Assembly (NCBI RefSeq): GCF_037975245.1
Contig: NC_092568.1
Span: 40,648,631 to 40,712,630 of the forward strand
Direction of reading: 5' to 3'
Length of the DNA: 64,000 bases
DNA from: Apostichopus japonicus
Taxonomy: Eukaryota > Echinodermata > Holothuroidea > Aspidochirotida > Stichopodidae
Below are positions 1 to 64,000 of this stretch, one piece after another (within the stretch, counting starts at the first letter, position 1; the number at the start of each line of letters is the position of its first letter). The notes under the pieces are model-generated. The model saw nothing but the letters and a program-made list of their open reading frames with translations. It had not been told where the DNA came from and made no database searches. The position numbers and the translations under genes are program-made.

Positions 1-1250
1 AATTAATCTGTTTCAAAGTTTTATGTGTTTTATGCAAAGAAGATATATTTGTGGTCTCTCGGAACACTTCTTCTGGGGCACAATGAATTTAAGTGGAATC
101 GATACCAGTTTTACTTATATCTTTTCCATTTATACTTTGTCAGTAAATTGTCAGTAAAGTGAATTTAGGTAAGAATAGTTTCAACCTGTTATTTGTACTA
201 GGTTTTTGCAGTTTAGTTTGAATCAATATACAATCCCGTTTGTCGTTGAAGCGTACACACGTACTTATCGGAGCTCTTTAAATTCGTTCATTTCTGGGAT
301 CGTTTTTTTCATCAAAATACCATGTGATTCGTTGTGTTTTTTATGGTGGAATTATTTATTGTCTGTTCCTGACATTCTGCATGTTTTTGTGATCAATCTG
401 TGATGTTTTTGTGTATTTTGTTTCAGTGAGTGTTGTCCGTACTTTTTAGGTCAGTAGCGTCAGTGTATCCTATTGAAGAGGTTAAATATAATTTTAAATT
501 ATACTTACTCTCGACAACTATTATTCTAAATGATCCTCTGACGACCCAGTCGCCCCTCTGACTATTTCAATTTACTGGTTCAACTCTCCAGTAAATGGTC
601 TAGATGAGTGAGCTGTATATGGTCAAAATATGGCTTCGCAACTATAGCGCTAGCACGAGGTAGATCTACCGAATACATATGATGCAGACTAGACACGCAA
701 TTACTACTAATAAGCAAGGCAATACAAATATGAAAGTAATATCCACCCTGTCCTAAAAACACTCTCTTAATTAGATAAACACAGGGTGAACATGCCCTGA
801 GTAACTACAATGTCTAAGGTAAAAGATATGTGTAAGTAATAGCTGTTGTCAGTATCTTTAACTGTCAGCAGACCATGAGGAGAAAGGAATGAGTGGCCAC
901 GTGTGTGTCCCTTATATACCAGCTTAGGTGCTTTCAATGGTAACCTAATTAGCATGTGTATAGTGCAAAGTGCTACTGGTGAAAAATTCCATCGATGCAA
1001 TCTGGATTAGGCCTACTCTAGTCAGAGGCTTATTAGAGGGGATAAGTAAACAAACAAAGTTGACCAGTATAACATGGTCACTACAGAAGCTCCCCACCAC
1101 ACTACCGTTCGGTGTATCGGTCTGGGTTGATCCTAAGCTGCTCATCGTGAGTTATCAGGGCGGATAAAGCAAAAATGGTCAGGTTATGTTTGCCAGATGC
1201 CAAATTCAGGATGTCAGTGAAAATAAAAACACAATTGTGTCAAATGAGGA
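1..1250. other. No gene recognised
   Basis: AT-rich sequence with only short open frames on both strands and no protein family I can recognise. Nothing here has a convincing splice-site or codon pattern. Sequence similar to the ORF1 end of a CR1-like LINE begins near position 1250. Confidence 0.5.
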
Positions 1251-1760
1251 GGTGGTTGTGGTCCAGGTAGGTACGGTAATGTGCAGAAGGAGTCACTCGA
1301 CATAATTCGGTCAAGGTATTACGAATTATTGTGTCGCCTAGCATCAACTCGTGCTAAAGTTGTCTTCTGCATTCTCCAAAATTTGACAATAAGGTTCAGT
1401 CACATAAATTGGTAACTTTGAGTGGTTTCTTGCATAGTCTGTGTTATGACTTCGACTTCCCTTTTTTTGACATTTGGTCATGTTTCCAGGGTAGAAGGGA
1501 TTTGTTTGCCAGGCATGGGTTACACTTAGCTATTACTGGGGCCTCGTTGTTTGATAGGATGGTGAATTACTCTGTTGAACAGCTATGTTTATAATAAATT
1601 GGGGGGGGGGGGGGCGATGCCAGCAGGCATAAATTTTGATAAGGATTATGTTTCTAGTAGAGGTGCTTATAGGCAGGCGTTTTGAAAACAAGGAAAGTGA
1701 TAGTCATAGTTCTAACATTATCAGGAGGCACGCTTAGGTACATAGATTCAGGGATCAGCT
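1250..1760 (+). pseudogene. CR1-like LINE, ORF1 C-terminal relic (left half of a split LINE)
   Basis: Translation around 1409-1590 gives a segment containing 'FDIWSCFQGRRDLF' and 'HGLHLAITGASLF'. This resembles the C-terminal SGNH-esterase-like domain found in ORF1 proteins of CR1-like non-LTR retrotransposons, where a Gly-Arg-Arg-Asp-Leu-Phe and Asp-Gly-Leu-His-Leu pattern is usual. Here the Asp is replaced by His. Frames are broken and stops are present, so it is a relic. A run of 16 G follows near 1599. The sequence stops being LINE-like at 1761 and the same LINE resumes at 17010, where the endonuclease begins. The intervening DNA is the 15.2-kb element. Confidence 0.6.
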
Positions 1761-1767
1761 ACACTAT

Positions 1768-3020
1768 TAAAACACCCTGGTGAAATTTCACCAGTTCCTG
1801 GTAAAATTTTCACCAGGAGTTGCGTTTATATGCTACCCTATATATCCTGGTGATCATCACTAAGTTGCCTGGTGAATTAGATTTTAACAAAATCCTGGTA
1901 GATATAACCAGGAAAGCCTGGTTAATTTTGGGGTGAAATTTTACACTGTCCTGGTTAATATCAATGGGTATTCACCTCATTCCTGGTGATATTAACCAAC
2001 ATTTCTTGGGTGAATTTAATACATCCTGGTTAATATCAATGGGTATTTCACCTCATTCCTGGTGATATTAACCAACATTTCCTGGTTGATGCTAATACTA
2101 TCCTGGTTAATATCAATGGGTATTCACCTCATTCCTGGTGATATTAACCAACATTTCCTGGTTGATGCTAATACATCCTGGTTAATATCAATGGGTATTT
2201 CACCTCATTCCTGGTGATATTAACCAACATTCCCTGGTTGAATTTAATACATCCTGGTTAATATCAATGGGTATTTCACCTCATTCCTGGTGATACTAAC
2301 CAACATTCCCTGGTTGAATTTAATACATCCTGGTTAATATCAATGGGTATTTCACCTCATTCCTGGTGATACTAACCAACATTTCCTGGTTGATGCTAAT
2401 ACTATCCTGGTTAATATCAATGGGTATTCACCTCATTCCTGGTGATACTAACCAACATTTCCTGGTTGATGCTAATACATCCTGGTTAATATCAATGGGT
2501 ATTCACCTCATTCCTGGTGATATTAACCAACATTTCCTGGTTGAATTTAATACATCCTGGTTAATATCAATGGGTATTTCACCTCATTCCTGGTGATATT
2601 AACCAACATTTCCTGGTTGATGCTAATACTGTCCTGGTTAATATCAATGGGTATTCACCTCATTCCTGGTGATATTAACCACATTTCCTGGTTGATACTA
2701 ATACTATCCTGGTTGATATCATGAAATATTTCACCTTTCCTGGTCAAATTAACCAACATTTCCTGGTTGATGCTAATACTATCCTGGTTAATATCATGAA
2801 ATATTTCACCTCTTTCCTGGTCAAATTTACCACTTTTTCTGGTTGGTGCTAATACTATCCTGGTTAATATCACAGAATGTTCAACCCCTTTCTGGTTAAA
2901 TTAAACAACATTTCCTGGTTGATGTCACCATTATCCTGGTAAATATCACAGAATGTTTCACCCCTTTCTGGTTAAATTAAACAACATTTCCTGATTGATG
3001 TCACCATTATCCTGGTATGC
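1768..3020. repeat. Minisatellite, about 77-bp unit, roughly 15 copies
   Basis: The unit runs from 'tcctggttaatatcaatggg' through 'tcacctcattcctggtgat' to 'aaccaacatttcctggttga'. Each unit contains three or four CCTGGT motifs, and some neighbouring CCTGGT and ACCAGG motifs can pair into hairpins. Copies are near-identical in the centre (2000-2650) and degenerate at both edges. The array forms the subterminal part of the 15.2-kb element. The related right subterminal stretch (16860-17007) has only scattered motifs, so the array expanded on one side. The short open frames here are repeat translations. Confidence 0.9.
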
Positions 3021-4454
3021 CACTTTATTCTCCATTTAAGTTGCAATGCATTCAAATTGAGAAAAAGCAAACATAAATTATAAAACAACATCATCAATGT
3101 TACTGATAGCTGACTTTATTTGCATCTCCATTACTTTTGAATTTTGAGTACTAAGTGAACTTTTGCAATTTAGTTTAAAATAATTCCTCAAATATTTATA
3201 CAATGAACTAATATAAGAAATGCAATACTGAAATCAAAATTTTGAGGACATATGTACAGCATAACCATCGTCACATGATGAAGCTCTGATTGCTCGACAT
3301 CAACTGTTAAATGTAACAGGGATACCAAGACCTTGATCAGCACTTTTGCACAAGGATACAACTTGAAAATCACTTGAACAGTTTTCAGTACAGAACAAGA
3401 AATGGACCCTATACCTGTTACTTGAAAAACTTGATCAAAGCCTCTCTCCCAATAACCTTTGTTAAGACAAAATTCAGCCCTGTGTCAGTAGCTTCTTTTC
3501 TTTAATGGTATGCTGTATTAGCCCCAAATATGCTAGATATTCAAATGTGGTCACCTTTGGTCAGAATTCTTAAACTGTTTTTATTACAACCTTTGAGGAA
3601 ATTTTCATATTCAGTCATCTTGTGTGTTCCTTAAAAATGTCTGAGAACAATTGGAGAGTAAAGACCTCCAGGAAGGTACTTTTTGAAACTTCTTGCCATT
3701 ATAGCGTGCTATAATTTGGGGCCTATACTGACTACCAATAAACTACTTAGGAAGGTCTTAGAAGATGTATGTTCACATTGTTGTTGATAAGGATGACCTA
3801 ATACCAAATTTATTTTCTTAATTTAATTATTTACTTATTGGAAATTAATTAATATTTTTAATTTAATTACAATTATATTTGACCACTTTGCACAGGCAAA
3901 CCGAACATCTGCAAGACAATGATTAGGCTTCCAACGATACCATTAATGTTTTAGTCATAAACTCATTCTTGGACCTCACATACTTGTGCAAATTACTCCA
4001 ACTCCAATAGAAAGTGGTAAGTTAAGCTTATTAATCACAAGAAAGATTAATTTGAAAAGATTTTGTGCTAACAGTTAAGTAGTTAAAGAATAGACCAGTG
4101 TGTCCTTGAACATGAAATTTCTGAAACTCCGACCCCGAATGACCATAATTATGATCACGTTTTGCATACATCCATATGTCCATCCGTGGACTCAGTAAGA
4201 AGCGTTTCCAAACAATTAACTTAACCGACCCCTAAATGACCTTTGACATAAAATTCCTGAGCACTTCCACATGTCTCTTCATCACAGGCCATGTCTATGC
4301 AAGTTTCATTGAAGTTGTACCAACAGGTATTATCAATTGTGGACAGAGAGATGAATTGAAATGCAAAACATCAAACTGTTTCTCATTAAAACAGCTACAA
4401 TCACATTCTTGATCATCCAAGCCAAAGACATCCTTCTACTACTGCAAAGCTGTG
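3020..4454. other. No gene recognised
   Basis: AT-rich sequence inside the 15.2-kb element. It includes short degenerate 'tgacctttgac'-type repeat pieces near 4120-4260. No convincing exon was found on either strand. It may include the 3' flank of the possible minus-strand gene that ends at 4455. Confidence 0.45.
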
Positions 4455-4510
4455 TTACTTGGTAGCCTCTCTCAATTTCTCATTTTTCACCTCTTCCAGT
4501 GTGTACCAAT
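4455..4510 (-). CDS. Possible terminal exon of a minus-strand gene
   Basis: On the minus strand a good polypyrimidine tract and acceptor 'tttcctttctcag' precede the segment. With two leading bases it reads WYTLEEVKNEKLREATK and then a TAA stop. With one leading base it reads LVHTGRGEK and then TGA. The first reading needs an upstream exon ending with one spare base, the second an exon ending with two. The Glu/Lys-rich first reading looks more protein-like. No family recognised. Confidence 0.35.
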
Positions 4511-5124
4511 CTGAGAAAGGAAAGAAACAATGAAAGTATTAAATGTTGTGTTAACGAACTGGAATGAAAAAGAAGATTAATCGCTTTCTTCAGTCTACTA
4601 GTTTGTGCCAAACTTTTTGAAAACCTTATTTTTTATCAGTTTCAGTAGTAGAAAAGGAATAAATTGCATTCGCCTGTCTTTTATAGCAAGTGCAGTAACA
4701 GACTGTGTTGGCAGCCAATTAAAGATTAAAGATTCTTCACGGTCGTTTCCTCAGATCTTTTTCGACAAACAAGAAAATAGAGATTTAAGTACACACAGCC
4801 TGTGTTTGTGAACTTGACATACCAATTGCATAATAGGCGAAGGTCATATGTGTAAATGTGCATTACACGATAGTCGCTTGGAGCAAAATGAGTCAATAGT
4901 GTCATTTACAGCACTTAGCCTATAGTCAAACCAAAGGGTGTGATACTGCTTCAACATTGCTTTTGTTGTCATTTTATGGTAGATGAAGGTAGGAGCACTG
5001 AAAGCCCTCTATCAAGCAAACAGATCTTAACTGGTTCCACTTTACATATAATCAGTGGGCTATCAGCTAGCACAATTCCATGTAGATTAAACATAAGTCA
5101 AAAAATAAAACTTACTTGTCTTAC

Positions 5125-5216
5125 ATGTATGAATGATTGCAAGGATGCACCCTTGCACCCTTCGATGTTGAAATTCCCCAAAACAACAGAGTGACAAGAG
5201 AAAATGCCAAGTTCAT
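5125..5216 (-). CDS. Possible internal exon, minus strand
   Basis: Minus-strand acceptor 'cttttgttgcag' and donor 'gtaagac' bound a 92-nt segment that is open in two frames. Entered after one spare base it reads GAT (Asp) and then ELGIFSCHSVVLGNF and onward, ending in phase 0. Entered in phase 0 it begins MNLAFSLVTLLFWGIS and ends with two spare bases, which would fit the second reading of the 4455-4510 segment. The splice sites are good but the correct frame is not decided. No family recognised. Confidence 0.35.
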
Positions 5217-5942
5217 CTGCAACAAAAGATTTGTGAAATTGTTTAAATTTGATATAGTAAAATAACATTCACTGAAAGTTTACATCTTCTCCCAATCTTC
5301 CCCTCCCCCCCCCCCCCACTTTCCAAGATAGCCAAGGAATCTCACTGCTCTATGACAACAATTTTAAAAAGGACTGACACTTACTGAAGGCCATGGTCAC
5401 ACTTTTTGTTTATACCATGGAGAAATAAAACTAGAAGTCAGAGACTTGCCATCTGCAATGCAGAATGTAGAATATGCTTAGAATAGTGTACAATTATATG
5501 GTGTACAGTCCTGATTTGGCCTTTCTGTTTTGAAATTTCTAAGATACATGCACTTTAATTTAACTGAATTTCACTATCACAAGAAAATTCATCTAATATA
5601 AAATTGATGACTTCGCAGTGGCTTCAAGTTATGCTTCCACAATTTGCAGAGAGTAAGAGATCAATCTTGTACAAAGACAAATCGATATCTTTTAACACTT
5701 TAATAGGAGGAAGTGTATGGAAGTATGATCGAGATAGTGATATATTGCAATGATCGCAGTGACCTCAATTGACCTCTACATGCATAACTTATACATGGTA
5801 TCAATCACCTTGCAACTCATTTTTGTGTTGGACTTTTGACTTGATGGTATGAGTTGTAGTTGCTCAACTTGTGTATAAAGATATTTTACTTAATAGTAAT
5901 GCTCAACAGTATTCAGTTGCAATTACATTGAACAACACTTAC

Positions 5943-6066
5943 CATCATAGGGCTAAGTAAACTGCAGCCTACAGATTTTTCGGTAATGGAAGGCTCAAGG
6001 TTGTGTGTTTCTTGTACTCTGTCATGGCTGTTAGCTCCTCTTGGTACAAATCTTCCATTTCTGCCA
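5943..6066 (-). CDS. Possible exon, minus strand
   Basis: Minus-strand acceptor 'ttttgtttggcag' and donor 'gtaagtgttg' bound 124 nt. Entered with one base to complete a codon, it is open throughout (NGRFVPRGANSHDRV and onward) and leaves in phase 0. Entered after one spare G, as left by the 7385-7453 exon, it reads EMEDLYQEELTAMTEYKK and ends at TAG within the segment. The second reading gives a Glu-rich C-terminus and would make this a last exon. Both cannot be right for one transcript. Confidence 0.35.
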
Positions 6067-6252
6067 AACAAAATAACACATAACAGCAAAAAGAGTTATT
6101 TATTTCTGCACCTAACAGAAGCCGGTCACCATTGTTAGAAAATAGTTTCAAAGTAAAAGAAAATCAATTACATTAACGGTCTTTATTTGAGTTTTTATCA
6201 TGTTTAAATACTAACCAGTTTGTATCTATACAAACATTCTCTCCCATGAAAA

Positions 6253-6497
6253 CTGTATATGTGTCCCTTTTTGAATGTTCAGAAAATCAATGCCATAAGG
6301 AAAACTGTTATGGGCAGTTTGGTTAAGTTGAGATTTACACCAATTTCATGATCTGCTGTGATATATATGGAACCATAATATGCCTTACTGTAAATGTGTC
6401 CCTTTTTTAATGTTCAGAAAATCAATGTTATAAGGAGTCCCTGCTATGGGCAGTTCAGTTTATTGAGATTTACACCAAATTCATGATCTGCTGTTCA
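6253..6497. repeat. Direct repeat, two copies of about 110 bp
   Basis: 'atgtgtccctttttgaatgt' through 'tttacaccaatttcatgatc' occurs at about 6258-6352 and again at about 6391-6488 with small changes. Simple local duplication. Confidence 0.75.
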
Positions 6498-7384
6498 TGA
6501 TCTGCCTTATTTGTGACTGGGCCTAAGCTATACCTATATCATTGCATGGGTAGGCTTAGCCTTATTAATTTCAGCCAAAATTTGTTTAACTTTCACAAAC
6601 AATTCCCCCCCCCCCCCCCTAATTTACATTGAAGTATAGTCTATATTGAGATTAACCATACACAGGTTTCTTGGTTTTTATAAATGAATAGTACAAAATT
6701 ATCATTTTTTAAATTAAATTTCATATTATCAATGCATATAACCTAAATTTACAAATAAAGCTTAACTGGTTATAGCCTAGCATGGGTAAGTTTTACACTC
6801 AGAGTCAGAGTCTAGGCCACTACAATAAATGTATCACTTGCAATTTTGAGCAATCTCTTCTTTTACTGTCGGCAATCACTAATAGCCATTTCCCGAACAT
6901 GTAGACTACTAGTAGTATAGCCTAGGCCTAGTCTTTTAAAAGCGAAGGCAAGCCTAAGACTAGTCTAAGACTAAAATGAACTGACCCAAGAGCACAACGG
7001 TCTATGCATAATTTCACTTTTAATGTGTGGCTTTGATTAGGTCTGTCCTCAGAAGCTACCGTACACCACAATTACACGAATTTGGTAGAAGTTGTCACTA
7101 GAAGCGGCCGTTGATTAGGGAAGGTCTTGGTTTGAGTATGACACACAGTAGGAATATAGTTACTTAGGTCCAGGCTTAGGCCAGGTCCTGAAGTGAAGGT
7201 CCTTACTATACAAATACAAGCATATACTATCTCATAGCCAGTACAGTGTATTTACTACATCAGTGAATGAATCTGACCTAGCCTAACAACGTAAGGGCTT
7301 ACGTTAGTTTATAGCCTACTTCAATATCGCGCGTACTGACTGTATCACAGAAATGACAAAATCGACATGATCCCGGTATTTCAC

Positions 7385-7453
7385 CTTTACATTTAAATAC
7401 TGATTTAAGGTTACTCATACCCCATTGGTCTAGCAAGAATTTGACTTCGTCAT
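7385..7453 (-). CDS. Possible exon with SAM-domain-like start
   Basis: Minus-strand acceptor 'ctaattattgcag' and donor 'gtgaaat' bound 69 nt, read after one spare base as DDEVKFLLDQWGM followed by SNLKSVFKCK. The pattern of hydrophobics around 'FLLDQWGMSNLKSVF' resembles helices 1-2 of SAM domains. It leaves one spare G, which is phase-compatible with one reading of the 5943-6066 exon and of the 5125-5216 exon. No in-frame start codon lies just upstream, so an upstream exon would be needed. The gene sits wholly inside the 15.2-kb element, as cargo or an exapted host fragment. Confidence 0.35.
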
Positions 7454-7689
7454 CTGCAATAATTAGATGTTTATTTGCACATATCTACGTTGTATTTGAA
7501 TGTTTCTCCTGCTTGCGATTGTTGTCGTTGTGTGAAGCGTATTCTAGTTATTGTTATTGTGAAGCGTATTCTAGTTATTGTCATTATGACGTCACCCATG
7601 GCTCGCGCATTGGTGGTTTGCGCTGTGGTGTGGCGGGATACAAATCACGCACTATTAGAAGCGTATCTTTTTTTTTAAATGATTCGGGG

Positions 7690-7786
7690 TTGGAAGACAG
7701 CCAAACTGGTTCAAATTGGTTGAGTGCCCATTTGCATATGCTCATCTGCATATCAGGTTGGCACTCAACTAATCAAGAGTTTGGTA
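7690..7786. repeat. Imperfect inverted repeat
   Basis: 'ccaaactggttcaaattgg' with 'ttgagtgcc' faces 'ggcactcaactaatcaaga' with 'gtttgg' about 30 bp away, forming an imperfect hairpin. A 23-bp direct duplication ('gtgaagcgtattctagttat') lies just upstream at about 7530-7580. Confidence 0.6.
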
Positions 7787-7922
7787 AGGGGTGAGTTAAA
7801 AGTTTACACCAATCGGGTTCAAGGGCAGAGCGTGTGCCCTGTGCAACGCGTCTTAATTTGTTATTTTGGAATCAGGGGTTTAAGTGTTTCTTAAAGATTT
7901 ATCGAGGAGTTGAAGTTTATCT

Positions 7923-7986
7923 CCCGAAGTCTACAGACGTAGAACAGTAAGCTCCGTAATTTATATTTACGTCTGTAGACTTCGGG
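7923..7986. repeat. Perfect 19-bp inverted repeat (hairpin)
   Basis: Arms 'cccgaagtctacagacgta' (7923-7941) and 'tacgtctgtagacttcggg' (7968-7986) are exact complements around a 26-nt loop. There is no tail of T, so this is not a bacterial-type terminator. It may be a small foldback remnant. Confidence 0.85.
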
Positions 7987-8369
7987 CTCTTTACATTTTA
8001 ATTATCTAAAGTTACAAGTTACAGTTTTATCCTGAATCAATAAAAGAAGACATATATTATGCAGTACCCGCTTTTCCTGATTATTTCACGTTTCACGCTC
8101 GGTTCTACGGTATCAGTGTAAGGCCGGGCTTACCGTTCCCGAACTACCTAAAATAAGCCTTACAGTAGGAAGCACCGGTGTGAAGTTAGATACTTATTCC
8201 CCGTTCCTCGTTCGACATTCGCGAACTGAGCTGCCTATTCGGTTACGTATTCGACAATTGTATCGACGTAACACCTATGGTAAGACAAAAGCTTTCTTAC
8301 AAGATGTTCAACATTTGGTCGTGGAAAGAGGTTTATCTATGGCCCATGGATCATATGAACTCCAATGAC

Positions 8370-10040
8370 TATGTAGAAGGGTACCATAATGCATCTTGCC
8401 CGGTCCAAATAGTTCTTGACCAACTAAAATGACCAGTACTTCATCAGTTCTTAAATTAATGTAAAAAAAATACTTTAGGCCCTAATCAAGACTAGCACGC
8501 CTTGGACCACCTTACCAATGGGTCAGATGAATTCTTAACACATTGTAGAAGGATACCATTATGCGTCTTGCCCGGTCCAAAGAGTTCTTGACCAATTAAA
8601 ATGACCATTAAATCAACATTTTTTTTTAAATAAATGTAACGGGAACTGAAATAAAAACATTTGGGCCCTAATCAAATCCAGCACGCCTTGGACCGCTCAT
8701 CCAATGGGTCAGAAGAAGTCTAAGGACATTGTAGAAGGGTAACATAATGCGTGTTGCCCGGTCCAAAGAGTGCTTGACCAATTTAAATGACCACTAAATC
8801 ATTACCTTTTCAATGAGTGAAACGGGACCACGAAAAAGCGTTGGGCCCTCATCCATGCAGCACGCCTTGGACCACCAAACCGATGGTTAACGTGAACTCT
8901 AAGGACATTGTAGAAGAGTACCACAATGAGTCTTGCCCGGTCCAAAGAGTGCTTGACCAATTTAAATGACCACTAAATCATTACTTCTTTAATGAGTGTA
9001 ACGGCACCACGAAAAAGCTTTGGGCCCTAATCCATGCAGCACGCTTTGGATCACCAAACCGATAGTAAAAATGAACTCTAAGGACATTGCATAAAAGTAC
9101 CATAATGCGTCTTCCCCGGTCCAAAGAGTGCTTGACCAATTTAAATGACCATTAAATCATTACTTCTTTAATGAGTGTAACGGGACCACGAAAATGCTTT
9201 GGGCCCTTATCCATGCAGCACGCCTTGGACCACCAAACCGATGGTCAACATGAACTCCAAGGAAATTATAGAAGAGTACCACAATGCGTCTTGCCCGGTC
9301 CAAAGCGTGCTTGACCAATTTAAATGACCACTAAATCATTACTACATCATCGAGTGTAACGGGACCACGAAAAAGCTTTGGGCCCTAATCCAAGCAGCAC
9401 GCCTTGGATCACCAAACCGATGGTCAACATGAACTCTAAGGACATTGTAGAAGAGTACCATAGTGCGTCTTGCCCGGTCCAAAGCGTGCTTGACCAATTT
9501 AAATGACCATTAAATCATTACTTCTTTAATGAGTGAAACGGGACCTCGAAAAAGCTTTGGGCCCTAATCCAAGCAGCACGCCTTGGATCACCAAACCGAT
9601 GGTCAACATGAACTCTAAGGACATTGTAGAAGAGTACCATAATGCGTCTTGCCCGGTCCAAAGTGTTCTTGACCAATTAAACTGACCACTAAATCATCAC
9701 TTCGTTAATGAATGTAAATGGACCTGCAAAAATCTTTAGGCCCCAGTCAAGACCAGCACGCCTTGGACCACCTAACCAATAGGTCACATGAACTTTAAGA
9801 ACATTGTTGAACGGTACCATAATGCGTCTTGCCCGGTCCAAAGAGTGCTTGACCAATTTAAATGACCACTAAATCATTACTTCGTTAATGAATGTTAATG
9901 AACCTGCAAAAATGTTTAGGCCCCAGTCAAGACCAGCACGCCTCGGACCACCCAACCAATTGGTCATATGAATTTTAAGGACATTGTTGAAGAGTTCCAT
10001 AATGCGTCTTACCCGGTCCAAAGAGTATTTGACCAATACA
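8370..10040. repeat. Left foldback array, about nine 180-bp units
   Basis: Units contain 'agcacgccttggaccacc', 'ttgcccggtccaaagagtg' and 'gaccaatttaaatgaccac'. Outer units (next to 8370 and 8550) and inner units (9700-10040) are most diverged, while the middle copies are close to each other. Confidence 0.9.
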
Positions 10041-10940
10041 ATCGACTAATGCACAATCATTATCCAGTACATTCATCAATATCTTCTTTTTTGAATTTCA
10101 ACTCTACGTCTGTACCAGTGTGGTGATACAAAACAAAAGCAACACCTTTGGCTCGCAAGTTTAATGCTAATTGGTGCTTTACAATCATCAGCATACAAAG
10201 TTTCCGTCCCATTCCGGAGAAACACATGCGCACTCTTTTTTTTTTGGGGGGGGAGGGGACCTTAGCGCAACTACATTTTCAGAATGAAGTGATTTCTGTA
10301 GACTGGCAACGAACTGAAAACGTTTTTGTTTTAATTATTCGTAATTCATAGAACTTAATTTTATTTCTTTTATTCATTTCACCCGTCAACCCTTCACATA
10401 TTTACAGATTTAAAGAACAGAGAAGTGTTCTTGCCTCTCTTCTTGAAAGTGGTTTTGAACGCTTTAACCCCCTTCGTAGATTCTGAAAGATTCCACTGCT
10501 ACATTCTAGAGCTGACCATGGCGCTATAAACAGACAATCAGTCATCTTGGGTCAAGCGGAGATAAACTGACTTTAATAGTTTATTTAGCAAAATAGTCTT
10601 CAAGTGAAATAGGTCTACCCAGACATATATTTTATGCCGAAATCCCTTTCTGATTTATTTATGATCTCCATTAGCTATAGTTGGTAATGAACCATCCAAG
10701 TTACCCTATAGTGCCATTCTATGCATTTTGATTTTATCGTGTTCCCATGCATGTGCTTGTTCTTTCTCTTAGCGATTTTTCAATAGAAAGTTTCTCTTGG
10801 AGTGTAGAAGGCAGATCCACCATTAGAAGTCTCACTGGGTTTATTCCAACTAAACATAGAGCAGAGTTAGTGTGATATTTTAGTTGATTTCCTTTCATTC
10901 AGTTCTACCTAAATATTAATTTTAACGTCCATAATCTAGC
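10040..10940. other. Foldback core, left part; no gene
   Basis: AT-rich, with a T-then-G homopolymer near 10229-10255. No coding potential recognised. It ends at the target duplication of the nested hAT element. Confidence 0.5.
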
Positions 10941-11013
10941 CAGGGACGTCGCTAGAGGGGGTGTGGGGTGTCTCACCCCCCCCCCAATCTTGGTAAAACT
11001 GACGATAGTTGGA

Positions 11014-11060
11014 AAAATTTAGTGCGACAGTCGGAATTTCCGACTGTCGCACTAAATTTT
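11014..11060. repeat. Near-perfect palindrome, 23-nt arms, 1-nt spacer
   Basis: The left arm core 'agtgcgacagtcggaa' reads into T and then its complement 'ttccgactgtcgcact'. It would extrude as a cruciform or fold into an RNA hairpin. It lies near the left end of the hAT element. Confidence 0.85.
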
Positions 11061-11429
11061 CCGACTGGCGCACTCTAATTTTCAAATATTCTTGTAGTGA
11101 CCTAAAATTGTAGGTCAAAATTGACCTTGAACCAGTCATATTTACTACGATTTCCTTGTCACAATGAGAAATTGTATGTCGCGATCTTTATACTCCACCA
11201 TACAAAAACTTCGTATGATTTTGAATACTCTAAAAAAAATGCCTAATAGAACTACTACTGCACAACATATACGATTAAAACGCTCAATGCTAATTTACGG
11301 AAGCTTAAAAATGCCATCAACATAAGAAAAACTTTGCCCCATAAGGTGAATTTTTTCTGTAAATTGTTTAGATAACAAGATAAAATGTTATCAAAAAAAC
11401 AGAAAAATGTTGCATTGCTTACTTGCTTT

Positions 11430-11780
11430 AAATAAGTAATTGAACAATTTTGTGAAAAATGTTTAATTGAAAACTAATTAAATCTCGTCAATTAGTCATT
11501 TTTTACTGCAAAATGTTCAATTGTTCACTTCATTCCATATGAGCAATTGAAAAATTTTCTGAGAAATGTTTAATTGACAACGTATCTTATCTCGTCAATT
11601 GGACATTTTTGGCAAAATGTTCAATTGTTCACTTCATTCCAATTGAGCAATTGAAAAAATTTCTGCAAAATGTTTAATTGACAACTTATCGTATAACGTC
11701 AACTCAACATTTTTCTGCAAAATGTTTAATTGTTCACATCATTCCAAATGCTCAGTTGGAATGAAGTGAACAATTTTTTT
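11430..11780. repeat. Tandem repeat, about 115-bp unit, three copies
   Basis: The unit carries 'aaatgtttaattgacaac', 'aaaatgttcaattgttcac' and 'cattccaattgagcaattga'. Several CAATTG palindromes lie in each copy. Internal to the hAT element. Confidence 0.8.
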
Positions 11781-12255
11781 TATTCATGTGAGTGATAAAT
11801 AGCCCCACCCCCACCCCCAAGAAAATAATATTAAGCGCGCTAGGAAAAAGCACTGTATTTTTGGGTAATTCACTATGTCGTCGAATATAATTTGTTGAAA
11901 AAAAGTTTCCCCTTCGTTACATTAACATAGCTTTTTTAGTCAGTAGTCTATGTAGCTTATCAAGCAGATAACTTGTACTCAGTTGCTTACTCGCTTAACC
12001 AGAGTGATTAATAAGTTTGTGACGTGAGAGCCAGTGGTACAAATGTACCGAGAAAAGTTTGGAACAAAAGTGCAGTCGCGAAAGATAGGGTGTCTGACTG
12101 ACACTGACCGTATCGTTGACGAGTATAGTGCCGGGGGGGGGGGGGGAGGGGTACAAGGCAGGAGTCGGAATTTTCTGGCTCGAAAACCCATCCAGTTGGA
12201 ATTTCAGCCACTAAACCCCCAATCATCAGGCCTTAGCTACGTCCCTGAATCTAGC

Positions 12256-13535
12256 TATATAAATTTTACACAATACACAAAACACATTCAATCCATTAGC
12301 AAAAGTGCTAGATTTAAGGTCAATTTCGCGTTTGTTAATTTAAGTCACTTTCTAATCACTTACAATTGTATTTAATTAATGTATTAATTCTTCGGTAAAT
12401 ATCAATTAGGCTATATGCTGAGTCAATTATGGAAGTATATAAGTCAAGAGAAATATTACATGCTTAATATCCACCCCCCCCGCACCCCATCCCCACTTAT
12501 TCTCTGATTGGATTGAAATGTACTTGCAGAAGAGAAATTTTCATGCCAAATTACTCTAATCTGGTAGAATTGATACACTTTTACCAATCTATGTGCAAAG
12601 ATGTTCCATACACTATTACTCAATACTTCATAAGATAAATTTGAATGAGCGGAATAAAGAACCATGCGTTCTGATTGTAATTGAATGATTCATTCAGGAT
12701 GTTTCCTAGAAGTTTTCTCTCGTAAAAGAGCGCTTGAACATTAGGCTCGAACTAATTGATACCGATGAACGAGCTGACTGCCTACCGTCATTTAACGTCC
12801 ATGGAATTACCTTTAAAAGGCTGAGAGTTCATATTAATCATAGCGTGATTGCTCCCTTGCGTCGAACCATTAAAATTGATAGATAACTGAAATAATCTGC
12901 AGCATGTTGACAGTTTAACTGCTTTTTTGCATTTGTATTCCCAAATGAATGAAATATCGGAATATCTTTCCTTCTACGAATGTCTCTGACCCACGTTAGG
13001 AGAGTTAAAGTGATATTGTTCAATGTTTGAACGTTACTGCATGTACCATTAATGCATGGTAGGCCTATATAGGGTATGGTTTATTTCTTTGATTGTTTGT
13101 CCGGCTGTAAGCTTCATAAGCTTCATTGGGCTATCATGACAGTGCATGCCTGCTACAAGCCTGCTAATAGCCTACAGCCTTGCTACGGCCTTGCTACAGC
13201 CCTAGAAAGATGCTGTCGCTTTATGCCATCGTGTTCAAATATCTGCCACATTGCAATTGTTCACTTTTGATTAGGCTGAAATTTCGTAAGTGATTTGAGT
13301 AAGTTAAAGTGTTATATGCTAACATATCGATGAATTCGGAAGTCATTTAGAGGCTTTCTTAAATTGTAAAAGCTTTCCGACAGAATTTGGCCATGTATAT
13401 AGACATGCTGCCATTAATTTGAATGCACTTAAAACGAGTTCTCTCTTTTTCATTCCTTGAGGGTCCAAAGTGCAATTTGTGATGCTACCGGTTGACACTA
13501 AACGCACGATACATAACATATGAGATGGACACTCA
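12256..13535. other. Foldback core, right part; no gene
   Basis: No recognisable coding sequence on either strand. Contains short C tracts near 12470-12490 and low-complexity 'gcctgctac/gccttgctac' repeats near 13145-13200. Confidence 0.5.
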
Positions 13536-16330
13536 TTTAAGAAGTGATGATGTAATGGTCATTTAAATTGGTCAAGCACACTTTGGACCAGGCAAGACGC
13601 ATTATGGTACTCTTCTACACTGTCTTAAAAAATCATATGACCCATCGGTTAGGTGGTCCAAGGCGTTCTGGTCTTGATTAGGGCCCAAATGCTTTATATT
13701 CGTGATCCTGTTACATTCATTTAAGAAGTGATTATGTAGTGGGCATTTGAATTGGTCAAGCATTCTTTGGACCTGGCAAGACGCATTATGGTAATCTTCT
13801 ACAATGTCCTAAGAGTTCATGTTGACCATCGGTTTGGTGATCCAAGGCGTGCTGCTTTGATTAGGGCCCAAAGTATTTTCGTGGTCCCGTTACACTCGAT
13901 GATGAAGTAATGATTTAGTGGTCATTTAAATTGGTCAAGCACGCTTTGGACCGGGCAAGAAGCATTATGGTACCCTTCTAAAATGTCCTTAGAGTTCATG
14001 TTAACCATCGGTTTGGTGGTCCAAGGCGTGCTGCATGGATGAGAGCCCAAAGCTTTTTCGTGGTCCCGTTTCACTCATTAAAGAAGTAATGAATTAGTGG
14101 TCATTTAAATTGGTCAAGCACGCTTTGGACCGGGCAAGAAGCATTATGGTACCCTTCTAAAATGTCCTTAGAGTTCATGTTAACCATCGGTTTGGTGGTC
14201 CAAGGCGTGCTGCATGGATGAGAGCCCAAAGCTTTTTCGTGGTCCCGTTTCACTCATTAAAGAAGTAATGATTTAGTGGTCATTTAAATTGGTCAAGCAC
14301 GCTTTGGACCGGGCAAGACGCATTATGGTACCCTTTTACAATGTCCTTAGAGTGCATGTTACGCATTGGTTAGGTGGTCCAAAGCGTGCTGCATGGATTA
14401 GGGCCCAAAGCTTTTTCATGGTCCAATTACACTCATTAAAGAAGTAATGATTTAGTGGTCATTTAAATTGGTCAAGCACTCTTTGGACCGGGCAAGACGC
14501 ATTATGGTAATCTTCTACAATGTCCTTAGAGTTCATGTTAACCATCGGTTTGGTGGTCCAAGGCGTGCTGCGTGGATTAGGGCCCAAAGCTTTTGTGTGG
14601 TCCCGTTACACTCATTAAAGAAGTAATGATTTAGTGGTCATTTAAATTGGTCAAGCATTCTTTGGACCGGGCAAGAAGCATTATGGTAATCTTCTACAAT
14701 GTCCTTAGAGTTCATGTTAACCATTGGTTAGGTGGTCCAAGGCGTGCTGCATGGATTGGGGCCCAAAGCATTTGTGTGATCCCGTTTCACTCATTAAAGA
14801 AGTAATTATTGAGTGGTCATTTAAATTGGTCAAGCACGCTTTGGACCGGGCAAGACGCATTATGGTACTCTTCTACAATGTCCTTAGAGTTCATGTTACC
14901 CACTGGTAAGGTGGTCCAAGGCGTGCTGCATGGATTAGGGCCCAAAGCTTTTTCGTGGTCCCGTTACACTCATTGAAGAAGTAATGATTTAGTGGGCATT
15001 TAAATTGGTCAAGCACTCTTTGGACCGGGCAAGACGCATTATGGTAATCTTCTACAATGTCCTTAGAGTTCATGTTAACCATCGGTTTGGTGGTCCAAGG
15101 CGTGCTGCGTGGATTAGGGCCCAAAGCTTTTGTGTGGTCCCGTTACACTCATTAAAGAAGTAATGATTTAGTGGTCATTTAAATTGGTCAAGCACGCTTT
15201 GGACCGGGCAAGACGCATTATGGTACTCTTCTACAATGTCCTTAGAGTGCATGTTACCCATTGGTTAGGTGGTCCAAAGCGTGCTGCATGGATTAGGGCC
15301 CAAAGCTTTTTCATGTTTCAATTACACTCATTAAAGAAGTAATGATTTAGTGGTCATTTAAATTGGTCAAGCACTCTTTGGACCGGGCAAGACGCATTAT
15401 GGTAATCTTCTACAATGTCCTTAGAGTTCATGTTAACCATCGGTTTGGTGGTCCAAGGCGTGCTGCGTGGATTAGGGCCCAAAGCTTTTGTGTGATCCCG
15501 TTACACTCATTAAAGAAGTAATGATTTAGTGGTCATTTAAATTGGTCAAGCACGCTTTGGACCGGGCAAGACGCATTATGGTACTCTTCTGCAATGTCCT
15601 TAGAGTACATGTTACCCATTGGTTAGGTGGTCCAAAGCGTGCTGCATGGATTAGGGCCCAAAGCTTTTTCATGTTTCAATTACACTCATTAAAGAAGTAA
15701 TGATTTAGTGGTCATTTAAATTGGTCAAGCACTCTTTGGACCGGGCAAGACGCATTATGGTAATCTTCTACAATGTCCTTAGAGTTCATGTTAACCATCG
15801 GTTTGGTGGTCCAAGGCGTGCTGCGTGGATTAGGGCCCAAAGCTTTTTCGTGGTCCCGTTTCACTCATTGAAAAGGTAATGATTTAATGGTCATTTAAAT
15901 TGGTCAAGCACTCTTTGGACCGGGCAACACGCATTATGGTACTCTTCTACAATGTCCTCAGACTTCCCATGACCCATTGGTTAGGCGGTCCAAGGCGTGC
16001 TGGATTTGATTAGGGCCCAAATGTTTTTATTTCAGTTCCCGTTACATTTATTTAAAAAAAATGTTGATTTAAAGGTCAGTTTTATTGGTCAAGCACTCTT
16101 TGGACCGGGCAAGACGCATTATGGTATCCTTCTACAATGTGTTAAGAATTCATATGACCCATTGGTAAGGTGGTCCAAGGCGTGCTAGTCTTGATTAGGG
16201 CCTAAAGTAATTTTTTTACATTAATTTTAGAGCTGATGAAGTAGTGGTCATTTTCAGTTGGTCAAAAACTATTTGGACCGGGCAAGATGCATTATGGTAC
16301 CCTTCTACATAGTCATTAGAGTTCATATGA
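13536..16330. repeat. Right foldback array, about fifteen 180-bp units
   Basis: Inverted relative to the left array; units contain 'ttggaccgggcaagacgcat', 'atgtccttagagttcatgtt' and 'ggtggtccaaggcgtgctg'. A pairwise higher-order pattern appears between about 14240 and 15840, where alternate units match best ('catgtttcaattacactc' recurs), suggesting recent duplication of two-unit blocks. Open frames here are repeat artefacts. Confidence 0.9.
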
Positions 16331-16506
16331 CCCATGGGCCATAGATAAACCTCTATCCACGACCATATGTTGAACATCTTGTTAGAAAGCTTTTGTCTTG
16401 CCAGAGGTGTTACGTCGATACCATTGTCGAATACGTAACTGAATCGGTAGCAGTTACTCATTCGCGAATGTCGAACGAGGAACGGGGTATCTAACTTCAC
16501 ACCGGT

Positions 16507-16860
16507 TTTGAATAGTTGATTTGAGTGATAGTCTGACCCAGAAAATTTGAAAAAATATGGAAATTTTCGGTAGGAAATTCCGAAGATTGGGCAAAAATAC
16601 TCAAAATAAATTTGGATGGGTCTCCAAGTAAGAATTTTGTCTAAAAAATCTGAAAAGTGGTCAATTTTTGGTAAATTTAACTAGTTTTAGGCAAAAAACG
16701 GTAGAATTAGCAAAATTAGAAAAAACGTGCGCTAGAACCCCACAAATGACTAAAAACGCTAGATCTAGTGTAAAAACGCTAACTCTGGTAACACTGGATC
16801 GAACGTCTTGAGTCGCGACTACCAACCAATCAGAGGCGAGGATTGCAATATGCAAATAAT
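16507..16860. other. AT-rich stretch between foldback end and the 15.2-kb element's end
   Basis: Nothing coding is recognised. The stretch 'gcgctagaac... aacgctagatctagtg' has local repeats of 'aaaaacgct'. It runs into the CCAGG-motif subterminal region (16860-17007). Confidence 0.4.
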
Positions 16861-17009
16861 CTATTTTCACCAGGGTTATGTTAAGATCAAGTTTACGCCA
16901 GGATGGATAGATCGTAATCAGGATGATGTTAACTCACGTAGCCAATAACCAGGATAATGTTAGCAAATTGTTAACCAGGGAATTTTCACCAGGTTGTTTT
17001 TAGAGTGTA

Positions 17010-19780
17010 AAGGTTGTCTTTACCAATGCTAGCAGTATTTGTACAAATTTTGCTGAATTTACTGTTCTTCTTGAGGATCTGAAACCTGATGTGTTTAGTA
17101 TCAAAGAATCTTGGATAAGGGATGACATTAATTGCTGAATTTTCTTACCCAGGGTATATTGTGTATCGTCAGGACAGGAGGGAAACTCATCATGGTATTG
17201 GCGGGGGAGTTTTACTGTATGTTAGGGATGACATTGTAAGTGTTGAGAAGTCTCAGTTGCAAGGTTCTTTTTTAAATTCTGTCTGGTGCGAGTTGTCCAC
17301 AGACAACTCCAATAGGTCCAGTTATGTTATAACTATTAGTGTTGTTTACCGTTCTCCTAACAGCAGCGAATATAACGATATCTTGCTGTTTGATTCAATT
17401 AGAAAGGCTGCTAAAGGTGATGTTGATATAATGGGCGACTTTAAATTTCCTGACATTAATTGGGGAGATGGTTCCAGTGGTAGGAAGAGTTATAACTTTC
17501 TAGATGTTGTGCAAGATTGCTTTTTACATCGGCATGTTACTTTCCCTACTAGGGGAATAACATCCTGGATCTTTTCTTGAGTTCTGATCCAAGCAATATT
17601 GTTGATTTTACGGGTCTAGAAAAACTAGGAACTAGCAGTCATTATATACTTTGATGTTTTTTGTAATGTCGTAAATTATGTTAGCAAGGAAAAAGTCCCT
17701 GATGTTTCAAGATCAGATACAGAGGCAATTGAAATTTTACAAAAAGTTACTGATTGAATTAATTTGTTAAGAGATATGAGTGCTTCTCGGTCTTGGACTT
17801 GTTTAGCTAATGAGTTAAAGTTCATTATGTAAAATCATGTTTCATGGACGAATCGTCGTCGTCGTAAAAGCAGTTTGCCTTCCTGGATGAATAAGAAAGG
17901 CAAATGTGCAATTAGGCAAAAACGTAGAATGTGGATGTTGTTTGGAGGACCAATTCTGAATCTCTTTTGGCCAAATTCAAAATTCATCAGCTGAAGGTAG
18001 AACGCTTAGTCTCTGATGCAAAATTGAATCTCAAAAATAACATTGCCGTAAATATAAAGGATAACCCAAAGTCCTTTTTGTTCTTACGTCAGGTCAAAAC
18101 AGAAAGTTAAAAGATGCAGTTGTTTCTCTTGGGGCACCACAGGCAGATAATATTGTTACTGATAATCATGATCTTGCAGATCATTTGAACAACTATTTTG
18201 TGTCGGTTTTTACAAGGGATGATATTAGTAGTATTCCAGATTCTCAGTGGGGAAGTGATGGCCCTTAACTAGATACGTTCTTATTTTCGGATGAGGTTGT
18301 CTTAAAGGAGCTGCTTTGTCTAAATGTATCTAAAGCTTCTGGACCTGATGCAATCCATTCGTATTTGATGACAACGTTTGCACACCATCTCGGCGTTCCA
18401 CTCTCATTGGTTTTTAGTAAATTTATGAATGAGTTAAGATTGCTAATATTACCCCAATTTTCAAGAAGGATGATAAGTCGAAGCACTGTAACTAAGGCCT
18501 GTTAGTGTTGTTTGTAAGGTTTCGTTTGTAAGTTCATGGAGTCTATTGTTACACAGTCTATAGTCAGTCACTTCATCAGTCAGTCTTGGATCAGAGAGTC
18601 TCAATATGGCTTTTGTCATAAAAGGTCTTGACTCACTAATATTCTTGAGTTTATGGAAGATGTAACAAACTCACTAAATAGGCAGAAGTCTGTGGATTTT
18701 GTGTTCCTGGATTTCCAGAAAGCCTTGATAAAGTTCCCCACCAGCGTCTTTTACTTAGGGTGAAGAGTATGGGTGTCAATGGGAGTTTACTGTCTTGGAT
18801 CGAGAATTGGCTTGGTAATAGGGAACAGAGGGTGGTAATTAAAGAATGTGCTCGTTCTTGGTAGGAAGTTACTAGTGGGGTTCCACAAGGGTCTGTTGTG
18901 GGTCCCTTGTTGTTTGTTGCCTATATAAATGACATTGACGGAGATAGTTTGTGTACAGCTGAGAAGTTTGCTGATGACACCAAATTGTATTCTGAGGTCT
19001 CTTCCAAAAGCGATTCTGAGAAATATCAAACGAATTTGGATAAGGTTTTTTCCTGGTCTCAGGGATGACAAATGCTTTTTAATATAGATAAATTCAAGGT
19101 GATGCATAGTGGTAGTAGTAACCAAAAGTATACATACAATCTTAATGGTGTGGAGTTACAGGAGATATTTGTTGAATTAGAACTAGGTATTTACATTGAC
19201 TCATCTCTGCAACCTTCTAAACATTGTCTTGAAGCTGCTGAAAGAGGTAATAGGGTTTCAGGTATGATCAAGAGGAACTTCTGTTTTCTGAAAGAGGACA
19301 TAATAGTTAGGCTTTATAAGTAGTTGGTTAGGCCTCATCTGGAGTATGCTGTACAGGCTTGGAACCAATATTTTGCTAAGAATAAGGAAGTACTCGAAAA
19401 GGTCCAGAGGAGGGCTACTAGGATGATTAGTACATTTTAAGAGTGTTCCTTACTATAGGCGGTTACAACTGTTGAATCTCACTAAATTGGAGCTTAGGAG
19501 GTTACGTGATGACTTGAATCAGGGTTTCAAGATCGTGTATGAATTTGACAATTTATCTTTCACTGACTTCTTCATGTTTGCTAATAGTAGTTGTACCAGA
19601 GGTCGTTGTCGTAAACTCCAAAAGTCACAAAGTAGGATTAATATTCGGCATAACTTTTTTTTTCTAATAGGTTTGCCTGGAAAAGTTGTACATCTAAGTA
19701 GTGTAAATGGGTTTAAGAATGCTTTGGACACGCACTTTATGCATTGTAATCGGGTCTGAGTTTTTTGTCTTCAGTTTTTT
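17010..19780 (+). pseudogene. CR1/L2-like LINE ORF2 relic (right half of a split LINE)
   Basis: Fragments in order are an endonuclease start (LKPDVFSIKESWI near 17080), the endonuclease core (DIMGDFKFPDINWGDG near 17440), a reverse transcriptase fingers piece (LNVSKASGPDAIHSY near 18330), the palm (KSVDFVFLDFQKA near 18690; TSGVPQGSVVGPLLF near 18880; EKFADDTKLYSEV near 18965) and the C-terminal 'RPHLEYAVQAWNQY' region near 19330. This order is typical of CR1/L2/Jockey-group ORF2. Multiple stops and frameshifts make it inactive. The FADD catalytic pair is intact locally. The 3' end is near 19780. Confidence 0.85.
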
Positions 19781-20334
19781 CCTCTCCTATAGGGTCCTTG
19801 ATGGGGATTTGAGTTTCTACTAAACTAAACAATTCCCAGAAAATTTAGCTCAATCAAATGCGTTAATACGCACTCCATCAAGTATTACTGAGGCTTTTGT
19901 GTGATCACTAAATGTTGTTTAACCTATTTTAATCGACAATCTTTTCTATATATTTTAGCCAGTAAGAAATAATGAGGAATTCGTTACTGTTAGAGTTAGC
20001 TAGAGAATACGCAGCTGAGTAATGTACAGCCTGGTGCTGCACACAACTTCTTTCTACAAGAGTATAACAGAGACTGTGGAAAAACTGTACAATACATATA
20101 TACAGCAAAAATTGCTTAAAGGTAACACCCTTACAAATACAACCTGATTAACCTAACAATAGTCTGAAGCGGAGCTGTAACATAAGACACTTAACTGATC
20201 CACAAACTGCATTCCTTCTTACTAAATATATAATAGAGCTACGAACTTAAAGGTATATATACATTATTAAATATAATGTGAGACTGCACTTATCAACAAC
20301 TTTGTAGAGCATTCTCTTAATGTTTGTGTTGGAT
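19780..20334. other. No gene recognised
   Basis: AT-rich sequence after the LINE 3' end. It may include 3' parts of the minus-strand LINE whose RT fragment begins next to it. Confidence 0.4.
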
Positions 20335-20656
20335 AAAAACAGTAGCGTCATCAGCAAACATAATAAAGGAAGCCATATGAGAAGACATGAAAATATCCTT
20401 TAAATACATAATACAAAATAGTTGTCCTGAAATGGATCCTTGTGAAACGCCAATATTACAAAAAATTCGTGATGAGCTTACACCATTATACAACACAATG
20501 TGATAAGGATCACTTAAGTACCTCTGGAACCTACTGAAAGATATTCCACGTACCCTATAACAATCAAGTTTTTGTAAAAGAATGCAGTGGTCAATGGTAT
20601 CAAAAGCATTTGAAAGATCAAGAAAGATTGCAGCTGTATGTCATAACATATCCATT
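20335..20656 (-). pseudogene. LINE reverse transcriptase fragment, minus strand
   Basis: Minus-strand translation gives AAIFLDLSNAFDTIDHCILL, then RYLSDPYHIVLYNGVSS, a degenerate 'GVSQGSISGQLF', then SFIMFADDATVF. These are the palm motifs of a CR1/Jockey-group reverse transcriptase, including FADD. Only about 107 codons survive, with no flanking endonuclease, so it is a truncated relic. Confidence 0.75.
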
Positions 20657-22900
20657 TTATAACTCAAAAAATAACAGAGGGTTATACCGAATAGGGGCAA
20701 TATTTAATCCTTAACCTTATGGTTAAACCTCGAATCGATACATAAAACTGCAACCCATTGGGCTGGTTAACACAGCCTCGCCTAACTAACCAATGAGATA
20801 GGGTTATTTAAATTCAAGGACACGTCTTCCCAATCAGTCTCTATAACACACTCGTGTAGCCTTCATCGTAACCATGAAACAGTCTTGAGAAATATAGGAA
20901 ACAGCTTGGCTTTAACCAACAAACAATTTAACCAGCACATTTCCCTAAGCGGTAAATGATAGTTAAATATTAAGTCCTATTGACATAAGTCCAGGCACAA
21001 CAGGGTAAAGAAACTAATACTATTTGATAAAAAAGGAAAATTAAAGAATGGAAAACAATCACGAGAGTGATATCAACACTTTAAAATGATACAAAATCTC
21101 GTGTCACACTGAAACATTCACACTTCCAGCACAACTAGGCCAGTTTGTAACGTAAGGCCTACACAACACCATACGATAAATTTGTGTAGCGATTCTTAAA
21201 TACTGAAAGAGGTCGCTAATTTAAAATACCGTCAGCGACATACACACTATTTACATAACACTATGTCCAAACCGAAAAAAGAGCCCAGTACTACAAATTT
21301 ATTACTTAAGTAATCCTTTGACGTAAATGAGACGCTATTATACATACATCTTTATCTTAAAGTAATCTTAAGGATCTACTTCACGTAATAACATTACAAC
21401 TATGTGATTCAAGCCAAATGATAATTATAATTACGTTGAAAAAGGCCAACCCATCTGCAGCATTTATCCGATACAACCCATTAACTTACGTAATGAGGCT
21501 ATACGGTGTACAATGCAAGTGCCACGGTGCATGCACACTGTGCTGTTTTTTGTATGCGGATCCTCTGTGAGAACATCATAACAAACAAAAGCTTTACTAC
21601 AATTAGCTTGGTCACTTTTTTTTGGAGAATACTATTGATTACTTTCCACACTTTAAAGACCAACTATGGAGACAATTTTTTTTTTTTTGGGGGGGGGGGG
21701 GATTTTCCATTAATTTGGGAGTTTACATACCCATAATCAACATGTGTAAAAAATCAACTTCGAAAACCTACTATAACCCATCAAAAAACGACCACGAAAA
21801 TGGACATTTTGGGTAGTCACGTGACATGAACCTCTGGAATGTCTGAAAACAGAGATTGACCCAAAGGAGCCTCTGGTCACCGTGTGACGTCAAAATTGGT
21901 ATACCGCGAAAATCAAACGCTGATATAGGCACTGTTTATACACAGATAGCGAACAATTGTACTGTATTCGACTTCCAATTGTGAGCGTTTGAAAAGCTGT
22001 TAGCTGAAACCAAGAACACTTGAAGGTAAAAAAAAAATTTATGACAATTTTGAGAAGAAAATTTAGTTTAATTGGTTATTTTATTAGCAAAATTTTCACT
22101 CAAATGGAAGCATCTTTTACATAGCGTTGCGTCAATAGGTCCGTACGGTACAATATACTGTAGAACATGCAGGCAGCTTGGCGATTCCGTAACACAATTT
22201 GATCGCAAGATACCGTAAACTGAACAGAAGAATAGACCTAAAAGATGCCTCATGCGTGATATGTGACGGAAAATGGCTTACGTTACTGTCAACAAATTAC
22301 CAAAAAGACACTAAACATAATCGAACAACTACAAGAAGACGCTGACCCGAATCGACCAGGGTGGCATATGCATTACTAAGCTTCAGCTGAACATAGTACT
22401 TACTCATTTTAATATCCAAAAGTATATAAACACAGAAAAGTATCCTTTCAATAAACAAAAGTTAGCAGTGAATATCCAAATCCACGTTTCTCGTTCAATC
22501 CTGGGCGAAATACTACCGTGACTCTGTGTAATTCCATAGAGTTAGGTCTAGTTGAAACAGGCCTTGACCAGTTGCATTCCACAATCACAAGACAGTCACT
22601 AACGAAATAAAACGTCCGATCGCTACATAGAACCGTTTTTATTCAACTCCTTGGACCATGCAGATGCCGGAATAAACATAACGGACAATATACCACAATG
22701 TATCACGAACTCACGATACTGGAATACAACAAAGGAAATAGATAAATACTATTTATAAGATATATATATAGACTATTTACACATGCTGTGAGCCAACTCA
22801 CTACATGTACTAACAATGCTACCCTATAGGCACGTTTAATACACGGTCATCTCTTACAGTAAATATTATACTGTCAATTGCGTGATATAATGTCACATGT
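20657..22900. other. No gene recognised; T/G homopolymer
   Basis: AT-rich sequence with many short dispersed repeats and no coding signal I can support. A run of about 12 T followed by 13 G lies near 21678-21702. Confidence 0.45.
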
Positions 22901-23378
22901 AAGGTCGTCCAGAGCTTGTTTACGGTCAATTTCACATTAGCTATGTCCGACCATGGTCCGACACAGCTATCGACGGTATATAATTTTCGCAGAATGAGAC
23001 ATATGCAGCATACACAGAGGCAGTGTCATGCATGTGGACTCATGGGCATTAGATACTCCGGGTTCTTTTACTCGGAAATCTAAAAAAGCTGATGCTTTTG
23101 TTGGATGATGTATAACTGACACCTCCAACAACACAGAATTGTGGCATTTCGGGGGAAAAGGAGTTATCGTTGATGTTTTTGGCAGCTCAAGTATACAACT
23201 TTACACACTAAAAGTATTGTTGTGAGTGAGGTACCTGATGTCTTCGGAATGTTTCAGGAATGTCTGAAATAGGTTTAATAAAAAGCTGACTTTTCTTCCC
23301 ATTTTTCACGTATTTAATGTCCGAAATTGGTAAAGTTAAATACAGCAATGTAATTGGAGTGAGTTAAGGATTATATAC

Positions 23379-23489
23379 ATGCAAAATGGTGGGATTTTAT
23401 GCTCATCGAAAAGTCTCCTAAGTTGGTCTTTAAGCACTTCGTCCTTGTTGAAGTCAATGAGGTTGCTATGGTAAATTTTATTTGCCTGT
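23379..23489 (-). CDS. Possible exon, minus strand
   Basis: The minus-strand reading gives QANKIYHSNLIDFNKDEVL and then KDQLRRLFDEHKIPPFC, bounded by an acceptor 'acaattgttggtag' and a weak donor 'gtatat'. The amino-acid composition, with mixed charged and hydrophobic residues, looks protein-like, but I do not recognise a family. It lies 2 kb upstream of the microexon array on the opposite strand. It could equally be a repeat relic. Confidence 0.3.
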
Positions 23490-24547
23490 CTACCAACAAT
23501 TGTAAGCACAAAGATAACAAAATCATAAGTAGAAAGAAAACAATATTTCAAAAGCTTGAAAATGGTTTTTATATTGACATCGATGAACATCTTTTCCACA
23601 ATAATTTACTACAAGCTTTACGTTGTTTCTGTTTACACCTGAGCGCTACAATTTCTGATTTTTCAGTTAAGCAGAAATACAAACCAATATGCCTGGACAC
23701 GAGTAAGTATTGACGCCATACACAATGTAGGATGATGTGTATTTTCAAGTTTTAGATCAATTTCCATCGCAAAATAGGTCTGATAAACTATTAAGTAACA
23801 TCAATACATGTATAGTTCAAATAAATTGTCTTATGATGTAGGTTGAGTGTTTATGTCACGTCCGACACCAATTGTGTGTTCCAAGGCGGATCACGATGCT
23901 CTTTTCAGTACAGAGTAGTCTTCTCTTTGTGCACGTGCGAAGGAGGGAATACTCCCGTTACGAGCTTAAGAAAACGAGAGAGTATAAAGCAATTCCGGAA
24001 TGTTATCCCTTATCTTCATTTAAGCGCATGTATTTCATGTACGAGGGTCGAAAATACGTCTCTTAAACAATAATTGCTTGCTCTAATAATGTTCAAGAAA
24101 GTCTCTCTTTGATCTTAGTCACTCTTCAATAGCTGTTTCTGATTCACATAAAACATTCCAAACAAGGAAAATAAAAATAAAATATTTTGGGGTCATGGTT
24201 AGAAAAAGCCCCTGTAACTAACCTAACAAGTTAGCGCAAGGGGCGCTTTGAGTTTTTTTTTTCGTTAAAAAGGGTTCACTTTGAATTGAGTGTTATAAGT
24301 AAAGTACTGTAGGATCATCCCGCATGGAACTTTAAGTGCTTCGTAGTGTATTATAGTAAAACCTGAAATCTTAGGTGAAAATAGTAAGCTGAAATGTTTT
24401 TATTACAAGTTTCTCCATTACAGTACAGGATGAATATGTTTGAAGGAACATTGGTGCGGGAAAGAATAGCATGGGTTGAGCCCATTACTCTAATCTAATT
24501 TGAAGTAAAGTGCATTAACCTTTTTCTGCCTTATTCTTCATCCCTAG

Positions 24548-24575
24548 CTTCAACCATGGACGTAATCAGAGAAAT
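24548..24575 (+). CDS. Possible 28-nt first coding exon upstream of the microexon array
   Basis: A long pyrimidine tract and acceptor 'cttattcttcatccctag' precede 28 nt that contain an ATG in good context (caaccATGG), reading MDVIRE plus two bases, followed by donor 'gtgagt'. It is the best small exon upstream of the array on the same strand. If it joined unit 1 directly, the microexons would be read across their triplets, and that frame meets TGA at the unit 42/43 junction. Either another exon intervenes, those units are skipped, or it is unrelated. Confidence 0.3.
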
Positions 24576-25440
24576 GTGAGTTGCAAAAACTTTTCTTGCT
24601 CAATCTTCCAAGTAAAATATTTGCACACCAAGTCCTTGAATACTCTTATTAGGGCTGAATTCGAGTCAAATACATATGTGTCCAAGTTTATGTGGGGTCC
24701 CAAATCAGACCGAATCCGAGACAAGTGCAGAGTCCAGAACACCACAGTCCTAGTCCAACTTCCGCCACAAACTTCCAACACCATAAGTATGTGTTGCTAG
24801 GAGATATCAGAGGTGGTAGTTAAACTGGGTAAGCGGAACTAAAGAAGCCTACATTATTCCCCCTCTGGCTGTGTTGTAGATATTGATCATTCGTAATGAC
24901 GTTTTTGAAGGAACCACCCATGATTTGTGTTGAACTACGATTCACACTTTCAGTTGCTGTCAGGACGTTAGGTTGAAATCATACGAAAACAACTACATGT
25001 TAACACATTCATTATAAAATACCAGTGTTTCGTTCAGTTTCTATGTATTCCTTGCACACATAAGGTACCTTGAATAAATGATACTACCTACATCGTATCA
25101 GACAATAACTTTCTGTCAATGGAAAACAACCTATGTTTCTCAACCATTACGTTTTGTACGAGTCCCATATACTTCGGCGTATATCATTTACTGCTCACCA
25201 TCAACGTTGTACCTCTTGCTCATCCACCTTGATAATCTCAAATTTCACCAAAATGCCGACCATAATCAACTTTACTTGTCATTCAAAAAACCACATCAGT
25301 GCTTCCTCTGTGGTATGCTTTATACACATGAATGCGTCAATGACAAAACACAACGGATGCAATGGCATCAATTTAAAATTGAATGAACTGAATTTAACAG
25401 TAGAGAAGTTAAAGAAAACTGGTTGTTTCAATAATAAAAA
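24576..25440. other. No gene recognised
   Basis: Overlapping open frames on both strands near 24566-24800 look like a dispersed repeat. Those at 25078-25495 overlap each other in two frames and match nothing I know. Confidence 0.4.
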
Positions 25441-25540
25441 AGTTGACAATTTAAAGTCACTCTGTTTATGTTTTTACTGTTTCTTTCTATTATAAAATTA
25501 TACGTTCTTCTCTCCTCTCCATCTGTTCCTTTATCTGCAG

Positions 25541-25543
25541 AAT
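25541..25543 (+). other. Candidate 3-nt microexon 1 (AAT, Asn)
   Basis: Acceptor 'cctttatctgcag', donor 'gtaagt'. The unit is slightly rearranged: 452 bp to the next site. Confidence 0.6.
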
Positions 25544-25992
25544 GTAAGTACTATCATAATAAAGGTTTGTAGAACAGTTTTATTTTCGATTAACACGAAA
25601 AACAGGGAAAAGATTAGGAAAATCAGTTCTTTCACTTATCATTAACTTACATTTTAATGCCACTGTTCTCGTGTGTCAATCAAATATTGTAATTTGCACA
25701 CTATTGGTAATACACAATTTAACAAAAGATATCGTTATCGATTACATGGATTACAATGTCAACGAAGATAGAAAGATTTTTTTCAAATGAATTTGTAACT
25801 CTAACATTAACCATTGATGTTATCAGCTAGTGATGTTATTGGCCAAAAACAGAGGATAAGCTAAGGAAGGTTAGTTGTTTCAATTATCATAAACTGACAT
25901 TTTAAAGCCACTGTTCTCGTGTGTTTACTGTTTTTGCCTTCTCTATTATATGACGATTTGTTCTTTTCATTTACATATTCCTTTCTTGTCAG

Positions 25993-25995
25993 GGG
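25993..25995 (+). other. Candidate 3-nt microexon 2 (GGG, Gly)
   Basis: Acceptor 'cctttcttgtcag', donor 'gtaagt'. Next site 428 bp on. Confidence 0.65.
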
Positions 25996-26420
25996 GTAAG
26001 TCTTTATCATGATTAATGATTGTAGATGCGTATCATAAATTATCCCGCTTTCAAAGAAATAACAGGGAAATCAATTCTTGTTAATTCTTTATTTCATCAA
26101 CAGTGTCAATCAAATATTATAATTTGCACACTATTGGTAATGCACAATTTAACACAAGATATCGTTATCGATTACATGGATAGCAATGTCAATGAAGATA
26201 GAAAGATTGTTTTCAAATGAATTTGTAACTCTAACATTAACCATTGATGTTATCAGCTAGTGAGGTTAAGGGCCAAAAACAGAGGATAAGCTAAGGAAGG
26301 CTAGTTGTTTCAATTATTATAAACTGTCATTTGAAAGTCACTCTGTTTGTGTTTTTTGCTGTTTCTCTATCATAAAATGATTCATTCTTCTCTCCTCACC
26401 ATATGCTCCTTTCTTTGCAG

Positions 26421-26423
26421 GCG
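26421..26423 (+). other. Candidate 3-nt microexon 3 (GCG, Ala)
   Basis: Acceptor 'cctttctttgcag', donor 'gtaagt'. Next site 419 bp on. Confidence 0.65.
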
Positions 26424-26839
26424 GTAAGTACTTATCAGGATTAACTTTTGTAGAACAGTATTAATAGCTACTAACACGAGGAAAAACAATTTCTGTTAAT
26501 TCTTTCATTTCTTTATAAACAATTTGAATGAAACATTTTAATTTGCACAACATTGGTAACGCACGATTAAATACAATAACATTTTTATTGAATATATTAA
26601 GTTCAATGTCAATGAAATAGAATTATTGATTTGAAATGAATTTGTAACTATAATATTTAACCATTAATGATATGAATTAACCAGGTTTAGAACGAGAAAC
26701 AGGGAAAGCTAAGGAAAAATAGTTTTTTCACTTATCATATACTTACATTTTAATGCCACTGTTCTTGTGTGTTTACTGTTTTTGCCTTCTCTATTATATG
26801 ACGATTTTTCTTTTCATTTATATATTCCTTTCTTGTCAG

Positions 26840-26842
26840 GGG
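26840..26842 (+). other. Candidate 3-nt microexon 4 (GGG, Gly)
   Basis: Acceptor 'cctttcttgtcag', donor 'gtaagt'; same subtype as unit 2. Confidence 0.65.
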
Positions 26843-27266
26843 GTAAGTCTTTATCATGATTAATGATTGTAGATTTCGGTCATAACGTATTCCTCTTTCA
26901 AAGAACCACCAGAGAAATCAATTCTTGTTAATTCTTTATTTCATCAGCAGTGTCAATCAAATATTAAAATTTGCACACTATTGGTAATACACAATTTAAT
27001 ACAAGAAATGTTTTCGATTACATGGATAGCAATGTCAATGAAGATAGAACGATTGTTTTCAAATGAATTTGTATCTCTAACATTAACCATTGATGTTTTC
27101 ATCTAGTGAGGTTAAGAGCCAAACACAGAGGATAAGCTACGGAAAACTAGTTGTTTCAATTATCATAAACTGACATTTTAAAGTCTCTCTGTTTGTTATT
27201 TACTGTATCTAACTATTATAAAAAGATTCGTTCTTTTCTTTTCTCCATATGTTCCTTTCTTTGCAG

Positions 27267-27269
27267 GCG
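27267..27269 (+). other. Candidate 3-nt microexon 5 (GCG, Ala), weak donor
   Basis: Acceptor 'cctttctttgcag'; donor changed to 'gttagt', the weakest of block 1. Skipping is plausible. Confidence 0.55.
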
Positions 27270-27688
27270 GTTAGTACTTATCATGATTAACGTTTGTAGA
27301 ACGGTGTTAATATATATTAACACCAGGGAAAATAATTCCTGTTAATTGTTTATTTTCTTTATACACAATTTGAATGAAATATAACAGTTTGCACAACATT
27401 GGTAACGGACGATTTAATACAATAACAGTTTTTTTTCGATTATATTAAGTTCAATGTCAATGAAATAGAATGATTGATTTGAAATGATTTTGTAACTTTC
27501 ATATTTACCCATTAATGATATGAATTAACCAGGTTTAGAACGAGAAACAGGGAAAGCTAAGGAAAAATAGTTTTTTCACTTATCATATACTTACATTTTA
27601 AAGCCACTGTTCTCGTGTGTTTACTGTTTTTGCCTTCTCTATTATATGACGATTTGTTCTTTTCATTTACATATTCCTTTCTTGTCAG

Positions 27689-27691
27689 GGG
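27689..27691 (+). other. Candidate 3-nt microexon 6 (GGG, Gly)
   Basis: Acceptor 'cctttcttgtcag', donor 'gtaagt'. Confidence 0.65.
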
Positions 27692-28116
27692 GTAAGTCTT
27701 TATCATGATTAATGATTGTAGATGCGTATCATAAATTATCCCGCTTTCAAAGAAATAACAGGGAAATCAATTCTTGTTAATTCTTTATTTCATCAACAGT
27801 GTCAATCAAATATTATAATTTGCACACTATTGGTAATGCACAATTTAACACAAGAAATGTTTTCGATTACATGGATATCAATGTCAATGAAGATAGAACG
27901 ATTGTTTTCAAATGAATTTGTATCTCTAACATTAACCATTGATGTTTGCAGCTAGTGAGGTTAAGAGCCAAACAGAGGATAAGCTAAGGAAAAACTAGTT
28001 GTTTCAATTATATAAACAAATGGACAATTTAAAGTCACTCTGTTTGTATTTTTACTTTTTCTCTATTATAAAATGATTCGTTCTTCTCTCCTCTCCATAT
28101 TATCTTTTCTTTGCAG

Positions 28117-28119
28117 GCG
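28117..28119 (+). other. Candidate 3-nt microexon 7 (GCG, Ala)
   Basis: Acceptor 'tcttttctttgcag', donor 'gtaagt'. Confidence 0.65.
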
Positions 28120-28538
28120 GTAAGTACTTATCATGATTAACGTTTGTAGAACAGTATTAATAGCTATTAACACGAGGGGAAGAAATTGTTAATTCTTTCT
28201 TTTCTTTATACACAATTTGAATGAAATATTATATATAATTAGCACAACATTGGTAACGCACGTTTAAATACAATAACATGTTTATCGATTACATGAATGA
28301 CAATGTCAATTGAGTTAGACCGATTGTATTGGAATGAGTTTGTAACTTATATATTTAACCATTGAAGTCAAAAGCTAGTGCGATGATGAGCCAAACACAG
28401 GAAAAATAGCTACGGGAAACTAGTTGTTTCAATTCTTATAAAGTGACATTTTAAAGTCCCTGTGCTTTTGTTTTTATTTTGTCTCTCTATTATATAATGA
28501 TTCGTCCTTTTTCTTTTCATCTGCTCCTTTCTTTGCAG

Positions 28539-28541
28539 TTT
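28539..28541 (+). other. Candidate 3-nt microexon 8 (TTT, Phe)
   Basis: Acceptor 'cctttctttgcag', donor 'gtaagt'. Last unit of block 1; the next site is 7.8 kb away. Confidence 0.65.
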
Positions 28542-28739
28542 GTAAGTACCTATCATAATTAACATATGTAGAGCAATGGTATTATATATAAACATGAGGG
28601 AAATCAATTCCTGTTTGATCTTCATTTTCATACACAACTTGATTGAAATATAATTTTTACAACATTGGTAACGCATAATTTAATACAATTACATGTTTAT
28701 CAATTATAAGAATGTCAATTTCAATAAAGATATAAGACT

Positions 28740-29750
28740 AGTGACGTCGTTGTGGGTATGAATACAATGTCCAGAGAGTTATGTTAGTAATACAAGGCAA
28801 CAATGATCCATTCTTAAAGGTGCTTTCAAGATTCTTCCAATGTGAAATTTTCGACAGTAGGGTGGCAGCAGATATGCGGTTCCCGTGGTCGTACTGTGTT
28901 AGAGGAATTTAAAAAATTGTGCCGTTTTCTGAGCCAGGGATTTGTTATTCAAATAACACATTCTTGAGAATGATTATGAATATAGGCCAATGCCGTTGTT
29001 GTTGTTTGGGACGGTTGGAGTGAGGGAGGAGGGGAGATTGGGATTAGTGATGAGATCGGTGTCAAAAGTCGGAACCCGGTACGTGTCTCCATGGTTCAGT
29101 CGGTCTCCCGGGTTACGTTCATTATGCATTCAACCTAAACCTTACTTGGCCTATACTAAATACTTAATGGTAGTACGCATATTGGCGGCCGGATTAAACT
29201 TTTTAAAGGCCCGTGGCCAAAAATGTTTAGGGGTCCCTATATTTTTCAGTGAGATTTACTGGTACCGGATGTACTCGCAAAAGACATTCAATTTCACACA
29301 GAGGTTATGAAAGAATAACTTAATGTAATTAACAGACATAGGCACAACAACATTTTCCGTTTGTTGGGGTACATTTTCGGCCTTCTACTTTACTACTGAT
29401 ATCTTTTTTGGAAACATATAAGGATTTTTTCGTGGAATTTTTTCGTCTCTTAAATTGGGTATGCACTTCTAGTACTAACTGTAATCACTACAGGAAAATG
29501 AATGCAGCCATGTTCCAAAGTTTGCCGTCCAACAGTTCCTGTATTTATTGTAGTACAAGTAAATCACATTGCTTTGTTGAACGAAACGATCGCACTAACT
29601 ATGAACATAACTTCGTCGAATTAAGAATTGCTTACAGGAGATATTCGTACACATTCGCAATTTTTAATCGTCGTTCGATGCAGATCATTACCGAACGAAT
29701 ATAATTCCCTACTAGTGTGTAATACCTTGTCCATATCTTCAACCTCTCGC
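28740..29750. other. Non-repeat interruption of the array, start; no gene recognised
   Basis: Unit sequence ends near 28738 and unrelated DNA follows. Short open frames at 28990-29310 and 29408-29704 have no recognisable family. Fragments such as 'aaaggcccgtggccaaaaat' look transposon-derived. Confidence 0.4.
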
Positions 29751-29754
29751 TTAG

Positions 29755-31320
29755 TTCAGGAGTAGTATACCTAAAAATTTAAAAATAGCTTAATTCCTGC
29801 CACTATATAAATCAGGTGATGTTACAGATTAGAAAAATTATAGACCTATTTCTCTTTTACCCGTTCTTTCCGAAATCCTTTAAAACATAATTTTTAATCG
29901 AATTTATTCTTATCTTGCCAAATATAATATACTTAGTGATAATCAATATGGATTTCGTCCAAATCATGCAACATTTCTGGCGGATATTGATTTAATCGAC
30001 AAAGTCGCAAATGACTTTAACAATAAACACTTTGGGACTGGAATTTTTTGAATACCGTTAATCGTGACATCCTCTTAAGAAAACTTTCTCATTATGGTAT
30101 TAGAGGGACTGCCTTAAGTTGGTTTTCTAGCTTCCCGAATAATATACAAAAGTTTGTAACTTTTAAGTCTAGCTCTTCCACCATGAATTCAATCACATGT
30201 GGAGTTCCCCAAGGGTCTGTTCTTGGTCCTCTGCTTTTCTCATTTATATTAATGATATTCAGGCAACTTCAACGATTCTGTTTTTTTTATATTATTTGCC
30301 GATGACACTAATATTTTTTTTCAGTCACAAAAATTTACAACAGGGCTCAGCGATTGTCAACCAGGAACTAAAAAAAGTATCTGTTTGGTTTCGGGCTCAT
30401 AAATTATCTTTAAACATTGATAAAACAAACTTTATGCTTTTTCGTCCTTACCAACAAGCGGTATGTGATATAAATATAAAGATTGATAATCAGCTGATTT
30501 GTAAAGTGAGCACTACTAAATTCCTTGGTGTGATAATTGATAATCATATGAATTGGAAGCCACATGTTCAAAAAGTACAAACTTATGTTGCTAGAATTGT
30601 AGGTGTCATGTATAAACTTAATTCATTTATTCCATATAATATTCTACTATGTATAAAACCTTAATATTTCCTCATCTTCATTATTGTGCTATATCCTGGG
30701 CAAAGTCTTCTCCCAATAAAGTAAACTCCCTCTTTATCCTACAAAAAAGGGCTGTTAGAATACTTTGTAATGCATCTTATCGTGATTATATCTCCCATTT
30801 ATTTAGTGAGCTTAAGTTACTGATAATATTTGACATTTATCATTATCAGTTGGGTATTTTTATGTTCAGGTGGCGGGAATGCTTGCTTCCAACAATTTTT
30901 TTTTTCACTCCGACTAAAATATTTCATCACCATAATATCAGACAACAGTCAAATTTATTTCGTGAACATACCCATTCTGTATCTTCACAACTAACTGTTA
31001 GATACACTGGTCCTAGGTTTTTAAATACCCTAGATACCGAGGTCAATAGTTCCAAATCACTTTGACATTTTAAAACACAATTTAAACGGTCTTTATTCAA
31101 TAAGCACGTGTAAAGTTTCTAGTTTCTTTTCCTATGTTTAGGTGTATTTTGGTGGGGGTGGCCTGGCCCCGACAAGGTCTGCTTCTGCCAGGTCTCCCCC
31201 ACTTCACATTATTTCATTTTCGTTTTCATTTTCATTTTCATTTTCATTACAATTACAATTACAATTACAATTACAATTTCAATTTCAATTACAATTACAA
31301 TTACAATTTCAATAAATGGA
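29755..31320 (+). pseudogene. 5'-truncated CR1/L2-group LINE, RT relic
   Basis: Pieces in order: NYRPISLLPVLSEIL near 29840, QYGFRPNHATFLADIDLI near 29950, NTVNRDILLRKLSHYGIRG near 30050, SITCGVPQGSVLGPLLF near 30190, FADDTNIFF near 30296, WFRAHKLSLNIDKTNFMLF near 30390, TKFLGVIIDNHMNWKPHV near 30520, and FPHLHYCAISWAKSS near 30670. Several frameshifts break it. It ends in a GGGGTGGCC-type 3' region and a tail of repeated 'tttcat' then 'tacaat' units (31205-31315), as L2/CR1-type elements often do. It lies in the array's gap. Confidence 0.85.
31205..31315. repeat. Microsatellite-like LINE tail
   Basis: Hexamers of 'ttttca' type shift into 'attaca' type hexamers at the 3' end of the LINE relic. 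The resulting YNYNYN-like open frame is an artefact. Confidence 0.85.
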
Positions 31321-32190
31321 GTAATATCATTCTTTAGACTGGAAAGTTAAATTTCGAAATTATTTTAATGCATGCCCCTCGTGCTTTTGCTAATGTTAGA
31401 CCATTTGACGGATACAAGATGATACGTCCTGGCTAGCCTATTGCGAAATTGCAAAGTGGTCACAATGCATAGAATCGCACGATTCCAAGAGAACGTGTCT
31501 GTGTTTAATTATCGTGATTGCCATATGCCAGGAAACTGCTGCTCTAATAGTGTGTGATTTCTCAAATTCCTGTGGAGGACCCCACCCCATCCCTGTTTCA
31601 CGCTTTTGGTGCTCACAGGCTCGGTTTTCGCATTTCATTTCATACTTTTAGTTAACTATCCCTTCGACAGTTCAACGGATGAAATTTTCTGTTCTAGTTA
31701 GGTATTGGTATATTTCCTATCAGTACGGTTACCATGGTTACAAGTGCTTGGAAATGGGTCATATTGTAAAAGTACCTAAACTGAACGAATTTAGCCCGCG
31801 AAACTCCTCCACCAAACTTGAACTGTGATATTAATCAAGCCGTGTCATTATATATCCCTGTCGTGTGGTTACAACCAATCAGATGTTAGTAGATGCTTTC
31901 CATTAGCTGTGTCGAATTTTTTTGGGACCGTTCCACTAAATTTGACAGGGGAGGGGGGTGGGGTCAACTTTCGAACATACGTGTCCCTTACAACTGTATA
32001 ACTTATTGTTTATAGTACCCATTAACACAGTGATTTGTACGGGAAAAATATCAATTAATAGATTGGTCGACCCGTACTGCGTATCAGTTAATCATCCTAA
32101 AAATTGTAGCCATCATAACATATAACCATCAAAACGTATTGAAGCACAGGTAACTAGTAAAAATGGGGGGGGGGAGATCCAAAAAAGACT
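31320..32190. other. No gene recognised
   Basis: Low-complexity AT-rich sequence with short G tracts near 31945 and 32165. Nothing coding is supported. Confidence 0.4.
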
Positions 32191-32193
32191 ATT

Positions 32194-32565
32194 TAATGAA
32201 GTAGTGAGGTTAACTGCGTTTAATCTGTTCATGTGTGCGAAAACGTTGATACAGCACATGTGTTAATGTAATTTGAGCATGCTCACTGTCCCTTTATATC
32301 CATACGCAAGCCACATAACAAGGTGCAAAACTACTTGGCAAAATCTACAATACCTATGATCGAAGCTGATGGCTTCGATTAATGAAGTAGTCAGGATGCG
32401 TTGTATCTGCTCAAGTTTGCAAATACGTTCATACTAAACGTGTTTTAATGTATTTGAGGCATGCGAACTTTACTGTTATATTCATACGCGAGCCACATAA
32501 GGAGATGCAAAACCATTTGAAAAAATCTGCAATTCCTAAATTCGAAGCCGAGGGCTTCGATTATC
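32194..32565. repeat. Direct tandem duplication, two copies of about 186 bp
   Basis: 'aatgaagtagtgaggttaac' through 'gaagctgatggcttcgatta' is repeated as 'aatgaagtagtcaggatgcg' through 'gaagccgagggcttcgatta'. Copies are about 80% alike, so not recent. Each ends in a small hairpin around 'gaagc..a.ggcttc'. Confidence 0.75.
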
Positions 32566-32579
32566 TAATTGATTCACGT

Positions 32580-32690
32580 ATAGTAATCTTACATTTTAAT
32601 GTCACTGTTTGTGTGTTGATTGTTTCTTCTCAATTATTGACTCACGGACTAGTATGGCCAGTGAGTTATTGTGATCATGAGGCAGGAAAG
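32580..32690 (+). repeat. Probable decayed microexon unit in the array gap
   Basis: 'acattttaatgtcactgttt' followed by 'attgtttcttctcaattatt' matches the pre-acceptor part of array units. 'cagtgagttattgtgatcat' matches the donor side, but the pyrimidine tract, acceptor and triplet between them are lost. It suggests the gap once held array units. Confidence 0.5.
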
Positions 32691-33480
32691 TGCATCAACA
32701 GTCGTAAAATGCTTTCATTCGTTCATTTTCAGCATGATATACTTGAAATCGGTGAAAGGCTTTAGCTTGTAGCGGCATTTGTGAAAAGAGGCGTTTCCCA
32801 CGTTTTGATTGTCATTTGAGGTCAGTGGAGGGCGTTGTTGAGATCCACTAGAACGCTAATCCTCTCTCAATTTAATTCAATTTACCTCAAATTGAGTACG
32901 GTGGATGTTGTGATACTGACGAGTGAAAGGTGTACATGGATTTTAGAAATGATTTTGGAAAGCGTAGTTTCTGGCAATTTTTGTTCCATTGTTTTCAATG
33001 TGGTATAACTTTTAACCTGTACAGTAAAGGAAAACATTTCGTATAAAACTGTATGAAGAAGTGTCTCTTCCATTCATTAAGTTCATATTGCTATATCTGG
33101 TTTTTTATTGCTATGCTGTATTTTCAATGTTGAAGACTTGTAGCAAGTTCAGAATGCTTGGTATTTATATTTCGTCCTGAAAAAACCCAGTTTTTCTGTG
33201 GTTGAATCTACTAACAACAATCTTCACTTTCTCTTCTTCGTACAAGCTGAGTTCTTGCCTTTTTCTTATATCGTATCTTGCCGAAGTTCTGTCTGTGTTC
33301 TGTGGTTGAAGTAACTTCGATATCAAGTTAATTAGGCACGGAACTAATGAATATTATTGAGATTATAGGGTCAAATGTAAAAGAAAAATACATGGCAATA
33401 ACTGCACAACCTTCAAACGGATTGTAGTCAAACTTGGTGTACAGTTATTGGTTAATAGCTGGTAGGTGTAAGCCTATATG
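32690..33480. other. No gene recognised
   Basis: AT-rich sequence without coding signal on either strand. Confidence 0.4.
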
Positions 33481-33860
33481 CTTTGGGACCATGTAGGCCA
33501 AAATAAATTCTTTGGGCCCCAATTTGTTGGGCCCAATATTTTTGGGACCATTTGATCCCATTTTGGGGGGGGAATAAATTGATTATTGAGTCGGTTAGTT
33601 TGAGCGACCTATTTTGGGACCATATACGATCAAATATAATCCGGCCCAATATTTTGCGAGGGCCAAATTTAAAAATTGCAATAACTTTACAACCTGAGAT
33701 TGGATTGCACCGACACTTGGAATACAGTAGCTGGTTTTAAAATGGGACATGTGGGCCTTTAGGGTCCATTTGGGAACCAAATTATAGTTTGGACTTTTTT
33801 GGGTCTAATATTTTGAGCAAACGTTTTTCTGGACCAAATTTTGGATAGTACCATTCGGCT
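33480..33860. repeat. Degenerate short repeats around 'ttttgggaccaaat'
   Basis: Motifs such as 'tttgggaccatttgatccca' and 'gggcccaatatttttgggac' recur roughly every 40-60 bp in changing arrangement. Simple degenerate repeat; the short open frames within it are not credible genes. Confidence 0.6.
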
Positions 33861-34586
33861 CTTGTGTTCACATTACTTTTACTATTGGAATGACTGGTAT
33901 GGTGCTAGGCTATGTGTGTGCATATAAGAGACATTGTCCTATTGTCTCAACTGAAGTTGGTATGATGAAAATATTGTTTGATGACATATATACAACATAT
34001 TAATTTCGTAAGGAACAATAGTTATCACAGAAAGACACAAATACATCCACAGAGTGGTTATCTATTAACCAGTGCCTATAGATATTCTAATTGATGTTAA
34101 AGACAAAAGTATACAAGTGACAAATTAACAAGAATTTGCACAACTATCTCTATTCGGAAATACTCGCAAATCACAAAGAGCACACTCCAAACAACGGGAC
34201 AATTCCTTAAATCAGTCGATGGAGCGACTGCAGCATGGTTGTACTAGTTACGCAAATATAATGGAGTCGAATCTGCTTGAAAAATCAGCAGTTTTAAAGT
34301 AGTTTGAAGTCTCAAACACTGTGTTTCATCCTATCAGGGCAGTTTCTGCGGGAGAATTTACTATTACTATTCTGTCATTTAATACTACTATGTCAAGTTT
34401 ATGCACATATATTCCCTAATTAGCGAGTAATTGCCCGAAGAAGCGTGATTGACACGTTTCTTCTGCAGCCTTTGCTTATTTAAATTTCTAACCGATTTCA
34501 AGTATCCTACTTCATAATTCAAGGAAGTAAGTATATCAAGATACTATTAAGCCCTTGAAGTAGTATCAGTAGACACATAAGGGTAC

Positions 34587-34829
34587 ATGTGTAATCAACC
34601 GCCGCAGTATAGAACCGCACGTACTATATGGGGGAAACAACCACCATATAGGTATGCAGAACACTTTGTGGGCAGACAACATTGGTTGGACGCCATACAG
34701 ACGAAAGTTGCCCACCCACAAAAAAGGAAAGAAAGCAAAGAGCAATGTTATAAGTCTGACGTTAAAAGAATGAGAATCGGAAATGAAATTGTCAGGTGGC
34801 AATCTTTAAAGCCGGGGAAAGGTTTTTAA
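34587..34829 (+). pseudogene. Possible coding relic of a charged repeat-associated family
   Basis: An 80-codon frame (from TTG, no ATG start) contains GRQHWLDAIQTKVAHPQKRK and VKRMRIGNEIVRWQSLKPGK. The Lys/Arg-rich 'RIG....RW..LK...GF' pattern resembles a multicopy family of uncharacterised proteins I associate with marine invertebrate genomes. That resemblance is from memory and unverified. It stops abruptly after GF, so it is a fragment at best. Confidence 0.3.
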
Positions 34830-36200
34830 GTATCAGTACGTGTTTGCGAAATTAAAACTTCTACCTTTCCAGCTTACTGCACTAAAACCTCAGTGAAAAT
34901 GACACCGTTTTATGCAATTTCCATATCAAAATTCTTTGTTTTTATTGAGTTATCTATCGTTAAACATTGTCAGCTGAATAAAATACGCCAGATTTATTAA
35001 CGAGTCCGTATATTGTACAAACTTCAATCAAAATGTGCAGGCCCCGCCCAACATATCATGTACCAATCAAATCTCTCTGTTTTACGACCGTTAGGTCTAG
35101 GACTACTTTCACTTTCGTGGCTAGCCTGTGTTATGTCCCTTCTCTTGAATATTATCTTTTTTTTTCTGTCATACTGATTAAGCTTGCAAAATGGTGTCAT
35201 TTCTTTCCGTTGGACGATACGAGTATATATGCGTTACATTTGTGCAATGAACCTGCTGATATGGGCGGTCGCAGTGATTTCGGTTCGCAGGTAAATCGTT
35301 CGCGCCATAGGGGCAACATAAATTAAACTCCTCCCTTTCGATTGCGACAGCTTTTCTCCATTAAACCCACCTGGTCAGATTACATTTAATTAAGAAACAT
35401 TGAATCTGCTGCGGAAGTTTGTTTTCCGAAATTCATTAGCAAACACGCATTGAGACTTTAATCCGACGTACAAGTGGCCAAATTAATCAGGCTCGTACTT
35501 TGGGATAGGTTACAATTGTTTCTTATACTCTTTCTGACCTATGTTGTGAAAATTCATTAGGTACTAAACCGCATAGCAAATGAGTTTGAAACTTGTATGC
35601 AGTTATCTTGCGATTTTGATAATTGCAATATAAATCAGTCATATTAGCGACTTGAGCAGGCGTTAACTGTAATGTGTGATTTATTCTCGGCAATTTCGTA
35701 ATGACTTGCAGGTCCAAAATAAACACTGATACCAACTTTAAGTGTGCACTGTACTGAGAAATACCTTTACAAAATGTTGAAAATTGTGCCTAAAACAGAT
35801 TTGCTCGTTGTTACTTTGGTAAAACTTGTCAGTAAACATTGATGGTTGATGGTGCATTACAGGTGAAAATTCCATCAGGTACCATTTTCACATACGATAT
35901 AAAAATAAAATAAATATTAAAGGTAAAAGATATTAATCACTAACTCTGTAAAATAATGAGTAACCCTAACAATTCCATAAATGAATGTCGAAGGACAACA
36001 CAAAAGCAATGAATGCTTGTCATTTATTATGCAATGGTGACCTATAATAGGTTGTGGTTCACTTTCCTGTATTGTAGGAACCTCCATATTGTCATCGTCA
36101 ATCAGGAACTTAAGGAACAATCTGAATGGTGACCTATAGATATGGGTATGCTAGTCATCTTCCTGCCCATGAAATGCAGCATGCCTTTGTATATATTTAT
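34830..36200. other. No gene recognised; end of the array gap
   Basis: AT-rich sequence with unrelated short frames. Array similarity resumes near 36200 ('aacgtgagatttgtaaaatg' then 'ctagtataatgattg'). Confidence 0.4.
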
Positions 36201-36296
36201 ATAACATTCACCATTATTTTAACGTGAGATTTGTAAAATGTGTCCTCTAGTATAATGATTGTTTTTTCTTCTCTCTATCAATTAATTTCTTTGCAG

Positions 36297-36299
36297 GTG
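36297..36299 (+). other. Candidate 3-nt microexon 9 (GTG, Val)
   Basis: Acceptor 'aatttctttgcag', donor 'gtaagt'. First unit after the gap. Confidence 0.65.
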
Positions 36300-36706
36300 G
36301 TAAGTTTTTTTCATGATTAACGTTTGAAGATACGTATCAGTATCTGATCCCCGTTAAAAGCACTAGGGATATTAGTTTATGTAATTGTTTACTTTCATAT
36401 ACAATTTGAATGAAATGTTATAATTTTCACAACATTGGTAACGAACAATGTTAAATCAATTACATGTTTATCGATTATATGAATGGCAATGTCAATGAAG
36501 ATTATAACACTTGTTGTGAAATGAATTTGTTACTGTGACATTTAACCCTTAATAAAATGAGCTAGTGAGGTGATGAGCAAAAAGCCAAGAAAAACTAGTT
36601 GTTTCAGTGTTAATAATTTGCCATTTTAAAGTCACTGTGTTTGTCTTTATACAGATTATAATTAAGTATGTATTGTATTTTCTTCTTTGTATCTGCTTCT
36701 TTAAAG

Positions 36707-36709
36707 GTG
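36707..36709 (+). other. Candidate 3-nt microexon 10 (GTG, Val), weak acceptor
   Basis: Acceptor 'gcttctttaaag' has lost CAG but keeps AG; donor 'gtaagt'. Confidence 0.55.
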
Positions 36710-37137
36710 GTAAGTGTTGTTCATGATTAAAATTTGTACATATGTGTCCGTTTCTATTCCCCTTTCAAAGAAACCACCAGCTAAATCAATTCCTGTTAAA
36801 TCTTTATTTTCATACACAATTTGAATGAAATATTATAATTTGCACAACATAGGTAACGAACAACTGTATACAATTATATGTTTATTACATAAATGACAAT
36901 GTCAATGAAGATTGTTTGAAATGTTTTGACATGAATTTTTCACTTTAATATTTAACCATTAAAGATATGAGCTAGTGAGGTGATGAGCCAAAAACATGAA
37001 AGACATTCAGGAAAATTAGTTTTTTTTTTCAATTATAATAGCTAACGCTTTAAAGTTACTGTGTTGCAGTTTTTACTTTTTTTCCTGTATTATTTTGATT
37101 GATCTGTTCTCCTTTCTATCTATTTATATTGTTGCAG

Positions 37138-37140
37138 TTT
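37138..37140 (+). other. Candidate 3-nt microexon 11 (TTT, Phe)
   Basis: Acceptor 'tttatattgttgcag', donor 'gtaagt'. Confidence 0.65.
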
Positions 37141-37541
37141 GTAAGTCTTTTTCATGATTAATATTTGTACATGCGTTTCAGTTTCTATTCCCCCTTTCAT
37201 AAAAAAAAACACCATTCAAATAAATTCCTGTTAATCCTTTATTGTTGAATGAAATGTTAACAGTTCCACAACATTGATGACGAACAATTAAATATAAACA
37301 TTTGTTAATCGATTGCATGAATGGCAATGTCAATGAACATAGAACTTTTGCTTTGAAATAAATTTGTAATTTTAATATTTAATCATTGATGATATGAGCT
37401 GGTGATGAGATGAGATAAACACAGTGGAATAGCTAGGGAAATATAGTTGTTTCAATTATAATAGACCGACATTTTAAAGTCACCGTGTTTGTGATTTTAC
37501 TGAGTCTCTTTTCTTCTTTCCATCTTTTCTTTTATCTGAAG

Positions 37542-37544
37542 GTT
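37542..37544 (+). other. Candidate 3-nt microexon 12 (GTT, Val), weak acceptor
   Basis: Acceptor 'cttttatctgaag'; donor 'gtaagt'. Confidence 0.55.
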
Positions 37545-37976
37545 GTAAGTACTTATCATGAGTTACGTGTGCAGAAACGTGGCATGATCCCTATATTCTT
37601 CAAAGAAACCACCATGGCAAATCAACTCCTGTTAATCCTTTATTTCATACACGATTTGAATCAAGTATAAACATTTTCAAAGCATCGATAACCCACAATT
37701 GAATACAATATCAAGATTTTTTGATTATATGAATGTCATTATCATTGAAGATAGACCAATCGTTTTTAAATGAATTTTTAACCTAATAATTTAATATTTG
37801 ATGATTTGAGCTAGTGGAGTGATGAGCCAAACACAGGCAAAATATTAGGAAAAAAATAGTTTTTTTTTCAGTTATCGTACCCTTACATTCTAAAGTCAAT
37901 GTATTTGCGTGTTAAAATCTTCTTGACTATTATATGAATATTCTTTTCTTCTTTCTATCTATTCGTTTGAATCCAG

Positions 37977-37979
37977 GGA
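37977..37979 (+). other. Candidate 3-nt microexon 13 (GGA, Gly)
   Basis: Acceptor 'gtttgaatccag', donor 'gtgagt'. Next unit is shortened to 317 bp. Confidence 0.62.
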
Positions 37980-38293
37980 GTGAGTTTTTATCTTGATTAT
38001 CGTTTTAGATACATATTAGTATCGATCCCCTATTCATGGAAACCAATAAAAGTCATATTCAATGGAGATAGTACAATCGTTTTTAAATGAGTTGGTAACC
38101 TAATATTTTAACATTTGATGATATGAGCTAGTAAGGTGATGAGCCAAACACAGGCAAAATATTAGAAAAAACTAGTTGTTTCAGTTATCGTACCCTTACA
38201 TTCTAAAGTCAATGTATTTGCGTGTTAAAATCTTCTTGACTATTATATGATGACTTATTATTTTCTTCTTTCTATCTATTCGTTTAATTCCAG

Positions 38294-38296
38294 GGA
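38294..38296 (+). other. Candidate 3-nt microexon 14 (GGA, Gly)
   Basis: Acceptor 'gtttaattccag', donor 'gtgagt'; close copy of unit 13. A 485-bp interval follows, with local AT insertion. Confidence 0.62.
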
Positions 38297-38778
38297 GTGA
38301 GTTTTTATCATGATTACCGTTTTGATACATATTAGTATCGATTCCGTGTTCAAGGAAACCAATGGATGTCAATGTCAATGAAGATAGAACGTTTGCTTTG
38401 AAATATATTTGTAACTATAACATTTAACCATTGATGAGATAATATTTGAAGTATATATGTATGATGTCATAAGATATGTACATATATATATGTCGATGAA
38501 GATAGAACGCACATTTTAATACAAAAACATGTTATCGGTTACATGAAAGGCAATATTTCTATTGAATAATTGTTTGAAGTGAATTTGTAACTATTACTTT
38601 GAACCATTTATGATATGATTTTATGAGGTGATGAGACGGAAGCAGGAGTGAAGGTCATAAAAAAAAGTTGTTTCAGTAACAATAAACATGAATTTTAAAT
38701 TCCCTCTATCTGCATTTTTACTATATTTCCTTCATTGTATAATGTATTATTTTTTCTTATATTTTTGTTTCTCTACAG

Positions 38779-38781
38779 TCG
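38779..38781 (+). other. Candidate 3-nt microexon 15 (TCG, Ser)
   Basis: Acceptor 'tgtttctctacag', donor 'gtaagt'. The only Ser triplet. Confidence 0.65.
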
Positions 38782-39118
38782 GTAAGTCATTTTCATGGTT
38801 CTCTTTTGTAAATACGTATCATTATCTATTCCTCTTTTAAAGAAACCATCTGGGAAATCAACTTCTGATAATTCCAGGACAAAACATTTTTATCAATTAT
38901 ATGAATGGCAATGTCAATGAAAATAGTACGATTTTGTAAAATAAATTTGTAACTTAAACATTTAAATATGATGAAATGTGCCAGCGAGATGATCAGTCGA
39001 AAATAGGGAAACGGTTATGGAAACTAGTTGTGTCACTATATTTGGGTTCTACCTTTTTTCTTCTTTATGATATGATGAATTGTTTTTCTTCTTTTTATCT
39101 ATTTTTTTTTCTTTGCAG

Positions 39119-39121
39119 GCG
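39119..39121 (+). other. Candidate 3-nt microexon 16 (GCG, Ala), weaker donor
   Basis: Acceptor 'ttttttctttgcag', donor 'gtaatt'. Confidence 0.58.
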
Positions 39122-39557
39122 GTAATTTTTGTTTCATGATTAACTTTTGTAGATAGGTTTCATTATCCATTCAGCTTTTAAAGAATCCACCAGAGAAAGC
39201 AATTCATATTATTCCATGTCATGTTAATTCATGATTTATGTTCATAAAAAGTCTGAATGAAATATTTTTTTTTTTGTAACCATGATAACTCAAGTGTATT
39301 ATAATAATAAGTTTTTCGATTATATGAATGGCAATGTCAACGAAGATAGAACATTTGAATGTGTTAATTTAAAATTTAACAATTGATAAGAAGTTCTAGT
39401 GAGGTGATGAGCCAAAAATATGGAAAATGGATATCACAATTAGTTATTCAGTTAAAATAAACGTAACAATTAAAGTCGCTGCGTTTGCGTTTACTGTCTC
39501 TTCTGTATGATATGACGATTTGTTCTTTTCTCTTTCCTATCTAATAATTGTTAGCAG

Positions 39558-39560
39558 CTG
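39558..39560 (+). other. Candidate 3-nt microexon 17 (CTG, Leu)
   Basis: Acceptor 'aattgttagcag' has a second AG three bases upstream of the used one; donor 'gtaagt'. Confidence 0.6.
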
Positions 39561-39963
39561 GTAAGTCATTTAAATAATTAACGTTTGTAGATACAAGTTA
39601 TTTTATATTCCTTGTTCAAAGAAAGCACTAGGGAAATCAATAATTGTTAATGTATTACTTTTCATAAATAAATTGAATGAAATATAATAATTTGCACAAC
39701 ATGTGTAACGAACAATTCAATACAATAGCAATGTTATCGATCATTCGAATAAAAACGTCAATGCCGATATAATGGTAATCTAAATGAATTTGTTACTCTA
39801 AAATTTATCTACTGAGCCAAAACAGGGAAAACGTTAAGGATAGCTGGTTGCTGCAATTATAATAAACTAACATTTTTACGTTACTTGGATTCCGTGTTTA
39901 CTTTTGTTTCTCTATTATATGATGATCATTTTTCTATTTTCTCTTTATCCATTCATTTTTCAG

Positions 39964-39966
39964 GCA
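39964..39966 (+). other. Candidate 3-nt microexon 18 (GCA, Ala)
   Basis: Acceptor 'ccattcatttttcag', donor 'gtaagt'. Confidence 0.65.
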
Positions 39967-40370
39967 GTAAGTTTTTATCATTATTAAAATGATGCCATTA
40001 TGTCATTATCTATTCCTAGTTCAATGAACGTACCGGGGCAATCAATTGTGAATGAAATATAATGATTTCCACAACTTTAACAACGCATCACATACATGTT
40101 TATGAATAAAATGAATAAAAAAGTAAACGACGATGGAAAGAATGTCTTGAAATGATTCTGTTTTAATTTTGTTTTTGTGTACATTGGACCATTGATGAGA
40201 TGAGCTAGTAAGGTGATGATCCTAAACAGGGACAATTTTAAGGACAACTAGTTGTTTCGTTATAATAAACTAACATTTTCAATTCACTTGGATTCCGTTT
40301 AAAATGTTGTTTGTATATTAGATGATGATCATTTGTTCTTTTTTCTCTGTATCTATTTATTTCTTTGCAG

Positions 40371-40373
40371 GCA
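40371..40373 (+). other. Candidate 3-nt microexon 19 (GCA, Ala)
   Basis: Acceptor 'atttctttgcag', donor 'gtaagt'. Confidence 0.65.
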
Positions 40374-40780
40374 GTAAGTCTTTATCATTTTTAACGTTTG
40401 TAGATACTTGTCATTCTCTATTTCTTGTTCAAAGAAACCACAGGGTAAATCATTTCTTGGGAAATTCTTATTTTCATACATAATTTGAATTAAATATAAA
40501 AATTTCAAGACTTTAACAACTCATAGTATATACATGTTTACGGATGGTATGAATAGCTATGTCAATGAAGATAGAACAGTTCATTTTAACTTTAACATTT
40601 AACCATTGATGACAAAAGCAAGTGCGATGATGAGTCACAAACACCAAAAACGTAGGGGAAATCCACTTCCTTCATTTGTAATAAATTACTATTAGAAAGG
40701 CATTGTGTTGTGTTTATTTTCGCATCAATTTTGTCGTGAATTCTTCTTTTCTTATTCTTTCGGTTTATTTTTTTTTTCAG

Positions 40781-40783
40781 ATT
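40781..40783 (+). other. Candidate 3-nt microexon 20 (ATT, Ile)
   Basis: Acceptor 'atttttttttttcag', donor 'gtaagt'. Confidence 0.65.
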
Positions 40784-41205
40784 GTAAGTATTTCTCATGA
40801 TCACATTTGTAGATACGTATCAGTATGTATTCACTCTTTAAAGAAAGCACAAGGAAAATCAATTCACGATAAGCCTTCATTTTCATACACAATTTAAATG
40901 AAATATTACATTTTTCACAAATTTGGCAAGGCACCATTTAACCGAATAACTTGTTTATCTATTATATATGTGACAATGTAAATGAAAATGGAATTATTAC
41001 CTTGATTGTTTCTTCTCTTTTTGTACATTTAACCAATGATGACATGAGCTAGAGAGGTGATCAGCCAAACAGGGAAAACGTTAAGGACAATAATTGTTTC
41101 AGTTGTAATAAACATTTTAAATCCACTTGGATTCCGTTTTTACTGTTGTTTCTCTATTATATGATGACCATTTGATCTTTTCTTTTATCTATTCTTGTTT
41201 TGCAG

Positions 41206-41208
41206 GGA
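41206..41208 (+). other. Candidate 3-nt microexon 21 (GGA, Gly)
   Basis: Acceptor 'attcttgttttgcag', donor 'gtaagt'. Confidence 0.65.
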
Positions 41209-41619
41209 GTAAGTCTTTATTATGATGAACGTTTGTAGCCTAGATACATGTCACTTTCTGTTCTTTGTAAGAAAAAAGTACCATTGGAAATAAATTCTTG
41301 TGAAATCTTTATTTCCATACATTATTGATTAAAATATTACATTTCCACAACTTTAACGACGCCTAATATAGTTTTTTTTATGGATTATATGAATGGTGAT
41401 GTAAATAACGATAGAACGATTGATTTGTAACTTTAATATTTAACCATTGATGATATAAGCTAGTGAAGTGATGAGTCACAAACAGGGAAAACGTTTAGGA
41501 AATCTATTTCTTTCAGTTGTAATAAATTGCCTTTAGAAAGTCACCGTGTTAGTGTTTTTTTCTTCTCAATAATATAATGATTTGTTTATTTCTATTTGTT
41601 TCTGTTTTTTTCTTCACAG

Positions 41620-41622
41620 GTT
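41620..41622 (+). other. Candidate 3-nt microexon 22 (GTT, Val)
   Basis: Acceptor 'tttttcttcacag', donor 'gtaagt'. Confidence 0.65.
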
Positions 41623-42044
41623 GTAAGTAAATTTCATGATTAACACTTGTAGATACGTATCAGACTGTAATCGTTCTTTAAAGAAACCAAGTGAGAAATC
41701 AATTCCCGATAAGCTATTTTTTTCATTCACATTTTGAATGAAAATGTAATATTTTCACAAATTTGGCAACGCAATATTTAATAGAATATAATGGCTATCT
41801 ATTATATGTATGACAATGTAAATAACGAAGTAATGATTGATTGGAAATGATCTGTTTTATGTACATTTAACTATTGATGATATAAGCTACTCGGGTGATG
41901 AGTCAAAAAAAGGGAAAACGTGAAGGAAATCTAGTTCTTTCAAGTGTAATAAAATTCTATTAGAAAGTCGCTGTGTTGTAATTTTCTCCTCAATTATATG
42001 ATGATTTCTTCTTTTCTTATTTCTTTCTGTTTGTTTCTTTGCAG

Positions 42045-42047
42045 ACA
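42045..42047 (+). other. Candidate 3-nt microexon 23 (ACA, Thr)
   Basis: Acceptor 'tgtttctttgcag', donor 'gtaagt'. The 1267-bp duplication starts just downstream. Confidence 0.65.
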
Positions 42048-42475
42048 GTAAGTCTTTTTCATGAATTACACATGTAGATACGTGTCAGTATGTAATCTCT
42101 CTTCAAAGAAACCACAAGGAAAATCAATATCCGATACGCCTGTATTTTCATACACAATTTGAATAAAATATAATAGCTTTACATACAAAACTTTGGTAAC
42201 GCACCATTTAATAGAATAGCATGTTTATCTATGATATGTGTAGCAATGTAAATGAAGATGGAATGATTGTATTGAAATTATTGTTTTAGTTTTTGTACAT
42301 TCAACTATTTGGTGATATGAGCAAGAGATGTGATGAACCAAAACAGGGAAAACCTTAGGGACATCTAGTTTGTTTCAGTTTTAATAAACTAACATTTTAA
42401 ATTCACTATACTGTTCTTTCTGTATTATAGGATGATTATTGGTTCTTTTATTTTGATCTATTTATTTCTTTGCAG

Positions 42476-42478
42476 GGG
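42476..42478 (+). other. Candidate 3-nt microexon 24 (GGG, Gly)
   Basis: Acceptor 'tatttctttgcag', donor 'gtaagt'. Recent duplicate partner of unit 27. Confidence 0.65.
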
Positions 42479-42891
42479 GTAAGTAATTATCATTATTAAC
42501 ATTTATAGACTAGATATATGTCATTTTCCGTTCCTTGTTCAAAGAAACCACAATGGGAATTCAATTCTTGTGAAATTCTTTATTTTCATACATAATTTGA
42601 ATGAAATATTGAATTTTCACAACTTTTGTAACGCATAATAAACGTGTTTATGGATTATATGAAAGGTTATTTCAATGACGATACAACGATTTATGTGTAA
42701 ATTTAAAATTAAATCACTGAAGACAAAAGAAAGTGAGATGATGAGCCACAAACGGGGAAAACGTTAAGGAAATAAAGTTCTTTCAGTTGTAATAAGTTGC
42801 CATTAGAAAGTCATTTTGTTTGTGTTTTTTTCTCCACAATGATATAATGATTTGTTCATTTTCTATTTGTTTTTTGTTTGTTTCTTTGCAG

Positions 42892-42894
42892 GTT
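42892..42894 (+). other. Candidate 3-nt microexon 25 (GTT, Val)
   Basis: Acceptor 'tgtttctttgcag', donor 'gtaagt'. Partner of unit 28. Confidence 0.65.
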
Positions 42895-43310
42895 GTAAGT
42901 CTTGCTCATGAATAACACTTGTAGATACGTATCAGTATGTAGTCGCACTTCAAAGAAACCACAGGGGAAATCAATTCCGGATGAGCCTTTATTTTCATAC
43001 ACAATTTGAATGAAATATTATAATTTTTACAAATTTGGCAACGCAATATTTAATAGAATAAAGTGTTATCTATTATATATATGGCAATGTAAATGACGAT
43101 TTAATGATTGCTTTGAGAATGAATTTATTTTTTTGTACATTTAACCATTGATGATATACGATAGTGAGGTGATGAGCCAAAAACAGGGAAAACCTTAGGA
43201 AATGTAGTTCTTTCAGTTGTAATATAATACCATTAGAAAGTTTTTGTGTCTTCTCTCTTCAATAATATGATTTGTTCTTTTCTTATTTCTTTCTGTTTGT
43301 TTCTTTGCAG

Positions 43311-43313
43311 GTT
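43311..43313 (+). other. Candidate 3-nt microexon 26 (GTT, Val)
   Basis: Acceptor 'tgtttctttgcag', donor 'gtgagt'. Partner of unit 29. Confidence 0.63.
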
Positions 43314-43742
43314 GTGAGTCTTTTTCATGAATTACACATGTAGATACGTGTCAGTATGTAATCTCTCTTCAAAGAATCCACAAGGAAAATCAATACCCGA
43401 TAAGCCTGTATTTTCATACACAATTTGAATGAAATATAATAGCTTTACATACAAAACTTTGGTAACGCACCATTTAATAGAATAGCATGTTTATCTATGA
43501 TATGTGTAGCAATGTAAAATGAAGATGGAATGATTGTATTGAAATTATTGTTTTAGTTTTTGTACATTCAACTATTTGGTGATATGAGCAAGAGATGTGA
43601 TGAACCAAAACAGGGAAAACCTTAGGGACATCTAGTTTGTTTCAGTATTAATAAACTAACATTTTAAATTCACTATACTGTTGTTTCTGTATTATAGGAT
43701 GATTATTGGTTCTTTTATTTTGATCTATTTATTTCTTTGCAG

Positions 43743-43745
43743 GGG
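43743..43745 (+). other. Candidate 3-nt microexon 27 (GGG, Gly)
   Basis: Acceptor 'tatttctttgcag', donor 'gtaagt'; exactly 1267 bp after unit 24. Confidence 0.65.
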
Positions 43746-44158
43746 GTAAGTAATTATTATTATTAACATTTGTAGACTAGATATATGTCATTTTCTGTTC
43801 CTTGTTCAAAGAAACCACAATGGGAATTCAATTCTTGTGAAATTCTTTATTTTCATACATAATTTGAATGAAATATTGAATTTTCACAACTTTTGTAACG
43901 CATAATAAACGTGTTTATGGATTATATGAAAGGTTATTTCAATGACGATACAACGATTTATGTGTAAATTTAAAATTAAATCACTGAAGACAAAAGAAAG
44001 TGAGATGATGAGCCACAAACGGGGAAAACGTTAAGGAAATAAAGTTCTTTCAGTTGTAATAAGTTGCCATTAGAAAGTCATTTTGTTTGTGTTTTTTTCT
44101 CCACAATGATATAATGATTTGTTCATTTTCTATTTGTTTTCTGTTTGTTTCTTTGCAG

Positions 44159-44161
44159 GTT
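44159..44161 (+). other. Candidate 3-nt microexon 28 (GTT, Val)
   Basis: Acceptor 'tgtttctttgcag', donor 'gtaagt'; exactly 1267 bp after unit 25. Confidence 0.65.
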
Positions 44162-44577
44162 GTAAGTCTTGCTCATGAATAACACTTGTAGATACGTATC
44201 AGTATGTAGTCGCACTTCAAAGAAACCACAGGGGAAATCAATTCCGGATGAGCCTTTATTTTCATACACAATTTGAATGAAATATTATAATTTTTACAAA
44301 TTTGGCAACGCAATATTTAATAGAATAAAGTGTTATCTATTATATATATGGCAATGTAAATGACGATTTAATGATTGCTTTGAGAATGAATTTATTTTTT
44401 TGTACATTTAACCATTGATGATATATGATAGTGAGGTGATGAGCCAAAAACAGGGAAAACCTTAGGAAATGTAGTTCTTTCAGTTGTAATAAAATACCAT
44501 TAGAAAGTTTTTGTGTCTTCTCTCTTCAATAATATGATTTGTTCTTTTCTTATTTCTTTCTGTTTGTTTCTTTGCAG

Positions 44578-44580
44578 GTT
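44578..44580 (+). other. Candidate 3-nt microexon 29 (GTT, Val)
   Basis: Acceptor 'tgtttctttgcag', donor 'gtgagt'; exactly 1267 bp after unit 26. Confidence 0.63.
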
Positions 44581-45003
44581 GTGAGTCTTTTTCATGAATT
44601 ACACATGTAGTTACGTGTCAGTATGTAGTCGCACTTCAAAGAATCCACAAGGAAAACCAATACCCGATAAGCCTGTATTTTCATACAAATCTTGAATTAA
44701 ATAAAATAACTCACACAAATTTGGTAACGCGGCATTTAATACAAAATGGCATGTTTATCCATTCTATATATGGCAATGTAAAATGAAGATGGAATGTTTG
44801 CTTTTGAAGTATTATTATATGTTTGTACATCCAACTATTTGAGGATATGAGCAGAGAGGTGATCATCCAAACAGGGAAAACGCTAACGAGAACTAGTTTG
44901 TTTCAATTGTATTAAACTAACATTATAATATCACTATTCTGCTTTTTCTGTTTTATATGATGATAATTTATTCTTTTTTCTGTATCTATTTATTTCTTTG
45001 CAG

Positions 45004-45006
45004 GCG
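45004..45006 (+). other. Candidate 3-nt microexon 30 (GCG, Ala), weaker donor
   Basis: Acceptor 'tatttctttgcag', donor 'gtaaat'. Confidence 0.58.
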
Positions 45007-45432
45007 GTAAATCATTATCATTTTTAACATTTTGAGCTAAGATAAATGTCATTCTTTGTTCCTTGTTCAAAGAAACCACAATGGGAATTCAATTTTGTGA
45101 AATTCTTTATTTTCATACATAATTTGAATGAAATATTAAATTTTCACAACTTTTGCAACGCATAATAAATGTGTTTTATGGATAATATGAAAGGTTATAT
45201 CAATGACGATAGAACGATTTATGTGTAACTTAAACATTAAATCACTGATGACAAAAGCAAGTGAGATGATGAGCCACAACCTGGGAAATCGTTAAAAACG
45301 TTAAGGAAATAAAGTTCTTTCAGTTGTAATAAGTTGCCATTAGAAAGTCATTTTGTTTGTGTTTTTTTTCTCCACAATAATGTAATGATTTGTTCATTTC
45401 CTATTTATTTATTTCTGTTTTCTTCTTTGCAG

Positions 45433-45435
45433 ATG
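45433..45435 (+). other. Candidate 3-nt microexon 31 (ATG, Met)
   Basis: Acceptor 'ttttcttctttgcag', donor 'gtaagt'. The only ATG; the interval to the next is shortened (362 bp). Confidence 0.65.
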
Positions 45436-45794
45436 GTAAGTCTTGTTCATGGATTACACTTGCAGATACGTATCCTCCATTTTCATACACAATTTGAATG
45501 AAATATAATATTTTCACAAATTTGGCAACGCAATATTAAATATAATAAATTTTATCTATGATATGTATGGCAATATAAATGACGGTGTAATGATTGCTTT
45601 GAAAATTAATTTATCTTTTGTACATTTAACCATTGATGATATGAGATAGTGAGGTGTTGAGCCAAAAACAAGGGAAAACATTAAGGAAATCTAGTTCTCT
45701 CATTTGTAATAAATTACCATTTAGAATGTTATGTCCTCTCTCCTCAATAATATGATTTGTTCTTTTCTTATTTCGTCTGTTTGTGTCTTTGCAG

Positions 45795-45797
45795 TTT
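45795..45797 (+). other. Candidate 3-nt microexon 32 (TTT, Phe)
   Basis: Acceptor 'tgtgtctttgcag', donor 'gtaagt'. Confidence 0.65.
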
Positions 45798-46215
45798 GTA
45801 AGTATTTTTCATGATTAATACTTATAGATACGTATCAGAATGTAATCGTTCTTCAAAGAAACTACAAGGAAAATCAATACCGTATAAGCCTTTATTATCA
45901 TAAACAATTTGAATGAAATATAATAGCTTACACAAATTTGAATAACGCACCATTTAATAGAATAGCATGTTTACCTATTTTATGTGTGGCAATGTGAAAT
46001 GAAGATGGAATGATTGCTTTGAAATTATGATTCTGTTTTTGTACATTCAACTATTTGATGACATGAGCTAGAGAGGTGATCAGCCAAAGCAGGGAAAACT
46101 GTTAGGACAACTGGTTTGTTTCAGTTTTATGAAGCTAACATTTTAAATTCACTGTACTGTTGTTTCTGTATCATATGAAGAAATTTTTTTGACCTATCTA
46201 TTTATTTCTTTGTAG

Positions 46216-46218
46216 GGG
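46216..46218 (+). other. Candidate 3-nt microexon 33 (GGG, Gly)
   Basis: Acceptor 'tatttctttgtag' (TAG rather than CAG), donor 'gtaagt'. Confidence 0.62.
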
Positions 46219-46633
46219 GTAAGTAATTATCAATATTTACATTTGTAGCCTACATAGATGTTGTCATTTTCTGTTCCTTTTTCAAAGAAACCACAATGAG
46301 ATTTCAATTCTTGTGAAATTCTTTATTTTCTTACATAATTTGAATTTATTATACATTTCAAAACTTAAAAACTCATAAAATATACGTGTTTACGAATGGT
46401 ATGAATATTTATGTCAATGACGATAGAACGGTTGATTTTTAACTTTAAAATTTAACCATTGATGACAAAAGCAAGTGAGATGATGTGTCACAAACACGAA
46501 AAACGTAGGGGATATCCACTTCCTTTAGTTATAATAAATTACGATTAGAAAGTCTTTGTGTTGTGTATACTTTTCGCCTCAATTATATGATGAATTCTTC
46601 TTTTCATATTTCTTTCTGTTTATTTCTTTGCAG

Positions 46634-46636
46634 TTT
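46634..46636 (+). other. Candidate 3-nt microexon 34 (TTT, Phe)
   Basis: Acceptor 'tatttctttgcag', donor 'gtaagt'. Confidence 0.65.
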
Positions 46637-47062
46637 GTAAGTACTTTTCATGAAGAACACTTGTATATACGTATCAGATTGTAATTGCTTTATAAAGAAA
46701 CCACAAGGGAATTTAATTCCTGATAAGCCTTCATTTTCAGACAAAATTTGAATGAAATATTAGAACTTTCACACATTTGACAACGCAACATTTAATAGAA
46801 TAATATGTTTAACTGTGTTATGTATGGCAATGTAAATGACGATGAAATTAGTTTTTGAAATGAAGTTGTATTTTTTTGGAATTTTAACCATTCATGAAAT
46901 AGGCTAGTCGGGTGATGAGCCACAAACAGGAAAATCGTTAAAGAAATCTAGTTATTTCTCTTTTTATAAATTTCTATCAGAAAGTCACTGCGTGAATGTC
47001 AGTATCTCCTCAATAATATGATGATTTGTGCTTTTCATTTCTTTCTGTTCGTTTCTTTGCAG

Positions 47063-47065
47063 GCT
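47063..47065 (+). other. Candidate 3-nt microexon 35 (GCT, Ala)
   Basis: Acceptor 'cgtttctttgcag', donor 'gtaagt'. Confidence 0.65.
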
Positions 47066-47481
47066 GTAAGTCTGTTCACGATTTACACTTGAAGATACGT
47101 ATCAGATTGTAATAGCTCTTCAAAAGAAACCATAAGGACAATCAAATACCGATAAGCCTTTATTTTCATACACAATTTGAATGAAATATTATTATTTTCA
47201 CAAATGTGGCAACGCAACATTTAATAGAATAATATTTTATCAATTATATGTATAGCAATGTCAATGACGATGGAATGAATTCTTTAAGTTTAATTTGTAT
47301 TTTGTACATTTAGCTATTGACGATTTAAGCTAGTCGGGTGATGAGTCAACACAGGGATAACTTTAAGCAAAACTACTTCCTTCAGTTGTTATAATTTTCA
47401 TTAGAAAGTCACTGTATTGTGTTTGTCACCTCAAATACATGATGATTTCTTCTTCTTTTTTCTCTCTTTTGTTTTTGGCAG

Positions 47482-47484
47482 CTT
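47482..47484 (+). other. Candidate 3-nt microexon 36 (CTT, Leu)
   Basis: Acceptor 'tttgtttttggcag', donor 'gtaagt'. Confidence 0.65.
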
Positions 47485-47907
47485 GTAAGTCTTTTTCATG
47501 AATAACATTTGTAGTTACGTATCAGCATGTAAAAGTTCTTAGAAAGAAGCCACAAGGGAAATCAATTACCGATAAGCCTTTATATTCATAAACAATTTGA
47601 ATGAAATATTATAATTTTCACAAATGTGGCAACGCAACATTTAATAGAATAATATTTTTATCAATTATATGTATAGCAATGTCAATGACGATAGAATGAA
47701 TTCTTTAAAATTTTATTTTATTTTTTACATTTAACTATTGATGATTTAAGCTAGTCGGGTGATGAGCTAAACACGGGGAAAACGTTAAGCAAAACTACTT
47801 CTTTCAGTTGTTATAATTTTCATTAGAAAGTCACTGTATTGCGTTTTTCATATCATATACATGATGATTTCTTCTTTCCTTCTTTTATTCTCTCTTTTTG
47901 TTTGCAG

Positions 47908-47910
47908 GTT
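47908..47910 (+). other. Candidate 3-nt microexon 37 (GTT, Val)
   Basis: Acceptor 'tctttttgtttgcag', donor 'gtaagt'. Confidence 0.65.
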
Positions 47911-48342
47911 GTAAGTCTTTTTCGTGAATACCATTTGTAGATACGTATCAGTATGTTATCGCTCTTCAACGAAACCACAAGGAAATAGAATTCCCGATAA
48001 GCCTTTATTTTCATACACAATTTGAATGAAGTATTATAACTTTCACAACTTTTGCAACGCACCATTTAAGAGAATAACCTTTTAATTTATTACATGTATG
48101 GCAATGTAAATGACAATGAAAAGATTGCTTTGAAATTAATTCGGTTTGTTTTGTACATGTGTAACAATTGATGATATAAGCTACTCGGGTGATGAGCCAA
48201 AACAACATGGAAAACGTTAAGGAAATCTACTTCTTAAAAGTGTAATAAAATGTCATTAGAAAGTCACTGCGTTGTGTTTTTCTCCTCAATAACATGGAGA
48301 TTTCTTATTTTGTTTTATTTCGTTCTGTTTGTTTCTTTGCAG

Positions 48343-48345
48343 GCA
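48343..48345 (+). other. Candidate 3-nt microexon 38 (GCA, Ala)
   Basis: Acceptor 'tgtttctttgcag', donor 'gtaagt'. A 464-bp interval with a partial internal duplication follows. Confidence 0.65.
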
Positions 48346-48806
48346 GTAAGTATTCTTCATGTTTAGCATTTTTAGATACGTATCAGTATGTAATTGCTCT
48401 TAAAAATAAATAAACGAGAATTCAATTCCCGACAAGCCTTTATTTTCATGCACAATATGAATGAAATATAATTTTCACAATTTTGGCAACGCACCATTTA
48501 ATAAGAATAAGTTGTTTATATATTATATGTATTGCAAAGTAAATGACGATTTAATGATTGCTTTGACATTGCTTTGAGCAAAATCAAAATGGAAAACGTT
48601 AAGGAAATCTACTTCTTTGCAATTATTATTATTTCTTTTTAAATTTAACCGTTAATGATATAAGCTACTCGGGTGATGAGCGAAAAAAATGGAAAACGTT
48701 TTCAAGTGTTATAAATTTCCATTAGAAAGTCGCCGTGTTGTAATTTTCTCCTCAATTATATGATGATTTCTTCTTTTCTTATTTCCTTCTGTTTGTTTCT
48801 TTGCAG

Positions 48807-48809
48807 ACA
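48807..48809 (+). other. Candidate 3-nt microexon 39 (ACA, Thr)
   Basis: Acceptor 'tgtttctttgcag', donor 'gtaagt'. Confidence 0.65.
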
Positions 48810-49237
48810 GTAAGTACTTATCATGAATAACATTTGTAGATACATGTCAGTATGTAATCGCTCTTCCAAAAAAAAAAAAACGGAATTCAATTCCCGATAA
48901 GCCATATTTTCATGCTCAATATAAATGAAATATGATAATTTTCATATCTCTTGCAACGCAACATTTAATAGAAATAACTTGTTTATCTATTATATGTATA
49001 GCAATGTTAATGACGATTTAATAATTGCTTTGAAATTAATTTGGTTTGTTTTGATATGTAACAATTGATGATATAAGCTACTCGGGTGATGAGCCAAAAC
49101 AACATGGAAAACGTTAAGGAAATCTACTTCTTAAAAGTGTAGTAAAATATCATTAGAAAGTCACTACGTTGTGTTTTTCTCCTCAATAACATAAATATTT
49201 CTTATTTTCTTATTTCTTTCTGTTTGTTTCTTTGCAG

Positions 49238-49240
49238 ACT
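49238..49240 (+). other. Candidate 3-nt microexon 40 (ACT, Thr)
   Basis: Acceptor 'tgtttctttgcag', donor 'gtaagt'. Confidence 0.65.
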
Positions 49241-49665
49241 GTAAGTATTTTTCATGTTTAGCATTTTTAGATACGTATAAGTATGTATTTGCTCTTCAAA
49301 AGAAAAAAAGACAGTAATTCAATTCCCGATAAGCCTTTATTTTCATGCAATATATGAATGAAATATAATTTTCAAAACTTTGGCAACGCATCATCTAAAG
49401 AACAACTTGTTTATCTATTATATGTTTAGCAATGTAAATGACGATTTAATGATTGCTTTGAAATTAATTTGCTTTGTTTTGTGCATTTAACAACTGATGA
49501 TATAAGCTAGTCGGGTGATGAGCCAAAACAAAATGGAAAACGTTAAGGAAATCTACTTCTTTCAAGTGTTAAAAAGTTCCATTAGAAAGTCACTTTGTTG
49601 TGTTTATCCCCAATGTTGTGATGATTTCTTCTTTTCTTATTTCTTTCGGTTTATATTTTTTTCAG

Positions 49666-49668
49666 ATT
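49666..49668 (+). other. Candidate 3-nt microexon 41 (ATT, Ile)
   Basis: Acceptor 'tatatttttttcag', donor 'gtaagt'. Flanks resemble unit 20, which has the same triplet. A 519-bp interval with a partial unit follows. Confidence 0.65.
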
Positions 49669-50184
49669 GTAAGTATTTCTCACGATTAACATTTGTAGAT
49701 ACGTATCAGTATGTAATCGGTCTTCAAATATCCACAAGGAAAATCAATACCCGATAAGCCTGTATTTTCATACACATTGTATGAAATATTATAATTTTCA
49801 CAAATGTGGCAACGCAACATTTAATAGAACAACATGTTTATCTATAATATGTATGGCAATGTAAATGAAGATGGAATAATTGCTTTGAAATTATATTAAC
49901 CATTGATGATATAAGTCAATGTTCAATGTTCATTATTTTTGTAATGCACAGTTTCCTACAATTACAAGTTCATCAAATGTGTGAATGTCAATGAAGAAAG
50001 AACTATTGTTTTTTTTTAATAAATTTGTATGAATTGGTATGAATGTTTTACTTTAACATTCAGCCATTGATGATATAGCCTAGTGAGCCAAAACCAGGGA
50101 AAAATCTCAAGAGTTTGTGATTATTTATGATTTTTATATATTACTTTGATAAGCTCTTCTTTCTATCGTCTTCTTTGTTTGCAG

Positions 50185-50187
50185 CTG
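50185..50187 (+). other. Candidate 3-nt microexon 42 (CTG, Leu), weaker donor
   Basis: Acceptor 'tctttgtttgcag', donor 'gtaatt'. Confidence 0.58.
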
Positions 50188-50359
50188 GTAATTTTTTTTT
50201 ATCATTTACGTTTATCTACATATGTCATAATTTCTTCTATTCTCAAAGACACTTGCAGGAAAATCAATTCCTGTATTTCCATACATAATTTGAATGAAAT
50301 GTTATTAATTTTTACACCATTTGAAACTCTGAATTTAATACTTTAACATTTTTATCAAT

Positions 50360-50706
50360 TTATGAATGGTAATGTCAATGACGATAGAACAATTGTTTTG
50401 AAAATAAATTTAAACTTTAACATTTAACCATTAATGATATGAACTAGTGAGCCAATAGAAGGAATAAACTTCAGAAAACTAGTTGTTTCAATATATTAAA
50501 CTTACTATTATAGAGTCACTATGTTTTTCTCTACTATATGATGATTTGCTCATTTCTCCTTTCGCCTTTCTATCTATTCCATGCTATGCAGAAGGTAAGA
50601 CTTTTGAATTAACTTTGTATATACATATTCAAAGAAACCACAAGGGAATTCAATTCCCGATAAGCCTTTATTTTCATACACAGTTTGAATGAAATATTAT
50701 AATTTT
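50360..50706. repeat. Left copy of an unusually long LINE target-site duplication (347 bp)
   Basis: From 'ttatgaatggtaatgtcaat' to 'gaaatattataatttt'. It matches 56192-56527 except for two visible substitutions and an 11-bp deletion in the right copy. The right copy continues without a break into normal unit sequence ('cacaacttttgcaacgcaac'), while the left copy comes out of normal unit sequence. That is the arrangement expected of a target duplication. Confidence 0.85.
50592..50594 (+). other. Candidate 3-nt microexon 43 (AAG, Lys)
   Basis: Acceptor 'attccatgctatgcag' with a poorer pyrimidine tract, donor 'gtaaga'. Lies inside the left copy of the LINE target duplication. Confidence 0.6.
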
Positions 50707-51267
50707 GGCCGCCTCCAGGTAAACACGCGCACGGGAATGCACTCCCTAATCGTCTGATTTCTACCAGAACAACCTCCATTTTGTCGATCCAAAGTAGACC
50801 CGACTATGAATAAGCATGAGGTTAACAATACCGTCATATTCATAACACTTTTACCCACGTTGCTACGTCGTATTCTTTGAAGAAAGGATTACCGTCTAGA
50901 TCCTCAAATGACAATATCGCGCATCTCCTCCCTATACTATTCGGTGCAGTCAATAGCCTGAGGTTCTACATCGGCAAACAAAATGGCCGCCTCCATATAG
51001 ACTAAACATTCGATACCTGCTCAGAAGTTGATTGAAGTTTCTCTGTGATTATTCTACAAAGTGATCCCTTTGTTTTGGGACAAATTTGGACTGCGGTGAA
51101 ACGTAATATCACTGTTTGGTTCCTCCGAAAGTTGGTGCTACGAAAAAGATTTCCTAAGGAGGTTTTTCTACCGTCGAACAGTAAGTGTTTCTGTACTTTA
51201 CTACTGGCCTATATCGTGCATCCATTACCTGCACAATTTAAGGTTCAGATGCTAGTCCGAATGTAAG

Positions 51268-52005
51268 ATGGCAACAAGGCATGCAACGATAGATAAGAAG
51301 TTGGACACTATCATGGAAAAACTGGCCAATTTGGAAGGAATTCCGACCCAACTGGCAGATATTCAGTCCGAATTTAAAACACTGAAATCTGCAATGGTGG
51401 AGATTAACGAGTCTGTTGAGTTCATGGAGAAAGAGGTGATCGAATTGAAAGAAGTTATGAAATGCAAAGCTACGAGAGAGGAATTTGAAGGGTTAGGAAG
51501 TAAGCTAGCCAACATTGAGGAATCCACACAAAAGAGGCTGGATGATTTGGAGAACCGGTCGAGAAGGCAAAATTTAATCATCTTTGGAGTCTCTGAATCA
51601 AATAACGAATCGAGTGAGACAATCGTAAAAGATGATATTTTACACGGGTTGATGGGCTTCACAAATATCAACCTTGAACGGGTTCACCGTACACCTGGGG
51701 GCCCGAGGAACCCATCACAGGAGAAACCGAGGCCGATCCACGTCCGTTTCCGTGACCTTAGTGACATGGATAAAATACTCCAAGCAGCTCCAGGCAAACT
51801 GAAGGACACGCCATATCGGGGGGCAAAGATTTTTATCAGCGATGATGTTTGTCCAGCAATTCGAAATGCTAGGAAAGCTCTTCGGGCGAAACTACCAGAA
51901 GTTAGGCAAGGGGCCGGAGTCAGATACGCCTATGTTCCGCGATCCGTACAAGCCTGTATAGTCATGGTGAAGACCGATGGGAGTAGACATAAAATATATA
52001 AATGA
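51268..52005 (+). CDS. LINE ORF1 protein (L1/Tx1-type), 245 aa
   Basis: An intact frame from ATG. Residues about 1-95 are heptad-like and rich in Leu, Ile, Glu and Lys (DKKLDTIMEKLANLEGI...), consistent with the trimerising coiled coil of L1 ORF1p. It is followed by DLENRSRRQNLIIFGV, the usual entry into the RRM (Transposase_22) domain, and by NLERVHRTPGG and RPIHVRFRDLSDMDKILQAA, matching the RRM and C-terminal domain. The role by homology is RNA binding and chaperone activity in the LINE ribonucleoprotein. A gap of about 270 bp separates it from ORF2. Confidence 0.9.
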   Translation: MATRHATIDKKLDTIMEKLANLEGIPTQLADIQSEFKTLKSAMVEINESVEFMEKEVIELKEVMKCKATREEFEGLGSKLANIEESTQKRLDDLENRSRRQNLIIFGVSESNNESSETIVKDDILHGLMGFTNINLERVHRTPGGPRNPSQEKPRPIHVRFRDLSDMDKILQAAPGKLKDTPYRGAKIFISDDVCPAIRNARKALRAKLPEVRQGAGVRYAYVPRSVQACIVMVKTDGSRHKIYK

Positions 52006-52273
52006 GAGACATGGACCCAGACTGAAGTGTCCACATGTATCTGTTTTGAATCATGGAGGATTCGATAGAAGTAACTGCTATAGTGGGATGTGTGTTCCTG
52101 GTTGGATGATCGTGCTATCTTTTTTCGTATGTGTTTCTTTGTTTCTTTGTTTTTCAGCACCGTATCAGTGCTTTGTTCTGTGTTGTTCTTTGTTTTTTAT
52201 GTTTGTATCTTTGTTATAAAAAATCTCTTGCATGATGTGTTGCTTCTTGAAGTGGTGAATATGAAGTATTCTT

Positions 52274-55200
52274 ATGGCGAATAGTTTCAACATTTCGTCC
52301 CTCAATTGCCGGGGGCTTAATAGTAAAAATAAAAGACAGGATGTTTTTGACTACTTGACACAGGTGAAAAGTGACATTTATTGTTTACAAGACGTTCATT
52401 AGGATGAACACTTGGTTGATAGTATTCTCTCAGAATGGGATGGAGATTGTTATATTTCACCCGGGACGACTAATTCAAGGGGGGTCGCTGTTTGTATAAA
52501 GTCAACAGGAAATGTTACTGTTTGTAGACATCATTCTGATAATGAGGGTAATTATATTGCATTAATCATTGAGCCTGCAGGACTTACATTCACTCTCGTG
52601 GTCCTTTATGGGCCTAATAACGATACTCCATTTTTTTTTAACAACATTCAGGAGGTTACTGAGGATTTTAATACCCCTCATATTAATATTGTTGGGGACT
52701 GGAATCTCGTTGTTGATCCTGAAGTTGATACTTATAATTATCTTCATATTAATAATCCCAAAGCTAGACAGGCAGTATTAAACATGCAGAGTGATTTAGA
52801 ATTGTTTGATGTGTGGCGAGTTTTGCATCCTAATGAGAGAAGGTTTACTTGGCGTCAAAGAAATCCAGTCAAGCAAAGTCGATTAGATTTTTTCCTAATT
52901 TCTTCTGGTTTACTCAACATGGTGTTGAAGTCATCTATCACAGCACGTTATAGAACTGATCATTCTTTAATTACTACATCTTTTAACTTCAATGTAATTA
53001 GGATGGGTAGGGGCATTTGGAAGTTCAATAATTCTTTGCTTGATGATGAAGGTTACTTGAAGAAAGTCAATGATGTGATTGACTCAACGATTGATCAGTA
53101 TGTATGCTTCCCATATATTCGCTCTAATTTAAATACAATTCCAAGAAAGGAAATTCAGTTTGTTATTGATGATCAGCTTCTCTTTGAAATGCTGCTGTTG
53201 AATATTAGGGGAGCATCAATTTCTTATTCCTCCTATAAGAAGAAGGTCCAAAACAGTAGAGAAAAATATCTTATTGAGGAAATTAATCGTATTGTGCCTT
53301 TTCATAATGAGAGTGAGGACACAAAGAATTATATCGATCAGTTGAATCGTGAGTTGGAGAAGTTACGTGAAAAAAGACTTCATGGGTGTATGGTAAGAGC
53401 TAGGGTTGATTGGGTGGAATATGGAGAGAAGCCTTCTAAGTTTTTTCTCCATTTAGAGAAGAGAAATAAGGTCAGTAGAAGTATTAGTCACTTGGAAGAT
53501 GCAGATGACCATGATATTTACGACCACGATCAAATTCAAAAGGATGTGTTCCATTTTTATCGCCAACTTTATAGATGTCATGATGCTTTTTTAAGAAATG
53601 AAGATCTCCATGAGAAGTTCTCAAATAAAATTGTGAAATTATCTACTGATCAATCAAGTGATCTGGAAGGGCCTCTGACCTTTGAGGAAATTACAGGAGT
53701 TTTGAGGAATATGAAGAATAATAAGTCGCCAGGTTCTGATGGTTTCTCCGTTGAATTTTTCAAATGTTTTTGGGACGATATTGGTCCCTTCTTATTACGG
53801 TCACTGAATTTTGGGTATAAAAACTATCTTTCTGTGACACAAAAGCATGGTGTAATTACCCTAATTCCGAAAGGTGGCAAACCACGTTATTACTTAAATA
53901 ATTGGAGACCAATAACTCTGTTGAATGTTCCCTATAAAATTGCATCTTCATGTATTGCTAATCGTATGAAAAAAGTATTGCCCAATATTATTTCTCCTGA
54001 CCAGAGTGGCTTTCTTGGTGGTAGGTACATTGGTGACAGTATTCTCACAGTGTATGATATTATCCATTCCCTGGAGTTAGATAATACACCAGGTATTTTG
54101 TTTGGGGTTGATTTTGAAAAGGCCTTTGACAGTATTTCAGTTACTTTCATTAGAAAAGTTCTTAATCTCTTTAACTTTGGGCCGTCTATTATTAGATGGT
54201 TTGATACTTTCTATAATGATAATTACTCATCAGTGTTGGTAAATGGTTTTCTGTCAGAAAAATTTCCCATTGAGCGTGGTTGTAGGCAGGGTGACCCTCT
54301 GTCCCCTTATTTATTTATTCTTTCTGCTGAACTTTTGAATAGCCTCGTTAACAGTGATGATTCTATTCGTGGTATTGATATTGAGGGACAGGTTTTCAAA
54401 ACTGTTCAATACGCAGACGAGACAACCTTTTTCATGCATGGTGACAGTACTTCTTTCAATAGGGTTATGGTACAACTTGACTATTTCAGAGATTTGTCTG
54501 GTCTCAAATTGAATTTGGACAAGTCCCTTTTAGTGGGACTGGGTAGTTTAAGAGGGCTTTCCATTCCACTTGATAAGAAGTATGCTATTCGTTGGAACAC
54601 AGGTGAAGATTTCACTCTTTTAGGAATTGTTTTCAATACAGATTTGGGGGGCATGGTTAAAAAAATTACGATAAAGCATTGAATTAAGTTTCAAATGTGA
54701 TAAAATTGTGGGAAAAGCGTTATCTTACAGCGCTTGGTCGTATTACAATTGTTAAGTCTCTCATGTTACCATGTTTCAACTATGATATCATGTCACTTCC
54801 GCTGCCTGACTTGGAGTATAGAAATAGGGTAAATTCTCTATTTTTCCGTTTCGTATGGAAAAATAAACCAGACCGTATAAGCCGTAAACAATTAAAGCTC
54901 AGTTACGCAGATGGAGGGTTGAATATGATAGATTTTTCTAAACACTGTGAGGCACTCAAAATAAGCACTTTTGGTCTTCTTCTGAAGAGTGATCATTTTA
55001 GCTTCAGCTCTTGTTATTTACGTAAATATAACATTTGCACCGACATGTTTTTTACCAATGGGGATTTCTATATAAAATTAGCTAGTTTGAGATCTGCTAA
55101 CCCCTTTTGGAGAAATCTCTTCGAAATAACATATATATTTATTCGAGATGAGCTATCTACCATTAATGATGATGCGACCATATTAACTTTGCCTCTCTGG

Positions 55201-56088
55201 AATAATGGGCTGATTGAAATTGGTAACAGTCCAGTGTATTACAAGCGCTGGTATGACAAAGGTATCCGTTTTGTTTGCGATTTTGTCACAGTTGATGGCA
55301 GGTTTTATAGTTTTGACAATTTCATCCAAAAGTATCTTGTTTCCACGAATTTTGTAGAATATTATGGTATTATTAACTCCATTAAAACTTTTTGGAATGG
55401 ACCTGCTCTGGATGGGAATATGGATATTGCTTTTCCAAACAATTGCTACTTTAACAAAATGCTTTACAATGGTATGTTCCGTTCGAAAGATATTTACAAC
55501 AAGTTACTACAGGAATCGAAGTTGATTCAGAAATCCTATACGAAATGGTGTGGTACCCTCGATATTACTGAGGAAGATCGGTCTTTTTATTGTTCAGTGC
55601 CATTCAAGTGTTCTAGTGATGCTAATTTGAGGTGGTTTCAGTATAGGCTGCTTCAGAGGATTATCCCGTCCAATAAGTACTTGCATTTAATAAAAGCAAT
55701 TACTCATGACACTTGTACTTTTTGTCATAGGTATGTTGAGACAATTGAACATTTGTTCTATTATTGTCCACTCTCAGTTAGGCTTTGGAATCATCTCCAA
55801 ACTTTGTTAAACAATATAGATATTGGTATAGTACTAGACATTAAGACAGTGTTGTTTGGTGCGGACATTGCCAGAGAGCTGAATTTGATTATAATTTTAG
55901 TTAAGAAATTCATTTTCAACTGCAAAGTACGGAAAGAAATTCCACTGCAGAATAAGTTACTATTGTTTCTGAGGGACTATTTTCTATTACAAAAAAACAT
56001 TTTGTTGCGTAATATGAAAAGCAGTGTTTGGAGGAAATATTGGTACCCTTGGTATAATTTTTTACAACTTCAGAATGTATTAAAATAA
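52274..56088 (+). pseudogene. LINE ORF2 (endonuclease and reverse transcriptase), disrupted
   Basis: The ATG at 52274 opens FNISSLNCRGLNS, typical of an APE-type endonuclease N-terminus. TAG at 52400 interrupts it after 42 codons. It then reads on through GDWNLVVD, SRLDFFLIS and TDHSLI (endonuclease), NNKSPGSDGFSVEFF, LIPKGGKPRYYLNNWRPI, GVDFEKAFDSI, GCRQGDPLSPYLFIL and QYADETTFF (RT). The RT box is YADE instead of YADD, changing a catalytic aspartate to glutamate. A frameshift in an A-run near 54660, with a TAA at 54685 in the other frame, separates the C-terminal part (54697-56088). That part contains the zinc-knuckle CTFCHRYVETIEHLFYYC. Probably inactive. Confidence 0.9.
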
Positions 56089-56191
56089 ATACTTTTTAGT
56101 TTTTTCTAGGAATTTTCACTAAGTCACCACTAGAGTGCTATATTATGTTAAGTTATAGTTGCAAGAGAAATAAAAAAAGAGAGAAAAAAAA

Positions 56192-56527
56192 TTATGAAAG
56201 GTAATGTCAATGACGATAGAACAATTGTTTTGAAAATAAATTTAAACTTTAACATTTAACCATTAATGATATGAACTAGTGAGCCAATAGAAGGAAAAAA
56301 CTTCAGAAAACTAGTTGTTTCAATATATTAAACTTACTATTATAGAGTCACTATGTTTTTCTCTACTATATGATGATTTGCTCATTTCTCCTTTCGCCTT
56401 TCTATCTATTCCATGCTATGCAGAAGGTAAGACTTTTGAATTAACTTTGTATATACATATTCAAAGAAACCACAAGGGAATTCAATTCCCGATAAGCCTT
56501 TATTTTCGAATGAAATATTATAATTTT
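56192..56527. repeat. Right copy of the LINE target-site duplication (336 bp)
   Basis: Matches 50360-50706 (see there); the length difference is an 11-bp deletion after 'tttattttc'. Carries its own microexon site. Confidence 0.85.
56424..56426 (+). other. Candidate 3-nt microexon 44 (AAG, Lys), duplicated by LINE insertion
   Basis: Acceptor and donor identical to unit 43 ('ccatgctatgcag', 'gtaaga'). Confidence 0.58.
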
Positions 56528-57176
56528 CACAACTTTTGCAACGCAACATTTAAAAGAATAACCTTTTAAATCATTATATGTATGGCAATGTAAATGACGA
56601 TGGAATGATTGCTATGAAATTATTTGTATTATTTCTTTGTACATTTAACAACTGATGATATAAGCTACTCGGGTGATGAGTCAAAAAAAAAAACGTTAAG
56701 TAAATCTACTTCTTTCAAGTGTAATAAAGTGACATTAGAAAGTCACTGTGCTGTGTTTTCTCCTCAATAACATGATATTTTCTTCTTTTCTTATTTATTT
56801 CTGTTTGTTTCTGCAGGCAGTACGTAGTTTTCATGTTTTCATGTATTTTTCATATTTTTCATGTATTTTTCACGTATCAGTATGTAGTCGCTCTTCAAAG
56901 AAACTTCAAAGAAAATAAGACTTTTGATTTAACTCTGTAGATACATATTCAAATACACCACAATGGAAATCAATTGAAAAGAAATGTTATTAATTTCCCA
57001 AAAAATGGTAACGCACATTTTAATACAATAACATGTGTATTGATTATATGGATGGCAGTGTTAATGACGAACTGTATGTTGAACCATTGATGATAATTAT
57101 GAGTTAGTGAGATGATGAGCCGAAAGCAAGGTAAAAGCTACGGAAAACTAGTTGTTTCAGGTTTATTAAAAGAGAA
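56528..57176 (+). repeat. Microexon array, tail
   Basis: Contains unit 45 and a further partial unit ('gatgatgagccgaaagcaag', 'actagttgtttcaggtttat') that is cut off near 57176 before an acceptor. Confidence 0.8.
56817..56819 (+). other. Candidate 3-nt microexon 45 (GCA, Ala), weaker donor
   Basis: Acceptor 'ctgtttgtttctgcag', donor 'gtacgt'. Last recognisable site of the array; its flank is locally scrambled by repeats of 'tttttcatgta'. Confidence 0.55.
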
Positions 57177-57860
57177 TTAACCCCTTGGGTTTTGCAGGGA
57201 CCTCATAGTAGAGACTAATATTCTTACACCATCTGTGAAATAACTATTCAAAACTACCTTTCTACGAATTTCTATGTGTTTTCTTATATTAACACACCTT
57301 CTGAACAGCGCGTAGTAATGGTTTGATAGGTTCCAATGTCGTGTAATTATAGCCGTTGTTAAACAATCAATATTTATAGAAAACACACATTCACACACAC
57401 AAAAAACAATTTCTATCGTTAAAATTTTTAGAATGTAGAATACATAAAACAAAATAATATATTTCTTTCTTTTTGCTTGGGCAATTTTAACTATTGTTGG
57501 AGTTGGCAACACCTGTTTTTGTTAAAATGCGCTATGCGGCTCGCTTACGCGACGAAAAGTCGGAATTCAAATAAAAATGGCGAATGCAATGGGTGACGAT
57601 TAAATCTATTTTAAGGCTGAAGAAGTGTTTTCAAGCATTATGTCGATAGAACATACTACAAACGGTATTCTCTAAGCAGACAACGTTAGGAGTTACTTCT
57701 CCTTCAAGCTAACATTTTGAAGTCACTGTAATTGTGCTTTACTGGGGTTTTATCTCTATTAGGCTATATGATGATTTGTGCTTTTCTTATTTTCTATCTG
57801 TATAACCTTATCCCCCAAAATTGGTCATGTGTGTGTGTCTAGTAGAAAATTGAACTGCCT
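57177..57860. other. Unrelated insertion and degenerate unit end
   Basis: 57177 to about 57700 is not unit-like and no family is recognised. Near 57716-57810 the pre-acceptor part of a unit returns ('agtcactgtaattgtgcttt', 'atatgatgatttgtgctttt') but no AG-triplet-GT follows. Confidence 0.5.
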
Positions 57861-57931
57861 TATTTGTATGTTACTGCTGCAGTGTTACTTTAATATGTTC
57901 ACATATCTCAGTGCTTTCTTCCCGTTTACAG

Positions 57932-57953
57932 GAGCACAGGAACTGAGAGAAAG
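57932..57953 (+). CDS. Possible 22-nt exon downstream of the array, copy 1
   Basis: Acceptor 'ctttcttcccgtttacag' and donor 'gtattg' bound 22 nt. In phase 0, continuing the triplet reading of the microexons, it encodes Glu-His-Arg-Asn and then TGA. Other phases are open (after one base: STGTERK). Splice sites are decent. The link to the array is inferred from position and strand only. Confidence 0.35.
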
Positions 57954-58649
57954 GTATTGAAAATGCTTGCCTATTGGTATCGATGAGGTGATATCCTTTA
58001 GCTACATATTTTTATGACGCCTTTTGATGAGTCTTGAATGAAATTCATTCATGTTGCCTTGCTTGAAGCTATACAGGCTTTTGAAAAAATGCGAATAATG
58101 GGTATTGACCAGTGGTCATTACGTATAAAATGTATCGAAGCATCATAGTGGCAAAGAAAATAGCTTCTGTAAAAGGAAAACAATAATTATATTTAGTATG
58201 ATCACCATGGTTCTTACAATAATAGCAGGGTTACAAACCTATCAAGAGAAAAACCGTGTAGCGATACGAATATTACCAGAATGCAAAATACATTGAGGTT
58301 TCGATGACTTCAATGCACTAGACTTCTGCTTGTTAGTATAACCAAAACAAGAAGTTACAATAACACTATGGCATGATAACACAGGTCGGGTTTACTGTGC
58401 GTGGTTGTTCACCTCCATCAAAAACAAAAGGGGTCTTGTACTCAATGTTATGAATACACACACTAAGTTTTAGAGGTATCCACGATTTCCATCGTTACAT
58501 ATCATATAAAAGGTTTTTCAGAGTTTGACCTCTGGTGAACTAAAGGAGATTTGACCTCACAAGCAATATGATTCTTGTACTCAGTATGTTACTGCTACAG
58601 TGTTACTTTAATATGTTCACTTATCTTAGTGCTTTCTTCCCGTTTACAG

Positions 58650-58679
58650 GAGCGCGGAAATTGAGAGAAAGACTTGCAG
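58650..58679 (+). CDS. Possible 30-nt exon downstream of the array, copy 2
   Basis: Same acceptor as copy 1, with an 8-bp insertion 'acttgcag' before donor 'gtattg'. In phase 0 it encodes Glu-Arg-Gly-Asn and then TGA, conserving the stop position of copy 1. The insertion ends in CAG, so it also creates an alternative acceptor. Confidence 0.33.
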
Positions 58680-59330
58680 GTATTGAAAATACTTGCCTAT
58701 TGGTATCGATGAGGTGATATCCTTTAGCTGCATATTATTATGACGCCTTTTGATGAGTCTTGAATGAAATTCAGTCATGTTGCCTTGCTTGAAGCTATAC
58801 AGGCTTTTGAAGAAATGCAAATAATGGGAATTGACCAGTGGTCATTACGTATAAAATATATCGAAGAATCATAGTGACAAAGAAATAGCTTCTGCAAAAG
58901 GAAAACAATAATTATATTTAGTATGATCACCATGGTTCTTACAATAATAGCAGGGTAACAAACCTATAAAGAGAAAAAACCGTGTAGCGATACGAATATT
59001 ACCAGAATGCAAAATGCACTGAGGTTTCGATGACTTCAATGCACTAGACTTCTGCTTGTTAGCATAACCAGAACTAGCTGTTACAATAACACTATGGCAT
59101 GATAACACAGGTCGGGTTTACTGTACGTGGCTGTACGCACCTCAATCAAAAACAACAGGGGTCTTGTACTCAATGTTATGAATCCACACACCAAGTATTA
59201 GAGGTATCCACGATTTCCATCGTTACATATCATGTAAAAGGCTTTTCAGAGTTTGACCTTTGGTGACCTATAGGAGATTTGACCTCACAAGCTATAGGAT
59301 TATTGTACTCAATATGGAAAATCCATATAC

Positions 59331-60720
59331 CATGAATGAAAAGTATCCATGATTTCTACCATGAGAAATCATGTTTTGAAGGTTTCAGGCCTCGACAAAT
59401 ATTTTTGAAAGTACTCGCTATTTGGCGACCGTGACTAAAATCTCTCGCCAAATTCCACTCGCCACTAGGCCTATGATTGCTGTTCAAGTCTCCGAAGTAC
59501 AGATCTGCAACATCAACACTTTCTATGAACAAAGGTTAGGCTGTTAGGCAGATGCATGGTGCTACGTATTTGCGCATTATAAAGTCATGTTTCTTTGCAG
59601 TACGAAATTTAAACTATTTCCACCAAAAGTAAGTGTTGAACAAAGTAAAACATGACGCAGAATCATAAATAAGCAGCTAGGCCTACTGTAGTGTCTCAAA
59701 CAATTACAAATACAACATCTGTAAAAATACCTACGAAGATAGCTTGGCTTCTGTTACATTAGGGCTCCTCTACTTAACTAGGCATATACTATACAGAAAC
59801 TAGGTGTGCGGGAGTCCTAAACATATACAGTACCTCACTGCTATACTTTGAACCGCTGCTTAATTAGAGCGGCGACTTCGAACAATTTCCCAATAAATTA
59901 TCTGTCTTTTAGCTGCAGATTGATGCAAGAAAAATATCGCTATTACTCCATTGCACTGCCTAAATCAAAGCGATCTTTTACGCAATGATAATCTGAGGTT
60001 GTAAGAGCATCTCTCTTCCAAAATTCCTAGCAGTAACAACAACAAACTTGTCTCAAAACTCCTTAAATTGTTCTATACTTTGCGAATAATGACTAATAGC
60101 CAGTAGGAAAATTGCCTTAAGAAATAATGAAGGAAATGTTTTGCCATCTTAAATGTTTTGGTATTCTGACTAGTATTCTTCATGTTGTTGTACTAACGAA
60201 CCCTATTCTACCCAACCGTTGCTGGCCTAGAAAACATAAAATTGCTCACAGGCCTACCCAGGTTTGTTTAAGTTGTCCCATAATCATAAACGTGACGAAA
60301 GTCGAACGTTACTTTTAAGGCCTAGCTATGCTGAAACTGGTGGAAGAAATTGACACAAATTGAGATGAACAGCAGATCCAGACAAAAGCTCGTGAACTTA
60401 CTGCCAAACTAAGACCGTTTTACACAGTTATTTCGAATTGGTCGTAGTAAAACATCTTACAAGACGAACTGTTAAGTTTCATAAACGCTGCCTGGTCACA
60501 TCGAAACTACATCCAACCTGAAATAAATACGACGGAAAACGTCCAATAGAACCGCTGTACTGCAAAGTACACATTTTTACACGCAAACTAAGGCTTCCGA
60601 GCGGCACGTTGAAGCCAATGCAAATTTGTTCGAGCATTCTGTTTTAGATTCTACGGATGCCCATAAGCTTATTTCCAATTGCCAATATCCTCCTATTCGT
60701 ATGAGGCGTAACGCACATTA
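59331..60720. other. No gene recognised
   Basis: AT-rich sequence. 'tactcgctatttggcgaccg' with 'tctcgccaaattccactcgc' looks like a repeat fragment. No convincing coding frames on either strand. Confidence 0.4.
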
Positions 60721-60759
60721 TATCTGATAGGCTGGTCTGTGGGAGAGACGGTAGCTTAT

Positions 60760-61165
60760 AAAACAAGGTTCCACAATTTAAAGTCTGGTGACTCCAAATG
60801 ACCTTTGACCTCACTAAAATCTTGTACTGAACGCGTACCAACTACATACTAAATATGAGATTCGTCCAACCTTCCTATCTTGAGTTATCGTGTTTACAAG
60901 GTTTTCACAATTTGACCTCTAGTGACCCCAAATGGACTTGGACCTCCACCCAAAACAATAGAGATCTTGAACTTTGAGATTGATCCAAGCTTTCCTTCTT
61001 GAGATATCGTGTTTAAAAGGTTTGCACTATTTGACTCCTGGTGACTCCAAATGACCTTTGACCTCCCCACAAACAATAGGGTTCATCTGCTTAATTTGGT
61101 ACTCATATACACCAAATATTAGATTGGTCCAAGCTTCCCTTGAGATATCGTGTTTACAAGCGAGG
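60760..61165. repeat. Dispersed repeat, three to four degenerate copies of about 110-125 bp
   Basis: 'tgactccaaatgacctttga', 'ttgagatatcgtgtttacaa' and 'caatagggttcatctgctta' motifs recur. Related pieces lie in both copies of the 718-bp duplication. Ends near 'acaagcgaggcgtcacacat' and a CA-rich stretch. Confidence 0.7.
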
Positions 61166-61254
61166 CGTCACACATACACACACATGCATGCATAGGTTAT
61201 GATTATCATCGAAACCAAAAATATAGCATTAACTGAGTGTATTTGTCATGTAAA

Positions 61255-61255
<1 letters not shown>

Positions 61256-61325
<70 letters not shown>
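61256..61325. repeat. (TA)n microsatellite, about 35 repeats
   Basis: Pure TA dinucleotides; the left flank of the hAT-like element. Confidence 0.97.
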
Positions 61326-61328
<3 letters not shown>

Positions 61329-62057
61329 TGTTGTAGCCACGCCGGTCGGCGCCGGTCGGGCGTAACCGCCACTAGTGCTTGCCGATCGGTACTCAGAGTA
61401 AATCAGCATCCTACCGACCGCCACTCTAGCTTCCTACCGACCGTCACAAAAATCAGTGAATCTTGTATTAAATGAAATCAAAATACACTGAAAATTACTC
61501 AAAAAGTAAGTTGCCAAGAACAAGATGTTTTTTATTGCAAACACCTGCACAGGTGTTGTAGATCAAGCGATACAATCCAGCACTGAATCATACAAAACGG
61601 TATACAAACATTCAGAATTTGTGAAATGCAAAATCATATTTATTATGCCTTTCCTCGTACAATACAAATTACAATGATAATTAATATGAAATTGTGACTT
61701 GTGAGGGCTTTACTAGGCGTGGTTTTTTTCGTTCAGTGATGCCGGTGGGCGTAGGGTGTTACGTTCAGTGATGTCGGTGGGGTGTAGGGTGTATTGAATA
61801 ACAAACCTAATTTTAGCTATTCACAAAGACTGTCAGATGAAAAAATAGGGGTAGAATAGAGCCGCCTAAAGCCATTGAAATCAACTAAAACCCTGTAGCT
61901 TCGGGGGCTTTGCCCCTCGAACCCCACCAAGGGCCCATGGACCTCACGCAGAGGAGGGCTCGCTATGCTCGCGGGCTGGCTTCGCTCGCCATCGTCAGAC
62001 AAATTAGCCGCCACTCTCTTCAAATTAGCCAGCACTCACTTTCTCCTGGCTACAACA

Positions 62058-62060
<3 letters not shown>
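61326..62060. mobile_element. Nonautonomous hAT-like element, 735 bp, inserted in (TA)n
   Basis: Left end 'cagtgttgtagcca' is matched inverted on the right ('tggctacaacactg'). TA repeats lie directly on both sides, so the 8-bp target duplication would be TATATATA and cannot be told from the microsatellite. The interior has GC-rich tracts such as 'ggggctttgcccctcgaacc' and no transposase. Confidence 0.75.

Positions 62061-62102
<42 letters not shown>
62061..62102. repeat. (TA)n microsatellite, about 21 repeats
   Basis: Right-hand continuation of the tract split by the hAT-like element. Confidence 0.97.
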
Positions 62103-62105
<3 letters not shown>

Positions 62106-62135
62106 AGGAAAATCCAGAACAGTGAAAAACTTCCA

Positions 62136-62207
62136 GCCTCCACCTGGATTCGAACCCGGGCCTCCCACTTTGTACGCGGACAACCTAACCAACTAGGCTA
62201 TGGACGC
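62136..62207 (-). tRNA. tRNA-like sequence (pseudogene or SINE head)
   Basis: On the minus strand 72 nt fold as a cloverleaf. The acceptor stem GCGTCCA pairs with TGGAGGC with one mismatch, the D arm GCCT pairs with AGGT, and the T arm carries GGGTTCGAATCC. The anticodon loop GTACAAA gives anticodon ACA, nominally Cys. A weak anticodon stem and a T-stem mismatch argue against a working tRNA. Internal promoter boxes A and B are recognisable. A second 'ggttcgaaaccgg' piece nearby suggests a tRNA-derived SINE. Confidence 0.55.
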
Positions 62208-62347
62208 TGATTGCATGTCCACAGGTTCGAAACCGGTTCATATAAATGAAAAGTCCTATATTATTGGAAAAATAAATGCGCAATAATTTATATATATAAA
62301 TGAAAATTGTTATGAGTTGGAAATCAAGAAAATCAATGCGCATCAAT

Positions 62348-62995
<648 letters not shown>

Positions 62996-63970
62996 TTGTT
63001 ATGATTTTCTCAAATCTGGCATGTAAATTCGGAAAAGTGTTTATTTCATTCCTGAATATAGAAAAGGATTTGGAATATTTTATGGAAATAAATAGGGGTG
63101 CTTCTCAGATTTGAATATATCACATTGTCTTAAGCCTTGCAGTGCAATTCTAACAGAATAATTTACAATATCTCAAGGCATTGACATGTTTTTCAATTTG
63201 AATTGATTTTGATAAGAAAAGTTTCTCAAATTGGGCATGATAACTCGAAAATGTGTTTCATCTGCTTCCTGAAAGAAAAAACAACTTTGGAACAATATTA
63301 TTGAAATCAATAGTGGTGCTCCTCAGATTTGAATATTGCAAACTGAATAAGCATTCTTTATACATAACCGTGACGTTACTTGAAAGGATAAACGTAGGCG
63401 AAGAACTTCAATCAGGGACCATTTCTTAATAAAATTAACTTTAAAATTTCTAAAATTGTGCATGTTAGTTCAAAAATGTTTTTTTTTTTATTATTCCTGA
63501 TAGTACAAAAAAGTGTGGAATATTTTTTTTGAAAATAACTACTGGGTGTTTCTCAGATTGGAATTACGATACATGACTTTATTCGATATTGCTGTACTAT
63601 AGAAAATTCGTTAAAGTTTACCTAGATTTTGAATTGGTCAAAGAGCCAGAATTAGGTCATTAGAAATATTTTTAACATACAATTTCAGTTTTGAAAAGCA
63701 ATCTCCTTAACTAAGAACGCAAGGAGGAAACAAGAATTGTTTCAGCGTAAATAGAAAAGTTATGTTCACACAAGGCTTAATAATAATAATTGATTGAGTA
63801 AATTTTGACCCATTTTTATTATCTTTGATCAGTATATCTCCTCAAATTGTGCATGTTACCTCCAAAATATGTTTACTTTGATTTCTGAAAGTAGTAAAAA
63901 AGATATATGGGTTAGATACATATTTCTCTCAGTGGATCACAAAGATAAACTCAAAGACAACTACATTATA
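62996..63970. repeat. Degenerate tandem repeat, about 220-400-bp spacing, four copies
   Basis: The block 'tctcaaatctggcatgtaaa', 'cctgaatatagaaaaggatt', 'gtgcttctcagatttgaata' recurs near 63010, 63225, 63450 and 63840 with growing divergence. It runs to the window end. Confidence 0.65.
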
Positions 63971-64000
63971 TCTGACTTCCATTGTTTTCCTCACTACCAC

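Follow-up and report, generated by a model that had tools for sequence, protein, structure and literature searches.

The exons of Dscam-type clusters, which arise by tandem duplication of an exon together with its intron and subsequent divergence of the exon, are of ordinary length and are used one at a time. Exons no longer than a single codon have been described as isolated cases, namely 3-nt exons in mouse Ncam and Drosophila troponin T and 1-nt exons in plant APC11 and VPS55 (PMC8042270; PMC4674806, both in excerpt), and the GTRAGT donors of the VPS55 1-nt exon are conserved according to the available part of PMC8831610. Schistosome micro-exon genes (MEGs), as excerpts of the literature describe them, combine many short symmetric exons lying between longer introns with a high dN/dS and with secreted or membrane products (PMC8293314), and their exons measure 3-81 bp (PMC10526429). 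The ratchet points of Drosophila Ubx and kuz have zero bases between the two sites, serve stepwise intron removal, and come with a cryptic exon that has its own downstream donor, as far as the available text of PMC8605326 goes. No comparable one-codon exon array was found among the titles and abstract openings listed by full-text searches of a literature collection that largely lacks subscription papers and preprints.

Here, in the window, which is the whole stretch of 64,000 nucleotides that was analysed, we have uncovered 45 tandem units of about 420 bp, running from 25538 to 56814, each with an AG, exactly three nucleotides, and a GT, and all 45 core-spanning copies carry a pyrimidine tract before the AG. 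Microexons being internal exons of up to about 30 nt, an acceptor and a donor around a very short segment are present in 45 of 45 units. A profile of the unit in which the 12 core columns were masked gave 51 matches, of which six are fragments not reaching the core and 45 span it, with an intact AG-NNN-GT in every one. Since this core-masked profile returns the same 45 of 45, the count was not made by the search pattern, and such an artefact is ruled out as the source of the array; the 45 units with a fixed three-base gap claimed in the earlier note were thus borne out. With the lowest unit values as thresholds for both the acceptor and the donor, a spacer of 3 yields 51 pairs (the 45 units and six others), and any other spacer between 0 and 30 yields 1-15, the chance level. 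The features are as follows, the exon rows being based on the AG-NNN-GT core and the core-masked profile match, and all of them being candidate single-codon exons.

25383..57061, +, whole array of ~420-bp units (nhmmer unit matches), with insertions at ~28.7-36.2 kb and ~50.7-56.2 kb
25541..25543, +, exon 1, AAT (N), in the context CAG/AAT/GTAAGT
25993..25995, +, exon 2, GGG (G)
26421..26423, +, exon 3, GCG (A)
26840..26842, +, exon 4, GGG (G)
27267..27269, +, exon 5, GCG (A), donor GTTAGT
27689..27691, +, exon 6, GGG (G)
28117..28119, +, exon 7, GCG (A)
28539..28541, +, exon 8, TTT (F)
36297..36299, +, exon 9, GTG (V)
36707..36709, +, exon 10, GTG (V), acceptor AAG
37138..37140, +, exon 11, TTT (F)
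37542..37544, +, exon 12, GTT (V), acceptor AAG
37977..37979, +, exon 13, GGA (G), donor GTGAGT
38294..38296, +, exon 14, GGA (G), donor GTGAGT
38779..38781, +, exon 15, TCG (S)
39119..39121, +, exon 16, GCG (A), donor GTAATT
39558..39560, +, exon 17, CTG (L)
39964..39966, +, exon 18, GCA (A)
40371..40373, +, exon 19, GCA (A)
40781..40783, +, exon 20, ATT (I)
41206..41208, +, exon 21, GGA (G)
41620..41622, +, exon 22, GTT (V)
42045..42047, +, exon 23, ACA (T)
42476..42478, +, exon 24, GGG (G)
42892..42894, +, exon 25, GTT (V)
43311..43313, +, exon 26, GTT (V), donor GTGAGT
43743..43745, +, exon 27, GGG (G)
44159..44161, +, exon 28, GTT (V)
44578..44580, +, exon 29, GTT (V), donor GTGAGT
45004..45006, +, exon 30, GCG (A), donor GTAAAT
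45433..45435, +, exon 31, ATG (M)
45795..45797, +, exon 32, TTT (F)
46216..46218, +, exon 33, GGG (G), acceptor TAG
46634..46636, +, exon 34, TTT (F)
47063..47065, +, exon 35, GCT (A)
47482..47484, +, exon 36, CTT (L)
47908..47910, +, exon 37, GTT (V)
48343..48345, +, exon 38, GCA (A)
48807..48809, +, exon 39, ACA (T)
49238..49240, +, exon 40, ACT (T)
49666..49668, +, exon 41, ATT (I)
50185..50187, +, exon 42, CTG (L), donor GTAATT
50592..50594, +, exon 43, AAG (K), donor GTAAGA
56424..56426, +, exon 44, AAG (K), donor GTAAGA
56817..56819, +, exon 45, GCA (A), donor GTACGT

The acceptors comprise 42 CAG, two AAG and one TAG, and the donors 34 GTAAGT, four GTGAGT, two GTAATT, two GTAAGA and one each of GTTAGT, GTAAAT and GTACGT, those of units 42-45 being weaker; in the tally reported before, the four GTGAGT stand and the 36 GTAAGT are corrected to 34 on recount. 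The triplets take 17 distinct values, in agreement with the 15 or more stated previously, and the spacing of 317-519 bp given there holds for most units, with the exception of two large insertions of 7758 and 5832 bp. Retrotransposon insertions are present in the repeat, and a Pfam search of 10 of the 24 ORFs gave matches for five, all to retrotransposon domains and two of them below the curated cut-off. Rfam and tRNA scans of the sequence returned nothing apart from a single tRNA-like site, and the core pattern had no match in viral and prokaryote contigs. A search with the LINE reverse transcriptase matched 1407 proteins; among the 120 of them listed, few were named and a single one bore an organism label, that of a metagenome bin.

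A free alignment of the units revealed only four invariant columns among 325 well-occupied ones, namely the AG and GT flanking the triplet. In 22 disjoint unit pairs, with a divergence of up to 45% elsewhere in the unit, the nine splice-site bases differ eight times against 38.6 expected (P = 3e-9), whereas the triplet differs 28 times against 12.9 expected (P = 1.7e-4), and none of 257 other three-column windows is as variable; for the 12 closest disjoint pairs, triplet differences number seven against 4.1 expected (P = 0.12). The triplet is also the fastest-changing stretch of the unit by parsimony, with 41 steps compared with a maximum of 30 among the 257 other windows, and with 16, 13, and 12 steps for its three columns compared with a mean of 5.6 for 313 other columns in the anchored alignment. 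As to the indel argument of the earlier note, the core indel rate was checked and the 12-column core indeed shows no indels where 9.4 would be expected (P = 8e-5), but the argument proved weaker than claimed, as 9 of 177 12-column windows are indel-free as well, and the invariance of the gap length was therefore dropped as main proof. As read from the aligned units, the invariance of the AG and GT bases is stronger evidence than the gap-length argument. A G at exon position -1 was found for six of seven weak donors versus 13 of 38 GTRAGT donors (P = 0.017), and for five of six weak donors when sister copies were collapsed (P = 0.034). Donors usually favour A at -2, and the middle base is A in merely 3 of the 45 triplets.

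Taken as single codons in genomic order, the triplets spell NGAGAGAFVVFVGGSALAAIGVTGVVGVVAMFGFALVATTILKKA, which has no stop and reveals polar codons at its ends only, a restriction reached in 16 of 14190 placements, or in 9 of 946 if the two AAG codons are treated as one; joined as a predicted spliced string, units 21-26 would read GGAGTTACAGGGGTTGTT. This frame 0 has the top likelihood ratio for membrane-helix versus intron composition (+53 bits, compared with -2 and +20 for the remaining offsets), is negative against column-specific base composition (-27 bits; the other frames -64 and -83), and shows a mean hydropathy of 1.59; of 5000 random sets of triplets without a stop, 33 reached this value. 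The amino-acid frequencies and hydropathy values behind these composition tests are approximations. All nine middle-G triplets start with G (Fisher P = 0.009). When neutral change was simulated along the unit tree, no more than 0.25% of runs in each of nine settings combined 42 or more hydrophobic codons with 41 or more steps. At the intron rate, at least 42 hydrophobic codons by themselves arose in 30% of 400 runs when the root was GTT and in 18% when it was GCA, and a count this high is also reached at 15 of 348 other offsets, of which 12 lie in the pyrimidine tract. Because the hydrophobic count alone is not rare in simulations, the evidential weight lies on hydrophobicity and fast change combined, and hydrophobic composition alone, equalled by other offsets and by up to 30% of neutral intron-rate runs, was dropped as proof in favour of this combination and of the disjoint-pair comparison. 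The earlier reading makes no mention of the frame, of the hydrophobic order, or of the triplet as the fastest-changing part. The selection for paired splice sites around a 3-nt exon that it proposed is supported by the AG and GT being alone invariant and by the deficit of splice-site differences, and further by the G at -1 of weak donors and by triplets that are mainly hydrophobic in one frame.

Taken together, the 45 three-base segments are on balance likely to be functional single-codon exons, predicted to be spliced in order into one continuous hydrophobic, probably membrane-embedded segment, and as part of this best reading, the codons are likely under diversifying selection within a hydrophobic constraint. 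From the sequence, we infer the use of the sites in RNA and the translation of the triplets. Candidate flanking exons were found on both sides of the array, the scans for them using approximate splice-site scoring weights.

24548..24575, +, tentative start exon, CTTCAACC-ATG-GACGTAATCAGAGAAAT, then donor GTGAGT; TAG acceptor with 17 of 20 pyrimidines before it
57932..57946, +, putative final coding exon, reading E-H-R-N-stop in the frame of the array; acceptor score 10.6 versus -2.8 to 11.1 in the units
58650..58664, +, second copy of this putative final exon, reading E-R-G-N-stop
59601..59628, +, alternative downstream exon, Y-E-I-stop in the array's frame, donor GTAAGTG; shortened unit-like acceptor

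The upstream exon was picked by eye as the best candidate on that side; its acceptor lies below the 4.5 cut-off of the splice-site scan, and because it ends 2 nt into a codon, it cannot join the array in frame 0 without a further exon. In the acceptor before 59601, two neighbouring stretches of 13 nt are identical to the unit consensus.

Single-codon exons used as alternatives, one or few per transcript in cassette or mutually exclusive fashion, would yield a repertoire differing by single hydrophobic residues, and the rapid change of the triplet as well as the possibility of skipping symmetric exons without a frame change are consistent with this, tandem duplicated exon arrays being a known setting of mutually exclusive use, as in Dscam. 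We regard such use as unlikely, given that polar codons at the array ends only have no reason if order is irrelevant. The unit consensus, compared with parts of the flanks and the gap as a crude test of docking/selector complementarity, gave a best minus-strand match of E 0.13. More doubtful still is splicing in the frame set by the tentative start exon (MDVIRE plus two bases), which would produce a 48-residue Leu/Arg/Gln-rich peptide with a stop across units 42 and 43. Its Kozak-like ATG, the pyrimidine-rich stretch before the acceptor and the GTGAGT donor speak for it, as does a frame that runs through 42 array codons and ends where the donors weaken; against it, besides the low acceptor score, it requires 42 residues that include no Ala, Ser, Thr, Pro, Val, Lys or Asn, the likelihood ratio of this frame for membrane or average protein composition is below that of frame 0, and A would be missing as first codon base in units 2-42, for which there is no protein reason. 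Neither its peptide nor that of frame 0 has a homologue in a general protein database.

A noncoding role, in which the sites are recursive-splicing ratchet points or splicing decoys of a long intron, would fit the splice bases being the most conserved part of the unit and the resemblance of the closely spaced AG and GT to ratchet points (PMC8605326, in excerpt). We consider it very improbable, as the AG of a ratchet point stands directly before the GT according to the same excerpt, whereas three bases lie between them in 45 of 45 units, and the hydrophobic bias and the fast triplet change would be left unexplained. Nor is a downstream donor for a recursive-splicing exon conserved: 11 of the 45 units have GTATGT, the one motif that the count covered, 25-60 nt downstream, and an exon of this kind with a GTATGT donor was rejected. 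The retrotransposon insertions, the six fragments without cores and the other indel-free windows could also reflect an inert tandem repeat whose ancestral unit resembled splice signals by chance, or a gene that died recently, which would look the same if its death was very recent. To this, we likewise assign little probability: in an inert satellite, no site class would be conserved above the rest of the unit, whereas here AG and GT are the sole invariant columns despite the divergence of the disjoint pairs elsewhere, and the splice-site bases differ far less often than expected. Judged by the sequence, an inert satellite does not account for the conserved splice bases, the fast triplet and the hydrophobic, stop-free order.

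For the preferred reading, single-codon exons joined in order, intron removal would be stepwise because three nucleotides leave no room for simultaneous binding at the acceptor and the donor of the same exon. On splicing to unit k, the codon of that unit would be attached to the lengthening upstream exon, and the next donor would come to lie directly behind it, resulting in a ratchet in which every step of about 420 nt would deposit one codon. Tandem duplication of an intron with its codon would have enlarged the gene, adding residues with the frame untouched, and after duplication the codons would have diverged by diversifying selection under the hydrophobic constraint. We see about an even chance for this picture as a whole, that is, a membrane segment written one codon per exon by 45 collinear, duplication-grown and ratchet-spliced 3-nt exons, and diversifying selection acting on every residue.

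Should the exons be in use, encoding a protein segment of about 45 residues would take 44 introns and about 31 kb of DNA, the two insertions included, and exon size would be down to one codon throughout, putting the spliceosome to the test on consecutive exons too small for exon definition. This would mean a route for proteins to grow residue by residue, each gain or loss of a unit changing the length by one residue, and a natural system in which single residues vary combinatorially, with a frame-safe repertoire possible via skipping. The entire segment would escape annotation pipelines that impose a lower limit on exon length.

With the isolated 3-nt and 1-nt exons, the array would share spliceosomal exons of one codon or less; those are single and inside ordinary genes, whereas here 45 homologous tandem 3-nt segments would form a whole protein segment. 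Schistosome MEGs would be similar in their many short symmetric exons, the 45 symmetric 3-nt segments here being known from the array alone; in the excerpts available, their exons are mainly up to 36 bp and of varied sizes, with no 3-nt exon array described. In the ratchet points of Ubx and kuz, again as excerpted, acceptor and donor nearly touch and introns are removed stepwise, which is predicted here, but the gap is zero bases there and three here, and no downstream GTATGT is conserved here. Dscam-type clusters show the same tandem duplication of exon plus intron followed by divergence of the exons; their exons are of ordinary length and used singly, whereas in this array the order of the units appears to matter.

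Within positions 25383-57061, we found 45 copies of a tandem repeat unit of about 420 bp, and in every one of them a pyrimidine tract leads to an AG acceptor, exactly three bases (the triplet) and a GT donor. As a control against bias from the search pattern, the 12 columns of this core were masked, the profile was rebuilt and the window was searched again; 45 of the 51 matches cross the core position and carry an intact core in 45/45 cases, in agreement with the earlier note, the remaining six being fragments that stop short of crossing it. The acceptors are CAG (42 units), AAG (2) and TAG (1). Among the donors, GTAAGT occurs in 34 units, not in the 36 counted previously, and GTGAGT in the four reported, followed by GTAATT and GTAAGA (two each) and GTTAGT, GTAAAT and GTACGT (one each). 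If both sites are required to score no lower than the weakest unit acceptor and donor, 51 acceptor/donor pairs occur with a spacer of three bases, whereas every other spacer length between 0 and 30 has 1 to 15.

Of the 325 columns with an occupancy of at least 90% in the full-unit alignment, four are invariant, namely the AG directly before the triplet and the GT directly after it. A test on 22 disjoint nearest pairs (44 of the 45 units), with the expectation taken from the rest of the unit, revealed 8 differences versus 38.6 expected at the nine splice-site bases (P 3e-9), and 28 versus 12.9 in the triplet (P 1.7e-4), none of the 257 other three-column windows being as variable. The triplet excess is 13 versus 6.6 in 16 pairs (P 0.019) and 7 versus 4.1 in the 12 closest pairs only (P 0.12). 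Mapped on a tree built from the intron sequence, changes in the three triplet columns amount to 16, 13 and 12 steps, compared with a mean of 5.6 over 313 other columns. The earlier argument from indels is borne out in part: the 12-column core is free of indels against an expectation of 9.4, but so are 9 of 177 12-column windows. Selection on the splice sites is well supported.

Read in order, one codon per unit (frame 0), the triplets give NGAGAGAFVVFVGGSALAAIGVTGVVGVVAMFGFALVATTILKKA, with 42 of 45 codons specifying A, G, V, L, I, F, M, T or S, a number reached in 1231 of 200000 trials of within-column base shuffling. A membrane-helix model scored over intron composition favors frame 0 (+53 bits; other two frames -2 and +20); against column-specific composition every frame is negative, frame 0 being the least so (-27; others -64 and -83). 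In simulations of neutral evolution along the tree of units, with 400 runs in each of 9 settings, 42 or more hydrophobic codons combined with 41 or more steps arose in no more than 0.25% of runs. The hydrophobic count alone is less telling than this combination, because neutral runs at the intron rate reach it in up to 30% (root GTT; 18% with GCA and 0.3% with GGG), and doubling the rate lowers these figures to 3%, 1% and 0%, respectively. Likewise, 15 of 348 other offsets also read at least 42 hydrophobic codons, 12 of these in the pyrimidine tract, so composition alone carries limited weight. Polar codons stand at positions 1, 43 and 44 only, which favors use of the codons in order; random placement yields a hydrophobic run of at least 41 in 16 of 14190 ways, or in 9 of 946 with the AAG sister pair (units 43 and 44, sharing this triplet) counted once.

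The final base of the triplet is G in 19 units, T in 17, A in nine and never C. U1 pairing predicts G at the last exon base beside donors outside GTRAGT, and G is found there in 6 of 7 such units, compared with 13 of the 38 whose donor is GTRAGT (Fisher P 0.017), or in 5 of 6 non-GTRAGT units with the sister pair counted once (P 0.034). In the three units where intron position +5 is not G (exons 16, 30 and 42), exon position -1 is G in 3/3. The triplets are likely to be coding, and their collinear use is our best guess.

Candidate exons around the array and insertions within it:
24548-24575: candidate start exon, 28 nt, with Kozak-like ATG, TAG acceptor and GTGAGT donor
28.7-36.2 kb: insertion between units 8 and 9, one ORF with a weak reverse-transcriptase match
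~51.2-56.1 kb (51256-56088): LINE separating units 43 and 44, with reverse transcriptase and zf-RVT domains (Pfam)
57932 (acceptor): candidate last exon, closing frame 0 with E-H-R-N-stop
58650: duplicate of the candidate last exon, E-R-G-N-stop
59601: candidate downstream exon, shortened unit-like acceptor, Y-E-I-stop

The candidate start exon has pyrimidines at 17 of 20 positions ahead of its acceptor, which scored under the cut-off, and its 3' end falls after the second base of a codon; a frame set directly by it would read MDVIRE and so on for 48 residues, with a stop across units 42/43. Because any reading frame in AT-rich DNA is likely to run into a stop early, no downstream candidate exon is established; all the flanking exons (24548, 57932, 58650 and 59601) are candidates. 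The region 57866-59288 consists of two tandem copies of about 700 bp, identical at 654/706 positions (93%), with a strong acceptor in each copy and a slight length difference just past the tentative last exon.

Block duplications are seen in the array: a three-unit block (42473-43739) matches the next (43740-45000) at 1197 of 1256 aligned bases, and the two-unit blocks GGG-GCG (or GGG-next) that begin at positions 25990, 26837 and 27686 share 88-91% identity. A unit remnant at 25597-25750 lacks a core, model positions 49-129 and 307-384 directly adjoining, which suggests that a codon was lost through deletion of the entire core. Two large insertions break the array; the two LINE ORFs matching the domains (52403-54682 and 54688-56088) do not share a reading frame, and the reverse-transcriptase match of the other insertion reaches 19.9 bits, under the Pfam cut-off of 29.6. 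Elsewhere in the window, a 179-bp repeat forms two arrays about 3.5 kb apart (8355-10037 and 13529-16326), whose consensus units are by eye mutually reverse-complementary, a 76-bp tandem repeat with a higher-order period of 227 bp occupies 1945-3000, and a tRNA-Cys-like sequence (62134-62208, minus strand, anticodon aca) is possibly a tRNA-derived repeat.

Exons of 3 nt have been described in mouse Ncam and Drosophila troponin T (PMC8042270), and exons of 1 nt in APC11 (PMC4674806) and VPS55 (PMC8831610). Schistosome micro-exon genes are described with symmetric exons no longer than 36 bp and higher dN/dS (PMC8293314), or with exon sizes of 3-81 bp (PMC10526429). No tandem array of 3-nt exons was found in the titles and abstract openings among the matches listed. 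Both splice-site complexes would be too large to occupy three bases simultaneously, so splicing would have to be stepwise, each step adding one codon and setting the next donor behind a now-long exon. This would resemble recursive splicing (PMC8605326); unlike there, a GTATGT donor downstream of the core is present in only 11 of the 45 units, and the array has three bases between acceptor and donor.
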